A DNA stretch of 64,000 bases. Origin: Mercurialis annua (taxonomy: Eukaryota; Streptophyta; Magnoliopsida; Malpighiales; Euphorbiaceae). Under the pieces are notes generated by a model. That model saw only the letters and a list, made by a program, of their open reading frames with translations. It searched no databases and was not told the origin of the DNA. The DNA lies in NCBI RefSeq assembly GCF_937616625.2, contig NC_065570.1, positions 19,554,046 to 19,618,045 of the forward strand, read 5' to 3'. How positions within the stretch are numbered: position 1 is the stretch's first letter; each line of letters begins with the position of its first letter. Position numbers and translations under genes: made by a program. Shown here piece by piece: positions 1 through 64,000 of the stretch.

Positions 1-39
1 ACAACAATGCTGCACGTAAACACAATTACACAAAGCATA

Positions 40-954
40 TTAATCATTTATACCCAAGGGTGCCTGATGTGGAACGCTAGGTTTCCTAATAACTATTCCA
101 GTGTGTCGACCCTTAACTCTTCTACTGGAGTTGCCTCCGCCTCTATGCACGGAGTGGGGGTTAGTCCTAATACCAGAGGATCGACTAGTATAATCTGGGT
201 AGAACGCACGTCTGAAAAAGTAGGGTTGAACAGGATTGCTATCCCACTCGCGGTCAACCTTGATCCTACGAGCCATTATAGTGAGCGTCCCAAAATGCTC
301 GTGAACATGCTCATATAGCTCATCAAACTCTGGTCCTAATCCCTTCACATAACTACGGTTGATTGTCTCATTATCTTCATCAAGATCTGGAATTACTTCA
401 ACCATACATAAACAGTCAATGGAATACAGTTCCACTGGTGGCATTCCCCTAGAGAAGGAGCGCATCTGCCTCCTAACCTGATTCAAAATCACATGTCCCT
501 GACCTTTAGCTATCTCTGTATCCTCTCGCAAATTGCAGTATCTCCGCACATTGGATTAGAAATGTTCACTCCGATATTCCTCGACATCTGACTCATCTGA
601 TAACTCTTCTTCTTTAAAGTCCTCCTCTTGAGGAACTTCTTCTGATTCTTCCTCTAGATCCTCCTCTGGATTTTCCTCGGGATCTTCCTCACTTTCCTCA
701 CTGTGTTCCATTTCAAGCGAGTGAGTTCTACCCCTAACCCTAGAAGAGCTATCAATTTCTGATACTGACATGAAACCATTATGATATATCTCAGGTGATC
801 TCCTAGCATCTGAGTGTAATCCATTCTGGTGGACTTCAGATGGTCCGCCTATTTCGTTGTGAAATCCATTTTGACAGATAGGAGGTGCTTCCTCCCATTC
901 CTCTGCGGCATGTGACTGAGTTCCGTTCTGCCCAGACATGCTAAAAAGAAACAA
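40..954 (-). pseudogene. gag-like reading frame with one in-frame stop
   Basis: The frame starts at 954 and runs 132 codons to a TAA at 556-558, then continues open in the same frame to a stop at about 40, giving roughly 300 codons in all. A start at 939 (sixth codon, also Met) is equally possible. The N-terminal third has three loose copies of a roughly 15-residue unit ending NGFH, NGLH or NGF. Next comes a strongly acidic stretch rich in Glu and Asp (about residues 83-130). The distal part has a segment YVKGLGPEFDELYEH followed by IMARRIKVD, which resembles the end of a retrotransposon capsid region, then an Arg/Ser/Gly-rich tail. No zinc knuckle (CX2CX4HX4C) is visible before the frame closes. 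Position just after the LTR and primer site supports gag. The single stop suggests a young but disabled copy, or a sequencing error. Confidence 0.55.
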
Positions 955-1378
955 TTTCTAACGTCACCGACCATCTGAGCCCCTTTTTTCCTTGCTTAAC
1001 TTCAGTATCATCTCGTAAGGCATCACAAACATTAAATTCCAATCAATCTATACGTAATTCGCAAATACGTAATCACTGAATACCCCTTACACAAGTAATA
1101 AACACTTAGTTGCCTTATCCGCTCATATACACAGATATTCATCACTTCTTCATTTAACCATCTCGGTTTGCGCGCTTTATGGAACTTACTAATAATGCAC
1201 ATATCAATCAAATGCAAACAACTAAGGTTTGACTCTCTTGCTGCAGTAGTTCCTAGGTTTACTTACTGACAGAGTATTCAAAGTCAAACAGACATTCAGA
1301 CACAACTGGCAGTGGTAACTAGACCAACCGCTCTCAAACAAACACTGAAACAAACTTGCAGTGGTAACTGGACCAACT
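955..1378 (-). other. Untranslated leader between primer site and gag
   Basis: This is the non-coding leader of the minus-strand element. It contains an imperfect direct duplication offset by 49 bp: GCAGTGGTAACT at 1309-1320 and again at 1358-1369, each followed by a similar stretch ending in GCTCT. The copy next to the primer site therefore has a partial upstream twin that includes the first bases of the primer site. Short open frames here look incidental. Confidence 0.5.
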
Positions 1379-1391
1379 GCTCTGATACCAA
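1379..1391 (-). other. Primer-binding site (initiator-Met tRNA type)
   Basis: The minus strand reads TTGGTATCAGAGC three bases after the LTR end GTGACA. This is the standard plant LTR-retrotransposon primer site complementary to the 3' end of initiator methionine tRNA. It fixes the element's orientation and identifies the LTR at 1395-3755 as the 5' LTR. Confidence 0.9.
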
Positions 1392-2098
1392 CATTGTCAC
1401 GACCCAAAATATTGAGCCGCAACCGGCGCTAGGGAACGGGAGTGGTAGCTCCGGAACCCGTAGCAAGCCTCAAACCACTATTAATTTTTCGCAAATAATA
1501 AACAAACAACAGTAAACAACGGAAGCCAAGTATACATAACATGTATACACAAACATTTACACTAACTGTTCAAAAACCTCGCGGGCTCTAGTTACCGTAC
1601 CCTGTACGAACTGGCCTCGCGGTACTATATCCATCAGTTAGTGTATCCAACATATCACCGGCATCTGGTGCCGTGCACAACATATAAAACACGTAGCCTA
1701 CAAAAACATATAAACAGGACAGCAAGTAATATGTACACTCAAAATGTACTGCTGTCTAGGCTACGACTCTGTCAACACGGGACCACTACTGCAGCATTCA
1801 CAGAAGTCAGATACTAAACATATACAACTGACTTCTGGACTTCAAAATTGGCCTCTAGCTAGGTCCACATACTAAGTACCTGAAAGACATCAAAGGTGAG
1901 GGGTCAGTATTTGGGAAAATACTGAGTGAGTTCGCAGTTTACTAACGGTATTATTATAAAAACATAGCATCGCATCTCAATAAAACAATAATATAAAATA
2001 TATAAACATGTATTTGATCCGTGTGAAACTAATATCCTAGCATGCGACACATCTCTCGAATAATCATATATCATTCAATCCAGTCGTAAATATCAATT

Positions 2099-2178
2099 GC
2101 GAGTCCAACTCGCTGGTGGCCCAGCCACTAGATACGGGGACTTCCAGGCTACACCGTAGCCGAGTTCACTCTCGTATC
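2099..2178 (-). other. Hairpin cluster in LTR 3' half (twin YCC-loop hairpins plus outer stem)
   Basis: Plus-strand text shows GCGAGT-CCA-ACTCGC (2099-2113) and GTGGC-CCA-GCCAC (2116-2128). A larger inverted repeat follows, with outer arms GATACG (2131-2136) and CGTATC (2173-2178) and an inner stem GGCTAC/GTAGCC (2147-2161). The same layout with different but complementary stems occurs in the other minus LTRs. Confidence 0.75.
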
Positions 2179-2288
2179 GAAATCATATACCCAATCGTAA
2201 ATTTCATATTCATCAACAGCTCCCAGCTGTGTCAAGTCATTTCTCAATGCAAATATACTAGACTGACTCGATACTGGTGATCACACAG

Positions 2289-2307
2289 CCTATTGACACC
2301 CAATAGG
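2289..2307 (-). other. 19-nt LTR hairpin (CCTATTG stem)
   Basis: CCTATTG-ACACC-CAATAGG: 7-bp arms and a 5-nt loop, flanked by a TGATCACACAG motif. It is the local copy of a hairpin found at the equivalent place in every LTR of the window complete enough to contain it. Confidence 0.8.
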
Positions 2308-2829
2308 TAGCTAGTTTCTTCGGATCGCATACTAGTTCTCGTATATACATTTGATGGAAACATATAATATTTAATCAAATCATCTAACATGCGATGCGTA
2401 AAACAGTATACATATCAATATAAAATGACTTTATATGTATAATACACGAAAGTAAAATGCAACTCACAGTGACCGCAATCCAATCACAAATATGGTCGAT
2501 GAAATGATATGCCCTCGCTATCCCACGTCTACTGACCTCTCTGCTCGCTGGCACGTCTGATAAATAATTAACGTTTAATGATTAGACGTTAATCTCGTAT
2601 TCCTATACGTATAATATTTTTAAGTTTTAGGGTTTAGTTTCATTTCGATGAAGTTTCAAGGAGTTTTCAGGACAATGCGCGGGTGCTGCCTGCACAGTGA
2701 CACTGTTTAGTAAAACGACAATCTCTCCCAATTGAACCGTTGGATCGAGCTGAAATTTGACAGACGCGTTCCTAAGAGGCAAATCTATAAACTGTCCGTT
2801 GGGATTTTGAATCTGCCAAGTTTAGGGTA

Positions 2830-2918
2830 GTGTGCGAACGCACACAGTGAGTGTGCGAACGCACACCCTCAAACTCAGGGAGTGTGCGAACGCACACTCA
2901 ATGTGTGCAAACGCACAC
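2830..2918. repeat. Palindrome array in LTR: four GTGTGCG-AA-CGCACAC units
   Basis: Three exact copies of GTGTGCGAACGCACAC (2830-2845, 2851-2866, 2882-2897) and one single-base variant (2903-2918). Each has 7-bp complementary arms around AA. Intervening bases differ, so the inverted repeat itself is the unit. Confidence 0.9.
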
Positions 2919-3755
2919 TCATGACAGCCCCCCGGAAAGTCGTTTTCCGGGGTTTTTCAACCATCCCGACGTGCTATACATTCAACTAAACAAAACCCGC
3001 ATCTCGGTTTTCATTAAAACGCTATAATAACTTCAAAAACGTCGAATTCAAACCAATACTCAATCCTAATACAAAACAGCCCTTTAATATCACTTTTCAA
3101 CCAAATTTCTTGAAATTTACCTTGAAACGAGGCTTAGGATCGATAAAGAATTCGATTCTGAAGAAATTGCCGCGAAAATCACTCGAATCGGACGTCGAAC
3201 GGCGAAACGGCGGCGAAACGACGGTATCGTCGATATTTTCCTCCATTTCTCTCGATCCTTCTGCTCCCTCTCTGATTCATATCTTTCTTTCTTATATCAT
3301 TTGGCTAAAGTGCCATTTTAGTCCTTGTCCTTTCTATTTTTTACCATTTATCGTTTAAACTTTTCTTTCGTAAGATTTAGTCCATAACTAAATCGATAAT
3401 CTCTTAAATTATTACTTTTACGTATTATTTATATCCGATAAATAATACGAAGCTCGATATTAATACTTTCCCGTCAAAATCTAAAATTTCCATTTTCGAT
3501 ACAAAGTGGCTAAATTACCACTTTGGTCCCTATACTTTATTTTGGACTTTTCTTGACATTTTTCCTTTTAATTCCAATTCTAATTTTAGAATTGAAATAT
3601 AACCTTCAATTTTCTCATAGTTAATTTCCCAAAACCGACCTATTTGAAACTTATTTACTTTATCTTTTTCAGAAATTCTTCTGATATCGCCAGTCTGGCG
3701 AATCAAAACTGGACACGTGGTCCAGTTAGCTAATTAAATATTTTGGGGTATTACA

Positions 3756-4119
3756 TTTATGTTATTTAAACTAGTTACTATTTTCGAACTCTTAGACCGC
3801 AGTAGAACTAGTTTATACATTACATTTGTTATTGCACTTGGGATTGTCGATTAGATCGATTATTTATTATTAGCATGTTTACACTGGATTATTTTAATAT
3901 TATAATTAAGACATGCTGTTGAGCATTTTGGATATTTAAGTTATTTATGTTAGAACTGTAATATAATTTGCTAGACTTAGGTTGGAGTCTCGGTTGCCCC
4001 CGAGCAGTTTTCCGCATGTTTAAATGTTTATTTGATTTCCGCAAGGCTTGCTACGGGTTTTGGTACGACCATACCCATACCCTAGCGCTGGCCACGATTC
4101 ATAAAATTGGATCGTGAAA
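3756..4119 (+). mobile_element. 3' remnant of plus-strand LTR (5' LTR of next element)
   Basis: The last ~364 bp of a plus-strand LTR, interrupted at 3755/3756 by the minus-strand element. It carries the lineage block GGCTTGCTACGGGTTTTGG and CCCTAGCGC and ends TCGTGAAA, where relatives read TCGTGACA, so the terminal CA has decayed. It aligns by eye with 52910-53255 (shared GACCGCAGTAG-like and CGCCCCCGAGCA-like motifs). A primer site follows three bases later. Confidence 0.8.
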
Positions 4120-4122
4120 AAG

Positions 4123-4135
4123 TTGGTATCAGAGC
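4123..4135 (+). other. Primer-binding site (initiator-Met tRNA type)
   Basis: TTGGTATCAGAGC three bases after the LTR end, on the plus strand. It marks the start of the internal region running to 8527. Confidence 0.9.
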
Positions 4136-5277
4136 TTTAGTTTCGAACTAAGGCCAAATTTTGCATGTTATGTGTTGTCGCTTATAGGCATGTTAATTTT
4201 TATTGTAGTGTCATAGGATCTACTGCGGAATTAGAATTCATGTCTTGTCTTTGAAACGTCATCTTTTGGTTTTTAAAAACTTTCTCCCTACACCGATAGG
4301 ATTGTGTCAAGTTAGTCATTTTATGTCTTGATTTGATGCTAATATTTTTGTTGTTGATGCTCTTTCACTTGGGTGATTTTTTATTTGCATTGGATTTCTC
4401 GGGAAGTCTTATATTGATAGTTTGCTTTAATTCATGCTTAGGCATGATATTGTTGTCCTTACCTTGATGATGTTGCTTTTCACTTGGTTGATATATTTTG
4501 GCTGTTATGCCCATAATGATGCTGTTGACTCTAAATTATTTGTGAGTATTTTTGACTCTATCCGTGAGCTTTGATTTCAAAAACAAAATTCATATTTTGT
4601 CAGTTTTTGACATTGGTTCGTTTTTAAATGATTTTTGAATTTTTTTTTATTATTATCACGTTTTGTGGATTACGTTGCTGACAACGTATCAGTTTTAAAT
4701 TTCTTAAGAAATTTATTTTTGGCCTGACTGGTGTTTTGACGTAAATAGTCTAATGGGTAGTCTGGACACGGCACCCTGTAATATATTTTCAGTATCTTGC
4801 CAAAAAAATAAATAAAATTCGTATATTTCAAAATTTTATATTTGATTAAGGATTGTAAAAGGTTGTTCTTTTGAAATAAAATTTCTCGAATTCTTAAAAT
4901 TTGAATGTCAGGTATAGTCTTGGTGTTTTTCAAGATAATTGTTTTGAAATAAAATTATTTCAGTAATGCGATATCGTTTTGATGATTTCACATTACTTTT
5001 GTAATTTTACCACATTTTGGTTGTCAACACTTTGGTGTTGTTGGCCTTATGCTCGTTTTGCTAGTTTTGACTAAGCTTGTGTTTTTGAAAAGGTTGTTAA
5101 AGAATAGTTGTTTTCCTCCTTGGGAGATGTTTTGATGTTGTCATTTGGGAGACGTCGAGCTTCCTATTTTTGAAAGGATTGGAAATGGTTTAAAACGCGT
5201 TTTTCCGGATTTGAAAAATGTTTTGTATACATTTTATAAATGGATATTATGGGTTTGACTTGGGTCACCCAAATTTG

Positions 5278-5314
5278 GAGTTGAGCTTGGAAGTGGTAAT
5301 CACTCGGCTAACTC
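5278..5314 (+). other. Inverted repeat in internal region
   Basis: Arms GAGTTGAGC and GCTAACTC around an inner AGTG...CACT stem containing GTAAT. Related inverted repeats occur at 54300-54336 and 61129-61165 in the other internal regions and at 52098-52132 just right of the satellite. Confidence 0.55.
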
Positions 5315-6692
5315 GATGATTTTAAATTGAGGCGTTTGGGAACAATTATATCTATGATTTTATAAAAAGAGGTTTTTCCGGAAAATAATTTTTAAAACTG
5401 TGGGACTCGACATGAACTTAAAATCTATTTTATAAATTTTAGCTTTCGAAGTGGGTTTTGATAAGTACTTTTTGACCAATATTTTTATTATTTTGGTTTA
5501 AGTTGATGTGTTCAAAATGTTATTGTATGATTTAAATTTTCATCAATTACGGGTTGTTTTGACTTATCACCATGTCGGTAGGAATTCGTTGACTATATAA
5601 GATGTTGCATGCTTAATCTTTTAGAATTATATTGATTAGCAACCCTAATGAGTAATTGTTTTACTACAAGATGTTTAAGTGCTTTTCGGATGTGTGATCA
5701 ATTCTTGGCCTATATTACTTTGTTAGTATTCTTGTCTATAGTGTTTGATTAAGTTATGTCGTATCAGTTTTAGTTCTCGTTGACCTTATTTTGTGGAGTG
5801 TCATGTGAGGATATTTCTTGCTAGTCTTTCATTAGTTTAACTTTGGCGTTGGTGTCGATGTGCGATTCGAACCTTTGTTTTGACCCTGTGATTAGTTTAG
5901 ATGTTTAAATTGGTTTTGTTGGATCGAACGTTTGGGCTCTAAAATTCGAAGTAATTAATTTTGTTATCAAGAAATTTGAGGAGTGATTCTCAAGATCTGT
6001 TTTCATATTCGAGTTCCAAATATGTCCTAGACAGAGGAAGGCGATTTGAGTAATATTACTCATCACCGGTGTAATGATTTTTCTCGTGAGTGTTTGTCTC
6101 GTGCGTGGAATTTTGAATGTTATGCCTTTCTAAGTCGGGTTCGTTTGTGATGATTTGTTGTATCGAATTTTTTAGCTGTTAGCATTCTAGAATTAGATAT
6201 GGAATCTGTGAGGTATATCAGTGTAGTAATATACTGGTGTTTTCTTTAGGTAGACCGGTGAAATACCAAAACTGATAGTGGAGCTGTGAAGTCGGTCGTG
6301 TTGTTTAATGCCTTTGGAAAATTTTCAATTCAATTTGAGGGAGAATTCGTTGTTAGGTAAATTTTAATTTCGTTGTCGATTTTGGGTTACTTCGTTAATG
6401 ACGATGCAAATTGGTGTACTAGGATAATGGAGATGGGAAAATATGTCAAGATGGGCGAGTGCAGGTCGCACAGAGTGTAATGTCTAGAAAATATTTCGAG
6501 GGAAAATTGATTTCAAAATAACTTGTTAAAGTAATTGAAATGTTTTTATCACGTAATTGTGCCCAGACATGTCATGAACATGCATTTGAGATGCCACGAA
6601 TAGGAAACTGCATTGAGCATTGAGTATGATCACTAATTAAAAGAGAAATAAATAATTGGTACATGCATTTAGAACATTCATCACGGCATTAA

Positions 6693-6757
6693 ATTATTAG
6701 GGTTGAATGCAACTCTTTGGGGATGAGAGCTGTCATCACCCTGGCGCACAATTATGT
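6693..6757 (+). other. Conserved 65-nt non-coding block in internal region
   Basis: Matches 55471-55535 at 63 of 65 positions, counted by eye, although the surrounding internal DNA is much more diverged. It contains GATGA-GAGCTG-TCATC, a small stem whose one change between copies is in the loop. A packaging, dimerisation or primer-strand role is possible but is inference. Confidence 0.65.
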
Positions 6758-8517
6758 AAAACAAATTTTATCAATGAGAATTTTCAAAAAAAAATGTTTT
6801 GCTATAAACTCGCGAGTTACATTGTGAAAATGGTGTTAAAAATTGATAAATTTCAAACGGTTTCAAATTTTTATCTAGGTGTTATCTAGAGAAATACTTT
6901 GTGATGACGGTGGTGATTTAGAAGAAGTTGCTTTGTAAGAAGTTATTCAATTTTATTGGAGTATCAGTATTTGGTGAATAGGAATTATGGTTCTAAGATT
7001 GCACTCGAGGTTTAGTTCAGATTTAATAATTGTGTCAGTTTAGAGTATGCATTTGAAGATTTTTGATTTAAGGAAATTGGTTATGATGTACGTGTCTATT
7101 TACACTGAAAACTTTAAAAAGAAATTTTGTTTTTACAAATTCGATTTCTGTACAAAAAGTTTTTCTATACCGATATCAAAATTTTTCGTAAATAAAGGAA
7201 TTCTTATTTTTGAAATTTTAACTTTTGAGAAGTGATGAGGCTTTATCAGTTTTGAATTAAAAGTAGATTTTAACATTTTTATAAATGAACGATTTTATAA
7301 AGTCATAAAATTATTGTGAAAGTACGGTTCAGTTATGATTTCAAATTGAGAATATTTTATTTTGTTGATACGTTTACAGACAAAAGGACTTTTCAAAGAG
7401 TTAATTATTTTTGGTTTAAAAATGAAATTAAACTGATGATGATAGGAATTCCAAATTAAAGGCGGATGGTATTATTATATATTTTGTGGTTGCAAAAAGT
7501 ATTTTTCTATAAATTTTTATTTTGAGAAAAACCAATAAACCGATTGACTGCGATTTGATCTAAATGATCTTCGGTAGAATTCGAGGTGTTAGTGATTGAT
7601 AAAAAATTGGAGGATGAAAAATTTTGTTATCAGAAGTTTGAATTATGTACTCTGTAGATTGGTTGAACCGTAACGATTCTAATGATGTTTAGTTTTCAGC
7701 CGTTAATTGTGAGGGAACATTTAATCAGGATGACATCTAGATTTGCTGTTAAGTTTTCTCTTATAAGGTATTTGGTGTTGTGACCACTTTAAGAGATATA
7801 GAGTATAGGCGTGAAGGAATATAAGATTATTTTCAGTAAAGAGTGTTTGTAGGTTTTCAGTTTGTTGCTTTAGAGTTTGGTTTAGTAAAATTACGATTTG
7901 AAATTTTGGGGTTGTTCCTACACTTGTGGTGTTGCTTGGTAGTCTGGGAGACTTGATCTTGTTATTTGAAACTTTTTTCTCGTTTAGCGTGTTGGTTATC
8001 TCCCGGTTGTAAATAAATTTCTAATCCGTTCACACGTGATGTTTGATAAGTAGTATGAAGTAACAAATTGTTGATCTAAGAATCTTTTCCGTTTGCGTGG
8101 GGTGATCTTTCGAGTTTTCGACTCAGTTTTAGAGCCGAGATCGTATTTCTATATGTTAAGGAGAATGTCCGTTAAATTTTTAGCGTGTTTCAGTGAAATT
8201 ATGTTCGTTTTGCTTTAACTCTCCTCGGTTGTCATTTTGGTGGGGTTACTCTTGGATAAGAGTTTTATTTAATCTTTTGAGATTGCGATGGTGTTTTTGC
8301 TTAGTGAATTAAGCGGTTTTTATTTTGTTTTTCGTTGTGTTGTCACTCTGTTGTAAGTGATATTGGAAATCAGATATTGTGATGCGTAGTTGTTTTCTCT
8401 CGTTCCGTGGAGGATGCGTTGCTCGATATTTTGAGTTAAGTATGATTTCTTGCGTGCAATAATTTATTTTATAGTACTTTGATTTTGTGGTAAATTCGAG
8501 GACGAATTTTTAATAAG

Positions 8518-8527
8518 TTGGGGAGAA
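8518..8527 (+). other. Polypurine tract
   Basis: TTGGGGAGAA lies directly before the LTR start TGTAATATCCC at 8528, where plus-strand DNA priming occurs in LTR elements. It identifies what follows as a 3' LTR. Confidence 0.85.
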
Positions 8528-8704
8528 TGTAATATCCCATAAAATTTTGAAATTTAAGTTGCGAGTTCTGGTGACATTTTTAGTTGTTTACGCAATTTAA
8601 ATTTGTTTTGTGATTGGATTCGAAAATGGTTTAATTTTAGTCCGGGTATCGAAAGGGGTTAATTGAAGTCCGGGTTTCGAAAATATAAAAATTTAAGTCC
8701 AGGT

Positions 8705-8871
8705 TGGGTTTCGGTTCAACCAGGAATCGGTTGAACCAGGTCTCGTTGAACCGAGGTTCAAACGAGACCCTGTCTCGGACGAGAAGTGCAGGTCTCGTTC
8801 GAGACTTGCGTTTTAAAGCAGGTCTCGTTCGAGACCTGTTCAATTTCAGCAGGTCTCGTTCGAGACCTGCT
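8705..8871. repeat. Palindrome array in LTR: GGTCTCG-TT-CGAGACC units
   Basis: Four or five degenerate to perfect units. The best is 8848-8871, with 11-bp arms AGCAGGTCTCG and CGAGACCTGCT around TT. A related unit GGTTCAACC...GGTTGAACC starts the array. The bases differ from the arrays in other LTRs but the design is the same. Confidence 0.8.
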
Positions 8872-8924
8872 ATCGACAAGGTGAGGGGAAAGTTTTACCC
8901 CCTGATTTCTCGCTATCCTTTCGG

Positions 8925-8932
8925 TATTTAAA
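8925..8932 (+). promoter_or_regulatory. Candidate LTR TATA box
   Basis: TATTTAAA in the first 400 bp of the LTR, followed by an A/C-rich leader. It is a plausible RNA polymerase II start region. TATAAAAA near 8682 is an alternative. Confidence 0.4.
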
Positions 8933-9136
8933 CTCGTTTTCTAAACCTAAATTCTTCACCACACATCATATAAACCCTAGCCGCTTTCCTTATTCAATTT
9001 TGCTGAAAACTCTTCTCCTAATCATCAATCAAAATCGGGTGTTCATCGGTAAGCTTTTTAACTTATATTTCAGTTTGGTTAAAAATTGACCTCTCCGTAT
9101 TTTGATCTGTACGTAATAATTTCAGATCCAAATTCA

Positions 9137-12100
9137 GTTTGCAAACATTTGGCTTACATCGCTAGAAAGGTGAAATCGCCAAAGTGGATTTGCAAACATT
9201 TGGCTTAAATCGCTAGAAAGGTGAAATCATACAAACCCTAGCTTTAAAGTTTCGTAATGTTTGCAAACATTTGGCTTAAATCGCTAGAAAGGTGAAACGT
9301 TTTGATTTGTTCCGTAACGTTTGTAAATGTTTAGCTTAAATCGCTAAAAGGTGAAACATTTGGATTTGTTCTGTAACGTTTGAAAACGGTTGGGTTAAAT
9401 TGCAAAAAAGGTGAAACGTTTGGTTTTGTTTCATAACGTTTGTAAACGTTCGGCTTAAATCGCTAAAAAGGTGAAACGTTTGGATTTGTTTCGTAACGTT
9501 TGTAAACGTTTGGCTTAAATCGCTAAAAAGGTGAAATGTTTGGATTTACTTCGTAACGTTTGTAAACGTTTGGCTTAAATTGCTAAAAAGGTGAAACACT
9601 TGGTTTTGTTTCGTAGCGTTTGTAAACGTTTGACTTAAATTGCTAAAAAGGTGAAACGTTTGGATTTGATTCGTACCGTTTTAAACGTTTGGCTTAAATC
9701 GCTAAAGTGGGGAAACGTTTGGATTTATTTGTAACGTTTGTAAACGTTTGGCTTAAATCGGTAAAACGGTTAAACGTTTGGATTTGTTTCGTGTCATTTG
9801 TATATGTTTGATTTAAATCGCTAAAAAGGTGAAACGTTTGAAATTTCGTAAGGTTTGGCTTAAATTGCTAAAAAGGTGAAACGCTTGGATTTGTTTCGTA
9901 ACGTTTGTAAACGTTTTGCTTAAATTGTTAAAAAGGTGAAACGCTTGGATTTGTTTCGTTACGTTTGTAAACGTTTGGCTTAAATTTTTAAAAAGGTGAA
10001 ACGATGGGATTTGTTTAATAACATTTTAAACGTTTGATTTTGTTTCATAACTTTTGTAAATGTTCGGCTTAAATTGCTAAAAATGTGAAAAGTTTGTATT
10101 TGTTTCTCAACGTTTGTAAACGTTTGCCTTAAATTGCTAAAAAGATAAAACGTTTGGATTTGTTTTGTAACGTTTGTAAACGTTTGGCTTAAATTTCTAA
10201 AAAGGTGACACGGTTGGATTTGTTTTTTAACCTTTATAAACGTTTGGCTTAAATCGCTAAAAAGGTGAAACGTTTGGTTTTGTTTCGTAACCTTTGTAAA
10301 CGTTTCGCTTAAATCACTAAAAAGGGGAAACGTTTGGATTTGTTTCGTAACGTATGTAAACGTTTGGCTTAAATTTCTAAAAAGGTGACACTTTTGGATT
10401 TGTTTTGTAACCTTTGTAAACGCTTGGCTTAAATCGCTTAAAAGGTGAAACGTTTGGACTTGTTTCGAAACGTTTCGAAATGTTTGGCTTAAATTGATAA
10501 AAAGGTGAAACGTTTGGATTTGTTTCGTAATGTTTGCAAATATTTGGCTTAAATCGCTAGAAAGGCGAAATGTTTTGATTTGTTCCGTAACGTTTGTAAA
10601 CGTTTGGCTTAAATCGCTAAAAAGGTAGAACGTTTGGATTTGTTCTGTAACGTTTGCGAACGTTTTGCTTAAATTGCAAAAAAGGGGAAACGTTTGGTTT
10701 TGTTTCGTAACGTTTGTAAACTTTCGGCTTAAATCTCTAAAAAGGTGAAACGTTCGGCTTAAATCTCTAAAAAGGTGAAACGTTTGGATTTGTTTTGTAA
10801 CGTTTGTAAACATTTGGCTTAAATCGCTAAAAAGGCGAAACGTTTGGATTTATCTCGTAACATTTGTAAATGTTTGGCTTAAATTGCAAAAAATGTGAAA
10901 CGTTTAGATTTGTTTCGTAACGTTTTAAACGTTTGGTTTAAATTGCTAAAAAGGTGGAATGCTTCGATTTGTTTCGTAACGTTTGTAAACGTTTGGCTTA
11001 AATTGCTGAAAAGTTGAAACGCTTGGATTTGTTTCGTAACGTTTGTAAACGTTTGTCTTAAATCGCTAAAAAGGTGAAACGTTTTTATTTGTTACGTAAC
11101 GTTTGTAAACTTTTGGCTTAAATCGATAAAAAGGTGAAACGTTTAGTTTTGTTTCGTAACCTTTACAAACGTTCGTCTTAATTTGCTAATAAAGTGAAAC
11201 AGTTGGATTTGTTTTGTAACGGTTTAAACGTTTGGATTTGTTTCGTAATATTTGGATTTGTTTCGTAACCTTTGTAAACGTTTGGCTTAAATCACTAAAA
11301 TGGTGAAACGTTTGGATTTGTTTTGTAACGTTTATAAACGTTTGGCTTAAATCACTAAAAATATGACACGTTTGGATTTATTTGGTAACGTTTTTCAAAC
11401 GTTTGGTTTTGTTTCATAATGTTTATAAACTTTTGGCTTAAATAGCTATAATGCGGAAACGTTTGGTGTTGTTTTGTAACATTTGTAAACGTTTGGATTT
11501 TTTTGTAACGTATTAAATGTTTGGATTTGTTTCGTAACGTTTGTAAACATTAGGCTTAAATCGCTAAAAAGGCGAAATGTTAGGTTTTGTTTCGTAACGT
11601 TTGTAAATGTTTGGCTTAAATCGCTAAAAAGGTGAAACGTTTGGGTTTGTTTCGTAACATTTGTAAACATTTGGCTTAAATGGAAAAAAAGGTGAAACTT
11701 TTGGATTTGTTTCTTAACGCTTGTAAACGAATGGCTTAAATCGCTAAAAAGGCGAAACGTTTGGTTTTGTTTCGTAATGTTCATAAACGTTTGGCTTAAA
11801 TCCCTAAAAAGAGTGAGATGTTTGGCTTTGTTTCGTAAAGTTTGTAAACATTTGGATTTGTTTCGTAACGTTTGTTTCATAACGTTTTAAAGATTTGGTT
11901 TTATTTCCTAATATTTGTAAACATTTGGCTTAAATCGCTAAAAAGATGAAACGTTTGGTTTTGTTTCGTAACGTTTGTAAACGTTTGGCTTAAATCGCTA
12001 AAAAGAGGAAACGTTTGGATTTGTTTCGTAGCGTTTCTAAACGTTTGGCTTAAATTGCTAAAAAGGTGAAAAGTTTGGATTTGTTTCGTAACGTTTTTAA

Positions 12101-14801
12101 CATTTGGCTTAAATCGTTAAATGGGGAAACGCTTGGCTTTGTTTTGTAACGTTTGTAAACATTTGGCATAAATCGCTAAAAAGGTTAAACGTTTGGATTT
12201 GTTTCGTAACGTTTGTATACGTTTGGCTTAAATCGCTAAAAAGGTGAAACGTTTGAAATTTCGTAACGTTTGTAAACGTTTGGCTTAAATCGCTAAAAAG
12301 GTGAAACGTTTGAAATTTCGTAACGTTTGTAAACGTTTGGCTTAAATTGCTAAAAAGGTGAAACACTTGGATTTGTTTTGTAACGTTTGTAAACGTTTGG
12401 CTTAAATTGCTAAAAAGGTGAAACGCTTTGATTTGTTTTGTTACATTTGTAAACGTTTGGTTTAAATTGTTCAAAAGGTGAAACGTTTTGATTTGTTTCG
12501 TAAAGTTTTAAACGTTCGTTTTTCTTTCGTAACTTTTGTAAATGTTCGGCTTAAATAGCTAAAACTGTGAAATGTTTATATTTGTTTCGTAACGTTTGTA
12601 AACGTTTGCCATAAATCGCTAAAAAGATAAAACGTTTTGGATTTGTTTCGTAACGTTTGCAAACGTTTAGCTTAAATCGCTAAAAAGGTGAAACATTTTA
12701 TTTTGTTCCGTAACGTTTGTAAACGTTTTGCATAAATCGCTAAAAACATGAAACGTTTGTATTTGTTCCGTAATATTTGAAAACTTTTGGCTTAAATCGC
12801 AAAAAGGTGAAACGTTTGTTTTTGTTTTGTAACGTTTGTATACGTTCAACTTAAATCGCTAAATAGGAGAAACGTTTGGATTTGTTTTGTAACGTTTGCA
12901 AACGTTTGGCTTAAATCGTCAAAAAGGTGAAACGTTTGAATTTGCCTTGTAACGTTTGTAAACGTTTGGCTCAAATTGCTAAAAATGCGAATCGTTTAGA
13001 TTTGTTTCGTAACGTTTTAAACGTTTGGTTTAAATTGCTAAAAAGGTGAAACGCTTGGATTTGTTTCGTAACATTTGTAAACGTTTGGCTTAAATTGCTA
13101 AAACGTTGAAACGCTTGGATTTGTTTCGTAACATTTGTAAACGTTTGGCTTAAATCGCTAAAAGGGTGAAACGTTTGGATTTGTTTCGTAACGTTAGTAA
13201 ACGTTTGCCTTAAATCGATTAAAAGGTGAAACGTTTGGTTTTGTTTTGTAACCTTGGTAAACGTTTGTCTTAAATTGCTAAAAAAGTGAAACGGTTGGAT
13301 TTGTTTCCTAACGTTTTAAATTTTTGGATTTGTTTCGAAACGTTTGGATTTGTTTCGTAACGTTTGTAAACGTTTGGCTTAAATCACTAAAATGGTGAAA
13401 CGTTTGGATTTGTTTCGTATCTTTTGTAAACGTTTGGCTTATATCACTAAAAATGTGAAACGTCTGGTTTTGTTTCGTAACATTTGTAAATGTTTGGCTT
13501 AAATCGCTAAAAAGGTGAAATATTTGGATTTGTTTCCAAATGTTTGTAAACATTTGGCTTAAATCGCTAAAAATGTGAAACGTTTGGATTTGTTTCGTAA
13601 ACGTTTGTAAACGTATGGATCAAATCGCTAAAAATGGGAAACGTTTGATTTTGTTTTGTAACGTTTGTAAACGTTTGGCTTAAATCCCTAAAAAGGTGAT
13701 ACATTTGGTTTAGTTTTGTAACGTTTGTAAACATTTGGATTTGTTTCGTAACGTTTGTTTCGTAAATTTTTAAACGTTTGGTTTTGTTTCGTAATGTTTG
13801 TAAACGTTAGGCTTAAATCGCGAAAAAGGTGAAACGTTTGGTTTTATTTCGTAACGTTTGTAAACGTTTGGCTTAAATCGCTAAAAAGGTGAAACGTTTG
13901 GTTTTGTGTTTCGAAACGTTTGTAAACGTTTTGCTTAGATTGCTATAAAGGTGAAACTCTTGGATTTGTTTCGTAACGTTTGTAAACGTTTGGATTTGTT
14001 TGGTAACGTTTGTAAACATTTGGCTTAAATCAATAAAAAGGGGAAACGTTTGGATTTGTTTCGTAATGTTTGTAAACGTTTGGCTTATATTGCTAAAAAG
14101 GGGAAACGTTTGGCTTAAATCGCTAAAAAGGTGAAACATTTGGTTTTATTTTGTAACGTTTGTAAACGTTTGGCTTAAATTTCTATAAAGGTGAAACGCC
14201 TGGATTTGTTTCGTAACGTTTGTAAACATTTGGATTTGTTTCGTAACGTTTGTAAACGTTTGGCTTAAATCTCTAAAAAGGGGAAACGTTTGGATTTGTT
14301 TTGTAGCGTTTGTAAACGTTTGGCTTAAATCGCTAAAAAGGTGAAACACTTGGATTTGTTTCGTAATGTTTGTAAACGTTGGGCTTAAATTTCTAAAAAG
14401 GTGAAACACTTGGTTTTGTTTCGTAGTGATTGTAAAGGTTTGGCTTAAATCGCTAAAAAGGTGAAACACTTGGTTTTGTTTCGTAACGTTTGTAAACGTT
14501 TGGCTTAAATTCTATAAAGGTGAAACGCTTGGATTTGTTTTGTAACGTTTGTAAACGGTTGGATTTGTTTCATAATGTTTGTAAACGTTTGGCTTAAATC
14601 GCTAAAAAGGTGAAACATTTGGATTTGTTTTGTAGCGTTTGTAGACGTTTGGCTTAAATCGCTTAAAAGGTGAAACACTTGGATTTGTTTCGTAACGTTT
14701 GTAAACGTTTGGCTTAAATTGCTAAAAAGGTGAAACGCTTGGTTTTGTTTCATAGCGTTTATAAAGATTTGGCTTAAATCGCTAAAAAGATGAAACGTTT
14801 G
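9137..14801. repeat. 60-bp satellite, block 1
   Basis: Tandem monomers of 60 bp. In plus-strand order they hold GAAACGTTTGGATTTGTTTC, then GTAACGTTTGTAAACGTTTGG, shortened here to its core AACGTTTGTAAACGTT, then CTTAAATCGCTAAAAAGGTG. The left edge is atypical: two 39-bp partial units (9137-9176, 9189-9227) separated by unrelated bases, then a unit with the perfect palindrome AATGTTTGCAAACATT (9256-9271). These edge units read GCTAGAAAGG where the main array reads GCTAAAAAGG, which marks an ancestral or decayed boundary. Open frames on the minus strand (for example 9980-10813) exist because 60 is a multiple of 3. Confidence 0.95.
14797..14801. other. Target-site duplication GTTTG (left)
   Basis: GTTTG directly before the LTR start at 14802, identical to 17397-17401 after its end. 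It is derived from the satellite monomer. Confidence 0.85.
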
Positions 14802-15706
14802 TGTAATATCCCGTAAAATTAAAGGATTAAATTATTCCACGTAAGGAATAATTTATAGGACTGGGAGAACGTAAATTAAATTTAAGGATAAATTTAATTT
14901 ATAGTATCTCCAGAAATATTAAATAGTTATAGAAGTTAAAATATAAAATTTGGATAATTATATTTTAACTAACGGGAATTAAGAAATGCTTATAAATTAA
15001 AATAGGATAATTTATAAGTCCCGTGTGAATATTGTTGGAGTCAATATTCACGAAATATTTTTAGAAAGTTACCCTTAAAATTTTATAAAATTTGGAGATT
15101 GAAATTTTATTAAGTGGGTCTAATTTAGCCCTAATAAATCTTTAATGATTTATTAAAGATAAAATATAAGTCCCGTGAGAATAAAAATTACGTTTTTATT
15201 CTAATTACGAATTATGGGATTCGTGATTAAAATTTCATAAAATTTGGAGTTCATTGTCCGTTTTAGTTACGGACGAGTATTTAAGAATTTGGGTTAAAGT
15301 AACGCGTGAATACTTAAGGACTAGTTTGGAATTTAACCAAACTATATCATGAAACAATTAAGATGAATTGTTTCATTTGAAACAGAAAACCAAAACAATA
15401 GATTTTGGAGTTCAGAGAACGGCGATTGCGACGGTAGGTTCGACGATTTCGATCCGATTTCTCGTTTCTAACTCAAATTTATTCGGTAATCTATTATTAA
15501 TCAAAGTTATAACCGTTATTTTGAATTTGGATATATAGAAAATGGATTATATTCGAATATATAACGGTTACCGTATCGAATCGAACGTATACGTAATGAT
15601 TTTACGTTCCGATAGCGGAAATGGATGAATTGGTGTTTGTATATGCGTTTTGGATCGAAAAATGGGTGTAGCTCGACCGAAATTGGCCCGGGAACGGAGT
15701 TCCAGC

Positions 15707-15896
15707 AGCTGTGCGTAAAGCACAGCCGCTGTGCATCACACAGTGCATGTGCGGACGCACAGCCTAGGCTGTGCGCACGCATAGCCCGACTGTGCGAGCG
15801 CACAGTCTCTTTGAGACTGTGCGACCGCACAGTCACCTCTGCGGACGCACAGGGACACTGTGCGGGCGCACAGTGTCCTGTGCGGGCGCACAGGGC
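15707..15896. repeat. Palindrome array in solo LTR: CTGTGCG-NN-CGCACAG units
   Basis: About eight units. The clearest are 15788-15807 (arms GACTGTGCG/CGCACAGTC, centre AG), 15815-15834 (centre AC) and 15853-15878 (12-bp arms GGACACTGTGCG/CGCACAGTGTCC, centre GG). Local GC content is far above the AT-rich LTR. CACGTCGGG and GACGTGC motifs lie just downstream. Confidence 0.9.
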
Positions 15897-16407
15897 CTCT
15901 CGCCAGTGCGCGTTTCCGACGTGCTTTCGCACGTCGGGTTTCGAACCGACGAGTTTTGAACAATTTTGAACGGTACGGTCAATAAGGACTAAAAAGAACT
16001 TGGACGTTTAAAGAAGTTCGATTAATTAAAACTTAGAGACGTTTTAATTAGATTCTCTATTAATCAAAGTGATTAATAGTTAGAGGACTATGAGTTGAGA
16101 TTAAGAATGAGTATAGACTAGATATGTTATATATCTAGTAATGTCAATATAGTTTATTCTTTAGAGTTAGAAATCATATTTCAATTTTGTTTAACAATTG
16201 TTTTCTAACTAGATCCGACGAGCAAGCAAGCTACCGGACCCGGAGAGTAGAGGGTGATCGAGAACTGTTTTGTGGATAACGGTTTTGTGAGTTCGCATAT
16301 TTACTTTTGAATATTGATGCCAAAACATTTATAACTAAAAACGTGTTTGAAATTGCATTGCATAGAGTCGATTTAAAACCAATATATAGATCCACTGGAA
16401 CGTGCTA

Positions 16408-16426
16408 TCTATTGGGCAACAATAGA
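16408..16426 (+). other. 19-nt LTR hairpin (TCTATTG stem)
   Basis: TCTATTG-GGCAA-CAATAGA, followed by TGTGTGATCACC. Relative to the CCTATTG/CAATAGG form, the outer C-G pair is T-A here, so pairing is kept by a double change. Confidence 0.8.
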
Positions 16427-16805
16427 ACTGTGTGATCACCGGTATTAATAAATCATTGCATTGCATACTAGTTGGGTTCTTTGGCCAGATGCTTGCAAAG
16501 AGGCCTAAACCTAACAGGTTATCCTGGGAGCCAGTAATTCAGTTTACGGCCCATCAAACCTTACACAGAGATAAGATGAATGTGATAACATGAGTTCACA
16601 TTTCATCCTGTTTTAAACGAGAGAGCATGTACTGTGGTATTAAACACAGTTAACCAAATGGGGTTTCTCCTAGGGTTTCATTTGGATCGGTTATTTGGCT
16701 GCACAAAGTGTGTTTACATGCGATTTCTGCTTTTATTAAGATGCTTGAGTAACTATGTGAATTCACTCATATTTGACCCCCGTTGATTTCCCTTTTCACA
16801 GGTAA

Positions 16806-16875
16806 ATGATATTTTGATGTGACAAAACTTCCAATTCTTTATGATATTTTGATGTGACAAAACTTCCAATTCTTT
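16806..16875 (+). repeat. Perfect 35-bp tandem duplication
   Basis: Two head-to-tail copies of a 35-bp unit beginning ATGATATTTTGATGTGAC (16806-16840 and 16841-16875). Identity suggests a recent slippage or repair event. Confidence 0.9.
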
Positions 16876-17396
16876 CTCCGAAAGTTGAAACTAAATAAAG
16901 GTCACTCTAGAGCTGCAGAGTATTTCTAGCTCCGAACAGTAGTTCAATTGTAAATGCTTAAACTCTGATATGAAACTACTGTCAGTATCATTTTGGGACA
17001 AAAGCATGTTTCATACAAAAGGGCTTTTGCCAGTTGTTTATATGAAACCTGGTTTTGATAAAAGCTTTGTGATTAATTATTTGGCATGCTTAAACCGGTT
17101 ATCTAATGTGATATCTGGTTTGCACCGCTGGCATTGTTTTCGGACAGGGTTGTGTCAAGATGTGTGCAGTGTACACGTATTACCCTGAGTCCAGAAATGC
17201 AATTGCATGGTTTTGATTACACATTTATCTGAAGGTTTTCAAATACTTGCGAAAAAAGATTGAGACCTTTTATGTTTTCAAAACGCGAAAAGTTTTTACT
17301 GTTTTTCCTAGGCTTGCAACGGGTTTCGGAACAACCATTCCCATTCCCTAGCGCCAGTCTCGGCACGAGTTTCTAGGTGGAAATCGGGTCATGACA

Positions 17397-20300
17397 GTTT
17401 GGATTTGTTTTATACCGTTTTAAACGTTTGGAATAAATCGCTAAAATGGGGAAACGTTTGCATTTGTTTCGTAACGTTTGTAAACGTTTGGCTTAAATCT
17501 CTAAAAAGGTTAAACGTTTGGATTTGTTTCGTAACGTTTGTATATGTTTGGCTTAAATAGCTAAAAAGGTGAAACGTTTGAAATTTTGTAACGTTTGTAA
17601 ACGTTTGGCTTAAATTGCTAAAAAGGTGAAACGCTAGGATTTGTTTCGTAACGTTTGTAAACGTTTGGCTTAAATTTCTAAAAAGGGGAAACGCTTGGAT
17701 TTGTATAGTTACGTTTGTAAACGTTTGGCTTAAATATTTAAAAAGGTGAATCGTTTGGATTTGTTTCGTAACGTTTAAAACGTTTGGCTTTGTTTCGTAA
17801 CTTTTGTAAATGTTCGGCTTAAATTGCTAAAAATGTGAAACATTCGTATTTGTTTCGCAACGTTTGTAAACGTTTGCCATAAATCGCTAAATAGATAAAA
17901 TGTTTGGATTTGTTTCGTAGCGTTTTTAAACGTTTGGCTTAAATTGCTAAAAAGGTGACACGTTTGGATTTGTTTCATAACCTTTGTATACGTTTGGCTT
18001 AAATCGCTAAAAAGGTGAAACGTTTGGTTTTGTTTCATAACCTTTGTAAACGTTTGGCTTAAATTGCTAAAAAGGTGAAACGTTTGGCTTTGTTTCGTAG
18101 CATTTGTAAACGTTTGGCTTAAACCGCTAAAAAGGTGAAACACTTGGATTTGTTTCGTAACGTTTGTAAACGTTTGGCTTAATTTGCTAAAAAGGTGAAA
18201 CACTTGGTTTTGTTTCGTAGCGTTTGTAAATGTTTAGCTTAAATCACTAAAAAGGTGAAACGTTTGGATTTGTTTCGAACCGTTTTAAACGTTTGGCTTA
18301 AATTGCTAAAATGGGGAATCGTTTGCATTTGTTTCGTAACGTTTGTAAACGTTTGGCTTAAATCGCTAAAAAGGTTAAACGTTTGGATTTGTTTCGTACC
18401 GTTTGTATATGTTTGGCTTAAATCGTTAAAAAGGTGAAATGTTTGAAATTTCGTAACGTTTGTAAACGTTTGGCTTAAATTGTTAAAAAGGTGAAAGGTT
18501 TGGCTTTGTTTCGTAAGGTTTGTAAACGTTTGGCTTAAATCGTTAAAAAGGTGAAACGTTTGGTTTTGTTTCATAACATTTGTAAACATTTGGCTTAAAT
18601 CGCTAAAAAGGTGAAACGTTTGGATTTGTTTCGTAACGTTTGGCTTAAATTGTTAAAAAGGTGAAACGTTTGGCATAAATCGCTAAAAAGGGGAAACGTT
18701 TGGTTTTGTTTCGTAACGTTTGTAAACGTTTGGCTTAAATTTCTATTGAGGGGAAACACTTGGATTTGTTTTGTAATGTTTGTAAACGTTTGGATTTTTT
18801 TCCCAACGTTTGTAAACTTTTGGCTTAAATCGCTAAAAAGGTGAAACGTTTGGATTTGTTTCGTAACGTTTGGCTTAAACCGCAAAAAAGTTGAAACACT
18901 TGGATTTGTTTCGTAACGTTTGTAAACGTTTGGCTTAAATTGCTAAAAAGGTGAAGCACTTGGTTTTGTTTCGTAGTTTTTGTAAAGGTTTAGCTTAAAT
19001 CGTTAAAAAGGTGAAACGTTTGGATTTGTTTCGAACCCTTTTAAACGTTTGGCTTAAATCGCTAAAATGGAGAAACGTTTGCATTTGTTTCGTAACGTTT
19101 GTAAACGTTTTGTTTAATTCGCTAATAAGGTTAAACTTTTGGATTTGTTTCGTACCGTTTGTATATGTTTGGCTTAAATCGCTAAAAAGGTGAAACGTTT
19201 GAAATTTCATAACGTTTGGCTTAAATTGCTAAAAAGGTGAAACGCCTGGATTTGTTTTGTAACATTTGTAAACGTTTGGCTTAAATTTTTAAAAAGGTGA
19301 AACGCTTTTATTTCTTTCGTAACGTTTTTAAATGTTTGACTTAAATCGCTAAAAAGGTGAAACGTTTGGATTTGTTTCGTAACGTTTGTAAACGTTTGGC
19401 TTAAATTGCAAAAAAGGTGAAACGTTTGGCATTAATCGCTAAAAAGGTGAAACGTTTGGTTTTGTTTCGTAACGTTTGTAAATGTTTGGCTTAAATTTCT
19501 ATAAAGGTGAAACGCTTGGATTTTTTTTGTAACGTTTGTAAACGTTTGGATTTGTTTCATAACATTTGTAAACGTTTGGTTTAAATCGCTAAAAAGGTGA
19601 AACGTTTGGATTTATTTTGTAGCGTTTGTAAACGTTTGGCTTAAATCGCTAAAAAGGTGAAACACTTGTATTTGTTTCGTAACGTTTGTAAACGTTTGGC
19701 TTAAATTGCTAAAAAGGTGAAACACTTCGTTTTGTTTCGTTGCGTTTGTAAATGTTTGGCTTAAATCGCTAAAAAGGTGAAATGTTTGCATTTGTAAATG
19801 TTTGGTTTAATCTCTAAAAAGGTTATATGTTTGGATTTGTTTCGTAACGTTTGTATATATTTGGCTTAAATAGCTAAAAAGGTGAAACGTTTGAAATTTC
19901 GTAACATTTGTAAATGTTCGGCTTAAATTGCTAAAAAGGTGAAACACTGGGATTGGTTTCGTTACATTTATAAACGTTTGGCTTATATTTCTAAAAAGGT
20001 TAAACGCTTGGATTTGTTTCGTTACGTTTGTAAACGTTTGGCTTAAATTATTAAAAAGGTGAATCGTTTGGATTTGTTTCGTAACGTTTTAAACGTTTGG
20101 CTTTGTTTCGTAACTTTTGTAAATGTTCTGCAGAAATTGCTAAAAATGTGAAACGTTCGTATTTGTTTCGCAACGTTTGTAAACGTTTGCCTTAAATCGC
20201 TAAAAAGATAAAACGTTTGGATTTGTTTCGTAGCGTTTTAAACGTTTGGCTTAAATTGCTAAAAAGGTGACACGTTTGGATTTGTTTCGTAACCTTTGTA

Positions 20301-23300
20301 AACGTTCGGCTTAAATTGCTAAAAAGGTGAAACGTTTGGTTTTGTTTCATAACCTTTGTAAACGTTTGGCTTAAATCACTAAAAAGGTGAAACGTTTGGC
20401 TTTGTTTCGTAACGTTTGTAAACGTTTTGCTTAAATTGCTAAAAAGGTGACACGTTTGGATTTGTTTTGTAACCTTTATAAACATTTGGCTTAAATCGCT
20501 AAAAAGGTGAAATGTTTGGATTTGTTTCGTAACGTTTGTAAATGTTTGGCTTAAATTGCTAAAAAGGTGAAACGTTTGGAATAAATCGCTAAAAGGTGAA
20601 ACGTTTGATTTTGTTTCGTAACGTTTGTAAATGTTAGGTTTAAATCACTAAAAAGGTAAAACATTTGGATTTGTTTCGTAAATTTTTTAAACATTTGGCT
20701 TAAATCGCAAAAAAGGTGAAACGTTTGGATTTGTTTCGTAACGTTTGTAAACGTATGGCTTAAATCGCTAAAAAGGTGAAACGTTTGGTTTTTTTTTCGT
20801 AACGTTTGTAAACGTTTGGCTTAAATCCCCAAAAAGGTGAGACGTTTGGTTTTGTTTCATAACGTTTGTAAACATTTGGATTTGTTTCGTAACGTTTTTT
20901 CGTAATGCTTTAAATGTTTTGTTTTATTTCGTAATGTTTGTAAACGTTTGGCTTAAATCGCTAAAAAGATGAAACGTTTGGTTTTGTTTCGTAACGTTTG
21001 TAAACGTTGGGCTTAAATCGCTAAAAAGGTGAAACGTTTGGTTTTGTTTCGTATAGTTTGTAAACATTTCGATTTTTTCGTAATGTTTTAAAGTTTGGTA
21101 TTGTTTCGTAACGTTTGTAACCGTTTGGCCTAAATCGCTAAAAGGGTGAAACGTTTGGTTTTGTTTTGTAATGTTTGTTAACGTTTGGCTTAAATTGCTA
21201 TAAAGGAGAAATGTTTGGATTTGTTTCATAACGTTTGTAAATGTTTGGGTTCAATCGCGAAAAAGGTGAAACGTTTGGATTTGTTTCATAACGTTTGTAA
21301 ATGTTTGGGTTCAATCGCTAAAAAGGTGAAACGTTTGGATTTGTTTCGTAGCGTTTGTAAACGTTTGGCTTAAATCGCTAAAACTATGAAACGTTTTGTT
21401 TTGTTCCGTAACGTTAGTAAACGTTTTGCTTAAATTGCTAAAAAGGTGAAATGCTTGGATTGTTTCGTAATGTTTGTAAACGTTTGGCTTAAATCGTTAA
21501 AAAGGGGAAACGTTTGGTTTTGTTTCGTAACGTTTGCATTCTTTTTGGCTTAAATTGCTATAAAGGGGAAACGTTTGGATTTCTTTCTTAGCCTTTGTAA
21601 ACGTTTGGCTTTGTTTTGTAATGTTTGTAAACGTTTGGCTTAAATCGTTAAAAAGGTGAAACGTTTTGTTTTGTTTCGTAACATTTGTAAACGTTTGGCT
21701 TAAATCGCTAAAAAGGTGAAACGTTTGGATTTGTTCTGTAACATTTGTAAGCGTTTGGCTTAAATTGCTAAAAGGTGAAACATTTGGAATAAATCGCTAA
21801 ATAGGTGAAACGTTTGGTTTTGTTTCGTAACGTTTGTAAACGTTTGGCTTAAATTTCTATTAAGGTGAAACGCTTGGATTTGTTTTGTAATGTTTGTGAA
21901 CGTTTGGATTTGTTTCATAATATTTGTAAACGTTTGGCTTAAATCGCTAAAAAGGTGAAACGTTTGGATTTGTTTTATAGCGTTTGTAAACGTTTGGCTT
22001 AAACCGCTAAAAAGGTGAAACACTTGGATTTGTTTCGTAACGTTTATAAACGTCTGGCTTAAATTGCTAAAAAGGTGAAACACTTGCTTTTGTTTCGTAG
22101 CGTTTGTTAAGGTTTAGCTTAAATCGTTAAAAAGGTGAAACGTTTGGATTTGTTTCGAACCGTTTTAAACGTTTTGCTTAAATCGCTAAAATGGGGAAAC
22201 GTTTGCATTTGTTTCATAACGTTTGTAAACGTTTGGCTTAAATCGCTAAAAAGGTTAAACGTTTGGATTTGTCTCGTACCGTTTGTATATGTTTGGCGTA
22301 AATCGCTAAAAAGGTGAAATGTTTGAAATTTCGTAACGTTTGTAAACGTTTGGCTTAAATTGCTAAAAAGGTGAAACGATTGGATTTGTTTCGTAACGTT
22401 TGTAAACGTTTGGCTTAAATTTCTAAAAAGCTGAAACACTTTTTGTTTCGTTATGTTTGTAAACGTTTGGCTTAACTTTTTTAAAAGGTGAATCGTTTGG
22501 ATTTGTTTCGTAACGTTTTAAACGTTTGGCTTAAATGTTCGGCTTAAATTGCTAAAAATGGGAAACGTTTCTATTTGTTTCGCAACGTTTGTAAACCTTT
22601 GCATTAAATCGCTAAAAAGATAAAACGTTTGGATTTGTTTCGTAACGTTTGTAAACGTTTGGCTTAAATTGCTAAAAAGGTGACACGTTTGGATTTGTTT
22701 CGTAACCTTTGTAAACGTTTGGCTTAAATCGCTAAAAAGGTATAACGTTTGGTTTTGTTTAATAACCTTTGTAAACGTTTACCTTAAATCGCTAAAAAGG
22801 TGAAACGTTTGGCTTTGTTTCGCAACGTTTGTAAACGTTTTGCTTAAATTGCTAAAAAGGTGACACGTTTGGATTTGTTTTGTAACATTTATAAACGTTT
22901 TGCATAAATCGCTAAAAAGGTGAAACGTTTGGATTTGTTTCGTAACGTTTGTGAACGTTTAGCTTAAATCTATAAAAAGGAGAAACGTTTGGATTTGTTT
23001 CATAATGTTTGAAAACGTTTGGCTTATATCGCTAGAAAGGGGAAACGTTTTGATTTGTTCTGTAACATTTGTAAATGTTTGGCTTAAATCGCTAAAAAGG
23101 GGAAACATTTGGATTTGTCTCGTAACGTTTGTAAGAGTTTGGCTCAAATTGCTAAAAATGTGAAACGTTTAGATTTGTTTTGTAACGTTTGGCTTATATC
23201 GCTAGAAAGGGGAAACGTTTTGATTTGTTCTGTAACGTTTGTAAACGTTTGGTTTAAATTGCTAAAAAGGTGAAAAACTTCGATTTGTTTCGTAACGTTT

Positions 23301-23939
23301 GTAAAAGTTTGGCTTAAATTGCTAAAAAGTTGAAACACTTGGATTTGTTTCATAACGTTTGTAAACGTTTGGCTTAAATCGCTAAAAAGGTGAAACGTTT
23401 GGATTTGTTTCGTAACGTTTGTAAACGTTTGGCTTAAATTGATAAAAAGGTGTAACGTTTGGTTTTGTTTCGTAACCTTCGTAAACGTTCGTCTTAAATC
23501 GCTAAAAAAGTGAAACGGTTGGATTTGTTTCGTAACGTTTCAAAAAAAAGTGAAACGTTTGGCTTAAATCGATAAAAAAGTGAAAAGTTTGGTTTTGTTT
23601 TGTAATGCTTATAAACGTTTGGCTTAGATAGCTAAAATGGGGAAACGTTTGGTGTTGTTTTGTAACGTTTGTAAACGTTTGGATTTTATTTCGTAACGTT
23701 TTAAACGTTTGGTTTTGTTTCGTAACGTTTGTAAACGTTTTGTTTAAATCGCTAAAAAGGTGAAACATTTGGTTTTGTTTCGTAACGTTTGTAAATGTTT
23801 TACTTAAATCGCTAAAAAGTTGAAACATTTGGATTTGTTTCGTAACATTTGTAAGCATTTGGCTTAAATCGAAAAAAGGTGAAACGTTTTGATTTGTTTC
23901 GTTACGTTTGTAAATGTTTCGCCTAAATTGCTAAAAAGG
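17397..23939. repeat. 60-bp satellite, block 2
   Basis: Continues the monomer phase from the first block, beginning with the target copy GTTTG. It contains 57-bp variants where GTTTGGATTTGTTTCGTAAC is replaced by GTTTGAAATTTCGTAAC (for example near 17579, 18440, 19200, 22325), and truncated units near 18640 and 18870. The block from 21849 onward belongs to the 5.06-kb duplication. No other element is seen in it. Confidence 0.95.
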
Positions 23940-24731
23940 TGTCACGGCCCAAATTATTGAGCCGAGACCGGCACTAGGGAACGGGAGTGATAGCTCCAGA
24001 ACCCGTAGCAAGCCTAAAACCACTATGAATTTTTCGCGAATTTAATATATTGTTCTATATAAAACGTTTTCAGAAAATCCTTTTAAACATTATCATTATA
24101 CGTATCAAAATATTTGAATTACTTTTCAAAAACCATCGCGAATCGTTATTATAGACTAGGGTCTTACCGAGCGACACCTTAGTCCAGCCCTGCCCTGTCT
24201 CTATTCATATTCTAGACCAATTCCACTCATGGCAATTGGTTAAGGAAATCAAACGGTTAAAATATGATCTTCATAAACAAATAATATATATATATACTTT
24301 TATATCAAATCAGAGTTGCCCATTTAAATATACCGTTTGAATTTAAATCTTACATCACATACATACATCTACCGACTACTGCAGCTCTACGAAGAAAACG
24401 TTCTTTGACATAGTCTTTCACTATTGTAGACTTCCGAAACAAGGAAAGGAAGTCCGTCCTTCAAAACGCTTTGACTTGAAAGAAGGACTGTGAGGGTAAG
24501 TATATGGGAATATACTGAGTGAGTTCATACGTTTACTAATAAGTATTCATATAAAACATAAAACAATGCAATAACGTTCAAACCTCGTGCAACCAAGTAC
24601 AAGATCCGATTGAAACCCTAATCCTCGAATATGCTAAATGTATGTACTCAGAGGAAAACTTATCCAATAGTCCGACCCGGGAGTATTCACACTCAACCAC
24701 GTCAGTCGCGACAAATCTCTTAATTCCAATG

Positions 24732-24810
24732 GTGGGTCCAACCCACTGGTAGGTCCGACCTACTAGATACGGAGCTCAGGTTACACTGTAACCGAGTTCA
24801 CTCTCGTATC
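24732..24810 (-). other. Hairpin cluster in LTR copy 1
   Basis: GTGGGT-CCA-ACCCAC (24732-24746), GTAGGT-CCG-ACCTAC (24749-24763), then an outer stem GATAC/GTATC (24766-24810) with inner stem GGTTAC/GTAACC. Relative to 2099-2178 the stems change in complementary pairs (GGCTAC/GTAGCC there, GGTTAC/GTAACC here). Confidence 0.75.
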
Positions 24811-24891
24811 GCATTCGTATATTCAACTTCGAAATTCGTGTTCTTAATCGTATTCACAGCTGTATCAAATCAAAATTGGTGATCACACAGT

Positions 24892-24910
24892 CCTATTGCC
24901 GCTCAATAGG
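24892..24910 (-). other. 19-nt LTR hairpin, copy 1
   Basis: CCTATTG-CCGCT-CAATAGG, preceded by TGATCACACAG; the same stem as 2289-2307 but a different loop. Confidence 0.8.
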
Positions 24911-25452
24911 TAGCACGTTCCATCAGATCAATACTGGTTTCAAATCAAGCGTATATGCAATTCATATAAAGATTTCGCACTATAAACATGCAAATCAAAC
25001 ATAAAGCAATATAAAATAATTGCGTGCGTAAATACTTTAAAAGTAAACTTGTAAAAACTCACAGTGACCGCTTATCCAAAAATACTCTGGTGCTCAGAAA
25101 CGCCTAGCTTCCCGAGCTCCTGGTCCAGCGGCTCCTTGCCTCGCCGGATCTAAAACTATTTTAAAATAATTGACTCACGTCAGAATCCTATTCTAAGATT
25201 GACTCTAGACTCGGGACACGACATGCTAAATTCATTAACCGTCGTGCTTTTCATGTATATCCCGATAAACGGTTTTTAACTCATTTACGAGTCGAATATC
25301 ATTTCTAAATCCATTCTCGTTTAACCTCGTTAGGTTAAATAATTATAACGATAATTAGTCGATAAACTAATCAGTTGCAATAATTTTACGCGAAAACGGG
25401 TCCAAACTCAAAAATAAAACGATCGGGCGAAACACTTTGCGGGTGCATGTTT

Positions 25453-25472
25453 GACTATGCGCTCGCACAGTC
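25453..25472. repeat. Degenerate palindrome array in LTR copy 1
   Basis: GACTATGCG-CT-CGCACAGTC has one arm mismatch; half-units follow (GACTGTGCG at about 25479, CGACGCACAGCC at about 25508). A duplicate lies at 30511-30530. Confidence 0.7.
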
Positions 25473-25886
25473 TCTTCAGACTGTGCGTTTGACAGTGGAG
25501 CTTTTCGACGCACAGCCACGGGCTCGCGCCCCGAGGCCCAATCCGACGTGCTTCCGATATAATTTCACATTTTCGACATCCAAACAACGCACAAACACGT
25601 CAAAATCACTAAATCCTAATTCAAAACGCTATAAATCAATCCTAATATCGTTAAAACGATAAAATCGTTTCGTGGCCTAAAACTTTAACTCGATATATCG
25701 AGAAATTCATCCATCCAAACGATAAAACGTCAAGCTTACCATGATTCGCCGTCGAAATACGATCAATTCGAGCTATGAAACGTCGGAAACGGACGAGAAA
25801 ACGAAGATCGAGAGACGGGACGTAATCCTTCGTTAAAGGAAATGAAAATGGATTCTCTGGATCCTTCATTCCTTCATCTGAAGGGT

Positions 25887-25914
25887 TATATATATATATA
25901 TATATATATATATA
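25887..25914 (-). promoter_or_regulatory. (TA)14 run, probable LTR TATA region, copy 1
   Basis: A dinucleotide run at the place where the LTR at 61311-63388 has a shorter TA run (63036-63048). Copy 2 has 13 TA units (30957-30982), consistent with slippage after duplication. Confidence 0.5.
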
Positions 25915-26448
25915 ATGGTCAATATACTCTTTTAATCCTTCATCTCTTTAACTTAAACCAATTCTCTATTAAACTTTCTATTTTAACTTAACGATTATTT
26001 ATTTACCTTAACTGAATTACGTACGTATCATTTATATCCAAATAAATAAGACAACTCCAAAATTATTATTTTCCATCGATAATCTTTTAATCGCTATTCT
26101 CGGGCTTAACTGGCTAATTTACGTTTTGGTCCTTGAACTTTTCAAAAGTTGCAATTTAGTCCAAAACGTATCTGCGTCCAAATTTTAAAAGGTCTCCAAT
26201 CGACTCACAACTTTTTCCATAAATATTATAAAATGTTTCGCGGACCTTGGCGAAATAATTATTATCTCGGAATTTATAATTTATTTTATATTAATTTCCT
26301 AAGTTATTTCATTAATTCCCGCTAATCCGCTCAATATCTATTATTCTATATTTCCAATATAATTAAATTAAATCCTTTTTAATTTAATTTATCGGAATTC
26401 ACAACACATGGCACGACTTAATTATTCTAAAACATTTGGGGTATTACA

Positions 26449-28997
26449 AACGGTGAAACTCTTTATTTTTGTTTCGTAATGTTTGTAAACTATTGGCTTA
26501 ATTTGCTAAAAATGGGAAACGTTTAGATTTGTTTCGTAACGTTTAGCTTCCATCGTAAAAAAGTTGAAACGTTTGGATTTATTTCGTAACGTTTGTAAAC
26601 GTTTGGCATAATTCGCTAAAAAGGTGAAACGTTTGGATTTGTTTCGTAACGTTTTAAACGTTAAGCTTAAATCGCAAAAATGGGGAAATGTTTGGATTTG
26701 TTTTGTAACGTTTGTAAACGTTTGGCTTAAATTGCTAAAAAGGTGAAATGTTTGCTTTTGTTTCGTAATGTTTGTAAACGTTCGGCTTAAATCGCTAAAA
26801 AGGTGACATGTTTGGATTTGTTTCGTAACGTTTGTAAACGTTTCGCTTAAATTGCAGAAAAGGTGAAACACTTGGATTTCTTTCGTATCGTTTGTAAACG
26901 TTTGGCTTAAATTTCTATTAAGGTGAAACGCTTGGATTTGTTTTGTAATGTTTGTGAACGTTTGGATTTGTTTCATAATATTTGTAAACGTTTGGCTTAA
27001 ATCGCTAAAAAGGTGAAACGTTTGGATTTGTTTTATAGCGTTTGTAAACGTTTGGCTTAAACCGCTAAAAAGGTGAAACACTTGGATTTGTTTCGTAACG
27101 TTTATAAACGTCTGGCTTAAATTGCTAAAAAGGTGAAACACTTGCTTTTGTTTCGTAGCGTTTGTTAAGGTTTAGCTTAAATCGTTAAAAAGGTGAAACG
27201 TTTGGATTTGTTTCGAACCGTTTTAAACGTTTTGCTTAAATCGCTAAAATGGGGAAACGTTTGCATTTGTTTCATAACGTTTGTAAACGTTTGGCTTAAA
27301 TCGCTAAAAAGGTTAAACGTTTGGATTTGTCTCGTACCGTTTGTATATGTTTGGCGTAAATCGCTAAAAAGGTGAAATGTTTGAAATTTCGTAACGTTTG
27401 TAAACGTTTGGCTTAAATTGCTAAAAAGGTGAAACGATTGGATTTGTTTCGTAACGTTTGTAAACGTTTGGCTTAAATTTCTAAAAAGCTGAAACACTTT
27501 TTGTTTCGTTATGTTTGTAAACGGTTGGCTTAACTTTTTTAAAAGGTGAATCGTTTGGATTTGTTTCGTAACGTTTTAAACGTTTGGCTTAAATGTTCGG
27601 CTTAAATTGCTAAAAATGGGAAACGTTTCTATTTGTTTCGCAACGTTTGTAAACCTTTGCATTAAATCGCTAAAAAGATAAAACGTTTGGATTTGTTTCG
27701 TAACGTTTGTAAACGTTTGGCTTAAATTGCTAAAAAGGTGACACGTTTGGATTTGTTTCGTAACCTTTGTAAACGTTTGGCTTAAATCGCTAAAAAGGTA
27801 TAACGTTCGGTTTTGTTTAATAACCTTTGTAAACGTTTACCTTAAATCGCTAAAAAGGTGAAATGTTTGGCTTTGTTTCGCAACGTTTGTAAACGTTTTG
27901 CTTAAATTGCTAAAAAGGTGACACGTTTGGATTTGTTTTGTAACATTTATAAACGTTTTGCATAAATCGCTAAAAAGGTGAAACGTTTGGATTTGTTTCG
28001 TAACGTTTGTAAACGTTTAGCTTAAATCTATAAAAAGGGGAAACGTTTGGATTTGTTTCATAATGTTTGAAAACGTTTGGCTTATATCGCTAGAAAGGGG
28101 AAACGTTTTGATTTGTTCTGTAACATTTGTAAATGTTTGGCTTAAATCGCTAAAAAGGGGAAACATTTGGATTTGTCTCGTAACGTTTGTAAGAGTTTGG
28201 CTCAAATTGCTAAAAATGTGAAACGTTTAGATTTGTTTTGTAACATTTGGCTTATATCGCTAGAAAGGGGAAACGTTTTGATTTGTTCTGTAACGTTTGT
28301 AAACGTTTGGTTTAAATTGCTAAAAAGGTGAAAAACTTCGATTTGTTTCGTAACGTTTGTAAAAGTTTGGCTTAAATTGCTAAAAAGTTGAAACACTTGG
28401 ATTTGTTTCATAACGTTTGTAAACGTTTGGCTTAAATCGCTAAAAAGGTGAAACGTTTGGATTTGTTTCGTAACGTTTGTAAACGTTTGGCTTAAATTGA
28501 TAAAAAGGTGTAACGTTTGGTTTTGTTTCGTAACCTTCGTAAACGTTCGTCTTAAATCGCTAAAAAAGTGAAACGGTTGGATTTGTTTCGTAACGTTTCA
28601 AAAAAAAGTGAAACGTTTGGCTTAAATCGATAAAAAAGTGAAAAGTTTGGTTTTGTTTTGTAATGTTTATAAACGTTTGGCTTAGATAGCTAAAATGGGG
28701 AAACGTTTGGTGTTGTTTTGTAACGTTTGTAAACGTTTGGATTTTATTTCGTAACGTTTTAAACGTTTGGTTTTGTTTCGTAACGTTTGTAAACGTTTTG
28801 TTTAAATCGCTAAAAAGGTGAAACGTTTGGTTTTGTTTCGTAACGTTTGTAAATGTTTTACTTAAATCGCTAAAAAGTTGAAACATTTGGATTTGTTTCG
28901 TAACATTTGTAAGCATTTGGCTTAAATCGAAAAAAGGTGAAACGTTTTGATTTGTTTCGTTACGTTTGTAAATGTTTCGCCTAAATTGCTAAAAAGG
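26449..28997. repeat. 60-bp satellite, block 3
   Basis: Satellite between the two duplicated LTRs. The left 458 bp belongs to unit 1 and the rest to unit 2, with the duplication junction at 26906/26907. The junction fuses two minus-strand open stretches into the 211-codon frame 26506-27141, which is a by-product. Confidence 0.95.
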
Positions 28998-31974
28998 TGT
29001 CACGGCCCAAATTATTGAGCCGAGACCGGCACTAGGGAACGGGAGTGATAGCTCCAGAACCCGTAGCAAGCCTAAAACCACTATGAATTTTTCGCGAATT
29101 TAATATATTGTTCTATATAAAACGTTTTCAGAAAATCCTTTTAAACATTATCATTATACGTATCAAAATATTTGAATTACTTTTCAAAAACCATCGCGAA
29201 TCGTTATTATAGACTAGGGTCTTACCGAGCGACACCTTAGTCCAGCCCTGCCCTGTCTCTATTCATATTCTAGACCAATTCCACTCATGGCAATTGGCTA
29301 AGGAAATCAAACGGTTAAAATATGATCTTCATAAACAAATAATATATATATATACTTTTATATCAAATCAGAGTTGCCCATTTAAATATACCGTTTGAAT
29401 TTAAATCTTACATCACATACATACATCTACCGACTACTGCAGCTCTACGAAGAAAACGTTCTTTGACATAGTCTTTCACTATTGTAGACTTCCGAAACAA
29501 GGAAAGGAAGTCCGTCCTTCAAAACGCTTTGACTTGAAAGAAGGACTGTGAGGGTAAGTATATGGGAATATACTGAGTGAGTTCATACGTTTACTAATAA
29601 GTATACATATAAAACATAAAACAATGCAATAACGTTCAAACCTCGTGCAACCAAGTACAAGATCCGATTGAAACCCTAATCCTCGAATATGCTAAATGTA
29701 TGTACTCAGAGGAAAACTTATCCAATAGTCCGACCCGGGAGTATTCACACTCAACCACGTCAGTCGCGACAAATCTCTTAATTCCAATTGTGGGTCCAAC
29801 CCACTGGTAGGTCCGACCTACTAGATACGGAGCTCAGGTTACACTGTAACCGAGTTCACTCTCGTATCGCATTCGTATATTCAACTTCGAAATTCGTGTT
29901 CTTAATCGTATTCACAGCTGTATCAAATCAAAATTGGTGATCACACAGTCCTATTGCCGCTCAATAGGTAGCACGTTCCATCAGATCAATACTGGTTTCA
30001 AATCAAGCGTATATGCAATTCATATAAAGATTTCTCACTATAAACATGCAAATCAAACATAAAGCAATATAAAATAATTGCGTGCGTAAATACTTTAAAA
30101 TTAAACTTGTAAAAACTCACAGTGACTGCTTATCCAAAAATACTCTGGTGCTCAGAAACGCCTAGCTTCCCGAGCTCCTGGTCCAGCGGCTCCTTGCCTC
30201 GCCGGATCTAAAACTATTTTAAAATAATTGACTCACGTCAGAATCCTATTCTAAGATTGACTCTAGACTCGGGACACGACATGCTAAATTCATTAACCGT
30301 CGTGCTTTTCATGTATATCCCGATAAACGGTTTTTAACTCATTTACGAGTCGAATATCATTTCTAAATCCATTCTCGTTTAACCTCGTTAGGTTAAATAA
30401 TTATAACGATAATTAGTCGATAAACTAATCAGTTGCAATAATTTTACGCGAAAACGGGTCCAAACTCAAAAATAAAACGATCGGGCGAAACACTTTGCGG
30501 GTGCATGTTTGACTATGCGCTCGCACAGTCTCTTCAGACTGTGCGTTTGACAGTGGAGCTTTTCGACGCACAGCCACGGGCTCGCGCCCCGAGGCCCAAT
30601 CCGACGTGCTTCCGATATAATTTCACATTTTCGACATCCAAACAACGCACAAACACGTCAAAATCACTAAATCCTAATTCAAAATGGTATAAATCAATCC
30701 TAATATCGTTAAAACGATAAAATCGTTTCGTGGCCTAAAACTTTAACTCGATATATTGAGAAATTCATCCATTCAAACGATAAAATGTCAAGCTTACCAT
30801 GATTCGCCGTCGAAATACGATCAATTCGAGATATGAAACGTCGGAAACGGACGAAAAACGAAGATCGAGAGACGGGACGTAATCCTTCGTTAAAGGAAAT
30901 GAAAGAAGGAAATGAAAATGGATTCTCTGGATCCTTTATTCCTTCGTCTGAAGGGTTATATATATATATATATATATATATAATGGTCAATATACTCTTT
31001 TAATCCTTCATCTCTTTAACTTAAACCAATTCTCTATTAAACTTTCTATTTTAACTTAACGATTATTTATTTACCTTAACTGAATTACGTACGTATCATT
31101 TATATCCAAATAAATAAGACAACTCCAAAATTATTATTTTCCATCGATAATCTTTTAATCGCTATTCTCGGGCTTAACTGGCTAATTTACGTTTTGGTCC
31201 TTGAACTTTTCAAAAGTTGCAATTTAGTCCAAAACGTATCGGCGTCCAAATTTTAAAAGGTCTCCAATCGACTCACAACTTTTTCCATAAATATTATAAA
31301 ATGTTTCGCGGACCTTGGCGAAATAATTATTATCTCGGAATTTATAATTTATTTTATATTAATTTCCTATGTTATTTCATTAATTCCCGCTAATCCGCTC
31401 AATATCTATTATTCTATATTTCCAATATAATTAAATTAAATCCTTTTTAATTTAATTTATCGGAATTCACAACACATGGCACGACTTAATTATTCTAAAA
31501 CATTTGGGGTATTACAAACGGTGAAACTCTTTATTTTTGTTTCGTAATGTTTGTAAACTATTGGCTTAATTTGCTAAAAATGGGAAACGTTTAGATTTGT
31601 TTCGTAACGTTTAGCTTCCATCGTAAAAAAGTTGAAACGTTTGGATTTATTTCGTAACGTTTGTAAACGTTTGGCATAATTCGCTAAAAAGGTGAAACGT
31701 TTGGATTTGTTTCGTAACGTTTTAAACGTTAAGCTTAAATCGCAAAAATGGGGAAATGTTTGGATTTGTTTTGTAACGTTTGTAAACGTTTGGCTTAAAT
31801 TGCTAAAAAGGTGAAATGTTTGCTTTTGTTTCGTAATGTTTGTAAACGTTCGGCTTAAATCGCTAAAAAGGTGACATGTTTGGATTTGTTTCGTAACGTT
31901 TGTAAACGTTTCGCTTAAATTGCAGAAAAGGTGAAACACTTGGATTTCTTTCGTATCGTTTGTAAACGTTTGGC
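26907..31974. repeat. Segmental tandem duplication, unit 2 (5068 bp)
   Basis: Repeats unit 1 at a fixed offset of 5058 up to about 30900. An extra ~10 bp (GAAAGAAGGA) near 30901-30912 then shifts the offset to 5068. Similarity stops at 31974, where TTTGGC is followed by different satellite. Both LTR copies have the same flanks, so the duplication came after LTR insertion. Confidence 0.9.
28998..31516 (-). mobile_element. Solo LTR, 2519 bp, minus orientation (copy 2)
   Basis: Duplicate of 23940-26448 carried by the segmental duplication, not a separate insertion. Flanks (AAAGG, AACGG) are the same as in copy 1. Differences include an extra ~10 bp near 30901, one TA unit fewer, and scattered C-to-T type changes. 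Hairpins lie at 29790-29821 and 29950-29968. Open frames 30505-30720 and 30709-30990 are incidental. Confidence 0.92.
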
Positions 31975-32879
31975 ATAAATCGCCAATAAGGTTTGTAAAC
32001 GTTTGGCTTTAATTGCTAAAAAGGTGAAACGTTTGGATTTGTTTCATAACCTTTGTAAACGTTTGGCATAAATCGTTAAAAAGGTGAAACGTTTGGATTT
32101 GTTTCGGAACGTTTGTAAAAGTTTGGCTTAAATTGCTAAAAAGGTGAAACGTTTGGATTTGTTTCGTAACGTTTGTAAATGTTTGGCTTAAATTGCTAAA
32201 AGGTGAAATGTTTGGTTTTGTTTCGTAACGTTTGTAAATGTTCGGCTTAAATCGCTAAAAAGGTGAAACGTTTGGATTTGTTTCGTAAAGTTTGTAAACG
32301 TTTGGCTTAAATCGCTAAAAAGGTGAAACGTTTGGATTTGTTTCGTAACGTTTGTAAACGTTTGGCTTCAATCGCTAAAAAGGTGAAACGTTTGGATTTG
32401 TTTCGTAATATTTGTAAAGGTTTGGCATAAATCGCTAAAAAGGTGAAAGTTTGGATTTGTTTCGTAACGTTTTAAATGTTTGGCCTAAATCGCTAAAATG
32501 GGGAAACGTTTGGATTTGTTTCTTAATGTTTGTAAATGTTCGGCTTAAATTGCTTAAAAGGTGAAATTTTTGGTTTTGTTTCGTTACGTTTGTAAACTTT
32601 CGGCTTAAATCGCTAGAAAGGTGAAACGTTTCGATTTGTTTCGTAACGTTTGTAACCGTTTGGCTTAAATTCCTAAAAAGGTGAAATGCTTGAGTTTGTT
32701 TCGGAACGTTTGTAAACGATTGGCTTAAATTGCTAAAAAGTTGAAACGCTTGGATTTGTTTCGTAACGTTTGTAAACGTTTTGCTTAAATTGCTAAAAAG
32801 GTGAAACGCTTTTTTTTGTTTCGTAACGTTTTTAAAGGTTTGGCTTAAATCGCTAAAAATGTGAAACGTTTGTATTTGT

Positions 32880-35800
32880 TTCGTAACGTTTGTAAACATG
32901 TGCCTTAAATCGCTAAAAAGATAAAACGTTTGGATTTGTTTCATTACGTTTGTAAACATTTGGCTTAAATTGCTAAAAAGGTGACACGTTTAAATTTTTT
33001 TCGTAACCTTTGTAAACGTTTGGCTTAATGCTAAAAAGGGGAAACATTGAGTTTTTATTCACTAAAAAAGGGAAACGTTTGGATTTTTTTCGTAAAGTTT
33101 GTAAACGTTTGGCTTAAATTGCAAAAAAGTGAAACGCTTGGATTTGTTTCGTAACATTTGGCTTAAATTGCTAAAAAGGTAAAACGCTTGGATTTGTTTT
33201 GTAACATTTGTAAATGTTTCGCTTACATTGCCAAAAAGGTAAAACGTTTGGATTTGTTTCGTAACGTTTATAAACGTTTAGCTTAAATCGCTAAAAAGGG
33301 GAAACATTTTGATTTGTTTTGTACCGTTTGTAAATGTTTGGCTTAAATCGCTAAAAAGGTAAAATGTTTGGATTTGTTTCGTAGCATATTAAATGTTTGG
33401 CTTAAATCGCTAAAATTGGGAAACGTTTGGATTTGTATCGTAACGTTTGTAAACGTTTGGCAAAAATTGCTAAAAAGGTGAAATGTTTGGTTTTGTTTCG
33501 TAACGTTTGTAAATGTTTGGCCTAAATTTCTAAAAAGGTGAAACATTTGGATTTGTTTCGTAACGTTTGTAAATGTTTGGCTTCAATCGCTAAAAAGGTG
33601 AAACATTTTGATTTGTTTCGTAACGTTTGTAAAGGGTTTGGCATAAATCGCTAAAAAGGTGAAATGTTTGTATTTGTTTAGTAACGTTTTAAACGTTTGG
33701 CTTAAATCGCTAAAATGGGAAAACGTTTGGATTTGTTTCGTAACGTTTTGAACGTTTGGCTTAAATCGCTAAAATGGGAAAACATTTGGATTTGTTTCGA
33801 AACGTTTGTAAACGTTAGGGTTAAATTGCTAATAAGGTAAAATGTTTGGTTTTGTTTTGTAACGTTTGTAAACGTTCGGCTTAAATCCCTGAAAAGGTGA
33901 AACTCTTAGATTTGTTTCGTAACGTTTGTAAATGTCTGGCTTAAATTGCTAAAAAGGTGAAACGCTTGGATTTGTTTCATAACGTTTGTAAACGTTTGAC
34001 TTAAATTACTAAAAGGGTGAAACGCTTGAATTTTTTTCGGAACGCTTGTAAACGTTTGGCTTAAATTGCTAAAAAGGTGAGACGCTTTGATTTATTTTGT
34101 AACGTTTATAAACAATTGGCTTAAATTGCTAAAAAGTGAAACGTTGGATTTTGTTTCGTGACGTTTGTTAGGGTTTGTCTTAAATCGCTAAAAATGTGAA
34201 ACGTTTGGTTTTGTTTCGTAACGTTTGTAAACGTTTGGCTTAAATCGCAAAAAAGGGGAAACGTTTGGTTTTGTATCGTAACGTTTGTATATGTTTGGCT
34301 TAAATCGCTAAAAAGGTGAAACGTTTGGATTTGTTTCGTAATCTTTGTGAAGGTATGGCTTAAATCGCTAAAAAAGGGAAAGGTTTGGATTTGATTCGTA
34401 ACGTTTGTAAACGTTTGGCTTAAATTGCTAAAAAGGTGAAACGCCTGGATTTGTATCGAAACGTTTGTAAATGTTTGGCTTAAATAGCTAAAAAGGTTAA
34501 ATGCTTAGTTTTGTTTCGCAACGTTTGTAAAGGTTTGGCTTTAATCGCTAAAAAGGGAAAACGTTTGGATTTATTTCGTAGAGTTTTAAACGTTTGGCTT
34601 AAATCGCTAAAATGGGGAAACGTTTGGATTTGTTTCGTAACGTTTGTAAACGTTTGGCTTAAATCGCAAAAAAAGTGAAATATTTGGATTTGTTTCGTAA
34701 CGTTTGTATACGTTTGGCTGAAATAGCTAAAAACGTGAACCGTTTGAAATTTCGTAACGTTCGTAAACGTTTGGCTTAAATTGCTAAAAAGGTAAAACAC
34801 TTGGATTTCTTTCGTAACATTTGTAAACGTTTGGATTAAATTGCTAAAAAGGTGAAACGCTTGGATTTGTTTTGTAACGTTTGTAAACGTTTGGCTTAAA
34901 TTGCTATAAAGGTGAAACGTTTGGATTTGTTTCGTAGCGTTTTAAACGTTTGGTTTTGTTTCGTAGCGTCTGTAAACGTTCGGGTTAAATCGCTGAAAAT
35001 GTGAAACGTTTGTATTGTTTCGTATCATTTGTAAACGCTTGCCTTAAATCGCTAAAAAGATAAAACGTTTGGATTTGTTTCGTAACGTTTGTTAACGTTT
35101 GGCATAAATTGCTAAAAAGGTGACATGTTTGGATTTGTTTCGTAACCTTTGTAGACGTTTGGCTTAAATCCTTAAAAGGTAAGACGTTTGTTTTTTTTTT
35201 CGTAACGTTTGTAAACGTTTTAAACGTTTGGTTTTTTTTCATAATGTTTGTAAACATTTGCCTTATATCGCTAAAAAGGTGAAACACTTTTTTTTGTTTC
35301 GTAACGTTTTTAAGGGTTTGGCTTAAATCGCTAAAAATGTGAAACGTTTGGATGTGTTTCATAACGTTTTAAACATTTGGTTTTGTTTCATAATGTTTTT
35401 AAACGTGTGGCTTAAATCGCTAAAAAGGTGAAACATTTTAATTGGTTTTGTAACGTTTGTAAACGTTTGGCTTAAATTGCTAAAAAGGTGAAACGCTTGG
35501 ATATGTTTCGTAACGTTTGGCATGAATTTCTAAAAAGGTGAAATGCTTGCTTTTGTTTCATAACGTTTGTAAAGGTTTTGCTTAAATCGCTAAAAAGGTG
35601 AAACGTTTGGATTTGTTTCGTAACGTTTTAAACGTTTGGCTTAAATCGCTAAAATGGGGAAACGTTTGGACTTATTTCGTAACATTTGTAAACGTTTGGC
35701 TTATATCGCTAAAAAGGTGAAACGTTTGACATTTCGTAACGCTTGTACACATTTGGCTTTAATCGCTAAAATGGGGAAACGATTGTATTTGTTTCGTAAC

Positions 35801-38800
35801 GTTTGTAAACGTTTGGCTTAAATTCCTATAAAGGTGAAACGTTTGGATTTGTTTCGTAATATTTTAAACGTTTGGTTTTGTTTCGTAACGTTTGTAAACG
35901 TTCGGTTTAAATTGCTAAAAATAAGAAACGTTTGTATTTGTTTCATATCATTTGTAAACATGTGCCTTAAATCGCTAAAAAGATAAAACGTTTTGATTTG
36001 TTTCGTTACGTTTGTAAACATTTGGCTTAAATTGCTAAAAAGGTGACACGTTTAAATTTGTTTCGTAAACTTTGTAAACGTTTGGCTTAATGCTAAAAAG
36101 GGGAAACGTTTTGTTTTTTTTCATAACCTTTGTAAATGTTTGGCTTAAATCACTAAAAAGGCGAAACATTTGGATTTTTTTCGTAACGTTTGTAAACGTT
36201 TGGCTTAAATTGCAAAAAAAGTGAAACGCTTGGATTTGTTTCGTAACTTTTGGCTTAAATTGCTAAAAACGTAAAACGTTTGGATTTCTTTTGTAACGTT
36301 TGTAAATGTTTCGCTTACATTGCTAAAAAGGTAAAACGTTTGGATTTGTTTCGTAACGTTTATAAACGTTTGGCTTAAATCGCTAAAAAGGGGAAACGTT
36401 TTGATTTGTTTTGTACCGTTTGTAAATGTTTGGCTTAAATCGCTAAAAAGGTGAAATGTTTGTATTTTTTTGTAGCATATTAAATGTTTGGCTTATATCG
36501 CTAAAATGGGGAAACGTTCGGATTTGTATCGTAACGTTTGTAAACGTTTGGCAAAAATTGCTAAAAAGGTGAACTGTTTGGTTTTGTTTCCCAACGTTTG
36601 TAAATGTTTGGCTTAAATTGCTAAAAAGGTGAAACATTTGGATTTGTTTCGTAACGTTTGTAAATGTTTGGCTTCAATCACTAAAAAGGTGAAACATTTG
36701 GATTTGTTTCGTAACGTTTGTAAAGGGTTTGGCATAAATCGCTAAAAAGGTGAAATGTTTGTATTTGTTTCGTAACGTTTTAAACGTTTGGCTTAAATCG
36801 CTAAAATGGGAAAACTTTTGGATTTGTTTTGTAACATTTTGAACGTTTGGCTTAAATCGCTAAAATGGGAAAACGTTTGGATTTGTTTCGAAACGTTTGT
36901 AAACGTGAGGCTTAAATTGCTAATAAGGTGAAATGTTTGGTTTTGTTTCGTAACGTTTGTAAACGTTCGGCTTAAATCCCTAAAAAGGTGAAACTTTTAG
37001 ATTTGTTTCGTAACGTTTGTAAATGTCTGGCTTAAATTGCTAAAAAGGTGAAACGCTTGGATTTGTTTCATAACGTTTGTAAACGTTTGACTTAAATTAC
37101 TAAAAGGGTGAAACGCTTGAATTTGTTTCAGAATGCTTGTAAACGTTTGGCTTAAATTGCTAAGAAGGTGAGACGCTTTGATTTATTTTGTAACATTTGT
37201 AAACAATTGGCTTAAATTGCTAAAAAGTGAAACGTTGTATTTTGTTTCGTGACGTTTGTAAGGGTTTGTCTTAAATCGCTAAAAATGTGAAACGTTTGGA
37301 TTTGTTTCGCAACGTTTGGTTTTGTTTCGTAACGTTTGTAAACGTTTGGCTTAAATCGCAAAAAAGGGGAAACGTTTGGTTTTGTATCTTAACGTTTGTA
37401 TATGTTTGGCTTAAATCGCTAAAAAGGTGAAACGTTTGGATTTGTTTCGTAACCTTTGTAAAGGTTTGGCTTAAATCGCTAAAAAAGGGAAAGGTTTGGA
37501 TTTGATTCGTAACGTTTGTAAACGTTTGGCTTAAATTGCTAAAAAGGTGAAACGCTTGAATTTGTTTCGTAACGTTTGTAAATGTTTGGCTTAAATAGCT
37601 AAAAAGGTTAAATGCTTAGTTTTGTTTCGCAACGTTTGTAAAGGTTTGGCTTTAATCGCTAAAAAGGGAAAACGTTTGGATTTGTTTCGTAGAGTTTTAA
37701 ACGTTTGGCTTAAATCGCTAAAATGGGGAAACGTTTGGATTTGTTTCGTAACGTTTGTAAACGTTTGGCTTGAATCGCTAAAAAGGTGAAATATTTGGAT
37801 TTGTTTCGTAACGTTTGTATACGTTTGGCTGAAATAGCTAAAAACGGGAACCGTTTGAAATTTTGTAACGTTCGTAAACGTTTGGCTTAAATTGCTAAAA
37901 AGGTAAAACACTTGGATTTCTTTCGTAACATTTGTAAACGTTTGGATTAAATTGCTAAAAAGGTGAAACGCTTGGATTTGTTTTGTAACGTTTGTAAACG
38001 TTTGGCTTAAATTGCTAAAAAGGTGAAACGTTTGGATTTGTTTCGTAGCGTTTTAAACGTTTGGTTTTGTTTCGTAGCGTCTGTAAACGTTCGGGTTAAA
38101 TCGCTGAAAATGTGAAACGTTTGTATTGTTTCGTATCATTTGTAAACGCTTGCCTTAAATCGCTGAAAAGATAAAACATTTGGATTTGTTTCGTAACGTT
38201 TGTAAACGTTTGGCATAAATTGCTAAAATGGTGACATGTTTAGCTTTATTTCGTAACCTTTGTAGACGTTTGGCTTAAATCCTTAAAAAGGTAAGACGTT
38301 TGGTTTTTTTTCGTAACGTTTGTAAACGTTTTAAACGTTTGGTTTTTTTTCATAATGTTTGTAAACATTTGCCTTAAATCGCTAAAAAGGTGAAACGCTT
38401 TTTTTTGTTTCGTAACGTTTTTAAGGGTTTGACTTAAATCGCTAAAAATGTGAAACGTTTGGATGTGTTTCATAACGTTTTAAACATTTGGTTTTGTTTC
38501 AAAACGTTTGTAAACGTGTGGCGTAAATCGCTAAAAAGGTGAAACATTTTGATTGGTTTTGTAACGTTTGTAAACGTTTGGCTTAAATTGCTAAAAAGGT
38601 GAAACGCTTGGATATGTTTTGTAACGTTTGGCATGAATTTCTAAAAAGGTGAAATGCTTTCTTTTGTTTCATAACGTTTGTAAAGGTTTTGCTTAAATCG
38701 CTAAAAAGGTGAAACGTTTGGATTTGTTTCGTAACGTTTTAAACGTTTGGCTTAAATCGCTAAAATGGGGAAACGTTTGGACTTGTTTCGTAACGTTTGT

Positions 38801-41540
38801 AAACGTTTGGCTTAAATCGCTAAAAAGGTGAAACGTTTGACATTTCGTAACGCTTGTACACGTTTTGCTTTAATCGCTAAAATGAGGAAACGATTGTATT
38901 TGTTTCGCAACGTTTGTAAACGTTTGGCTTAAATTCCTATAAAGGTGAAACGTTTGGATTTGTTTCGTAATGTTTTAAACGTTTAGTTTTGTTTCGTAGA
39001 GTTTGTAAACGTTCGGTTTAAATCGCTAAAAATGTGAAACTTTTGTATTTGTTTCGTAATGTTTGTAAACATGTGCCTTAAATCGCTAAAAAGATAAAAC
39101 GTTTGGATTTGTTTCGTTACGTTTGTAAACATTTGGCTTAAATTGCTAAAAAGGTGACACGTTTAAATTTGTTTCGTAAACTTTGTAAACGTTTGGCTTA
39201 ATGCTAAAAAGGGGATACGTTTGGTTTTTTTTCATAACCTTTGTAAACGTTTGGCTTAAATCACTAAAAAGGCGAAACGTTTGGATTTTTTTCGTAACGT
39301 TTGTAAACGTTTGGCTTAAATTGCAAAAAAAGTGAAACGCTTGGATTTGTTTCGTAACATTTGGCTTAAATTGCTAAAAAGGTAAAACGCTTGGATTTTT
39401 TTTGCAACGTTTGTAAATGTTTCGCTTACATTGCTAAAAAGGTAAAACGTTTGGATTTGTTTCGTAACGTTTGGCTTAAATCGCTAAAAAGGGGAAACGT
39501 TTTGATTTGTTTCGTACCGTTTGTAAATGTTTGGCTTAAATCGCTAAAAAGGTGAAATGTTTGGATTTTTTTCGTAGCATATTAAATGTTTAGCATAAAT
39601 CGCTAAAATGGGGAAACGTTTGGATTTGTATCGTAACGTTTGTAAACGTTTGGCAAAAATTGCTAAAAAGGTGAAATGTTTGGTTTTGTTTCGTAACGTT
39701 TGTAAATGTTTTGCTTAAATTGCTAAAAAGGGGACACATTTGGATTTGTTTCGTAACGTTTGTAAATGTTTGGCTTAAATCGCTAAAAAGGTGAAACATT
39801 TGGATTTGTTTCGTAACGTTTGTAAAGGGTTTGGCATAAATCGCTAAAAAGGTGAAATGTTTGTATTTCTTTCGTAACGTTTTAAATGTTTGGCTTAAAT
39901 CGCTAAAATGGGAAAAATTTGGATTTGTTTCGAAACGTTTGTAAACGTTAGGCTTAAATCGCTAAAATGGGAAAACGTTTGGATTTGTTTCGTAACTTTT
40001 GTAAATGTTCGGCTTAAATCCCTAAAAAGGTGAAACTTTTAGATTTGTTTCGTAACGTTTGTCAATGTCTGGCTTAAATTGCTAAAAAGGTGAAACGCTT
40101 GGATTTGTTTCGTAACGTTTGTAAACGTTTGACTTAAATTACTAAAAGGGTGAAACGCTTGAATTTGTTTCGGAACGCTTGTAAACGTTTGGCTTAAATT
40201 GCTAAAAAGGTGAGACGTTTTGATTTATTTTGTAACGTTTGTAAACAATTGGCTTAAATTGCTAAAAAGTGAAACGTTGGATTTTGTTTCATAACGTTTG
40301 TACGGGTTTGTCTTAAATCGCTAAAAAGGTGAAACGTTTGGATTTGTTTCGTAACGTTTGGTTTTGTTTCGTAACGTTTGTAAACGTTTGGCTTAAATCG
40401 CAAAAAAGGGGAAACGTTTGGTTTTGTATCGTAACGTTTATATATGTTTGGCTTAAATCGCTAAAAAGGTGAAACGTTTGGATTTGTTTCGTAACCTTTG
40501 TAAAGGTTTGGCTTAAATCGCTAAAAAAGGGAAAGGTTTGGATTTGATTCGTAACGTTTGTAAACGTTTGGCTTAAATAAAGACAACGTCAAGGGTATAT
40601 GTGACAGTTTTTCTAGGTCAGGGTATAAACGAAATAAAGATTAAAGGTGAGGGTTTTTTAAGTAATTAAGCCAATTGCTAAAAAGGTGAAACGCTTGGAT
40701 TTGTTTCGTAACGTTTGTAAATGTTTGGCTTAAATAGCTTAAAAGGTAAAACGCTTAGTTTTGTTTCGCAACGTTTGTAAAGGTTTGGCTTTAATCGCTA
40801 AAAAGGGAAAACGTTTGGATTTGTTTCGTAGAGTTTTAAACGTTTGGCTTAAATCGCTAAAATGGGGAAACGTTTGGATTTGTTTCGTAACGTTTGTAAA
40901 CGTTTGGCTTAAATCGCTAAAAAGGTGAAATATTTGGATTTGTTTCGTAACGTTTGTATACGTTTGGCTTAAATAGCTAAAAATATGAACCGTTTGAAAT
41001 TTCGTAACCTTCGTAAACGTTTGGCTTAAATTGCTAAAAAGGTAAAACACTTGGATTTCTTTCGTAACATTTGTAAACGTTTGGATTAAATTGCTAAAAA
41101 GGTGAAACGCTTGGATTTGTTTTGTAACGTTTGTAAACGTTTGGTTTAAATTGCTAAAAAGGTGAAACGTTTGGATTTGTTTCGTAGCATTTTAAACGTT
41201 TGGTTTTGTTTCGTAGCGTCTATAAACGTTCGGGTTAAATCGCTGAAAATGTGAAACGTTTGTATTGTTTCGTATCATTTGTAAACGCTTGCCTTAAATC
41301 GCTAAAAAGATAAAACGTTTGGATTTGTTTCGTAACGTTTGTACACGTTTGGCATAAATTGCTAAAAAGGTGACATGTTTGGATTTGTTTCGTAACCTTT
41401 GTAGACGTTTGGCTTAAATCCTTAAAAAGGTAAGACGTTTGGTTTTTTTTAGTAACGTTTGTAAACGTTTTAAACGTTTGGTTTTTTTTTTTTTCATAAT
41501 GTTTGTAAATGTTTGCCTTAAATCGCTAAAAAGGTGAAAC
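32880..41540. repeat. Higher-order repeat, period about 3.06-3.15 kb, nearly three copies
   Basis: Marker variants recur at about 3.1-kb spacing: CATGTGCC at 32897, 35959 and 39070, and GTAGACGTTT at 35151, 38262 and 41401. Each unit is about 51 monomers. Copy 3 fades after about 41540 and holds the insert 40579-40672. Confidence 0.85.
40579..40672. other. Non-satellite insert (~94 bp) within satellite
   Basis: Monomer sequence breaks after CTTAAAT and resumes at AATTGCTAAAAAGG. Between lies unrelated DNA including AAGGGTATATGTGACAG and GAGGGTTTTTTAAG. It is absent at the equivalent place in the other two higher-order copies (near 34413 and 37532), so it arrived after amplification. No terminal repeats are clear. 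Filler DNA or a small fragment of an unseen repeat are both possible. Confidence 0.8.
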
Positions 41541-43199
41541 GTTTGGTTTTGTTCGTAACATTTGTAAACGTTTGAATTTGCTTCGTAACGTTTGAATTTG
41601 CTTCGTAACGTTCGTAACATTTTAGACGTTTGGATTTGTTTCGAAACGTTTGGATTTGTTTCATAACATTTGTAAACGTTCGGCTTCAATCACTAAAAAG
41701 GTGAAATGTTTGGATTTATTTCGTAATGTTTGTAAACGTTTGGCTTAAATTGCTAAAAAGGTAAAACGCCTGGATTTGTTTCGTAATATTTGTAAACATT
41801 AGGAGTAAATCGCTAAAAAAGTGAAACATTTGGATTTGTTTCATAACGTTTGTAAACGTTTGGCTTAAATAGCTAAAAAGGGGAAACGTTTGGGGACTTG
41901 TTTCGTATTGTTTGTAAACGTTTGGCTTCAATTGCTAAAAAGGTGAAACGCTTGGATTTGTTTTGTAACGTTTGTTAACGTTTGGCTTATATTGCTAAAA
42001 AGTAGAAACGCTTGGATTTTTTTCGTAACGTTTGTAAACGTTTGGCATAAATTGCTAATAAGGTGAAACGCTTGGTTTTTGTTTCGTAACGTTTGTAAAC
42101 GTTTGGCTTAAATCGCCAAAATGAGAAACGTTTAGATTTGTTTCGTAACGTTTTAAATGTTTGGATTTGTTTCGTAACGTTTGTAAACGTTTGCCTTAAA
42201 TCGCTAAAAAGGGGAAACGTTTGTATTTGTTTCGTAATGTTCGTAAACGTTTGTCTTAAATCGCTAAAAAGGGGAAACGTTTGGATTTATATTGTAACGT
42301 TTGTAAACGTTTGGCTTAAATCTGTAAAAAGGGGAAACGTTTGGATTTGTTTCATAACGTTTGTAAACATTTGTCTTAAATTGCTATTAAGGTGAAACGC
42401 TTGGATTTGTTTCGTAACGTTTGTAACGTTTGGCTTAAATTGCAAAAAAGGTGAAAAAATTGGATTTGCTTCGTAACCCTTGTAAACATTTGGCTTAAAT
42501 TGCTAAAAAGATGAAATGTTTGGATTTATTTCATACGTTTGTATACGTTTGGCTTAAATCGCTAAAAAGGTGAAATGTTTACATTTGTTGCGTAACGTTT
42601 GTAAACGTTTGGCTTAAATTTCTAAATAGGTAAAACACTTGGATTTTTTTCATAACGTTTATAAACGTTTGGCTTAAACTGCTAAAATGGTGAAACGCTT
42701 GGATTTATTTCGTAACGTTTTTAAACGTTTTGCTATAAAGGTGAAAGGCTTTGTTTTGTTTCGTAATGTTTGTAAATGTTTGCCTTAAATCGCTTAAAAT
42801 GTGAAACGTTAGGATTTTCATTGTAACGTTTTAAACGTTTGGTTTTGCTTCGTAACGTTTGTAAACGTTTGGCTTAAATCGCTGAAAAGGTGAAACATTT
42901 GGATTTGTTTCGTAATGTTTGTAAACGTTTGGCTTAAATTGCTAAAAAGGTGGAAATGCTTGGATTTGTTTCGTAATGTTTGTAAACGTTGGATTCAATC
43001 GCTAAAAAGGTGAAATGTTTGGATTTATTTAGTAATATTTGTAAACGTTTGGCCTAAATCGCTATAAAGGTGAAACGTTTGGATATGTTTTGTAACGTTT
43101 TAAACGTTTGGCTTAAATCGCTAAAATGGGGAAATGTTTGAATTTATTTTGTAATGTTTGTAAACGTTTGGCTAAAATCGCTAAAAAGGTGAAACGTTT

Positions 43200-46100
43200 T
43201 GTTTCGTAACGTTTGTAACCGTTCGAATTAAATAGCTAAAAATATGAAACGTTTGGCTTAAATTGCTAAAGAGGTGAAACATTTGGATTTGTTTCGTATC
43301 GTTTGTAAACGTTTCGCATAAATTGCTAAAAAAGTGAAACGTTTAGATTTGTTTTGTAACGTTTGTAAACGTTTGGCTTATATTGCTAAAAAGGTGAAAC
43401 GCTTGGATTTGTTTCGTAACGTTTGTAAACGTTTGGCTTACATTGCTAAAAAGGGGAAACGTTTCAATTTGTTTCCTAGCGTTTGTAAACGTTTGGCTTA
43501 AATCGCTAAAAAGGTGAAACATTTGGATATGTTTCGTAACGTTCATAAACGTTTGGCATAAATAGCTAAAAAGGTGAAACATTTGGATTAGTTTTGTAAC
43601 TTTTGTAAATGTTTGGCTTACATCGCTAAAAAGGTGAAACGTTTGAATTTGTTTCGTAACGTTTTAAACGTTTGGCTTAAATCGCTAAAATGGGGCAACG
43701 TTTGAATTTGTTTCGTAACGTTTGTAACCGTTTGGCTAATATCGCTAGAAAGGTGAAATGTTTGGTTTTGTTTCGTAGCGTTTGTTAACGTTCGGATTAA
43801 ATCGCTAAAAAGGTGAAATGTTTGGCTTAAATTGCTAAAAAGGTGAAACGCTTGGATTTATTTCGTATCGTTTGTAAACGTTTGGCTTAAATTGCTAAAA
43901 AGGTGAAACCCTTGGATTTGTTTCGTTATGTTTGTAAACGTTTGGCTTAAATTGCGAAAAAGGTGAAACCCTTGGATTTGTTTTGTAACGTTTGTAAATG
44001 TTTGGCTTAAATTGCTAAAAAGGTGAAACATTTGGATTTGTTTCATAATCTTTGTAAACGTTTGGCTTAAATCGCTAAAAAGGGGAAACGTTTGGATTTT
44101 TTTTGTAATGTTTGTAAACATTTGGCTTAAATTGCTAAAAAGGTGAAACACTTGGATTTGTTTCGAAACGTTTGTAAATGTTCGGCTTAAATTTCTAAAA
44201 AGGTGAAACGTTTGGATTTGTTTCGTATCGTTAGTAAACGTTTTGCATAAATCGCTAAAAACGTGAAACGTTTGGATTTGTTTTGTAACGTTTGTAAACG
44301 TTTGGCTTAAATTGCTAAAAAGGTGAAACGCTTGGATTTGTTTCGTAACGTTTGTAAACGTTTGGCTTACATTGCTAAAAAGGGGAAACGTTTCAATTTG
44401 TTTCCTAGCGTTTGTAAACGTTTGGCTTAAATCGCTAAAAAGGTGAAACATTTGGATATGTTTCGTAACGTTTGTAAATGTTTGGCATAAATAGCTAAAA
44501 AGGTGAAACATTTGGATTTGTTTTGTAACTTTTGTAAATGTTTGGCTTAAATCGCTAAAAAGGTGAAACTTTTGGAGTTGTTTCGTAACGTTTTAAACGT
44601 TTGGTTTAAATCGCTAAAATGGGGAAACGTTTGAATTCGTTTCGTAACGTTTGTAAACGTTTGGCTAAAATCGCTAGAAAGGTGAAATGTTTGGTTTTGT
44701 TTCATAACGTTTGTAAACGTTCGGATTAAATCGCTAAAAAGGTGAAACGTTTGGTTTAAATTGCTAAAAAGGTGAAACGCTTGGATTTATTTCGTATCGT
44801 TTGTAAACGTTTGGCTTAAATTGCTAAAAAGGTGAAACCCTTGGATTTGTTTCGTAACGTTTGTAAATGTTTGGCTTAAATTGCTAAAAAGGTGAAACGC
44901 TTGGATTTGTTTCGAAACGTATTTAAATGTTTGGCTTAAATTGCTAAAAAGGGGAAACATTTGGATTTGGTTCATAACCTTTTTAAACGTTTGGCTTAAA
45001 TCGCTAAAAAGGGAAAACATTTGGATTTTATTTGTTAAGTATGTAAACATTTGGCTTAAATTGCTAAAAAGATGAAACACTTGGATTTGTTTCATAAAGT
45101 TTGTAAATGTTCGGCTTAAATTGCTAAAGAGGTTAAACGTTTGGATTTGTTTCGTATCGTTTGTAAACGTTTCGCATAAATTGCTAAAAAAGTGAAACGT
45201 TTAGATTTGTTTTGTAACGTTTGTAAACGTTTGGCTTATATTGCTAAAAAGGTGAAACGCTTGGATTTGTTTCGTAACGTTTGTAAACGTTTGGCTTACA
45301 TTGCTAAAAAGGGGAAACGTTTCAATTTGTTTCCTAGCGTGTAAACGTTTGGCTTAAATCGCTAAAAAGGTGAAACATTTGGATATGTTTCGTAACGTTC
45401 ATAAACGTTTGGCATAAATAGCTAAAAAGGTGAAACATTTGGATTAGTTTTGTAACTTTTGTAAATGTTTGGCTTACATCGCTAAAAAGGTGAAACGTTT
45501 GAATTTGTTTCGTAACGTTTTAAACGTTTGGCTTAAATCGCTAAAATGGGGCAACGTTTGAATTTGTTTCATAACGTTTGTAACCGTTTGGCTAATATCG
45601 CTAGAAAGGTGAAATGTTTGGTTTTATTTCGTAACGTTTGTTAACGTTCGGATTAAATCGCTAAAAAGGTGAAATGTTTGGCTTAAATTGCTCAAAAGGT
45701 GAAGCGCTTGGATTTGTTTCGTATCGTTTGTAAACGTTTGGCTTAAATTGCTAAAAAGGTGAAACTCTTGGATTTGTTTCGTAACGTTTGTAAACGTTTG
45801 GCCTAAATTGCTAAAATGGTGAAACGCTTGGATTTGTTTCGTAACGTTTGTAAATGTTTGGCTTAAATTTCTAAAAAGGTGAAACATTTGGATTTGTTTC
45901 ATAATCTTTGTAAACTTTTGGCTTAAATCGCTAAAAAGAGGAAACGTTTGGATTTGTTTTGTAACGTTTGTAATTATTTGGCTTAAATTGCTAAAAAGGT
46001 GAAACGCTTGGATTTGTTTCGTAACATTTGTAAATGTTCGGCTAAAATTGCTAAAAATGTGAAACGTTTGGATTTGTTTCGTATCGTTTGTAAACGTTTC

Positions 46101-46500
46101 GGATAAATTGCTAAAAACGTGAAACATTTGGATTTGTTTTGTAACGTTTGTAAACGTTTGGCTTAAATTGCTAAAAAGGTGAAACGCTTGGATTTGTTTT
46201 GTAACGTTTGTAAACGTTTGTCTTACATTGCTAAAAAGGTGAAACGTTTCAAATTTTTTCCTAGCGTTTGTAAACGTTTGGCTTAAATCGCTAAAAAGGT
46301 GAAACATTTGGATATTTTTCGTAACGTTTGTAAACGTTTGGCATAAATAGCTAAAATGGTGAAACATTTGGATTTGTTTTGTAACTTTTGTAAATGTTTG
46401 GCTTAAATCGCCAAAAAGGTGAAACGTTTGGATTTGTTTCATAACGTTTTAAATGTTTGGCTTAAATTGCTAAAATGGGGCAACATTTGAATTTGTTTCG
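43200..46500. repeat. Higher-order repeat, period about 928 bp
   Basis: ATTTGGATAT marks four units at 43521, 44450, 45377 and 46306 (spacings 929, 927, 929). Copies 1 and 3 share extra variants (GTTCATAAACG, GGATTAGTTTTG), suggesting a two-unit duplication of about 1.86 kb. Confidence 0.85.
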
Positions 46501-46530
46501 TAACGTTTAAAAACATTTGGCTTAAATTGC

Positions 46531-49456
46531 AACAAAGTTGAAACGCTTGGATTTGTTTCGTAGCATTTGTAAACGTTTGGCTTAAGTTGCTATAAAGGTG
46601 GAACGCTTGGATTTGTTTTGTACCGTTTGTAAACGTTTGGCTTAAATTGCTAAAAAGGTGAACGCTTGGATTTGTTTTGTATCGTTTGTAAACGTTTGGC
46701 TTAAATCGCTAAAAAGGTAAAATATTTGGATTTGTTTCGTACCGTCTGTAAACGTTTGGCTTAAATCGCTAAAAAGGTCAAATGTTTGGATTTGTTTCGT
46801 ATTGTTTGTAAACGTTTGGCTTCAATCGCTAAAAAGATGAAACGTTTAGATTTGTTTCGTCACGTTTGTAAACGTTTAGCATAAATAGCTAAAAAGGTAA
46901 AACGTTTGGATTTGTTTCGTAGCTTTTTCAAACGTTTGGCTTAAATCGCAAAAAAGGTGAAACGTTTGGATTTGTTTAGTAACGTTTTAAACGTTTGGCT
47001 TAAATCGCTAAAATGGGGAAACGTTTGAATTTGTTTCGTAACGTTTGTAAACGGTTGGCTAAAATCGCTAAAAAGGCGAAACGTATGGTTTTGTTTCGTA
47101 ACATTTGTAAACATTCGACTTAAATTGCTAAAAAGGTGAAACGTTTGGATTTGTTTCGTACCGTTTGTTGACGTTTGGCTTAAATTGCTAAAAAGGTAAA
47201 ACACTTAGATTTGTTTCGTAAAGTTTGTAAACGTTTGGCTTAAATTACGAAAAAGGTGAAATGCTTGGATTTGTTTCTTAACGTTTGTAAACGTTTGTCT
47301 TAAATTGCTACAAAGGTGAAACGCTTGGTTTTTTTTATAACGTTTTGTTTCATTTTGCTAAAAGGTGAAACTTTACGATTTGTTTCCTAACCTTTGTAAA
47401 CGTTTGGCTTAAATCGCTTAGAAGGGAAAACGTTTGGATTTTTTTCGTATCGTTTGTAAATGTTTGGCTTAAATTGCTAAAAAGGTGAAACGGTTCGATT
47501 TGTTTCGTAACGTTTGTAAATGTTTGGCTTAAATTCTAAAAAGGTGAAACGCTTGGATTTGTTTCTTTACATATGTAAACGTTTGGCTTAAATTGCTAAA
47601 AAGGTGAAACGCTTGGTTTTTGTTTCGTAACGTTTGTAAACGTTTGACTTAAATTGCTAAAAATGTGAAACGTTTCGATTTGTTTCGTATCGTTTGTAAA
47701 CGTTTCGGATAAATCGCTAAAAACGTGAAACATTTGGATTTGTTTTGTAAACGTTTGGCTTAAATTGCTAAAAAGGTGAAACGCTTGGATTTATTTAGTA
47801 ACATTTGTAAACGTTTGGCTTACATTGCTAAAAAGGTGAAATGTTTCAATTTGTTTCCTAGCGTTTGTAAACGTTTTGCTTAAATCGCTAAAAAGGTGAA
47901 ACATTTGGATATTTTTTGTAGCGTTTGTAAACGTTTGGCATAAATAGCTAAAAAGATGAAATATTTGGATTTGTTTTGTAACTTTTGTAAATGTTTGGCT
48001 TAAATAGCTAAAAAGGGGAAATATTTGGATTTGATTTGTAACTATTGTAAATGTTTGGCTTAAATCGCTAAAAAGGTGAAACGTTTGGATTTGTTTCGTA
48101 ACGTTTTAAATGTTTGGCTTAAATCGCTAAAATGGGGCAACGTTTGAATTTGTTTCGTAACGTTTGTAAACATTTGGCTAAAATCGCTAAAAAGGTGAAA
48201 CGTTTGGTTTTGTTTCGTAACGTTTGTAAACGTTCGGAGTAAATCACTAAAAAGGTGAACGTTTGGATTTGTTTCGTATCATTTGAAAACGTTTGGCATA
48301 AATTGCAACAAAGTTGAAACACTTGGATTTGTTTCGTAGCATTTGTAAACGTTTGGCTTAAGTTGCTAAAAAGGTGGAACGCTTGGATTTGTTTTGTACC
48401 GTTTGTAAACGTTTGGCTTTAATTGCTAAAAAGGTGAACGCTTAGATTTGTTTCGTATCGTTTGTAAATGATTGGCTTAAATCGCTAAAAAGGTAAAATA
48501 TTTGGATTTGTTTCGTACCGTTTGTAAACGTTTGGCTTAAATCGCTAAAAAGGTCAAATGTTTGGATTTGTTTCGTATTGTTTGTAAACGTTTGGCTTCA
48601 ATGCTAAAAAGATGAAACATTTAGATTTGTTTCGTCACGTTTGTAAACGTTTAGCATAAATAGTTAAAAAGGTAAAACGTTTGGATTTGTTTCGTAGCTT
48701 TTTTAAACGTTGGGCTTAAATCGCTAAAAAGGTGAAACGTTTGGATTTGTTTCGTAACGTTTTAAACGTTTGGCTTAAATCGCTAAAATGGGGAAACATT
48801 TGAATTTGTTTCGTAATGTTTGTAAACGGTTGGCTAAAATCGCTAAAAAGGCGAAACGTATGTTTTTGTTTCGTAACGTTTGTAAACATTCGACTTATAT
48901 TGCTAAAAAGGTGAAACGTTTGGATTTGCTTCGTACCGTTTGTAGACGTTTGGCTTAAATTGCTAAAAAGGTAAAACGCTTTGATTTGTTTCGTAAAGTT
49001 TGTAAACGTTTGGCTTAAATTGCTAAAAAGGTGAAACGCTTGGATTTGTTTCTTAACGTTTGTAAACGTTTGTCTTAAATTGCTACAAAGGTGAAACGCT
49101 TGGATTTTTTTCATAACATTTGGTTTCATTTTCTAAAAAGGTGAAACTTTACGATTTGTTTCCTAACCTTTGTAAACGTTTGGCTTAAATCGCTTAAAAG
49201 GGTAAACGTTTGGATTTTTTTCGTAACGTTTGTAAATGTTTGGCTTAAATTGCAAAAAAGGTGAAACGGTTTGATTTGTTTCGTAACGTTTGTAAATGTT
49301 TGGCTTAAATTGCTAAAAAGGTGAAACGCTTGGATTTATTTCATTACATTTGTACACGTTTGGCTTAAATTGCTAAAAAGGTGAAACACTTGGTTTTTGT
49401 TTCGTAATGTTTGTAAACGTTTGACTTAAATTGCTAAAAATGTGAAACGTTTGGAT
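46531..49456. repeat. Higher-order duplication, period about 1776 bp
   Basis: AACAAAGTTG at 46531 and 48307. Similarity extends about 1.15 kb from each marker with shared odd variants, such as GAACGCTT units and AGTTGCT in place of AATTGCT. Confidence 0.75.
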
Positions 49457-52400
49457 TTGTTTCGTAACGTTTGTAAACGTTTGGCTTCAATCGCTAAAAA
49501 GGGGAAACGTTTAGATTTGTTTCGTAACGTTTGTTAACGTTTGGCATAAATCGCTAAAAAGGTGAAATGTTTGTATTAGTTTCGTAACGTTTTAAACGTT
49601 TGGCTTAAATCGCTAAAAAGGTGAAATGTTTGGTTTTGTTTCGTAACGTTTGTAAACGTTCGGCTTAAATCGCTAAAAAGGTGAAACGTTTGGATTTGTT
49701 TCGTACCGTTTGTAAACGTTTGGGTTAAATTCCTAAAAAGGTGAAACACTTGGATTTGTTTCGTAACGTTTGTAAACGTTTGGCTTAAATTGCTAAAAAG
49801 GTGAAACACTTAAATTTGTTTCGGAACGTTTGTAAACGTTTGGCTTAAATTCCTTAAAATGTGAAACGCTTGGATTTGTTTCAAAACGTTTGTTAACATT
49901 TTGCTTAATTTGCTAAAAAGGTGAAACGCTTGGATTTGTTTTGTAACGTTTGTAAATGTTTGGCTTAAATTGCTAAAAAGGTGAAACGCTAGGTTTTTTT
50001 TCGTAACATTTGTAAAGGTTTGGCTTAAATCACTAAAATTTTTAAAGGTTTGGATTTGTTTCGAAACGTTTTAAACGTTTGGTTTTGTTTCGTAACGTTT
50101 GTAAACGTTTGGCTTAAAATACTAAAAATGTGAAACGTTTGGATATGCTCCGTAACGTTTGTAAATGTTTGGCTTAAATTGCTAAAAAGGAAAAACGTTT
50201 GGATTTGTTTCGTAATGTTTATAAACGTTTGGCTTAAATCGCTAAAAAGGTGAAACATTTGGATTTGTTTCGTAACCTTTGTAAACGTTTGGCCTAAATT
50301 CCTAAAAAGGTGAAACATTTGGATTTGTTTCGTAACCTTTGTAAACGTTTGGCATAAATTCCTAAAACGGTGAAACATTTGGATTTTTTTCGTAACCTTT
50401 GTAAACGTTTGGCTTAAATCGCTAAAAAGGGGAAACATTTAGATTTTTTTCGTAATGTTTGTAAACGTTTGCCTTAAGTTGCTAAAAAGGTCAAACGCTT
50501 GGATTTGTTTCGTTACGTTTGTAATTGTTTGGCTTAAATTACTAAAAAGGTGAAACGCTTGGATTTGTTTCGTTACGTTTGTAAACATTTGGCTTGAATT
50601 GCGAAAAAGGTAAAACGCTTGGTTTTTGTTTCGTAACGTTTGTAAACGTTTGGCTTAAATTTCTAAAAATGTGAAACGTTTGGATTTGTTTCGTAACATT
50701 TGTAAACGTTTGGCTTCAATCTCTAAAAAGGTAAAACATTTAATTTGTTTCGTAACTTTTGTAAACGTTTGGCATAAATCGCTAAAAAGGTGAAACGTTG
50801 GGATTAGTTTCGTAACGTTTTAAACGTTTGGCTTAAATCACTAAAAAGGAGAAACGTTTGGATTTGTTCTGTAACGTTTGTAAATATTTGGCTTAAATCG
50901 CTAATAAGGTGGAACTTTTGGATTTGTTTCATAACGTTTGTAAACATTTGGCTTAAATCGCTAAAAAGGTGAAACATTTGAATTTGTTTTGTAATGTTTG
51001 CAAACGTTTGGCTTAAATCGCTAAAAGGGTGAAATGTTTGGATTTGTTTCGTAATGTTTGTAAACGTTTGGCTTAAATCGCTAAAAAGGTGAAACATTTG
51101 GATTTGTTTCGTAGCGTTTGTAAACGTTTAGCTTAAATCGCTAAAAAGGTGAAACGTTTGTATTTGTTTCGTACCGTTTGTAAACGTTTGGCTTAAATTG
51201 CTAAAAAGGGGAAACGTTTGGATCGGTTTCCTTATGTTTGTAAACGTTTGGCTTAAATTGCTAAAAAGGTGAAACACTTGGATTCGTTTTGTAACGTTTG
51301 TAAACGTTTGGCTTAAATTCCTAAAAATATGAAACGCTTGGATTTGTTTCAAAACGTTTGTAAACGTTTGGCTTAAATTGCTAAAAAGGTGAAACGCTTG
51401 GATTTGTTTTGTAACTTTTGTAAACGTTTGGCTTATATTGCTAAAAAGGTAAAACGCTTGGTTTGGCTTAAATAGTTAAAAATGTGAAACGTTTGGATTT
51501 GTTTCGTAACTTTTAAGCGTTTGGTTTTGTTTCGTAACGTTTGAAATGATTGGCTTAAATTGCAAAATGGTGAAACATTTGGATTTGTTTCGTAACTTTT
51601 GTAAACGTTTGGCTTAAATTGCTAAAAATGCAAAACGTTTGGATTTTTTTCGTAATGTTTGTAAACATTTGGCTTAAATCGATAAAAAAGTGAAACGTTT
51701 GGATTTGTTTTGTAACGTTTGTAAACGTTTGGCTTCAATCGCTAAAAAGGTGAAACATTTATATTTGTTTCGTAACGTTTGTTAACGTTTAGCATAACTA
51801 GCCAAAAAGGTAAAACGTTTGGATTTGTTTCGTAGCTGTTTTCAACGTTTGGCTTAAATCGCTAAAAAGGTGAAACTCTTGGATTTGTTCCAAAACGCTT
51901 GTAAACGTTTCTAAACTTTTATAAGATTTATTTAATTAAGTTTTTGGGTTGTAACTTGGGTTACTTGAAATTGAAGTTATTGAGTTCCGCTTTTAAAATG
52001 GTTTATTATTTTATGGATTTATTTTATAAATATAAACTCGGGTTTATATTTGATAAACGTTTTCAGTCGGGTTAGACTTGGGTCACCCGACAAGTGAGGT
52101 TAGCTTGGTAGTTAATGATAACTCGGCTAACCTACTATTTGGAAATTAATTATTATTTAAAGATTATTAAATAATATTTATAAATTGGATTTTAAAGCGA
52201 GAACTCAATAGACTTATATTAATTGGGCTTTATTACCTAATGGGTATTTTTGTGTGTTCTGGCTTGTGTTATTCCGACGTGTTATTTGTGCTAGTCCTAT
52301 GTCGTGTCTAGTACTCTCTAGAGTTAGGGTCTGTTTTTATAATTATTTTATTTGTCTAGACCCGTCTATTGTTCGTGCTCTAGAGGCGAACCAGGATTAG

Positions 52401-52554
52401 TTGCTTGCCGGTATTCACGTGGATTAGCAAGCAGTGAGTTTGTACTTACTATTTACCGCTTTATTAAGTAAATTGTTATTTTAATATTAAATATATATAC
52501 TGTACGTATATTTCGAATTGTTTTTATATTATGGCTCTTAGTTGGAACATGCTA

Positions 52555-52573
52555 CCTAATGGGCATCATTAGG
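52555..52573 (+). other. 19-nt LTR hairpin (CCTAATG stem)
   Basis: CCTAATG-GGCAT-CATTAGG. Relative to CCTATTG/CAATAGG the fifth pair is flipped from T-A to A-T, a compensatory double change. Confidence 0.8.
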
Positions 52574-52620
52574 ACTGCGTGCGCACCGGTAATGATCTGG
52601 GAAAGGTAAATATGGAAATG

Positions 52621-52748
52621 TGGTAACTCGGTGTGAGCATAGCTCTCGGCACCAAATAGAGTAACTCGGTGTAGCACAGCTCTCGGGACTCTGGATATGG
52701 TATAAGTGTGGTCAGTGGTAACTCGGTGTAGCTCAGCTCTCGGGACCA
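52621..52748 (+). repeat. Three tandem TAACTCGG hairpins
   Basis: Units at 52621-52654, 52658-52692 and 52716-52748 share TAACTCGGTGT and AGCTCTCGG. Outer arms differ but pair: TGGT/ACCA, AGAGT/ACTCT, TGGT/ACCA. Confidence 0.75.
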
Positions 52749-53258
52749 TACCTATTGGATTATGTTTATATTTAGAATTGTAGATTAGGGTTCCAACTAT
52801 TATTCGTAATATCGTTATTAAATGTTTTCCCAATTTTCCTAGGGTTATGATCTGAGAGAGTCTGGTGATCTCCACATTTACTTTTCCTCGGAGGTTCCAT
52901 TTATTTTGATAAATTGTAAACTGTTTTATTCTTAGGCCGCAGTAGTAACTAGACGTCTTTATTATTTTTATATATTTTGTCGGATTGGTTCGACTGGTTT
53001 TATTGCTTTGGCATGTTATATTATTTACATTGGTTTATGATAAATCTATTTTAGACTCGGAATTGGATAAGCATGTTATATTAACTGTTGAATATTATAA
53101 CTGCTAGATTTAGGCTGAAGTCTCGAACGCCCCCGAGCATTGGTTTTCTGCAGGTTTATGTGTTTATGTATTAAATGAAAGGCTAGCTACGGGTTTTGGT
53201 ACTACATTAGCCATACCCTAGCGCCGGTTGCGATTCATGAAAATGGGTCGTGACAAAC

Positions 53259-53271
53259 TTGGTATCAGAGC
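53259..53271 (+). other. Primer-binding site (initiator-Met tRNA type)
   Basis: TTGGTATCAGAGC three bases after the LTR end at 53255. It starts the second internal region. Confidence 0.9.
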
Positions 53272-55470
53272 TTTGGTTTCAAACCAAGGCCAATTGCTTG
53301 CTATGTGTTTACTCTGTTAAGTATGGTTGTGTCTTAGGAACTACTGCGGAATTAGGATTCGTGTCTTGTCTTTTAAACGTCATCATTTGTTTTCAAACCT
53401 TCAGCCTACATCCTATAGGTGATGTCTGTCAGTCCTTATTTGGTATTGATGCTTTGATTGACAATTTATTTCACTTGGATGTTATTTGCTGTGTTTTATC
53501 ATGTTGAGATTATTTCACTTGGGTGATTATAATTGCTTTCGATTTCTCGGGAAATCATAGGTTGGTAAATTTTTCCTAAAGACTCATACTTGGGTATGAT
53601 GTTGTTTGATAAAACTTGTCGTTTATGCCTAAAACGATTTAGAATATATGGTAATGTTACAGTTATTTTACATGATGTGTTGAACTGCTTTTGCCTTGTT
53701 AATAAAGTACATCTTGGCTTTGACCTCAATAGTTGATTTTAAATGTGATCGTATGTTGGGCGTTAGCCTTGTTTTTCAATTAAAGAGATTTCGGGTTAAA
53801 CCTTAAAACGTGTTTGATGGTCATGCATTGTTTGACCACATGTTGATTTAAAGATTTTTATCGAGAATAATGTTTTATCCGATTTGTGTTTCGACATAGA
53901 ATTATAAGAGAAGTTTAATTTTAAATTCTTATAAAGATGGTTTTTGGTTGAGTTGCCAGTAAATATTTTGAAATATTATGTTTGGTCTGGTGTTAACAAG
54001 CGATGGTTTCAAATGATATTTTATGAGATAAGTCATTGTTTTAAGAATTTAACGTTGAAGTTATTTTATCTTGTTGTAGTATGACAGCATTTTAAATTTT
54101 TGTGATTTACGGAATAGATGTTTGAGATTAAAGATTTCTCAGTTAAGATTTTAGATTGCCGTTTAGCAGTTGGGTTGAGTTGAGCTCTCAATTTTGAAAG
54201 GATGAAAATTTTATTAAAAAAAATTTCCGGTTTTACAAATATTTTGAATACGTTTTATAAACGATTGTTTTAGGTTCGACTTGGGTCACCCAAATTTAGG
54301 AGTTGAGCTTGGTAGTTGTAATGACTCAGCTAGCTCGATGATTTTATGATTTGAGATACTTGGGTATCCGTTTTAAAGCAACTGATTAATAAGAAAAGAT
54401 TTTTACAAATTGTGATTTTGTTTTAACCGTGGGGCTCAATAAAATTTGGAAGTTTTCGTGTTTGACTTAAATTTCAAAACGAATTTTGAAGCATACTATT
54501 AAAGGATGATATAATTACATGGTGATTTTGTATGAGATTTCAAGGATATGTTGTGGCATATCCCGATTTGTTTTAAGTATGTTTTAGTTAATCGTGTTCA
54601 ATGGTACCTTTACGTGATTTTTGATTTACAGATTTGTTTGTTGTGAGAATAATTTGTGCTGTTTAACTCGCTTGTCTGTTGGATTAAGTTGATTGTTTTT
54701 GTTTTGTATCTTCGTGCGGAGTAGCACGTGAGATGAGATGATTTAGTCATGTGGTTGAGGTTGGCTTACCTCGATGTATAGTTTTGACCTTTGAGTAAGA
54801 TCTTCTTTTAGATCTTGTTTCCCTTTTGTTCGGTTTTGGGTTGCGCGGGGCTTTGCTGTTTCTGTTTCGTGGATCGAAACCTTTGGGTTTCGATATCGAG
54901 GAATACGAGGGAAGTACTTCCTTTGGATTGGTTGATGATTTCTGATTATCCTAGGATGGATATTGCAAACTCTGAACCGAGAAGATAGATCGGTGTTGTA
55001 ATACACTGGTGTTCCCATCAAGTCTGATGATGCGATGCGGGAGCTGGCGGTAAATTTTATAAGAACATATTTTATGTGATATTTTCTTTGGTTATATGCT
55101 CAGTCTGGATTGAGGTTAGTTTGATACTTTTTATAGTACAGTTGTAATGAAGTTATTAGGAGGAGTTGTTGTATAGCATCGAATGTTGCTAGGTGCAAGT
55201 AAGGAATTTTGAGAAGTATTTTGAGGTCATCGAGTTCACATCTCACAGAGTGTAACGTCTAGCAAATGTTTTATTGAGAAATGGATTTCAAAGATTGATT
55301 TGCTGATATATTTGAAATATTTTCAACACGTAATTGTGCCCAGACATATCATGAACATGCATTTTGAATGTCACAAATAGGTTTGCATTGAACACAGAGT
55401 ATGTTCACTAAATATAAGATAAATTAATAATTGATACATGCATAATAGTACATGCATCACGTGCATAGAA

Positions 55471-55535
55471 ATTATTAGGGTTGGATGCAACTCTTTGGGG
55501 ATGAGAGATGTCATCACCCTGGCGCACAATTATGT
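55471..55535 (+). other. Conserved 65-nt non-coding block, second copy
   Basis: Differs from 6693-6757 at two positions (GGTTGGATG for GGTTGAATG; GAGATG for GAGCTG). A second shared stretch lies about 120-145 bp upstream (55328-55363, matching 6554-6589). Confidence 0.65.
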
Positions 55536-57386
55536 GAAATAGATTTTATCGATAAAATGGTTTGAAAAAGATGTTTTGAAACAAACTCGCGAGTTCCTTT
55601 GGGGTAAATGTATTTATAAAGTTGTGGAATTTCAAATGATTTTGAAACTGTTACCGAAAGGTAGCTAGACAAATACTCTGTGATGATGGTGATGGTTATT
55701 GGACGTTTATGTTGTGAGATATTGGTCTGTAGAATTAGAATCTCGTGGTTATGAGGAAAAATGATTTTGAGGTTGCGCTCGAGACATAGTTGTGCTAAGT
55801 GCGGTATAGTGTATTTTAGAATAGAAAGCTTCATGATAATTAAGGATTTATGGATTAAGAATGTTGGTTATGCTCAACGTGTGCATATATACTATATGTT
55901 TGTTTAAAACGAAACTTTACCTTTCCAGATTTGAAATTGTCCAAAGAATTTTGGTATATTGATATAAGGAATGTTTATAAACAAGAAATTTACATTGTTG
56001 ATTTTATCTTTCTGAGGAAAGGGAGAATTTTTGTCAAAATTGATTTAAAAGGGATAATAAATTTTTCGCTTGAGCGATTTCTTCAATTTTGTTTTGTTTG
56101 AGAAAATTTAGAAGCGACTTAAAATTTTGGGATGCTTGAAACATCAATGTGTATTTTGAGTACGGAAAATTCTGCCACAGTTGACTTTTAAGTATAAATT
56201 ATTTAAAAAGTTTTTAGCAAGTTTGAATTAAAAAGAACATAAATTTTTGTCAATTGAACTGTTTAATAGATTTGCAAATGTATTGGAAAGTAAGAGGAAA
56301 TTTCGGATTTAAATGTGGAGTTCTTGAAATTTTTCAAGGGTTTGCGAAACCGACTGTTTTTCAACAGTAAAGGTATTTCGATTTCGAATGAAAAGGAGGT
56401 GTAAGACGTAGAGCCTTTTAAACAAAGTGGAAATTTTTTTTCTGTATATAAAATATTTAATATTAAAAGATTTTATACCCACAGGAGTTGGTTTTGAGTA
56501 TAACTAACTATCCGGTCGTAGTAAACTGGCCGTTTTGATCTCTCGTTGTATACGAGGCTGTAGTCAATTGATTGAATAATTTCGAGGATTTGAGTTCGAT
56601 TTGGTTATATGAGGTAGTTGATTTAAAAATCGAAATCGCGTTTAATAGGTTTCGATAACCATGATTGGTTGATCGATTTTGTTATAGAAGGTATTATCGT
56701 AATGATGGATATCGTTGGGTCAATTGTTGAACCCTTGGTAAGGGCGACAAAATTTTATGTTGTCAGATGCAGACAATGTTCAGAGTAGTCGTGGCGTTAT
56801 GTTTCTGAGTGATTAGAAGAATCATTATGATGGATATTGTTTATCATTGATATAGAAATTTATTTTGTTATCATGAGAGAAGTTCGCTTTTCTCTGAATT
56901 GCGATATGAGTTTTTGTGTTGTTGATTCACAAGTTAATAGTATTATCGAGCTGGTACTAATCGTTAGGATTAGATGATTATTATAATGTTTGTTTTGGAA
57001 CCGAAATATTATGTGAATTTTTTTAGTTTGTTGCCGGTCATTTTGATGTAGAGATGCTATAAGCGGAAGTAAGTAAGTGTTTTAGAACGATAGATTTTAT
57101 TAGTTATGTTTGTAGTGTTATTGTTTTGCCTGAGGATTTTGGAATTGTAGAATTATAGTTGAGCTTAGCGCTTAATCTTGTATTTGACATTGAGGATTTT
57201 ATAATAGATGAGTTTCGAGCTGGTTCTGGAAGCCATTTCGGTATAGAGAGATTGTGACTCCCAGTTGTAAAATTGTTGATTATTCACATTGTGTTGATCG
57301 AGTGATTGTTGGAGCACCGAGTTGATAGAATCAAAATTTTACGCTTATGTGTGTTGTAATCGTTATATTGCAAATAAGTTTCAGAT

Positions 57387-57743
57387 TTGAGATTCGAGGT
57401 TCGTTTTGGTGTCAAGGGAAAGTTGGCACCGAGGTATATTGGTCCTTATGAGATTTCAGAGAGGATTGGAGCTGTGGCTTATCGTCTGGTTCTGCCGCCA
57501 GACATGTCGTTAGTACATCCTGTGTTTCATGTTTCTATGTTGAGAAAGTGCATTTCTGATCCTTCGCACGTGATTGTGCCTCAGAGTGTTGAGATTGACC
57601 AAGAGCTGTCCTATGAGGAACAGCCAGTTGAGATTGTTGATACGCAAGTGCGTAAATTGCGGAACAAGGAAATTCCGATGGTCAAAGTTCTCTGGCGCAA
57701 TCATCTCGTATTTGGATATCGAGATAAGCATGTCGGGATTTAA
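57387..57743 (+). pseudogene. Integrase C-terminus / chromodomain-like fragment of Ty3/gypsy polyprotein
   Basis: An open stretch of about 118 codons with clear similarity to the end of plant Ty3/gypsy pol. A GKLAPRYIGPYEI segment (about residues 11-23) is typical of the integrase C-terminal domain. VHPVFHVSMLRK (about residues 42-53) is the conserved stretch before the tail, and VKVLWRNHLV (about residues 99-108) is the start of a chromodomain-like region. The next expected residues (a Glu/Thr/Trp-rich turn) are missing: the frame slips after LV, and W/DIE-like codons continue in another frame until an LTR interrupts at about 57731. There is no ATG at the left edge; it is a fragment of a longer polyprotein. 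It is the only clear pol remnant in the window and supports a chromovirus-type Ty3/gypsy origin. Confidence 0.8.
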
Positions 57744-58620
57744 TGGGAAAATTGGAGGAAATTTCCATTAAATAAAATAAATGATTTTAAAATGGATATT
57801 TAAATAATATCCGTAAATGTTATTATTTGGATTATTTTAAGAGAATCCATAAACATTTGGAATATTATTTTTAGATACGGATTTAAGCGCGATAAATAAA
57901 TTATACGGCTAAATAATAAATTTAAGGAAAAAGGCGATAATTAATATTTTGAATTAAGAAAAGTAGTCCGTATAATTTATAATCGAACAAAGTTTGGAAT
58001 TAGCCCGAGAAATTTAGCGACGTGCTTAATTAATAAAAGAATGATTAAATAGAAGGAATTTTTAGAATTGGGTTAAGAAAAGGATTACATTAAAACTAGC
58101 CCATTTGAATTAAAAGCCCAAGTCATCCTTTTTGTCTAGATACAAAAACATTCCAGAGGATTCTAGTTTCACCATCTTCATCATTCTCTATTCTAAGGGC
58201 ATGGCTAAGGAAGAAAAAAATGAGTAAAGTTTTGATTACAAGTTTCAGCAACTAATTCTAGCAAAGGATAAAACTCATCATCTAATATCAATTTGGAGTT
58301 GAGACAAGAGGTAATTACTCAAACTAAGGTTGATTTCAATTGATTTATTGTGATAGGATATTTTTATAAATTCTGAAAATTTATGCAATCAAAAGCTTAT
58401 CTTCAATCTCTAAGAGTTGTGTAGAGTTTAGATTAATTTATTTTGGGTAATTGCTTGGTAAAAAGATAGAAAAATTAAAAGTTGATTTAAGGGTTTAAAC
58501 AATAAATGTTAGAGAAAAACATTGAGAACTAAAGCTGAAATTTCTTAAGGTTTTGATTAAGCAATTAGAGGTGAATAGAGGTCGGGTTTGGCGGAAGTGA
58601 ACGGTGGCCGGCGAGAGACC

Positions 58621-58816
58621 GGTCAGGCCGTGGTGGCCTGACCCGTCTGCTCTGTTGAGCAGACCCAAGTCTGCTCAACAAGAGCAGACGTGGTCTGCTC
58701 TATAAGAGCAGACCTGTGTCTGCTCTAAAAGAGCAGACCTGGTCTGCTCAAAAGAGCAGACCGGCTGCTCTTAGGGAGCAGACCAGCTGGTCTGCTCAAT
58801 GGGCAGACCAGCCGGT
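58621..58816. repeat. Palindrome array in LTR: GTCTGCTC...GAGCAGAC units
   Basis: Opens with GGTCAGGCC-GTGGT-GGCCTGACC (58621-58643), then about six or seven units with arms GTCTGCTC/GAGCAGAC and 2-6-nt centres (TGTT, AACA, TATA, AAAA, AA). It occupies the place of the TGTGCG arrays in other LTRs with unrelated bases. Confidence 0.88.
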
Positions 58817-59975
58817 CGCTCCGGATCCGCGTGCCACCGAAATTGTTTTTTTTAGGGTGTTTTTATAAATTAAACCAATCAATTTAGTGTGAAATTAAAA
58901 GCTGAAAATGGATTTAGAAAGTTTAATAAATGAGTTTTGAAATAGAAGTAAAATTGAATTATGGCATAGATTAAATTGAAGTTTAAATACTTGAATATAA
59001 AGTTTAAGCCGGGTTTAAGTGGATTTAAATGGCTAAAAGCTGATAAAAGGAGGCCGATGCGTTATTAGACGTTGGAGAGTTGATAAAATAGTAGTAGTTA
59101 GCTAAAATAATGGGTTAGAAGTTAAACTTAGCTACTAATTTGATTGAGGGATTTGTTAAATGGTAAGTCAAATCGGTTAAACAAGTCGTTAAGAAGGCGA
59201 GAGTAAAAGAAATGGACTTAGAACTAATTCAAGCTTAAACGCTTGAATATAAACGCGAAGTTTTAAAAATAAAGTAGTTTACGAATTAAGACGTTAATTT
59301 AGTATTTATTTGTATTATAGATCGTACGGGTATTTGGATTGGAGAAATAGAGAATTTGGAGGGTTAAATAACGGGCTATTTTATTGTGCTTTATGAAATT
59401 TGGATTAAGCGATCGAGGTGAGTTCGCGATTTACTTTCGAGTATTATTATTTTTATTTATAAATAGATACATGTATTTGATTGAATGTTTTAGTTTAAAC
59501 TTATATATTTGTTTATAGAACTCATATTGATATTAATAGAGTTTTATTAAAATATTTTAAATAATAAGTTTATGACTTTTATTAATAGTTTATTTTATGC
59601 TATAAACGAATAAAATATATTACACTTTATTAAAGGTCGCATAAATTGAGTTTGAAATATATTGAAAAATGTTTGATACTAGACTTTGATTTTTATAATG
59701 GATAATACGATTTATAGTTGATGATGGCTAGATCGTGAGATCGCCTTTGAAATAGCATCGTTTATTTGAAAAGAGCATATATTATTTAGTTAACGCTCTT
59801 TATTCTTTTAAGACCTTTAAGCATGTATATTAGTATAGAGAATTTGAGAATTTTATTATAGTACTTGTTATTTTAATAGCTTCGCTATATGTATGTTTAT
59901 TATACGAGCTTATACATTGTTTGTCTTGTGGAATTATTATTTAAACCCAATAAGTGATCCGTGGGAAACGAGCTA

Positions 59976-59994
59976 CCTATTGGGCGTCAATAGG
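59976..59994 (+). other. 19-nt LTR hairpin (CCTATTG stem)
   Basis: CCTATTG-GGCGT-CAATAGG, followed by CTGTGTGATCACC. Confidence 0.8.
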
Positions 59995-60113
59995 CTGTGT
60001 GATCACCAGTACTGATACGAGTCGAGTCTAGGCGTCTATGGTCAATGATTTGAAATGATAAATTATGATTATCGATCGATTAATGGAATAAGGAGGATAA
60101 AAAGAAATGTGAT

Positions 60114-60295
60114 AGACACAAGGTAACTCGGTCGAACTATCTCGGGACCTGTGTCTAGTGGGTAACTCGGTCGAACTATCTCGGGACCCACAACTTGGGA
60201 TTAAGTAGTGGCATGATGTAACTCGGTTGAACTATCTCGGGACTATGCCACGTGGTAGCGGGTAACTCGGTCGAATTATCTCGGGACCCGGCCAC
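60114..60295 (+). repeat. Four tandem hairpins with constant core and covarying outer arms
   Basis: Each unit holds GTAACTCGGTCGAACTATC (variants TTGAACT, CGAATTATC), then TCGGGAC. Outer arms differ and pair: AGACACA/TGTGTCT (60114-60156), GTGGGT/ACCCAC (60158-60191), GTGGCAT/ATGCCAC (60208-60251), GTGG..GGGT/ACCC..CCAC (60252-60295). Confidence 0.82.
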
Positions 60296-61883
60296 TCGGA
60301 CGATATGATTCGAAAAACAATTATCGTTGATTATGTTCTATAGGTTCATAGCATTTGGGTTTAGGGTTTCAAACGGATCCGATATTGGAAACCATTACAT
60401 TATATTTTATGTTTATTTATGTTTAATTAATCGTTTATTATCGAAGTATGGTTAAATACAAATTTATTGTTGAAATATTTAGAAAAGTATGTTTTATCGT
60501 TAATGCGACCTTGTTTGAATTATAATACCGTTAGTAAATTGTGAACTCACTCAGCGTTGTCTGACCCCCCAACAGTGTTTTCTTTCAGGATTAATATACG
60601 ATGATGTGGTCGAGCTTCCATTCGTTGTTTCGGAAGTCTCAGTCATGGGAGGTCTTATTCTTCTTAGAGCTGCAGTAGTCATGATAGTAGACCTAGCTAG
60701 TAGCAGACGATTTATATTTATATTATGACTTGCTAAAATGATGTATTTTGGAAAAATGAATTATCCAGGGATTTAATATATGGTTAATTGGTATTTTATA
60801 CAGAGTGGTTTGTGTATTTTCACAGGTGTGGTTATTTAAGTTTACAGGCGTTATATTGCCGATTTTTTCGAAAATGGTTTTATTAAGTATTATAACGATT
60901 TTGGAAAAGTGAAAAATTTTTAGGTAAATTTAGGCTTGCTACGGGTTTCGGAACCAAAATTCCCATTCCCTAGCGCCGGTCGCGGCCCTCGATTTTGGGT
61001 CGTGACAGTCGGGCTTCTTATTTTAAAAATATTGAGATTTATTTTTGAAATACGTTTTCCGGATTTAAAAATGTGTTGTATATGTTTTATAAATGGTTAT
61101 TGCGAGTTGACTTGGGTCACCTAAATTAGAGTTGAGTTTGGAAGTTGTAATTATTCGGCTAACTCGTTGATTTTAAATTGAGGCGCTTTGAAAATTGTAA
61201 TTATTGTTTTATAAAAGAGGCTTTCCGGAAAATGAATTTTTAAAACAGTGGGGCTCGACATGAACTTGAAATCTATTTTTGTAATTTTTTTTTTTTGAGA
61301 ATTTGGTCTTTGTCACGACCCAATCTCAAGGCCGAGACCGGCGCTAGGGAATGGGAGTGGTTGCTCCGAAACCCGTAGCAAGCCTAAAAATGTAAAATAA
61401 TTTTTCGCGAATATAAATGTCATGCATGACATACATACACACGTGTCATGCTAAACACACATGACATGCATTCATATCCTCTGCAGTCTCAATTATCAAA
61501 ACGCAGCTAGCATAAAACTTTATTAACTTTAAAACAATAAAGTTATATTTACAGAAAACTATATAATACAAGCTGATTTACAAAACACTTATCTACTGCA
61601 GCTCTAAGAGTAAAGTATTGTTTCTTTACATACTCAAAAATACACACTTCTGGAAGTAGGATAGAAGTCCGTTGCTTCAAAGCGTCTTTATCCTGAAAGG
61701 AAAGTCTGTGAGGGGTCAGTATATTGGGATATACTGAGTGAGTTCATACATTTACTAATAAGTATACAAATAAAACATAAAACGATATTCAATCGTATGC
61801 AGCCAAGTACGAGATCCGACTGAAACCTTAATCCTCAAACATACTAAATATCAATCAAGCAACCCAATCGTTAATGTCAAATT

Positions 61884-61915
61884 GTGAGTCCAACTCACTG
61901 GTGGGTCCAACCCAC
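61884..61915 (-). other. Twin YCC-loop hairpins in solo LTR
   Basis: Two adjacent 15-nt hairpins with 6-bp arms and CCA loops. The first stem is GTGAGT/ACTCAC where other LTRs have GCGAGT/ACTCGC or GTGGGT/ACCCAC. Confidence 0.75.
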
Positions 61916-62600
61916 TAAATACGGGGACTCCAGGCTACACCGTAGCCGAGTGCTCACTCGTATCGAACTATACCTCAAATCTCAAATTTCATAATCATAA
62001 TCAGCTCACAGCTGTATCAAATCAAAACTGGTGATCACACAGTCCTATTGCCGCTCAATAGGTAGCTCGTTCCATCAGATCAATACTGGTTTCAAATCAA
62101 GCGTATGCGTAATTCATATAAAAATTTCGCATATAAAACATGCAATTCAAACATAAAGCAATATAAAATAATTGCTTAAATAAATACTTTAAAAGCAAAT
62201 CGTATAAACTCTTAGAAAACGCTTATCCAAAAAAAATACGTCGGGGCTTTAGAACGTCAAGCTTCCCGAACTACTGGTCCAGCTGCTTCTTGCCTCGCCG
62301 GATCTAAAACAAATTTTAAAACATTTGACTTGTATCAGAATCCTATTCTAAGATTGACTCTAAACTCGAGACTCGACACACTGAACTTTTATTAACCGTC
62401 GTGCTTCTCACGTGATTATCCCGATAAACGGTATCAAACCCGTTTATGGATAAAATATCACTTCTAAATCAATTCTCGTTTAACCTCGTTAGGTTAATGT
62501 CTCAAACTATTCGATAATTAATCGAGTATTAATTAATCTCAAGTCTCGATATGCGTGTACACGAATTTTTCGAAATTAAGTCGACCGGTAAAAATTATTG

Positions 62601-62690
62601 TGCGGACGACGGACGCACGCCCCGAGGAGCGGGCTATGGACGCACGCCCCGCGTATGCGGGCGTGCCGCACACTCCGTCCCGAAAATAAA
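62601..62690. repeat. GC-rich array in solo LTR (GGACGCACGCCCCG units)
   Basis: Direct and inverted GC-rich units: GGACGCACGCCCCG twice (about 62610 and 62638), then GCGGGCGTGCCGCAC in the opposite sense. It sits where the palindrome arrays lie in sister LTRs, but with direct repeats more prominent. Confidence 0.7.
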
Positions 62691-64000
62691 TTTTCGGATT
62701 TTTTCGACGTGCTTTCGATCCAAAACGCTCCAAACACACGTATAACACGTAATCTAACTCCAAAACACTATAATTCAATTATAATATCGATTAAAACGAT
62801 ATAATCATTTCGTGGCCTAAAACTTTGAATCGATATAATTCAAAATATATCCGTTTAAACGAGAAAACGTCAAGCTTACCGTGATACGCCACTGAAATAC
62901 GATCGTTTTGAGTTATAGAACGTCGGAAACGGACGAGAAACGGAAACCGCGCGACGAACCGTACGAAAACGACGAACGAGAGAAATATTGATCTGATGAA
63001 GAAATGAGATTCTGGAGAATTCTTTAGGCTTAGGTTATATATATATATCGGCTAATTTGCACTTTGGTCCTTCAAACTTTTCGAAAGTTTCAATTTAGTC
63101 CAAAACCTATCCGCGTCCAAATTTTAAACGATCTCCGATCGACTCGAAACTTTTACCACTAATAATATATATTATTTCGCGGACTTTAGCGAAATAATTT
63201 CCGTCACAGGACTTATAATTTATTTTATTTTAATTTTCTAAGCTAAATCCTCAAATCCCGCTAATTGACTTATTAAAATTTATTCTAAATTCCCGATATA
63301 ATTAAATTAATTTCTCCTTAATTTAATTTATCAAAAATCACGACACGTGGCACGACTTAATTACCTTAAAATATTTTGGGGTATTACAGTCTTAATGTGT
63401 ACTTTTTGATCAGTACTACATTTCATTGTATTCTGAATTTACGTTTTGAGCATGTTATTATATGATATAATATTTTGATCTTTTTCGGGCTGTTTAAGTT
63501 GTTACCATGTCGGTAGGAAATCGTTGATCACAAAAGATATTCTATGCTCAATCCTTTGAGATTTATATTGCTTAACCATCCTAATGGGTAATTGTTGTAC
63601 TGCGAGATGTTTAAGTGTTATTATTTTTGTCTCTCATGATTGTTTAAGTTATGCCATATAAGTTTTTGTCCTTGTTGGCCTCATTGTGTGGAATGTCACG
63701 TGAGCGTATTTCTCGCTAGTTTTCTTTGGCTAAACTCTGGCGTTGGTGTCAATGTGCTATTCAAACCTTTTTTTTTGACCCTGCGATTAGTTTAGAAGTC
63801 CTAATTGGTTAGTCGGATCTAACGCTTGAACTCTGGAAAGTGAGGTGATTAATTTCGGTATAAGGAAGTTTGTTTAGAGCTGTTTGTACTTTTGAATTAC
63901 GAATCAATCCTTGTCAAAGGAAGGTGTTTTGAGTTATATTACTCAGCACCGGTGGAATAATTATACTCGTGAGTGTCTGCCTGGTGCGTAGAATTTTGAG

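Follow-up and report, generated by a model that had tools for sequence, protein, structure and literature searches.

Hypervariable palindrome arrays in chromovirus-type LTRs of Mercurialis annua, with a candidate location in a leader intron

LTRs and palindrome arrays in the window

The window, that is, the whole stretch of 64,000 nt of Mercurialis annua (plant) DNA analysed here, from whose first letter all coordinates are counted, contains LTRs of Ty3/gypsy chromoviruses, which we take to be of the Tekay-like clade (Table 1). The LTRs end in TGT...ACA and are associated with the primer site TGGTATCAGAG, the latter seen for three elements; LTR6 end is probably LTR2 resumed past the satellite. 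A match to PF24626 at 57378-57740 (E 4.2e-23) corresponds to an integrase C-terminus of the Tf2-1 SH3 type. This integrase fragment ends at the chromodomain place, and several of the best relatives carry PF00385. Rfam gave no match within the window at gathering thresholds, protein-based searches of viral contigs recovered no relative, and for 13 exact 15-mer hits LTR similarity was absent at E 0.01. Plant-like relatives were encoded on three GTDB contigs (L014, L015 and L016), of which L014 includes too little LTR.

Table 1 LTRs, candidate signals, palindrome arrays and conserved hairpins in the window.
Feature	Position	Strand	Remarks
LTR1	1395..3755	-	5' LTR, primer site immediately left; LTR termini, PBS, LTR blast, splice-site scoring
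LTR1 candidates	TATA 3298, donor 3120, acceptor 1880	-	
LTR1 array	2830..2920	-	unit GTGTGCGTTCGCACAC in LTR sense; in putative leader intron; fold z -10.9
LTR2 start	8528..9120	+	3' LTR, preceded by purine tract; broken by 60-bp satellite
LTR2 candidates	TATA 8969, donor 9049	+	
LTR2 array	8705..8871	+	GGTCTCGTTCGAGACC type; U3, upstream of TATA candidate; fold z -10.2
LTR3	14802..17396	+	solo LTR, TSD GTTTG; donor candidate 15434, acceptor candidate 16801
LTR3 array	15707..15897	+	CTGTGCG-NN-CGCACAG; pairs just outside core covary between units; fold z -9.9
LTR4	23940..26448	-	within satellite, flanks AAAGG/AACGG; donor candidate 25739, acceptor block ~24475
LTR4 array	25447..25524	-	partly decayed; one perfect 10-bp hairpin 25464-25487; fold z -3.1
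LTR5	28998..31516	-	duplicate of LTR4, 98.7% identical
LTR5 array	hairpin 30522-30545	-	same array as LTR4
LTR6 end	51910..53255	+	primer site then at 53259
LTR7	57731..61007	+	TATA candidate 58138, donor candidate 58311, acceptor candidate 60588
LTR7 array	58620..58817	+	GTCTGCTC...GAGCAGAC; without CGAACG core; fold z -15.4
LTR8	61311..63388	-	solo LTR, TSD GTCTT; donor candidate 62879, acceptor candidate 61693
LTR8 array	62599..62691	-	imperfect; TGTGCG and CGCACA kept; fold z -2.6
Conserved hairpin CCTATTGGGCGTCAATAGG	59976..59994	+	LTR7
Conserved hairpin copies, with variants	2289-2307, 16408-16426, 24892-24910, 29950-29968, 52555-52573, 62044-62062		

Scanning for GC-rich inverted repeats with perfect arms (arm ≥7, loop ≤5, GC ≥0.5) gave 4 at 2830-2918, 2 at 8705-8871, 10 at 15707-15896 and 12 at 58621-58816. 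When the four LTRs were shuffled whole, 300 times each with dinucleotides preserved, the highest count was 1-2, and it was at most 3 when the array sequences themselves were shuffled. The arrays are real and lie far above chance expectation. A preliminary description of this DNA had listed six arrays, of which those beginning at 2830, 8705, 15707 and 58621 were confirmed and two proved weaker: near 25453 a single perfect hairpin stands among decayed units, and at 62601-62690 the inverted-repeat test found 0 perfect units and the fold excess is modest. In this last array (LTR8), TGTGCG and CGCACA occur together, as they did in 13 of 20000 mononucleotide shuffles. The LTR5 copy of the array had been overlooked; since LTR5 duplicates LTR4, the window holds six independent array-bearing LTRs. 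Both words are common to LTR1, LTR3, LTR4 and LTR8, with the same arm in LTR3 and LTR4, which rules out arms wholly unrelated across the window LTRs.

Array position and a putative leader intron

The arrays had been placed at an equivalent position in each LTR, in four of them about 400 bp past the candidate TATA region. Equivalence holds for LTR1, 3, 4/5, 7 and 8, where the array begins 350-482 bp past a TATA candidate chosen by eye and 188-309 bp past the putative splice donor; in LTR2 it lies in U3 and stops ~100 bp short of the TATA candidate, so that the equivalence is only partly right. In 6/6 window LTRs the best donor follows the TATA candidate by 80-178 nt (rank 1-2 among 42-105 GTs), as scored with approximate splice-site frequencies. 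With a home-made acceptor score, written after the conserved block was seen, the top-scoring acceptor fell in the homologous block in 5/5 LTRs, the top AG of LTR4 lying 13 nt upstream within it. A conserved donor, a branch/pyrimidine tract and an acceptor, as looked for in an LTR leader intron, were all found; in a distant plant relative, L015 carries a splice-like donor and L016 a splice-like acceptor. All 18 LTRs with the donor sequence ATCACG/GTAAGC have a TATA motif 138-170 nt upstream of it. We infer that in 5/6 independent window LTRs the array lies inside a putative leader intron wholly within the LTR; the TATA element, the transcription start, the intron and the limits of U3, R and U5 are all predicted. 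Between acceptor and LTR end there are 10-14 ATGs, so splicing alone would leave the leader uncleared.

The conserved CCTATTG hairpin served as the reference point for a sample of loci from the same genome, its pattern having at least 985 and at least 1015 genome matches vs 0 for the control. Across 6 sequences, two of its pairs are compensated; because the best fold of the LTR7 context omits it, we make no structural claim for it. Thirty loci with an exact hairpin match were taken from contig C1, within its first 9.6 Mb; pairing by spacing, strand and near-identity suggested 19 insertions among them. Arrays were present in 25/30 loci, with 256/258 of their GC-rich inverted repeats at -1000 to -500 from the hairpin, and 1200 shuffles of these loci gave a mean of 0.10 inverted repeats and a maximum of 2 per locus. 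The five array-free loci represent 3/19 inferred insertions, and the LTR pieces of the distant relative (L014, L015 and L016) contain no GC-rich inverted repeat of the scanned kind; the array is therefore dispensable in some lineages. A further 20 LTR2-type loci, picked for containing GGTCTCGTTCGAGACC and thus having that unit by construction, carry their arrays close to where the LTR begins; 8/20 have a recognisable TATTTAAA-like site, ~75 bp past the last core, and 15/20 the donor motif. Judged by these loci, two LTR classes are shown, one with the array at a fixed place 500-1000 bp before the hairpin, the other with it near the LTR start. For two objections foreseen in the preliminary description the outcome is mixed: the array has a homologous position within one LTR class but another position in the second class, and most sampled copies do have arrays.

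Unit design, turnover and exchange

Most often the unit consists of complementary arms around a CGAACG core; variants exist, and the exact core is absent from LTR7, LTR3 and L088. Eight different outer arms surround this core among 30 distinct 16-mers. Wholesale arm replacement, as first proposed, is too strong for the window, with its common TGTGCG/CGCACA; in the genome sample, outer arms are replaced completely and CGAACG persists in many units. The usual 2-nt centre was borne out in 238/401 inverted repeats (50 genome loci and 6 window LTRs, overlaps counted). Arms are paired around CGAACG/CGTTCG in 100/105 cases in the intron-array zone and 62/77 in the U3-array zone; on the sense strand the centre of intron arrays is AA in 97 vs TT in 3, and core orientation is mixed in LTR2-type loci (TT 37, AA 25).

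A compensated G-C to A-T change is shown to separate two arm types in the sampled units, GGT(G)CACG..CGTG(C)ACC (23) and GGT(A)CACG..CGTG(T)ACC (20), with 2 mixed forms. In genome totals the G.U form numbers 129 vs 1078 for the A-T form, the other two pair forms being GGTACACGAACGTGCACC (A.C) and GGTGCACGAACGTGCACC (G-C). Within LTR3, 11/14 cells match at the two pairs flanking the core, a score reached by 9 of 5000 permutations; LTR1 showed no covariation outside the core (3/8 cells, permutation mean 3.3). The signal fades when offsets 8-11 are pooled (all units, 710 of 5000; LTR3, 207 of 5000), and mismatches within arms comprise 29 G.U and 24 A.C. Structure is really kept through arm change, both among genome arm types and within LTR3, but template-directed correction would account for this no less than selection.

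Recent changes were read from 11 comparisons of LTRs that differ by 0-0.36% substitutions beyond the array window, left-edge alignment gaps being excluded. All six indels (10, 26, 69, 21, 39 and 20 bp) begin in the array window, and none occurred in 18,274 alignment columns outside it; L092 and L093 are identical across 1679 outside columns, yet their arrays are 69 bp apart in length. When the two comparisons involving L081-L083, whose array window holds no array, are left out, substitutions number 19/14916 outside and 10/2449 inside the array window. In these near-identical pairs, gains and losses are shown, at the level of the alignments, in the array only.

Exchange was scanned as identity in 100-column windows, positioned relative to the conserved hairpin. 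L092 and L090 are 0.92-1.00 identical through the array (-971 to -522, one window having too few columns) and 0.53-0.90 from -472 onward; L092 and L086 have the reverse pattern (0.36-0.51 in the array, -884 to -572; 0.79-1.00 from -431 onward). Likewise, L066 and L088 share 0.93-0.94 on the immediate left flank of the array, 0.84-0.99 on its right and 0.44-0.58 within (-1011 to -663), and L066 and L075 share 0.92-0.93 in the array core (windows -880 and -832) and 0.32-0.79 elsewhere. One arm type is thus shown, by these identity profiles, in otherwise diverged LTR lineages, making the LTRs mosaic. It looks as if lineages had exchanged whole arrays as prefabricated blocks; the mosaic patterns could also result from gene conversion among chromosomal copies. 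Array-only indels together with block transfer directly support a copying mechanism, one of two causes offered in the preliminary description; the other, selection on an RNA stem, may also be at work.

Interpretation and relation to known elements

On balance we favour reading the array as a hypervariable palindromic minisatellite cassette of chromovirus-type LTRs, subject to gain, loss and exchange and located in a putative leader intron. Hairpins would cause slippage, and with it gain and loss, during plus-strand DNA copying or in subsequent host replication, and cassettes would be exchanged through template switching between co-packaged RNAs or through gene conversion. Arms may remain complementary by hairpin-templated correction of one arm from the other, a useful folded form, or both. 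Lying in the leader intron, the array would be removed from spliced mRNA and retained in the unspliced RNA that serves as replication template.

The strongest competitor, to which we give somewhat less than even chances, is purely mutational: hairpin slippage, template-switch correction of imperfect palindromes and recombination produce and spread functionless arrays that are tolerated in intron or U3. Array-only indels in young pairs, mosaic exchange, mismatches without a clear G.U bias, the decayed arrays of LTR4 and LTR8 and the array-free LTRs all agree with it, but slippage alone leaves unexplained a CGAACG core with eight outer arms and the narrow position.

A more tentative proposal is that RNA structure is selected, a long rod with regular internal loops marking unspliced RNA (dimerization, packaging, export or splicing control). 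The arrays of LTR1, 2, 3 and 7 and of L092 have fold z of -9.9 to -15.4, the predicted best fold joining units into rods, so that a separate hairpin for each palindrome was rejected as the main fold; the AA-biased sense-strand centres and compensated arms point the same way. However, an alike fold is predicted for the L092 array as single-stranded DNA, the arrays of LTR4 and LTR8 fold only modestly, LTR2-type LTRs have theirs in U3, all-AA centres are also expected from direct-repeat amplification, and G.U shows no clear excess over A.C. The fixed CGAACG core in many units and this lack of G.U preference argue against pure stem selection.

Less likely still, core and symmetric arms could form a putative dimer-binding array, acting at the DNA level as an enhancer from U3 or first intron. 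The same core at both array positions, its high proportion of paired arms in both zones, and the TATTTAAA-like site and mixed orientation in LTR2-type loci suit such an array, but complete arm variation is unusual for one binding site and LTR7, LTR3 and L088 have no AA/TT centre; we know of no factor that matches a CGAACG core with symmetric arms. Should the array have any use, we lean slightly towards a folded rod in unspliced RNA over an array that binds protein as DNA. The higher GC content of arrays than of the rest of the LTR might suggest chance or low-complexity sequence, but this is refuted by the shuffles and by 0 genome matches for reversed control patterns.

At its most ambitious, and improbably in our judgement, the array would be an exchangeable module with constant CGAACG core and freely changing arms, traded between lineages, marking unspliced RNA as a rod within an LTR-internal intron and perhaps driven to change by small-RNA silencing. 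The arrays offer a natural experiment in which structure outlasts its letters in many copies of one genome, and near-identical LTR pairs let changes be caught singly. Two questions can thereby be put to the test: does recombination among retroelements pass regulatory modules from one lineage to another, and do short LTR palindromes owe their presence to selection or to copying? Confirmation of a leader intron inside the LTR would, moreover, alter the view of how these elements separate mRNA from replication RNA.

Judged by title and abstract start, searches of the open-access literature yielded neither palindrome arrays in plant LTRs nor an intron inside a chromovirus LTR, a scope that gives no proof of absence. 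Retroviral dimerization initiation hairpins are likewise self-complementary RNA in the unspliced leader, but are single, with palindromic loops, whereas here there are rows of whole palindromes. In bacteria, quasipalindrome correction by template switching perfects imperfect palindromes, one arm being copied from the other; that process comes from bacterial mutation studies, and here it is inferred from sequence alone in a plant retroelement. Tnt1-type elements have hypervariable U3 activator repeats which, as here, are short, repeated, partly palindromic, subfamily-specific motifs near the promoter; they belong to a different superfamily, and most arrays here lie downstream of the TATA candidate, in a putative intron. 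U3 variability is mentioned in PMC10794571.

Also comparable are the satellite-seeding tandem repeats of plant LTR retrotransposons, of the Ogre/Retand 3' UTR type (treated or cited in PMC11963269, PMC12477314 and PMC6317226), which are likewise hypervariable, element-borne tandem arrays. In those accounts the repeats lie between pol and the 3' LTR, whereas our arrays are inside the LTR and thus fall outside that type, with a unit that is a palindrome and common to LTR lineages as a block. PMC3735527 describes distinct RNA pools and an intron in gag for BARE and cites Ogre introns between ORFs; splicing there separates transcript classes by role, and the putative intron described here would lie wholly in the LTR leader.

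Window LTRs and their palindrome arrays

The window sequence is plant DNA. A domain search placed an integrase SH3 domain in the pol piece at 57378-57740, whose closest proteins come from Mercurialis annua (77% identity). The LTRs, which belong to Ty3/gypsy chromoviruses, start with TGTAATA (LTR7 with TGTCGGG) and end with GTGACA, and the primer site TGGTATCAGAG adjoins three of them.

LTRs of the window, with position and strand
LTR	Position	Strand	Remark
LTR1	1395-3755	-	
LTR2	from 8528	+	
LTR3	14802-17396	+	solo
LTR4	23940-26448	-	98.7% identical to LTR5
LTR5	28998-31516	-	duplicate of LTR4
LTR6 end	51910-53255	+	
LTR7	57731-61007	+	
LTR8	61311-63388	-	solo

A 60-bp satellite (35.2 kb net of nested LTRs) extends from 9120 to 51909, between the LTR2 start and the LTR6 end, and would thus interrupt a single LTR within its putative leader intron, as it appears; AAACGTTT is abundant in it (560 occurrences vs 4 in the rest of the window). 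Since LTR4 and LTR5 (23940-31516) both lie within it and are 98.7% identical, duplication of satellite and nested LTR together is suggested.

The palindrome arrays reported in the preliminary description are real: perfect GC-rich inverted repeats (arm at least 7, loop at most 5, GC at least 0.5) numbered 4, 2, 10 and 12 in the arrays of LTR1, LTR2, LTR3 and LTR7, against a shuffle maximum in six LTRs of 3, both for whole LTRs and for arrays alone. The LTR4 array retains one, and the scan found none in the LTR8 array. Predicted RNA folds of the arrays had z of -9.9 to -15.4 for LTR1, 2, 3 and 7, and were weaker for LTR4 (-3.1) and LTR8 (-2.6). Rather than a row of separate hairpins, the prediction gave largely rods, with units pairing with one another.

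Array position: putative leader intron or U3

An equivalent place in each LTR, as originally proposed, was found for LTR1, 3, 4, 7 and 8, in which the array starts 350-482 bp past a TATA candidate chosen by eye, but not for LTR2, whose array lies upstream of the TATA candidate, i.e. in U3. In the same five LTRs the array starts 188-309 bp past the best nearby candidate splice donor; with approximate site frequencies, this predicted donor ranked 1 or 2 among 42-105 GT sites in 6/6 window LTRs. On a score devised after the conserved block had already been seen, the top acceptor-like AG fell within that one block (ACTCACTCA...TGACCCC...TTTCAG) in 5/5 LTRs, that of LTR4 being 13 nt upstream and still within it. 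A distant relative, represented by contigs L015 and L016 and without an array in either, has a predicted donor 160 nt past TATA (L015) and its highest-scoring acceptor in the corresponding block (L016). Because of these predicted donors, the acceptor block and the relative's donor and acceptor, we read the array of the LTR1/3/4/7/8 class as lying in a putative leader intron, and such an intron within the LTR is plausible. Arrays lie close to the LTR start in 20 further LTR2-type loci, with a TATTTAAA-like site recognised in 8 (downstream of the array in all 8) and a donor motif after the array in 15.

L015 and L016, together with L014, hold chromovirus DNA of plant type and come from the GTDB assemblies for Geminicoccus harenae, Solirubrobacter sp. 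and, in the case of L014, Streptomyces clavifer; a distant plant relative in bacterial assemblies is presumably contamination, and since L015 and L016 are 99% identical along 5.8 kb, the contamination is probably shared. A ~51-bp tandem repeat immediately upstream of the TATA box of this relative's LTR (L015:5818-6055) is another promoter-proximal repeat.

Related LTRs in the genome

In the 451-Mb genome containing the window, to which all genome counts refer, the pattern of the LTR-conserved hairpin had at least 985 + 1015 matches, vs 0 for a reversed control. We sampled 30 hairpin loci (19 inferred insertions) from the first 9.6 Mb of contig C1. Most sampled copies carry arrays, with at least two inverted repeats in 25/30 loci; the five loci that had none are L081-L083 (one triple), L068 and L070. 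Nearly all inverted repeats (256/258) fell 500-1000 bp upstream of the conserved hairpin, and 1200 shuffles yielded a mean of 0.10. Loci with an ATCACG|GTAAGC donor had a TATA motif 138-170 nt upstream of it in 18/18 cases.

The conserved 19-nt hairpin, with two compensated pairs among 6 sequences, is followed by CTGTGTGATCACC or a variant at 59976-60012 and six other window places; in LTR6 the palindrome after it is GTGCGCAC, replacing GTGATCAC. On contig C1 (25633955-25671460), GGTCTCGTTCGAGACC occurs 20 times at a spacing of about 1.97 kb, suggesting a long-period satellite containing the palindrome.

Array turnover and the origin of matched arms

The 'wholesale' replacement of arm sequence described earlier applies to the outer arms in the genome sample, where many units keep a CGAACG core. 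Of the 16-mers that have a 2-nt centre, 30 were distinct; 8 of them contain CGAACG, each with different outer arms (GTGCA, CTGTG, GTACA, ATTCC, GGTCT, GTTCT, ATTCT, GTGTG). In the window, TGTGCG and CGCACA are common to LTR1, 3, 4 and 8. Arms were paired around the core in 100/105 cases in the intron-array zone, 62/77 in the U3-array zone and 0/3 in the 1.05 kb downstream; the arrays of LTR3, LTR7, L073 and L088 deviate from this core. Its centre on the sense strand is one-sided in intron arrays (AA 97 vs TT 3), compatible with an RNA-level role or one-direction amplification, and mixed in U3 arrays (AA 25 vs TT 37).

In 11 comparisons between LTRs differing by 0-0.36%, 6/6 indels counted sit in the array window, and array length was unequal in 5/9 array-bearing pairs; between L092 and L093 all 1679 columns outside are identical, and the arrays show a 69-bp difference. 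Both LTRs of one insertion derive from one cDNA, so these indels date from the last DNA-copying steps or from after insertion. Substitutions were also denser inside the array window (10/2449 vs 19/14916 outside, array-free triple left out). Across the array L092 matches L090 (identity 0.92-1.00), and downstream of it is closer to L086 and L069 than to L090; L066 and L088 are alike on either flank and unlike within, and a good match of L066 to L075 is confined to the array core. Cassette exchange would account for 'wholesale' replacement better than point mutation does. A compensated change separates the arms GGTGCACG and GGTACACG, which were matched in 43/45 units, in LTRs with identity downstream of the array of up to 0.92; genome-wide matches numbered 1078 for the A-T form and 129 for the G.U form.

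Arm mismatches in the 30 loci (29 G.U, 24 A.C, a comparison blurred by changes after insertion) did not clearly point to tolerance of wobble pairs. In LTR3, covariation was seen at the two pairs that flank the core (9/5000 permutations), but LTR1 did not show it by the same test; with offsets 8-11 taken together covariation was weaker (LTR3 207/5000, all units 710/5000). These mismatch and covariation results fit template-directed correction, and selection on arm pairing could also have produced matched arms. Of the sources first proposed, a copying mechanism has direct support: turnover is well supported at the sequence level by array-only indels and apparent cassette exchange.

The arrays are thus real, hypervariable and modular, and most LTRs sampled from this class carry one. 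Titles and abstract openings of freely accessible papers yielded no earlier description of palindrome arrays in plant LTRs or of an intron within a chromovirus LTR; the arrays can be classed with the element-borne tandem repeats already known.
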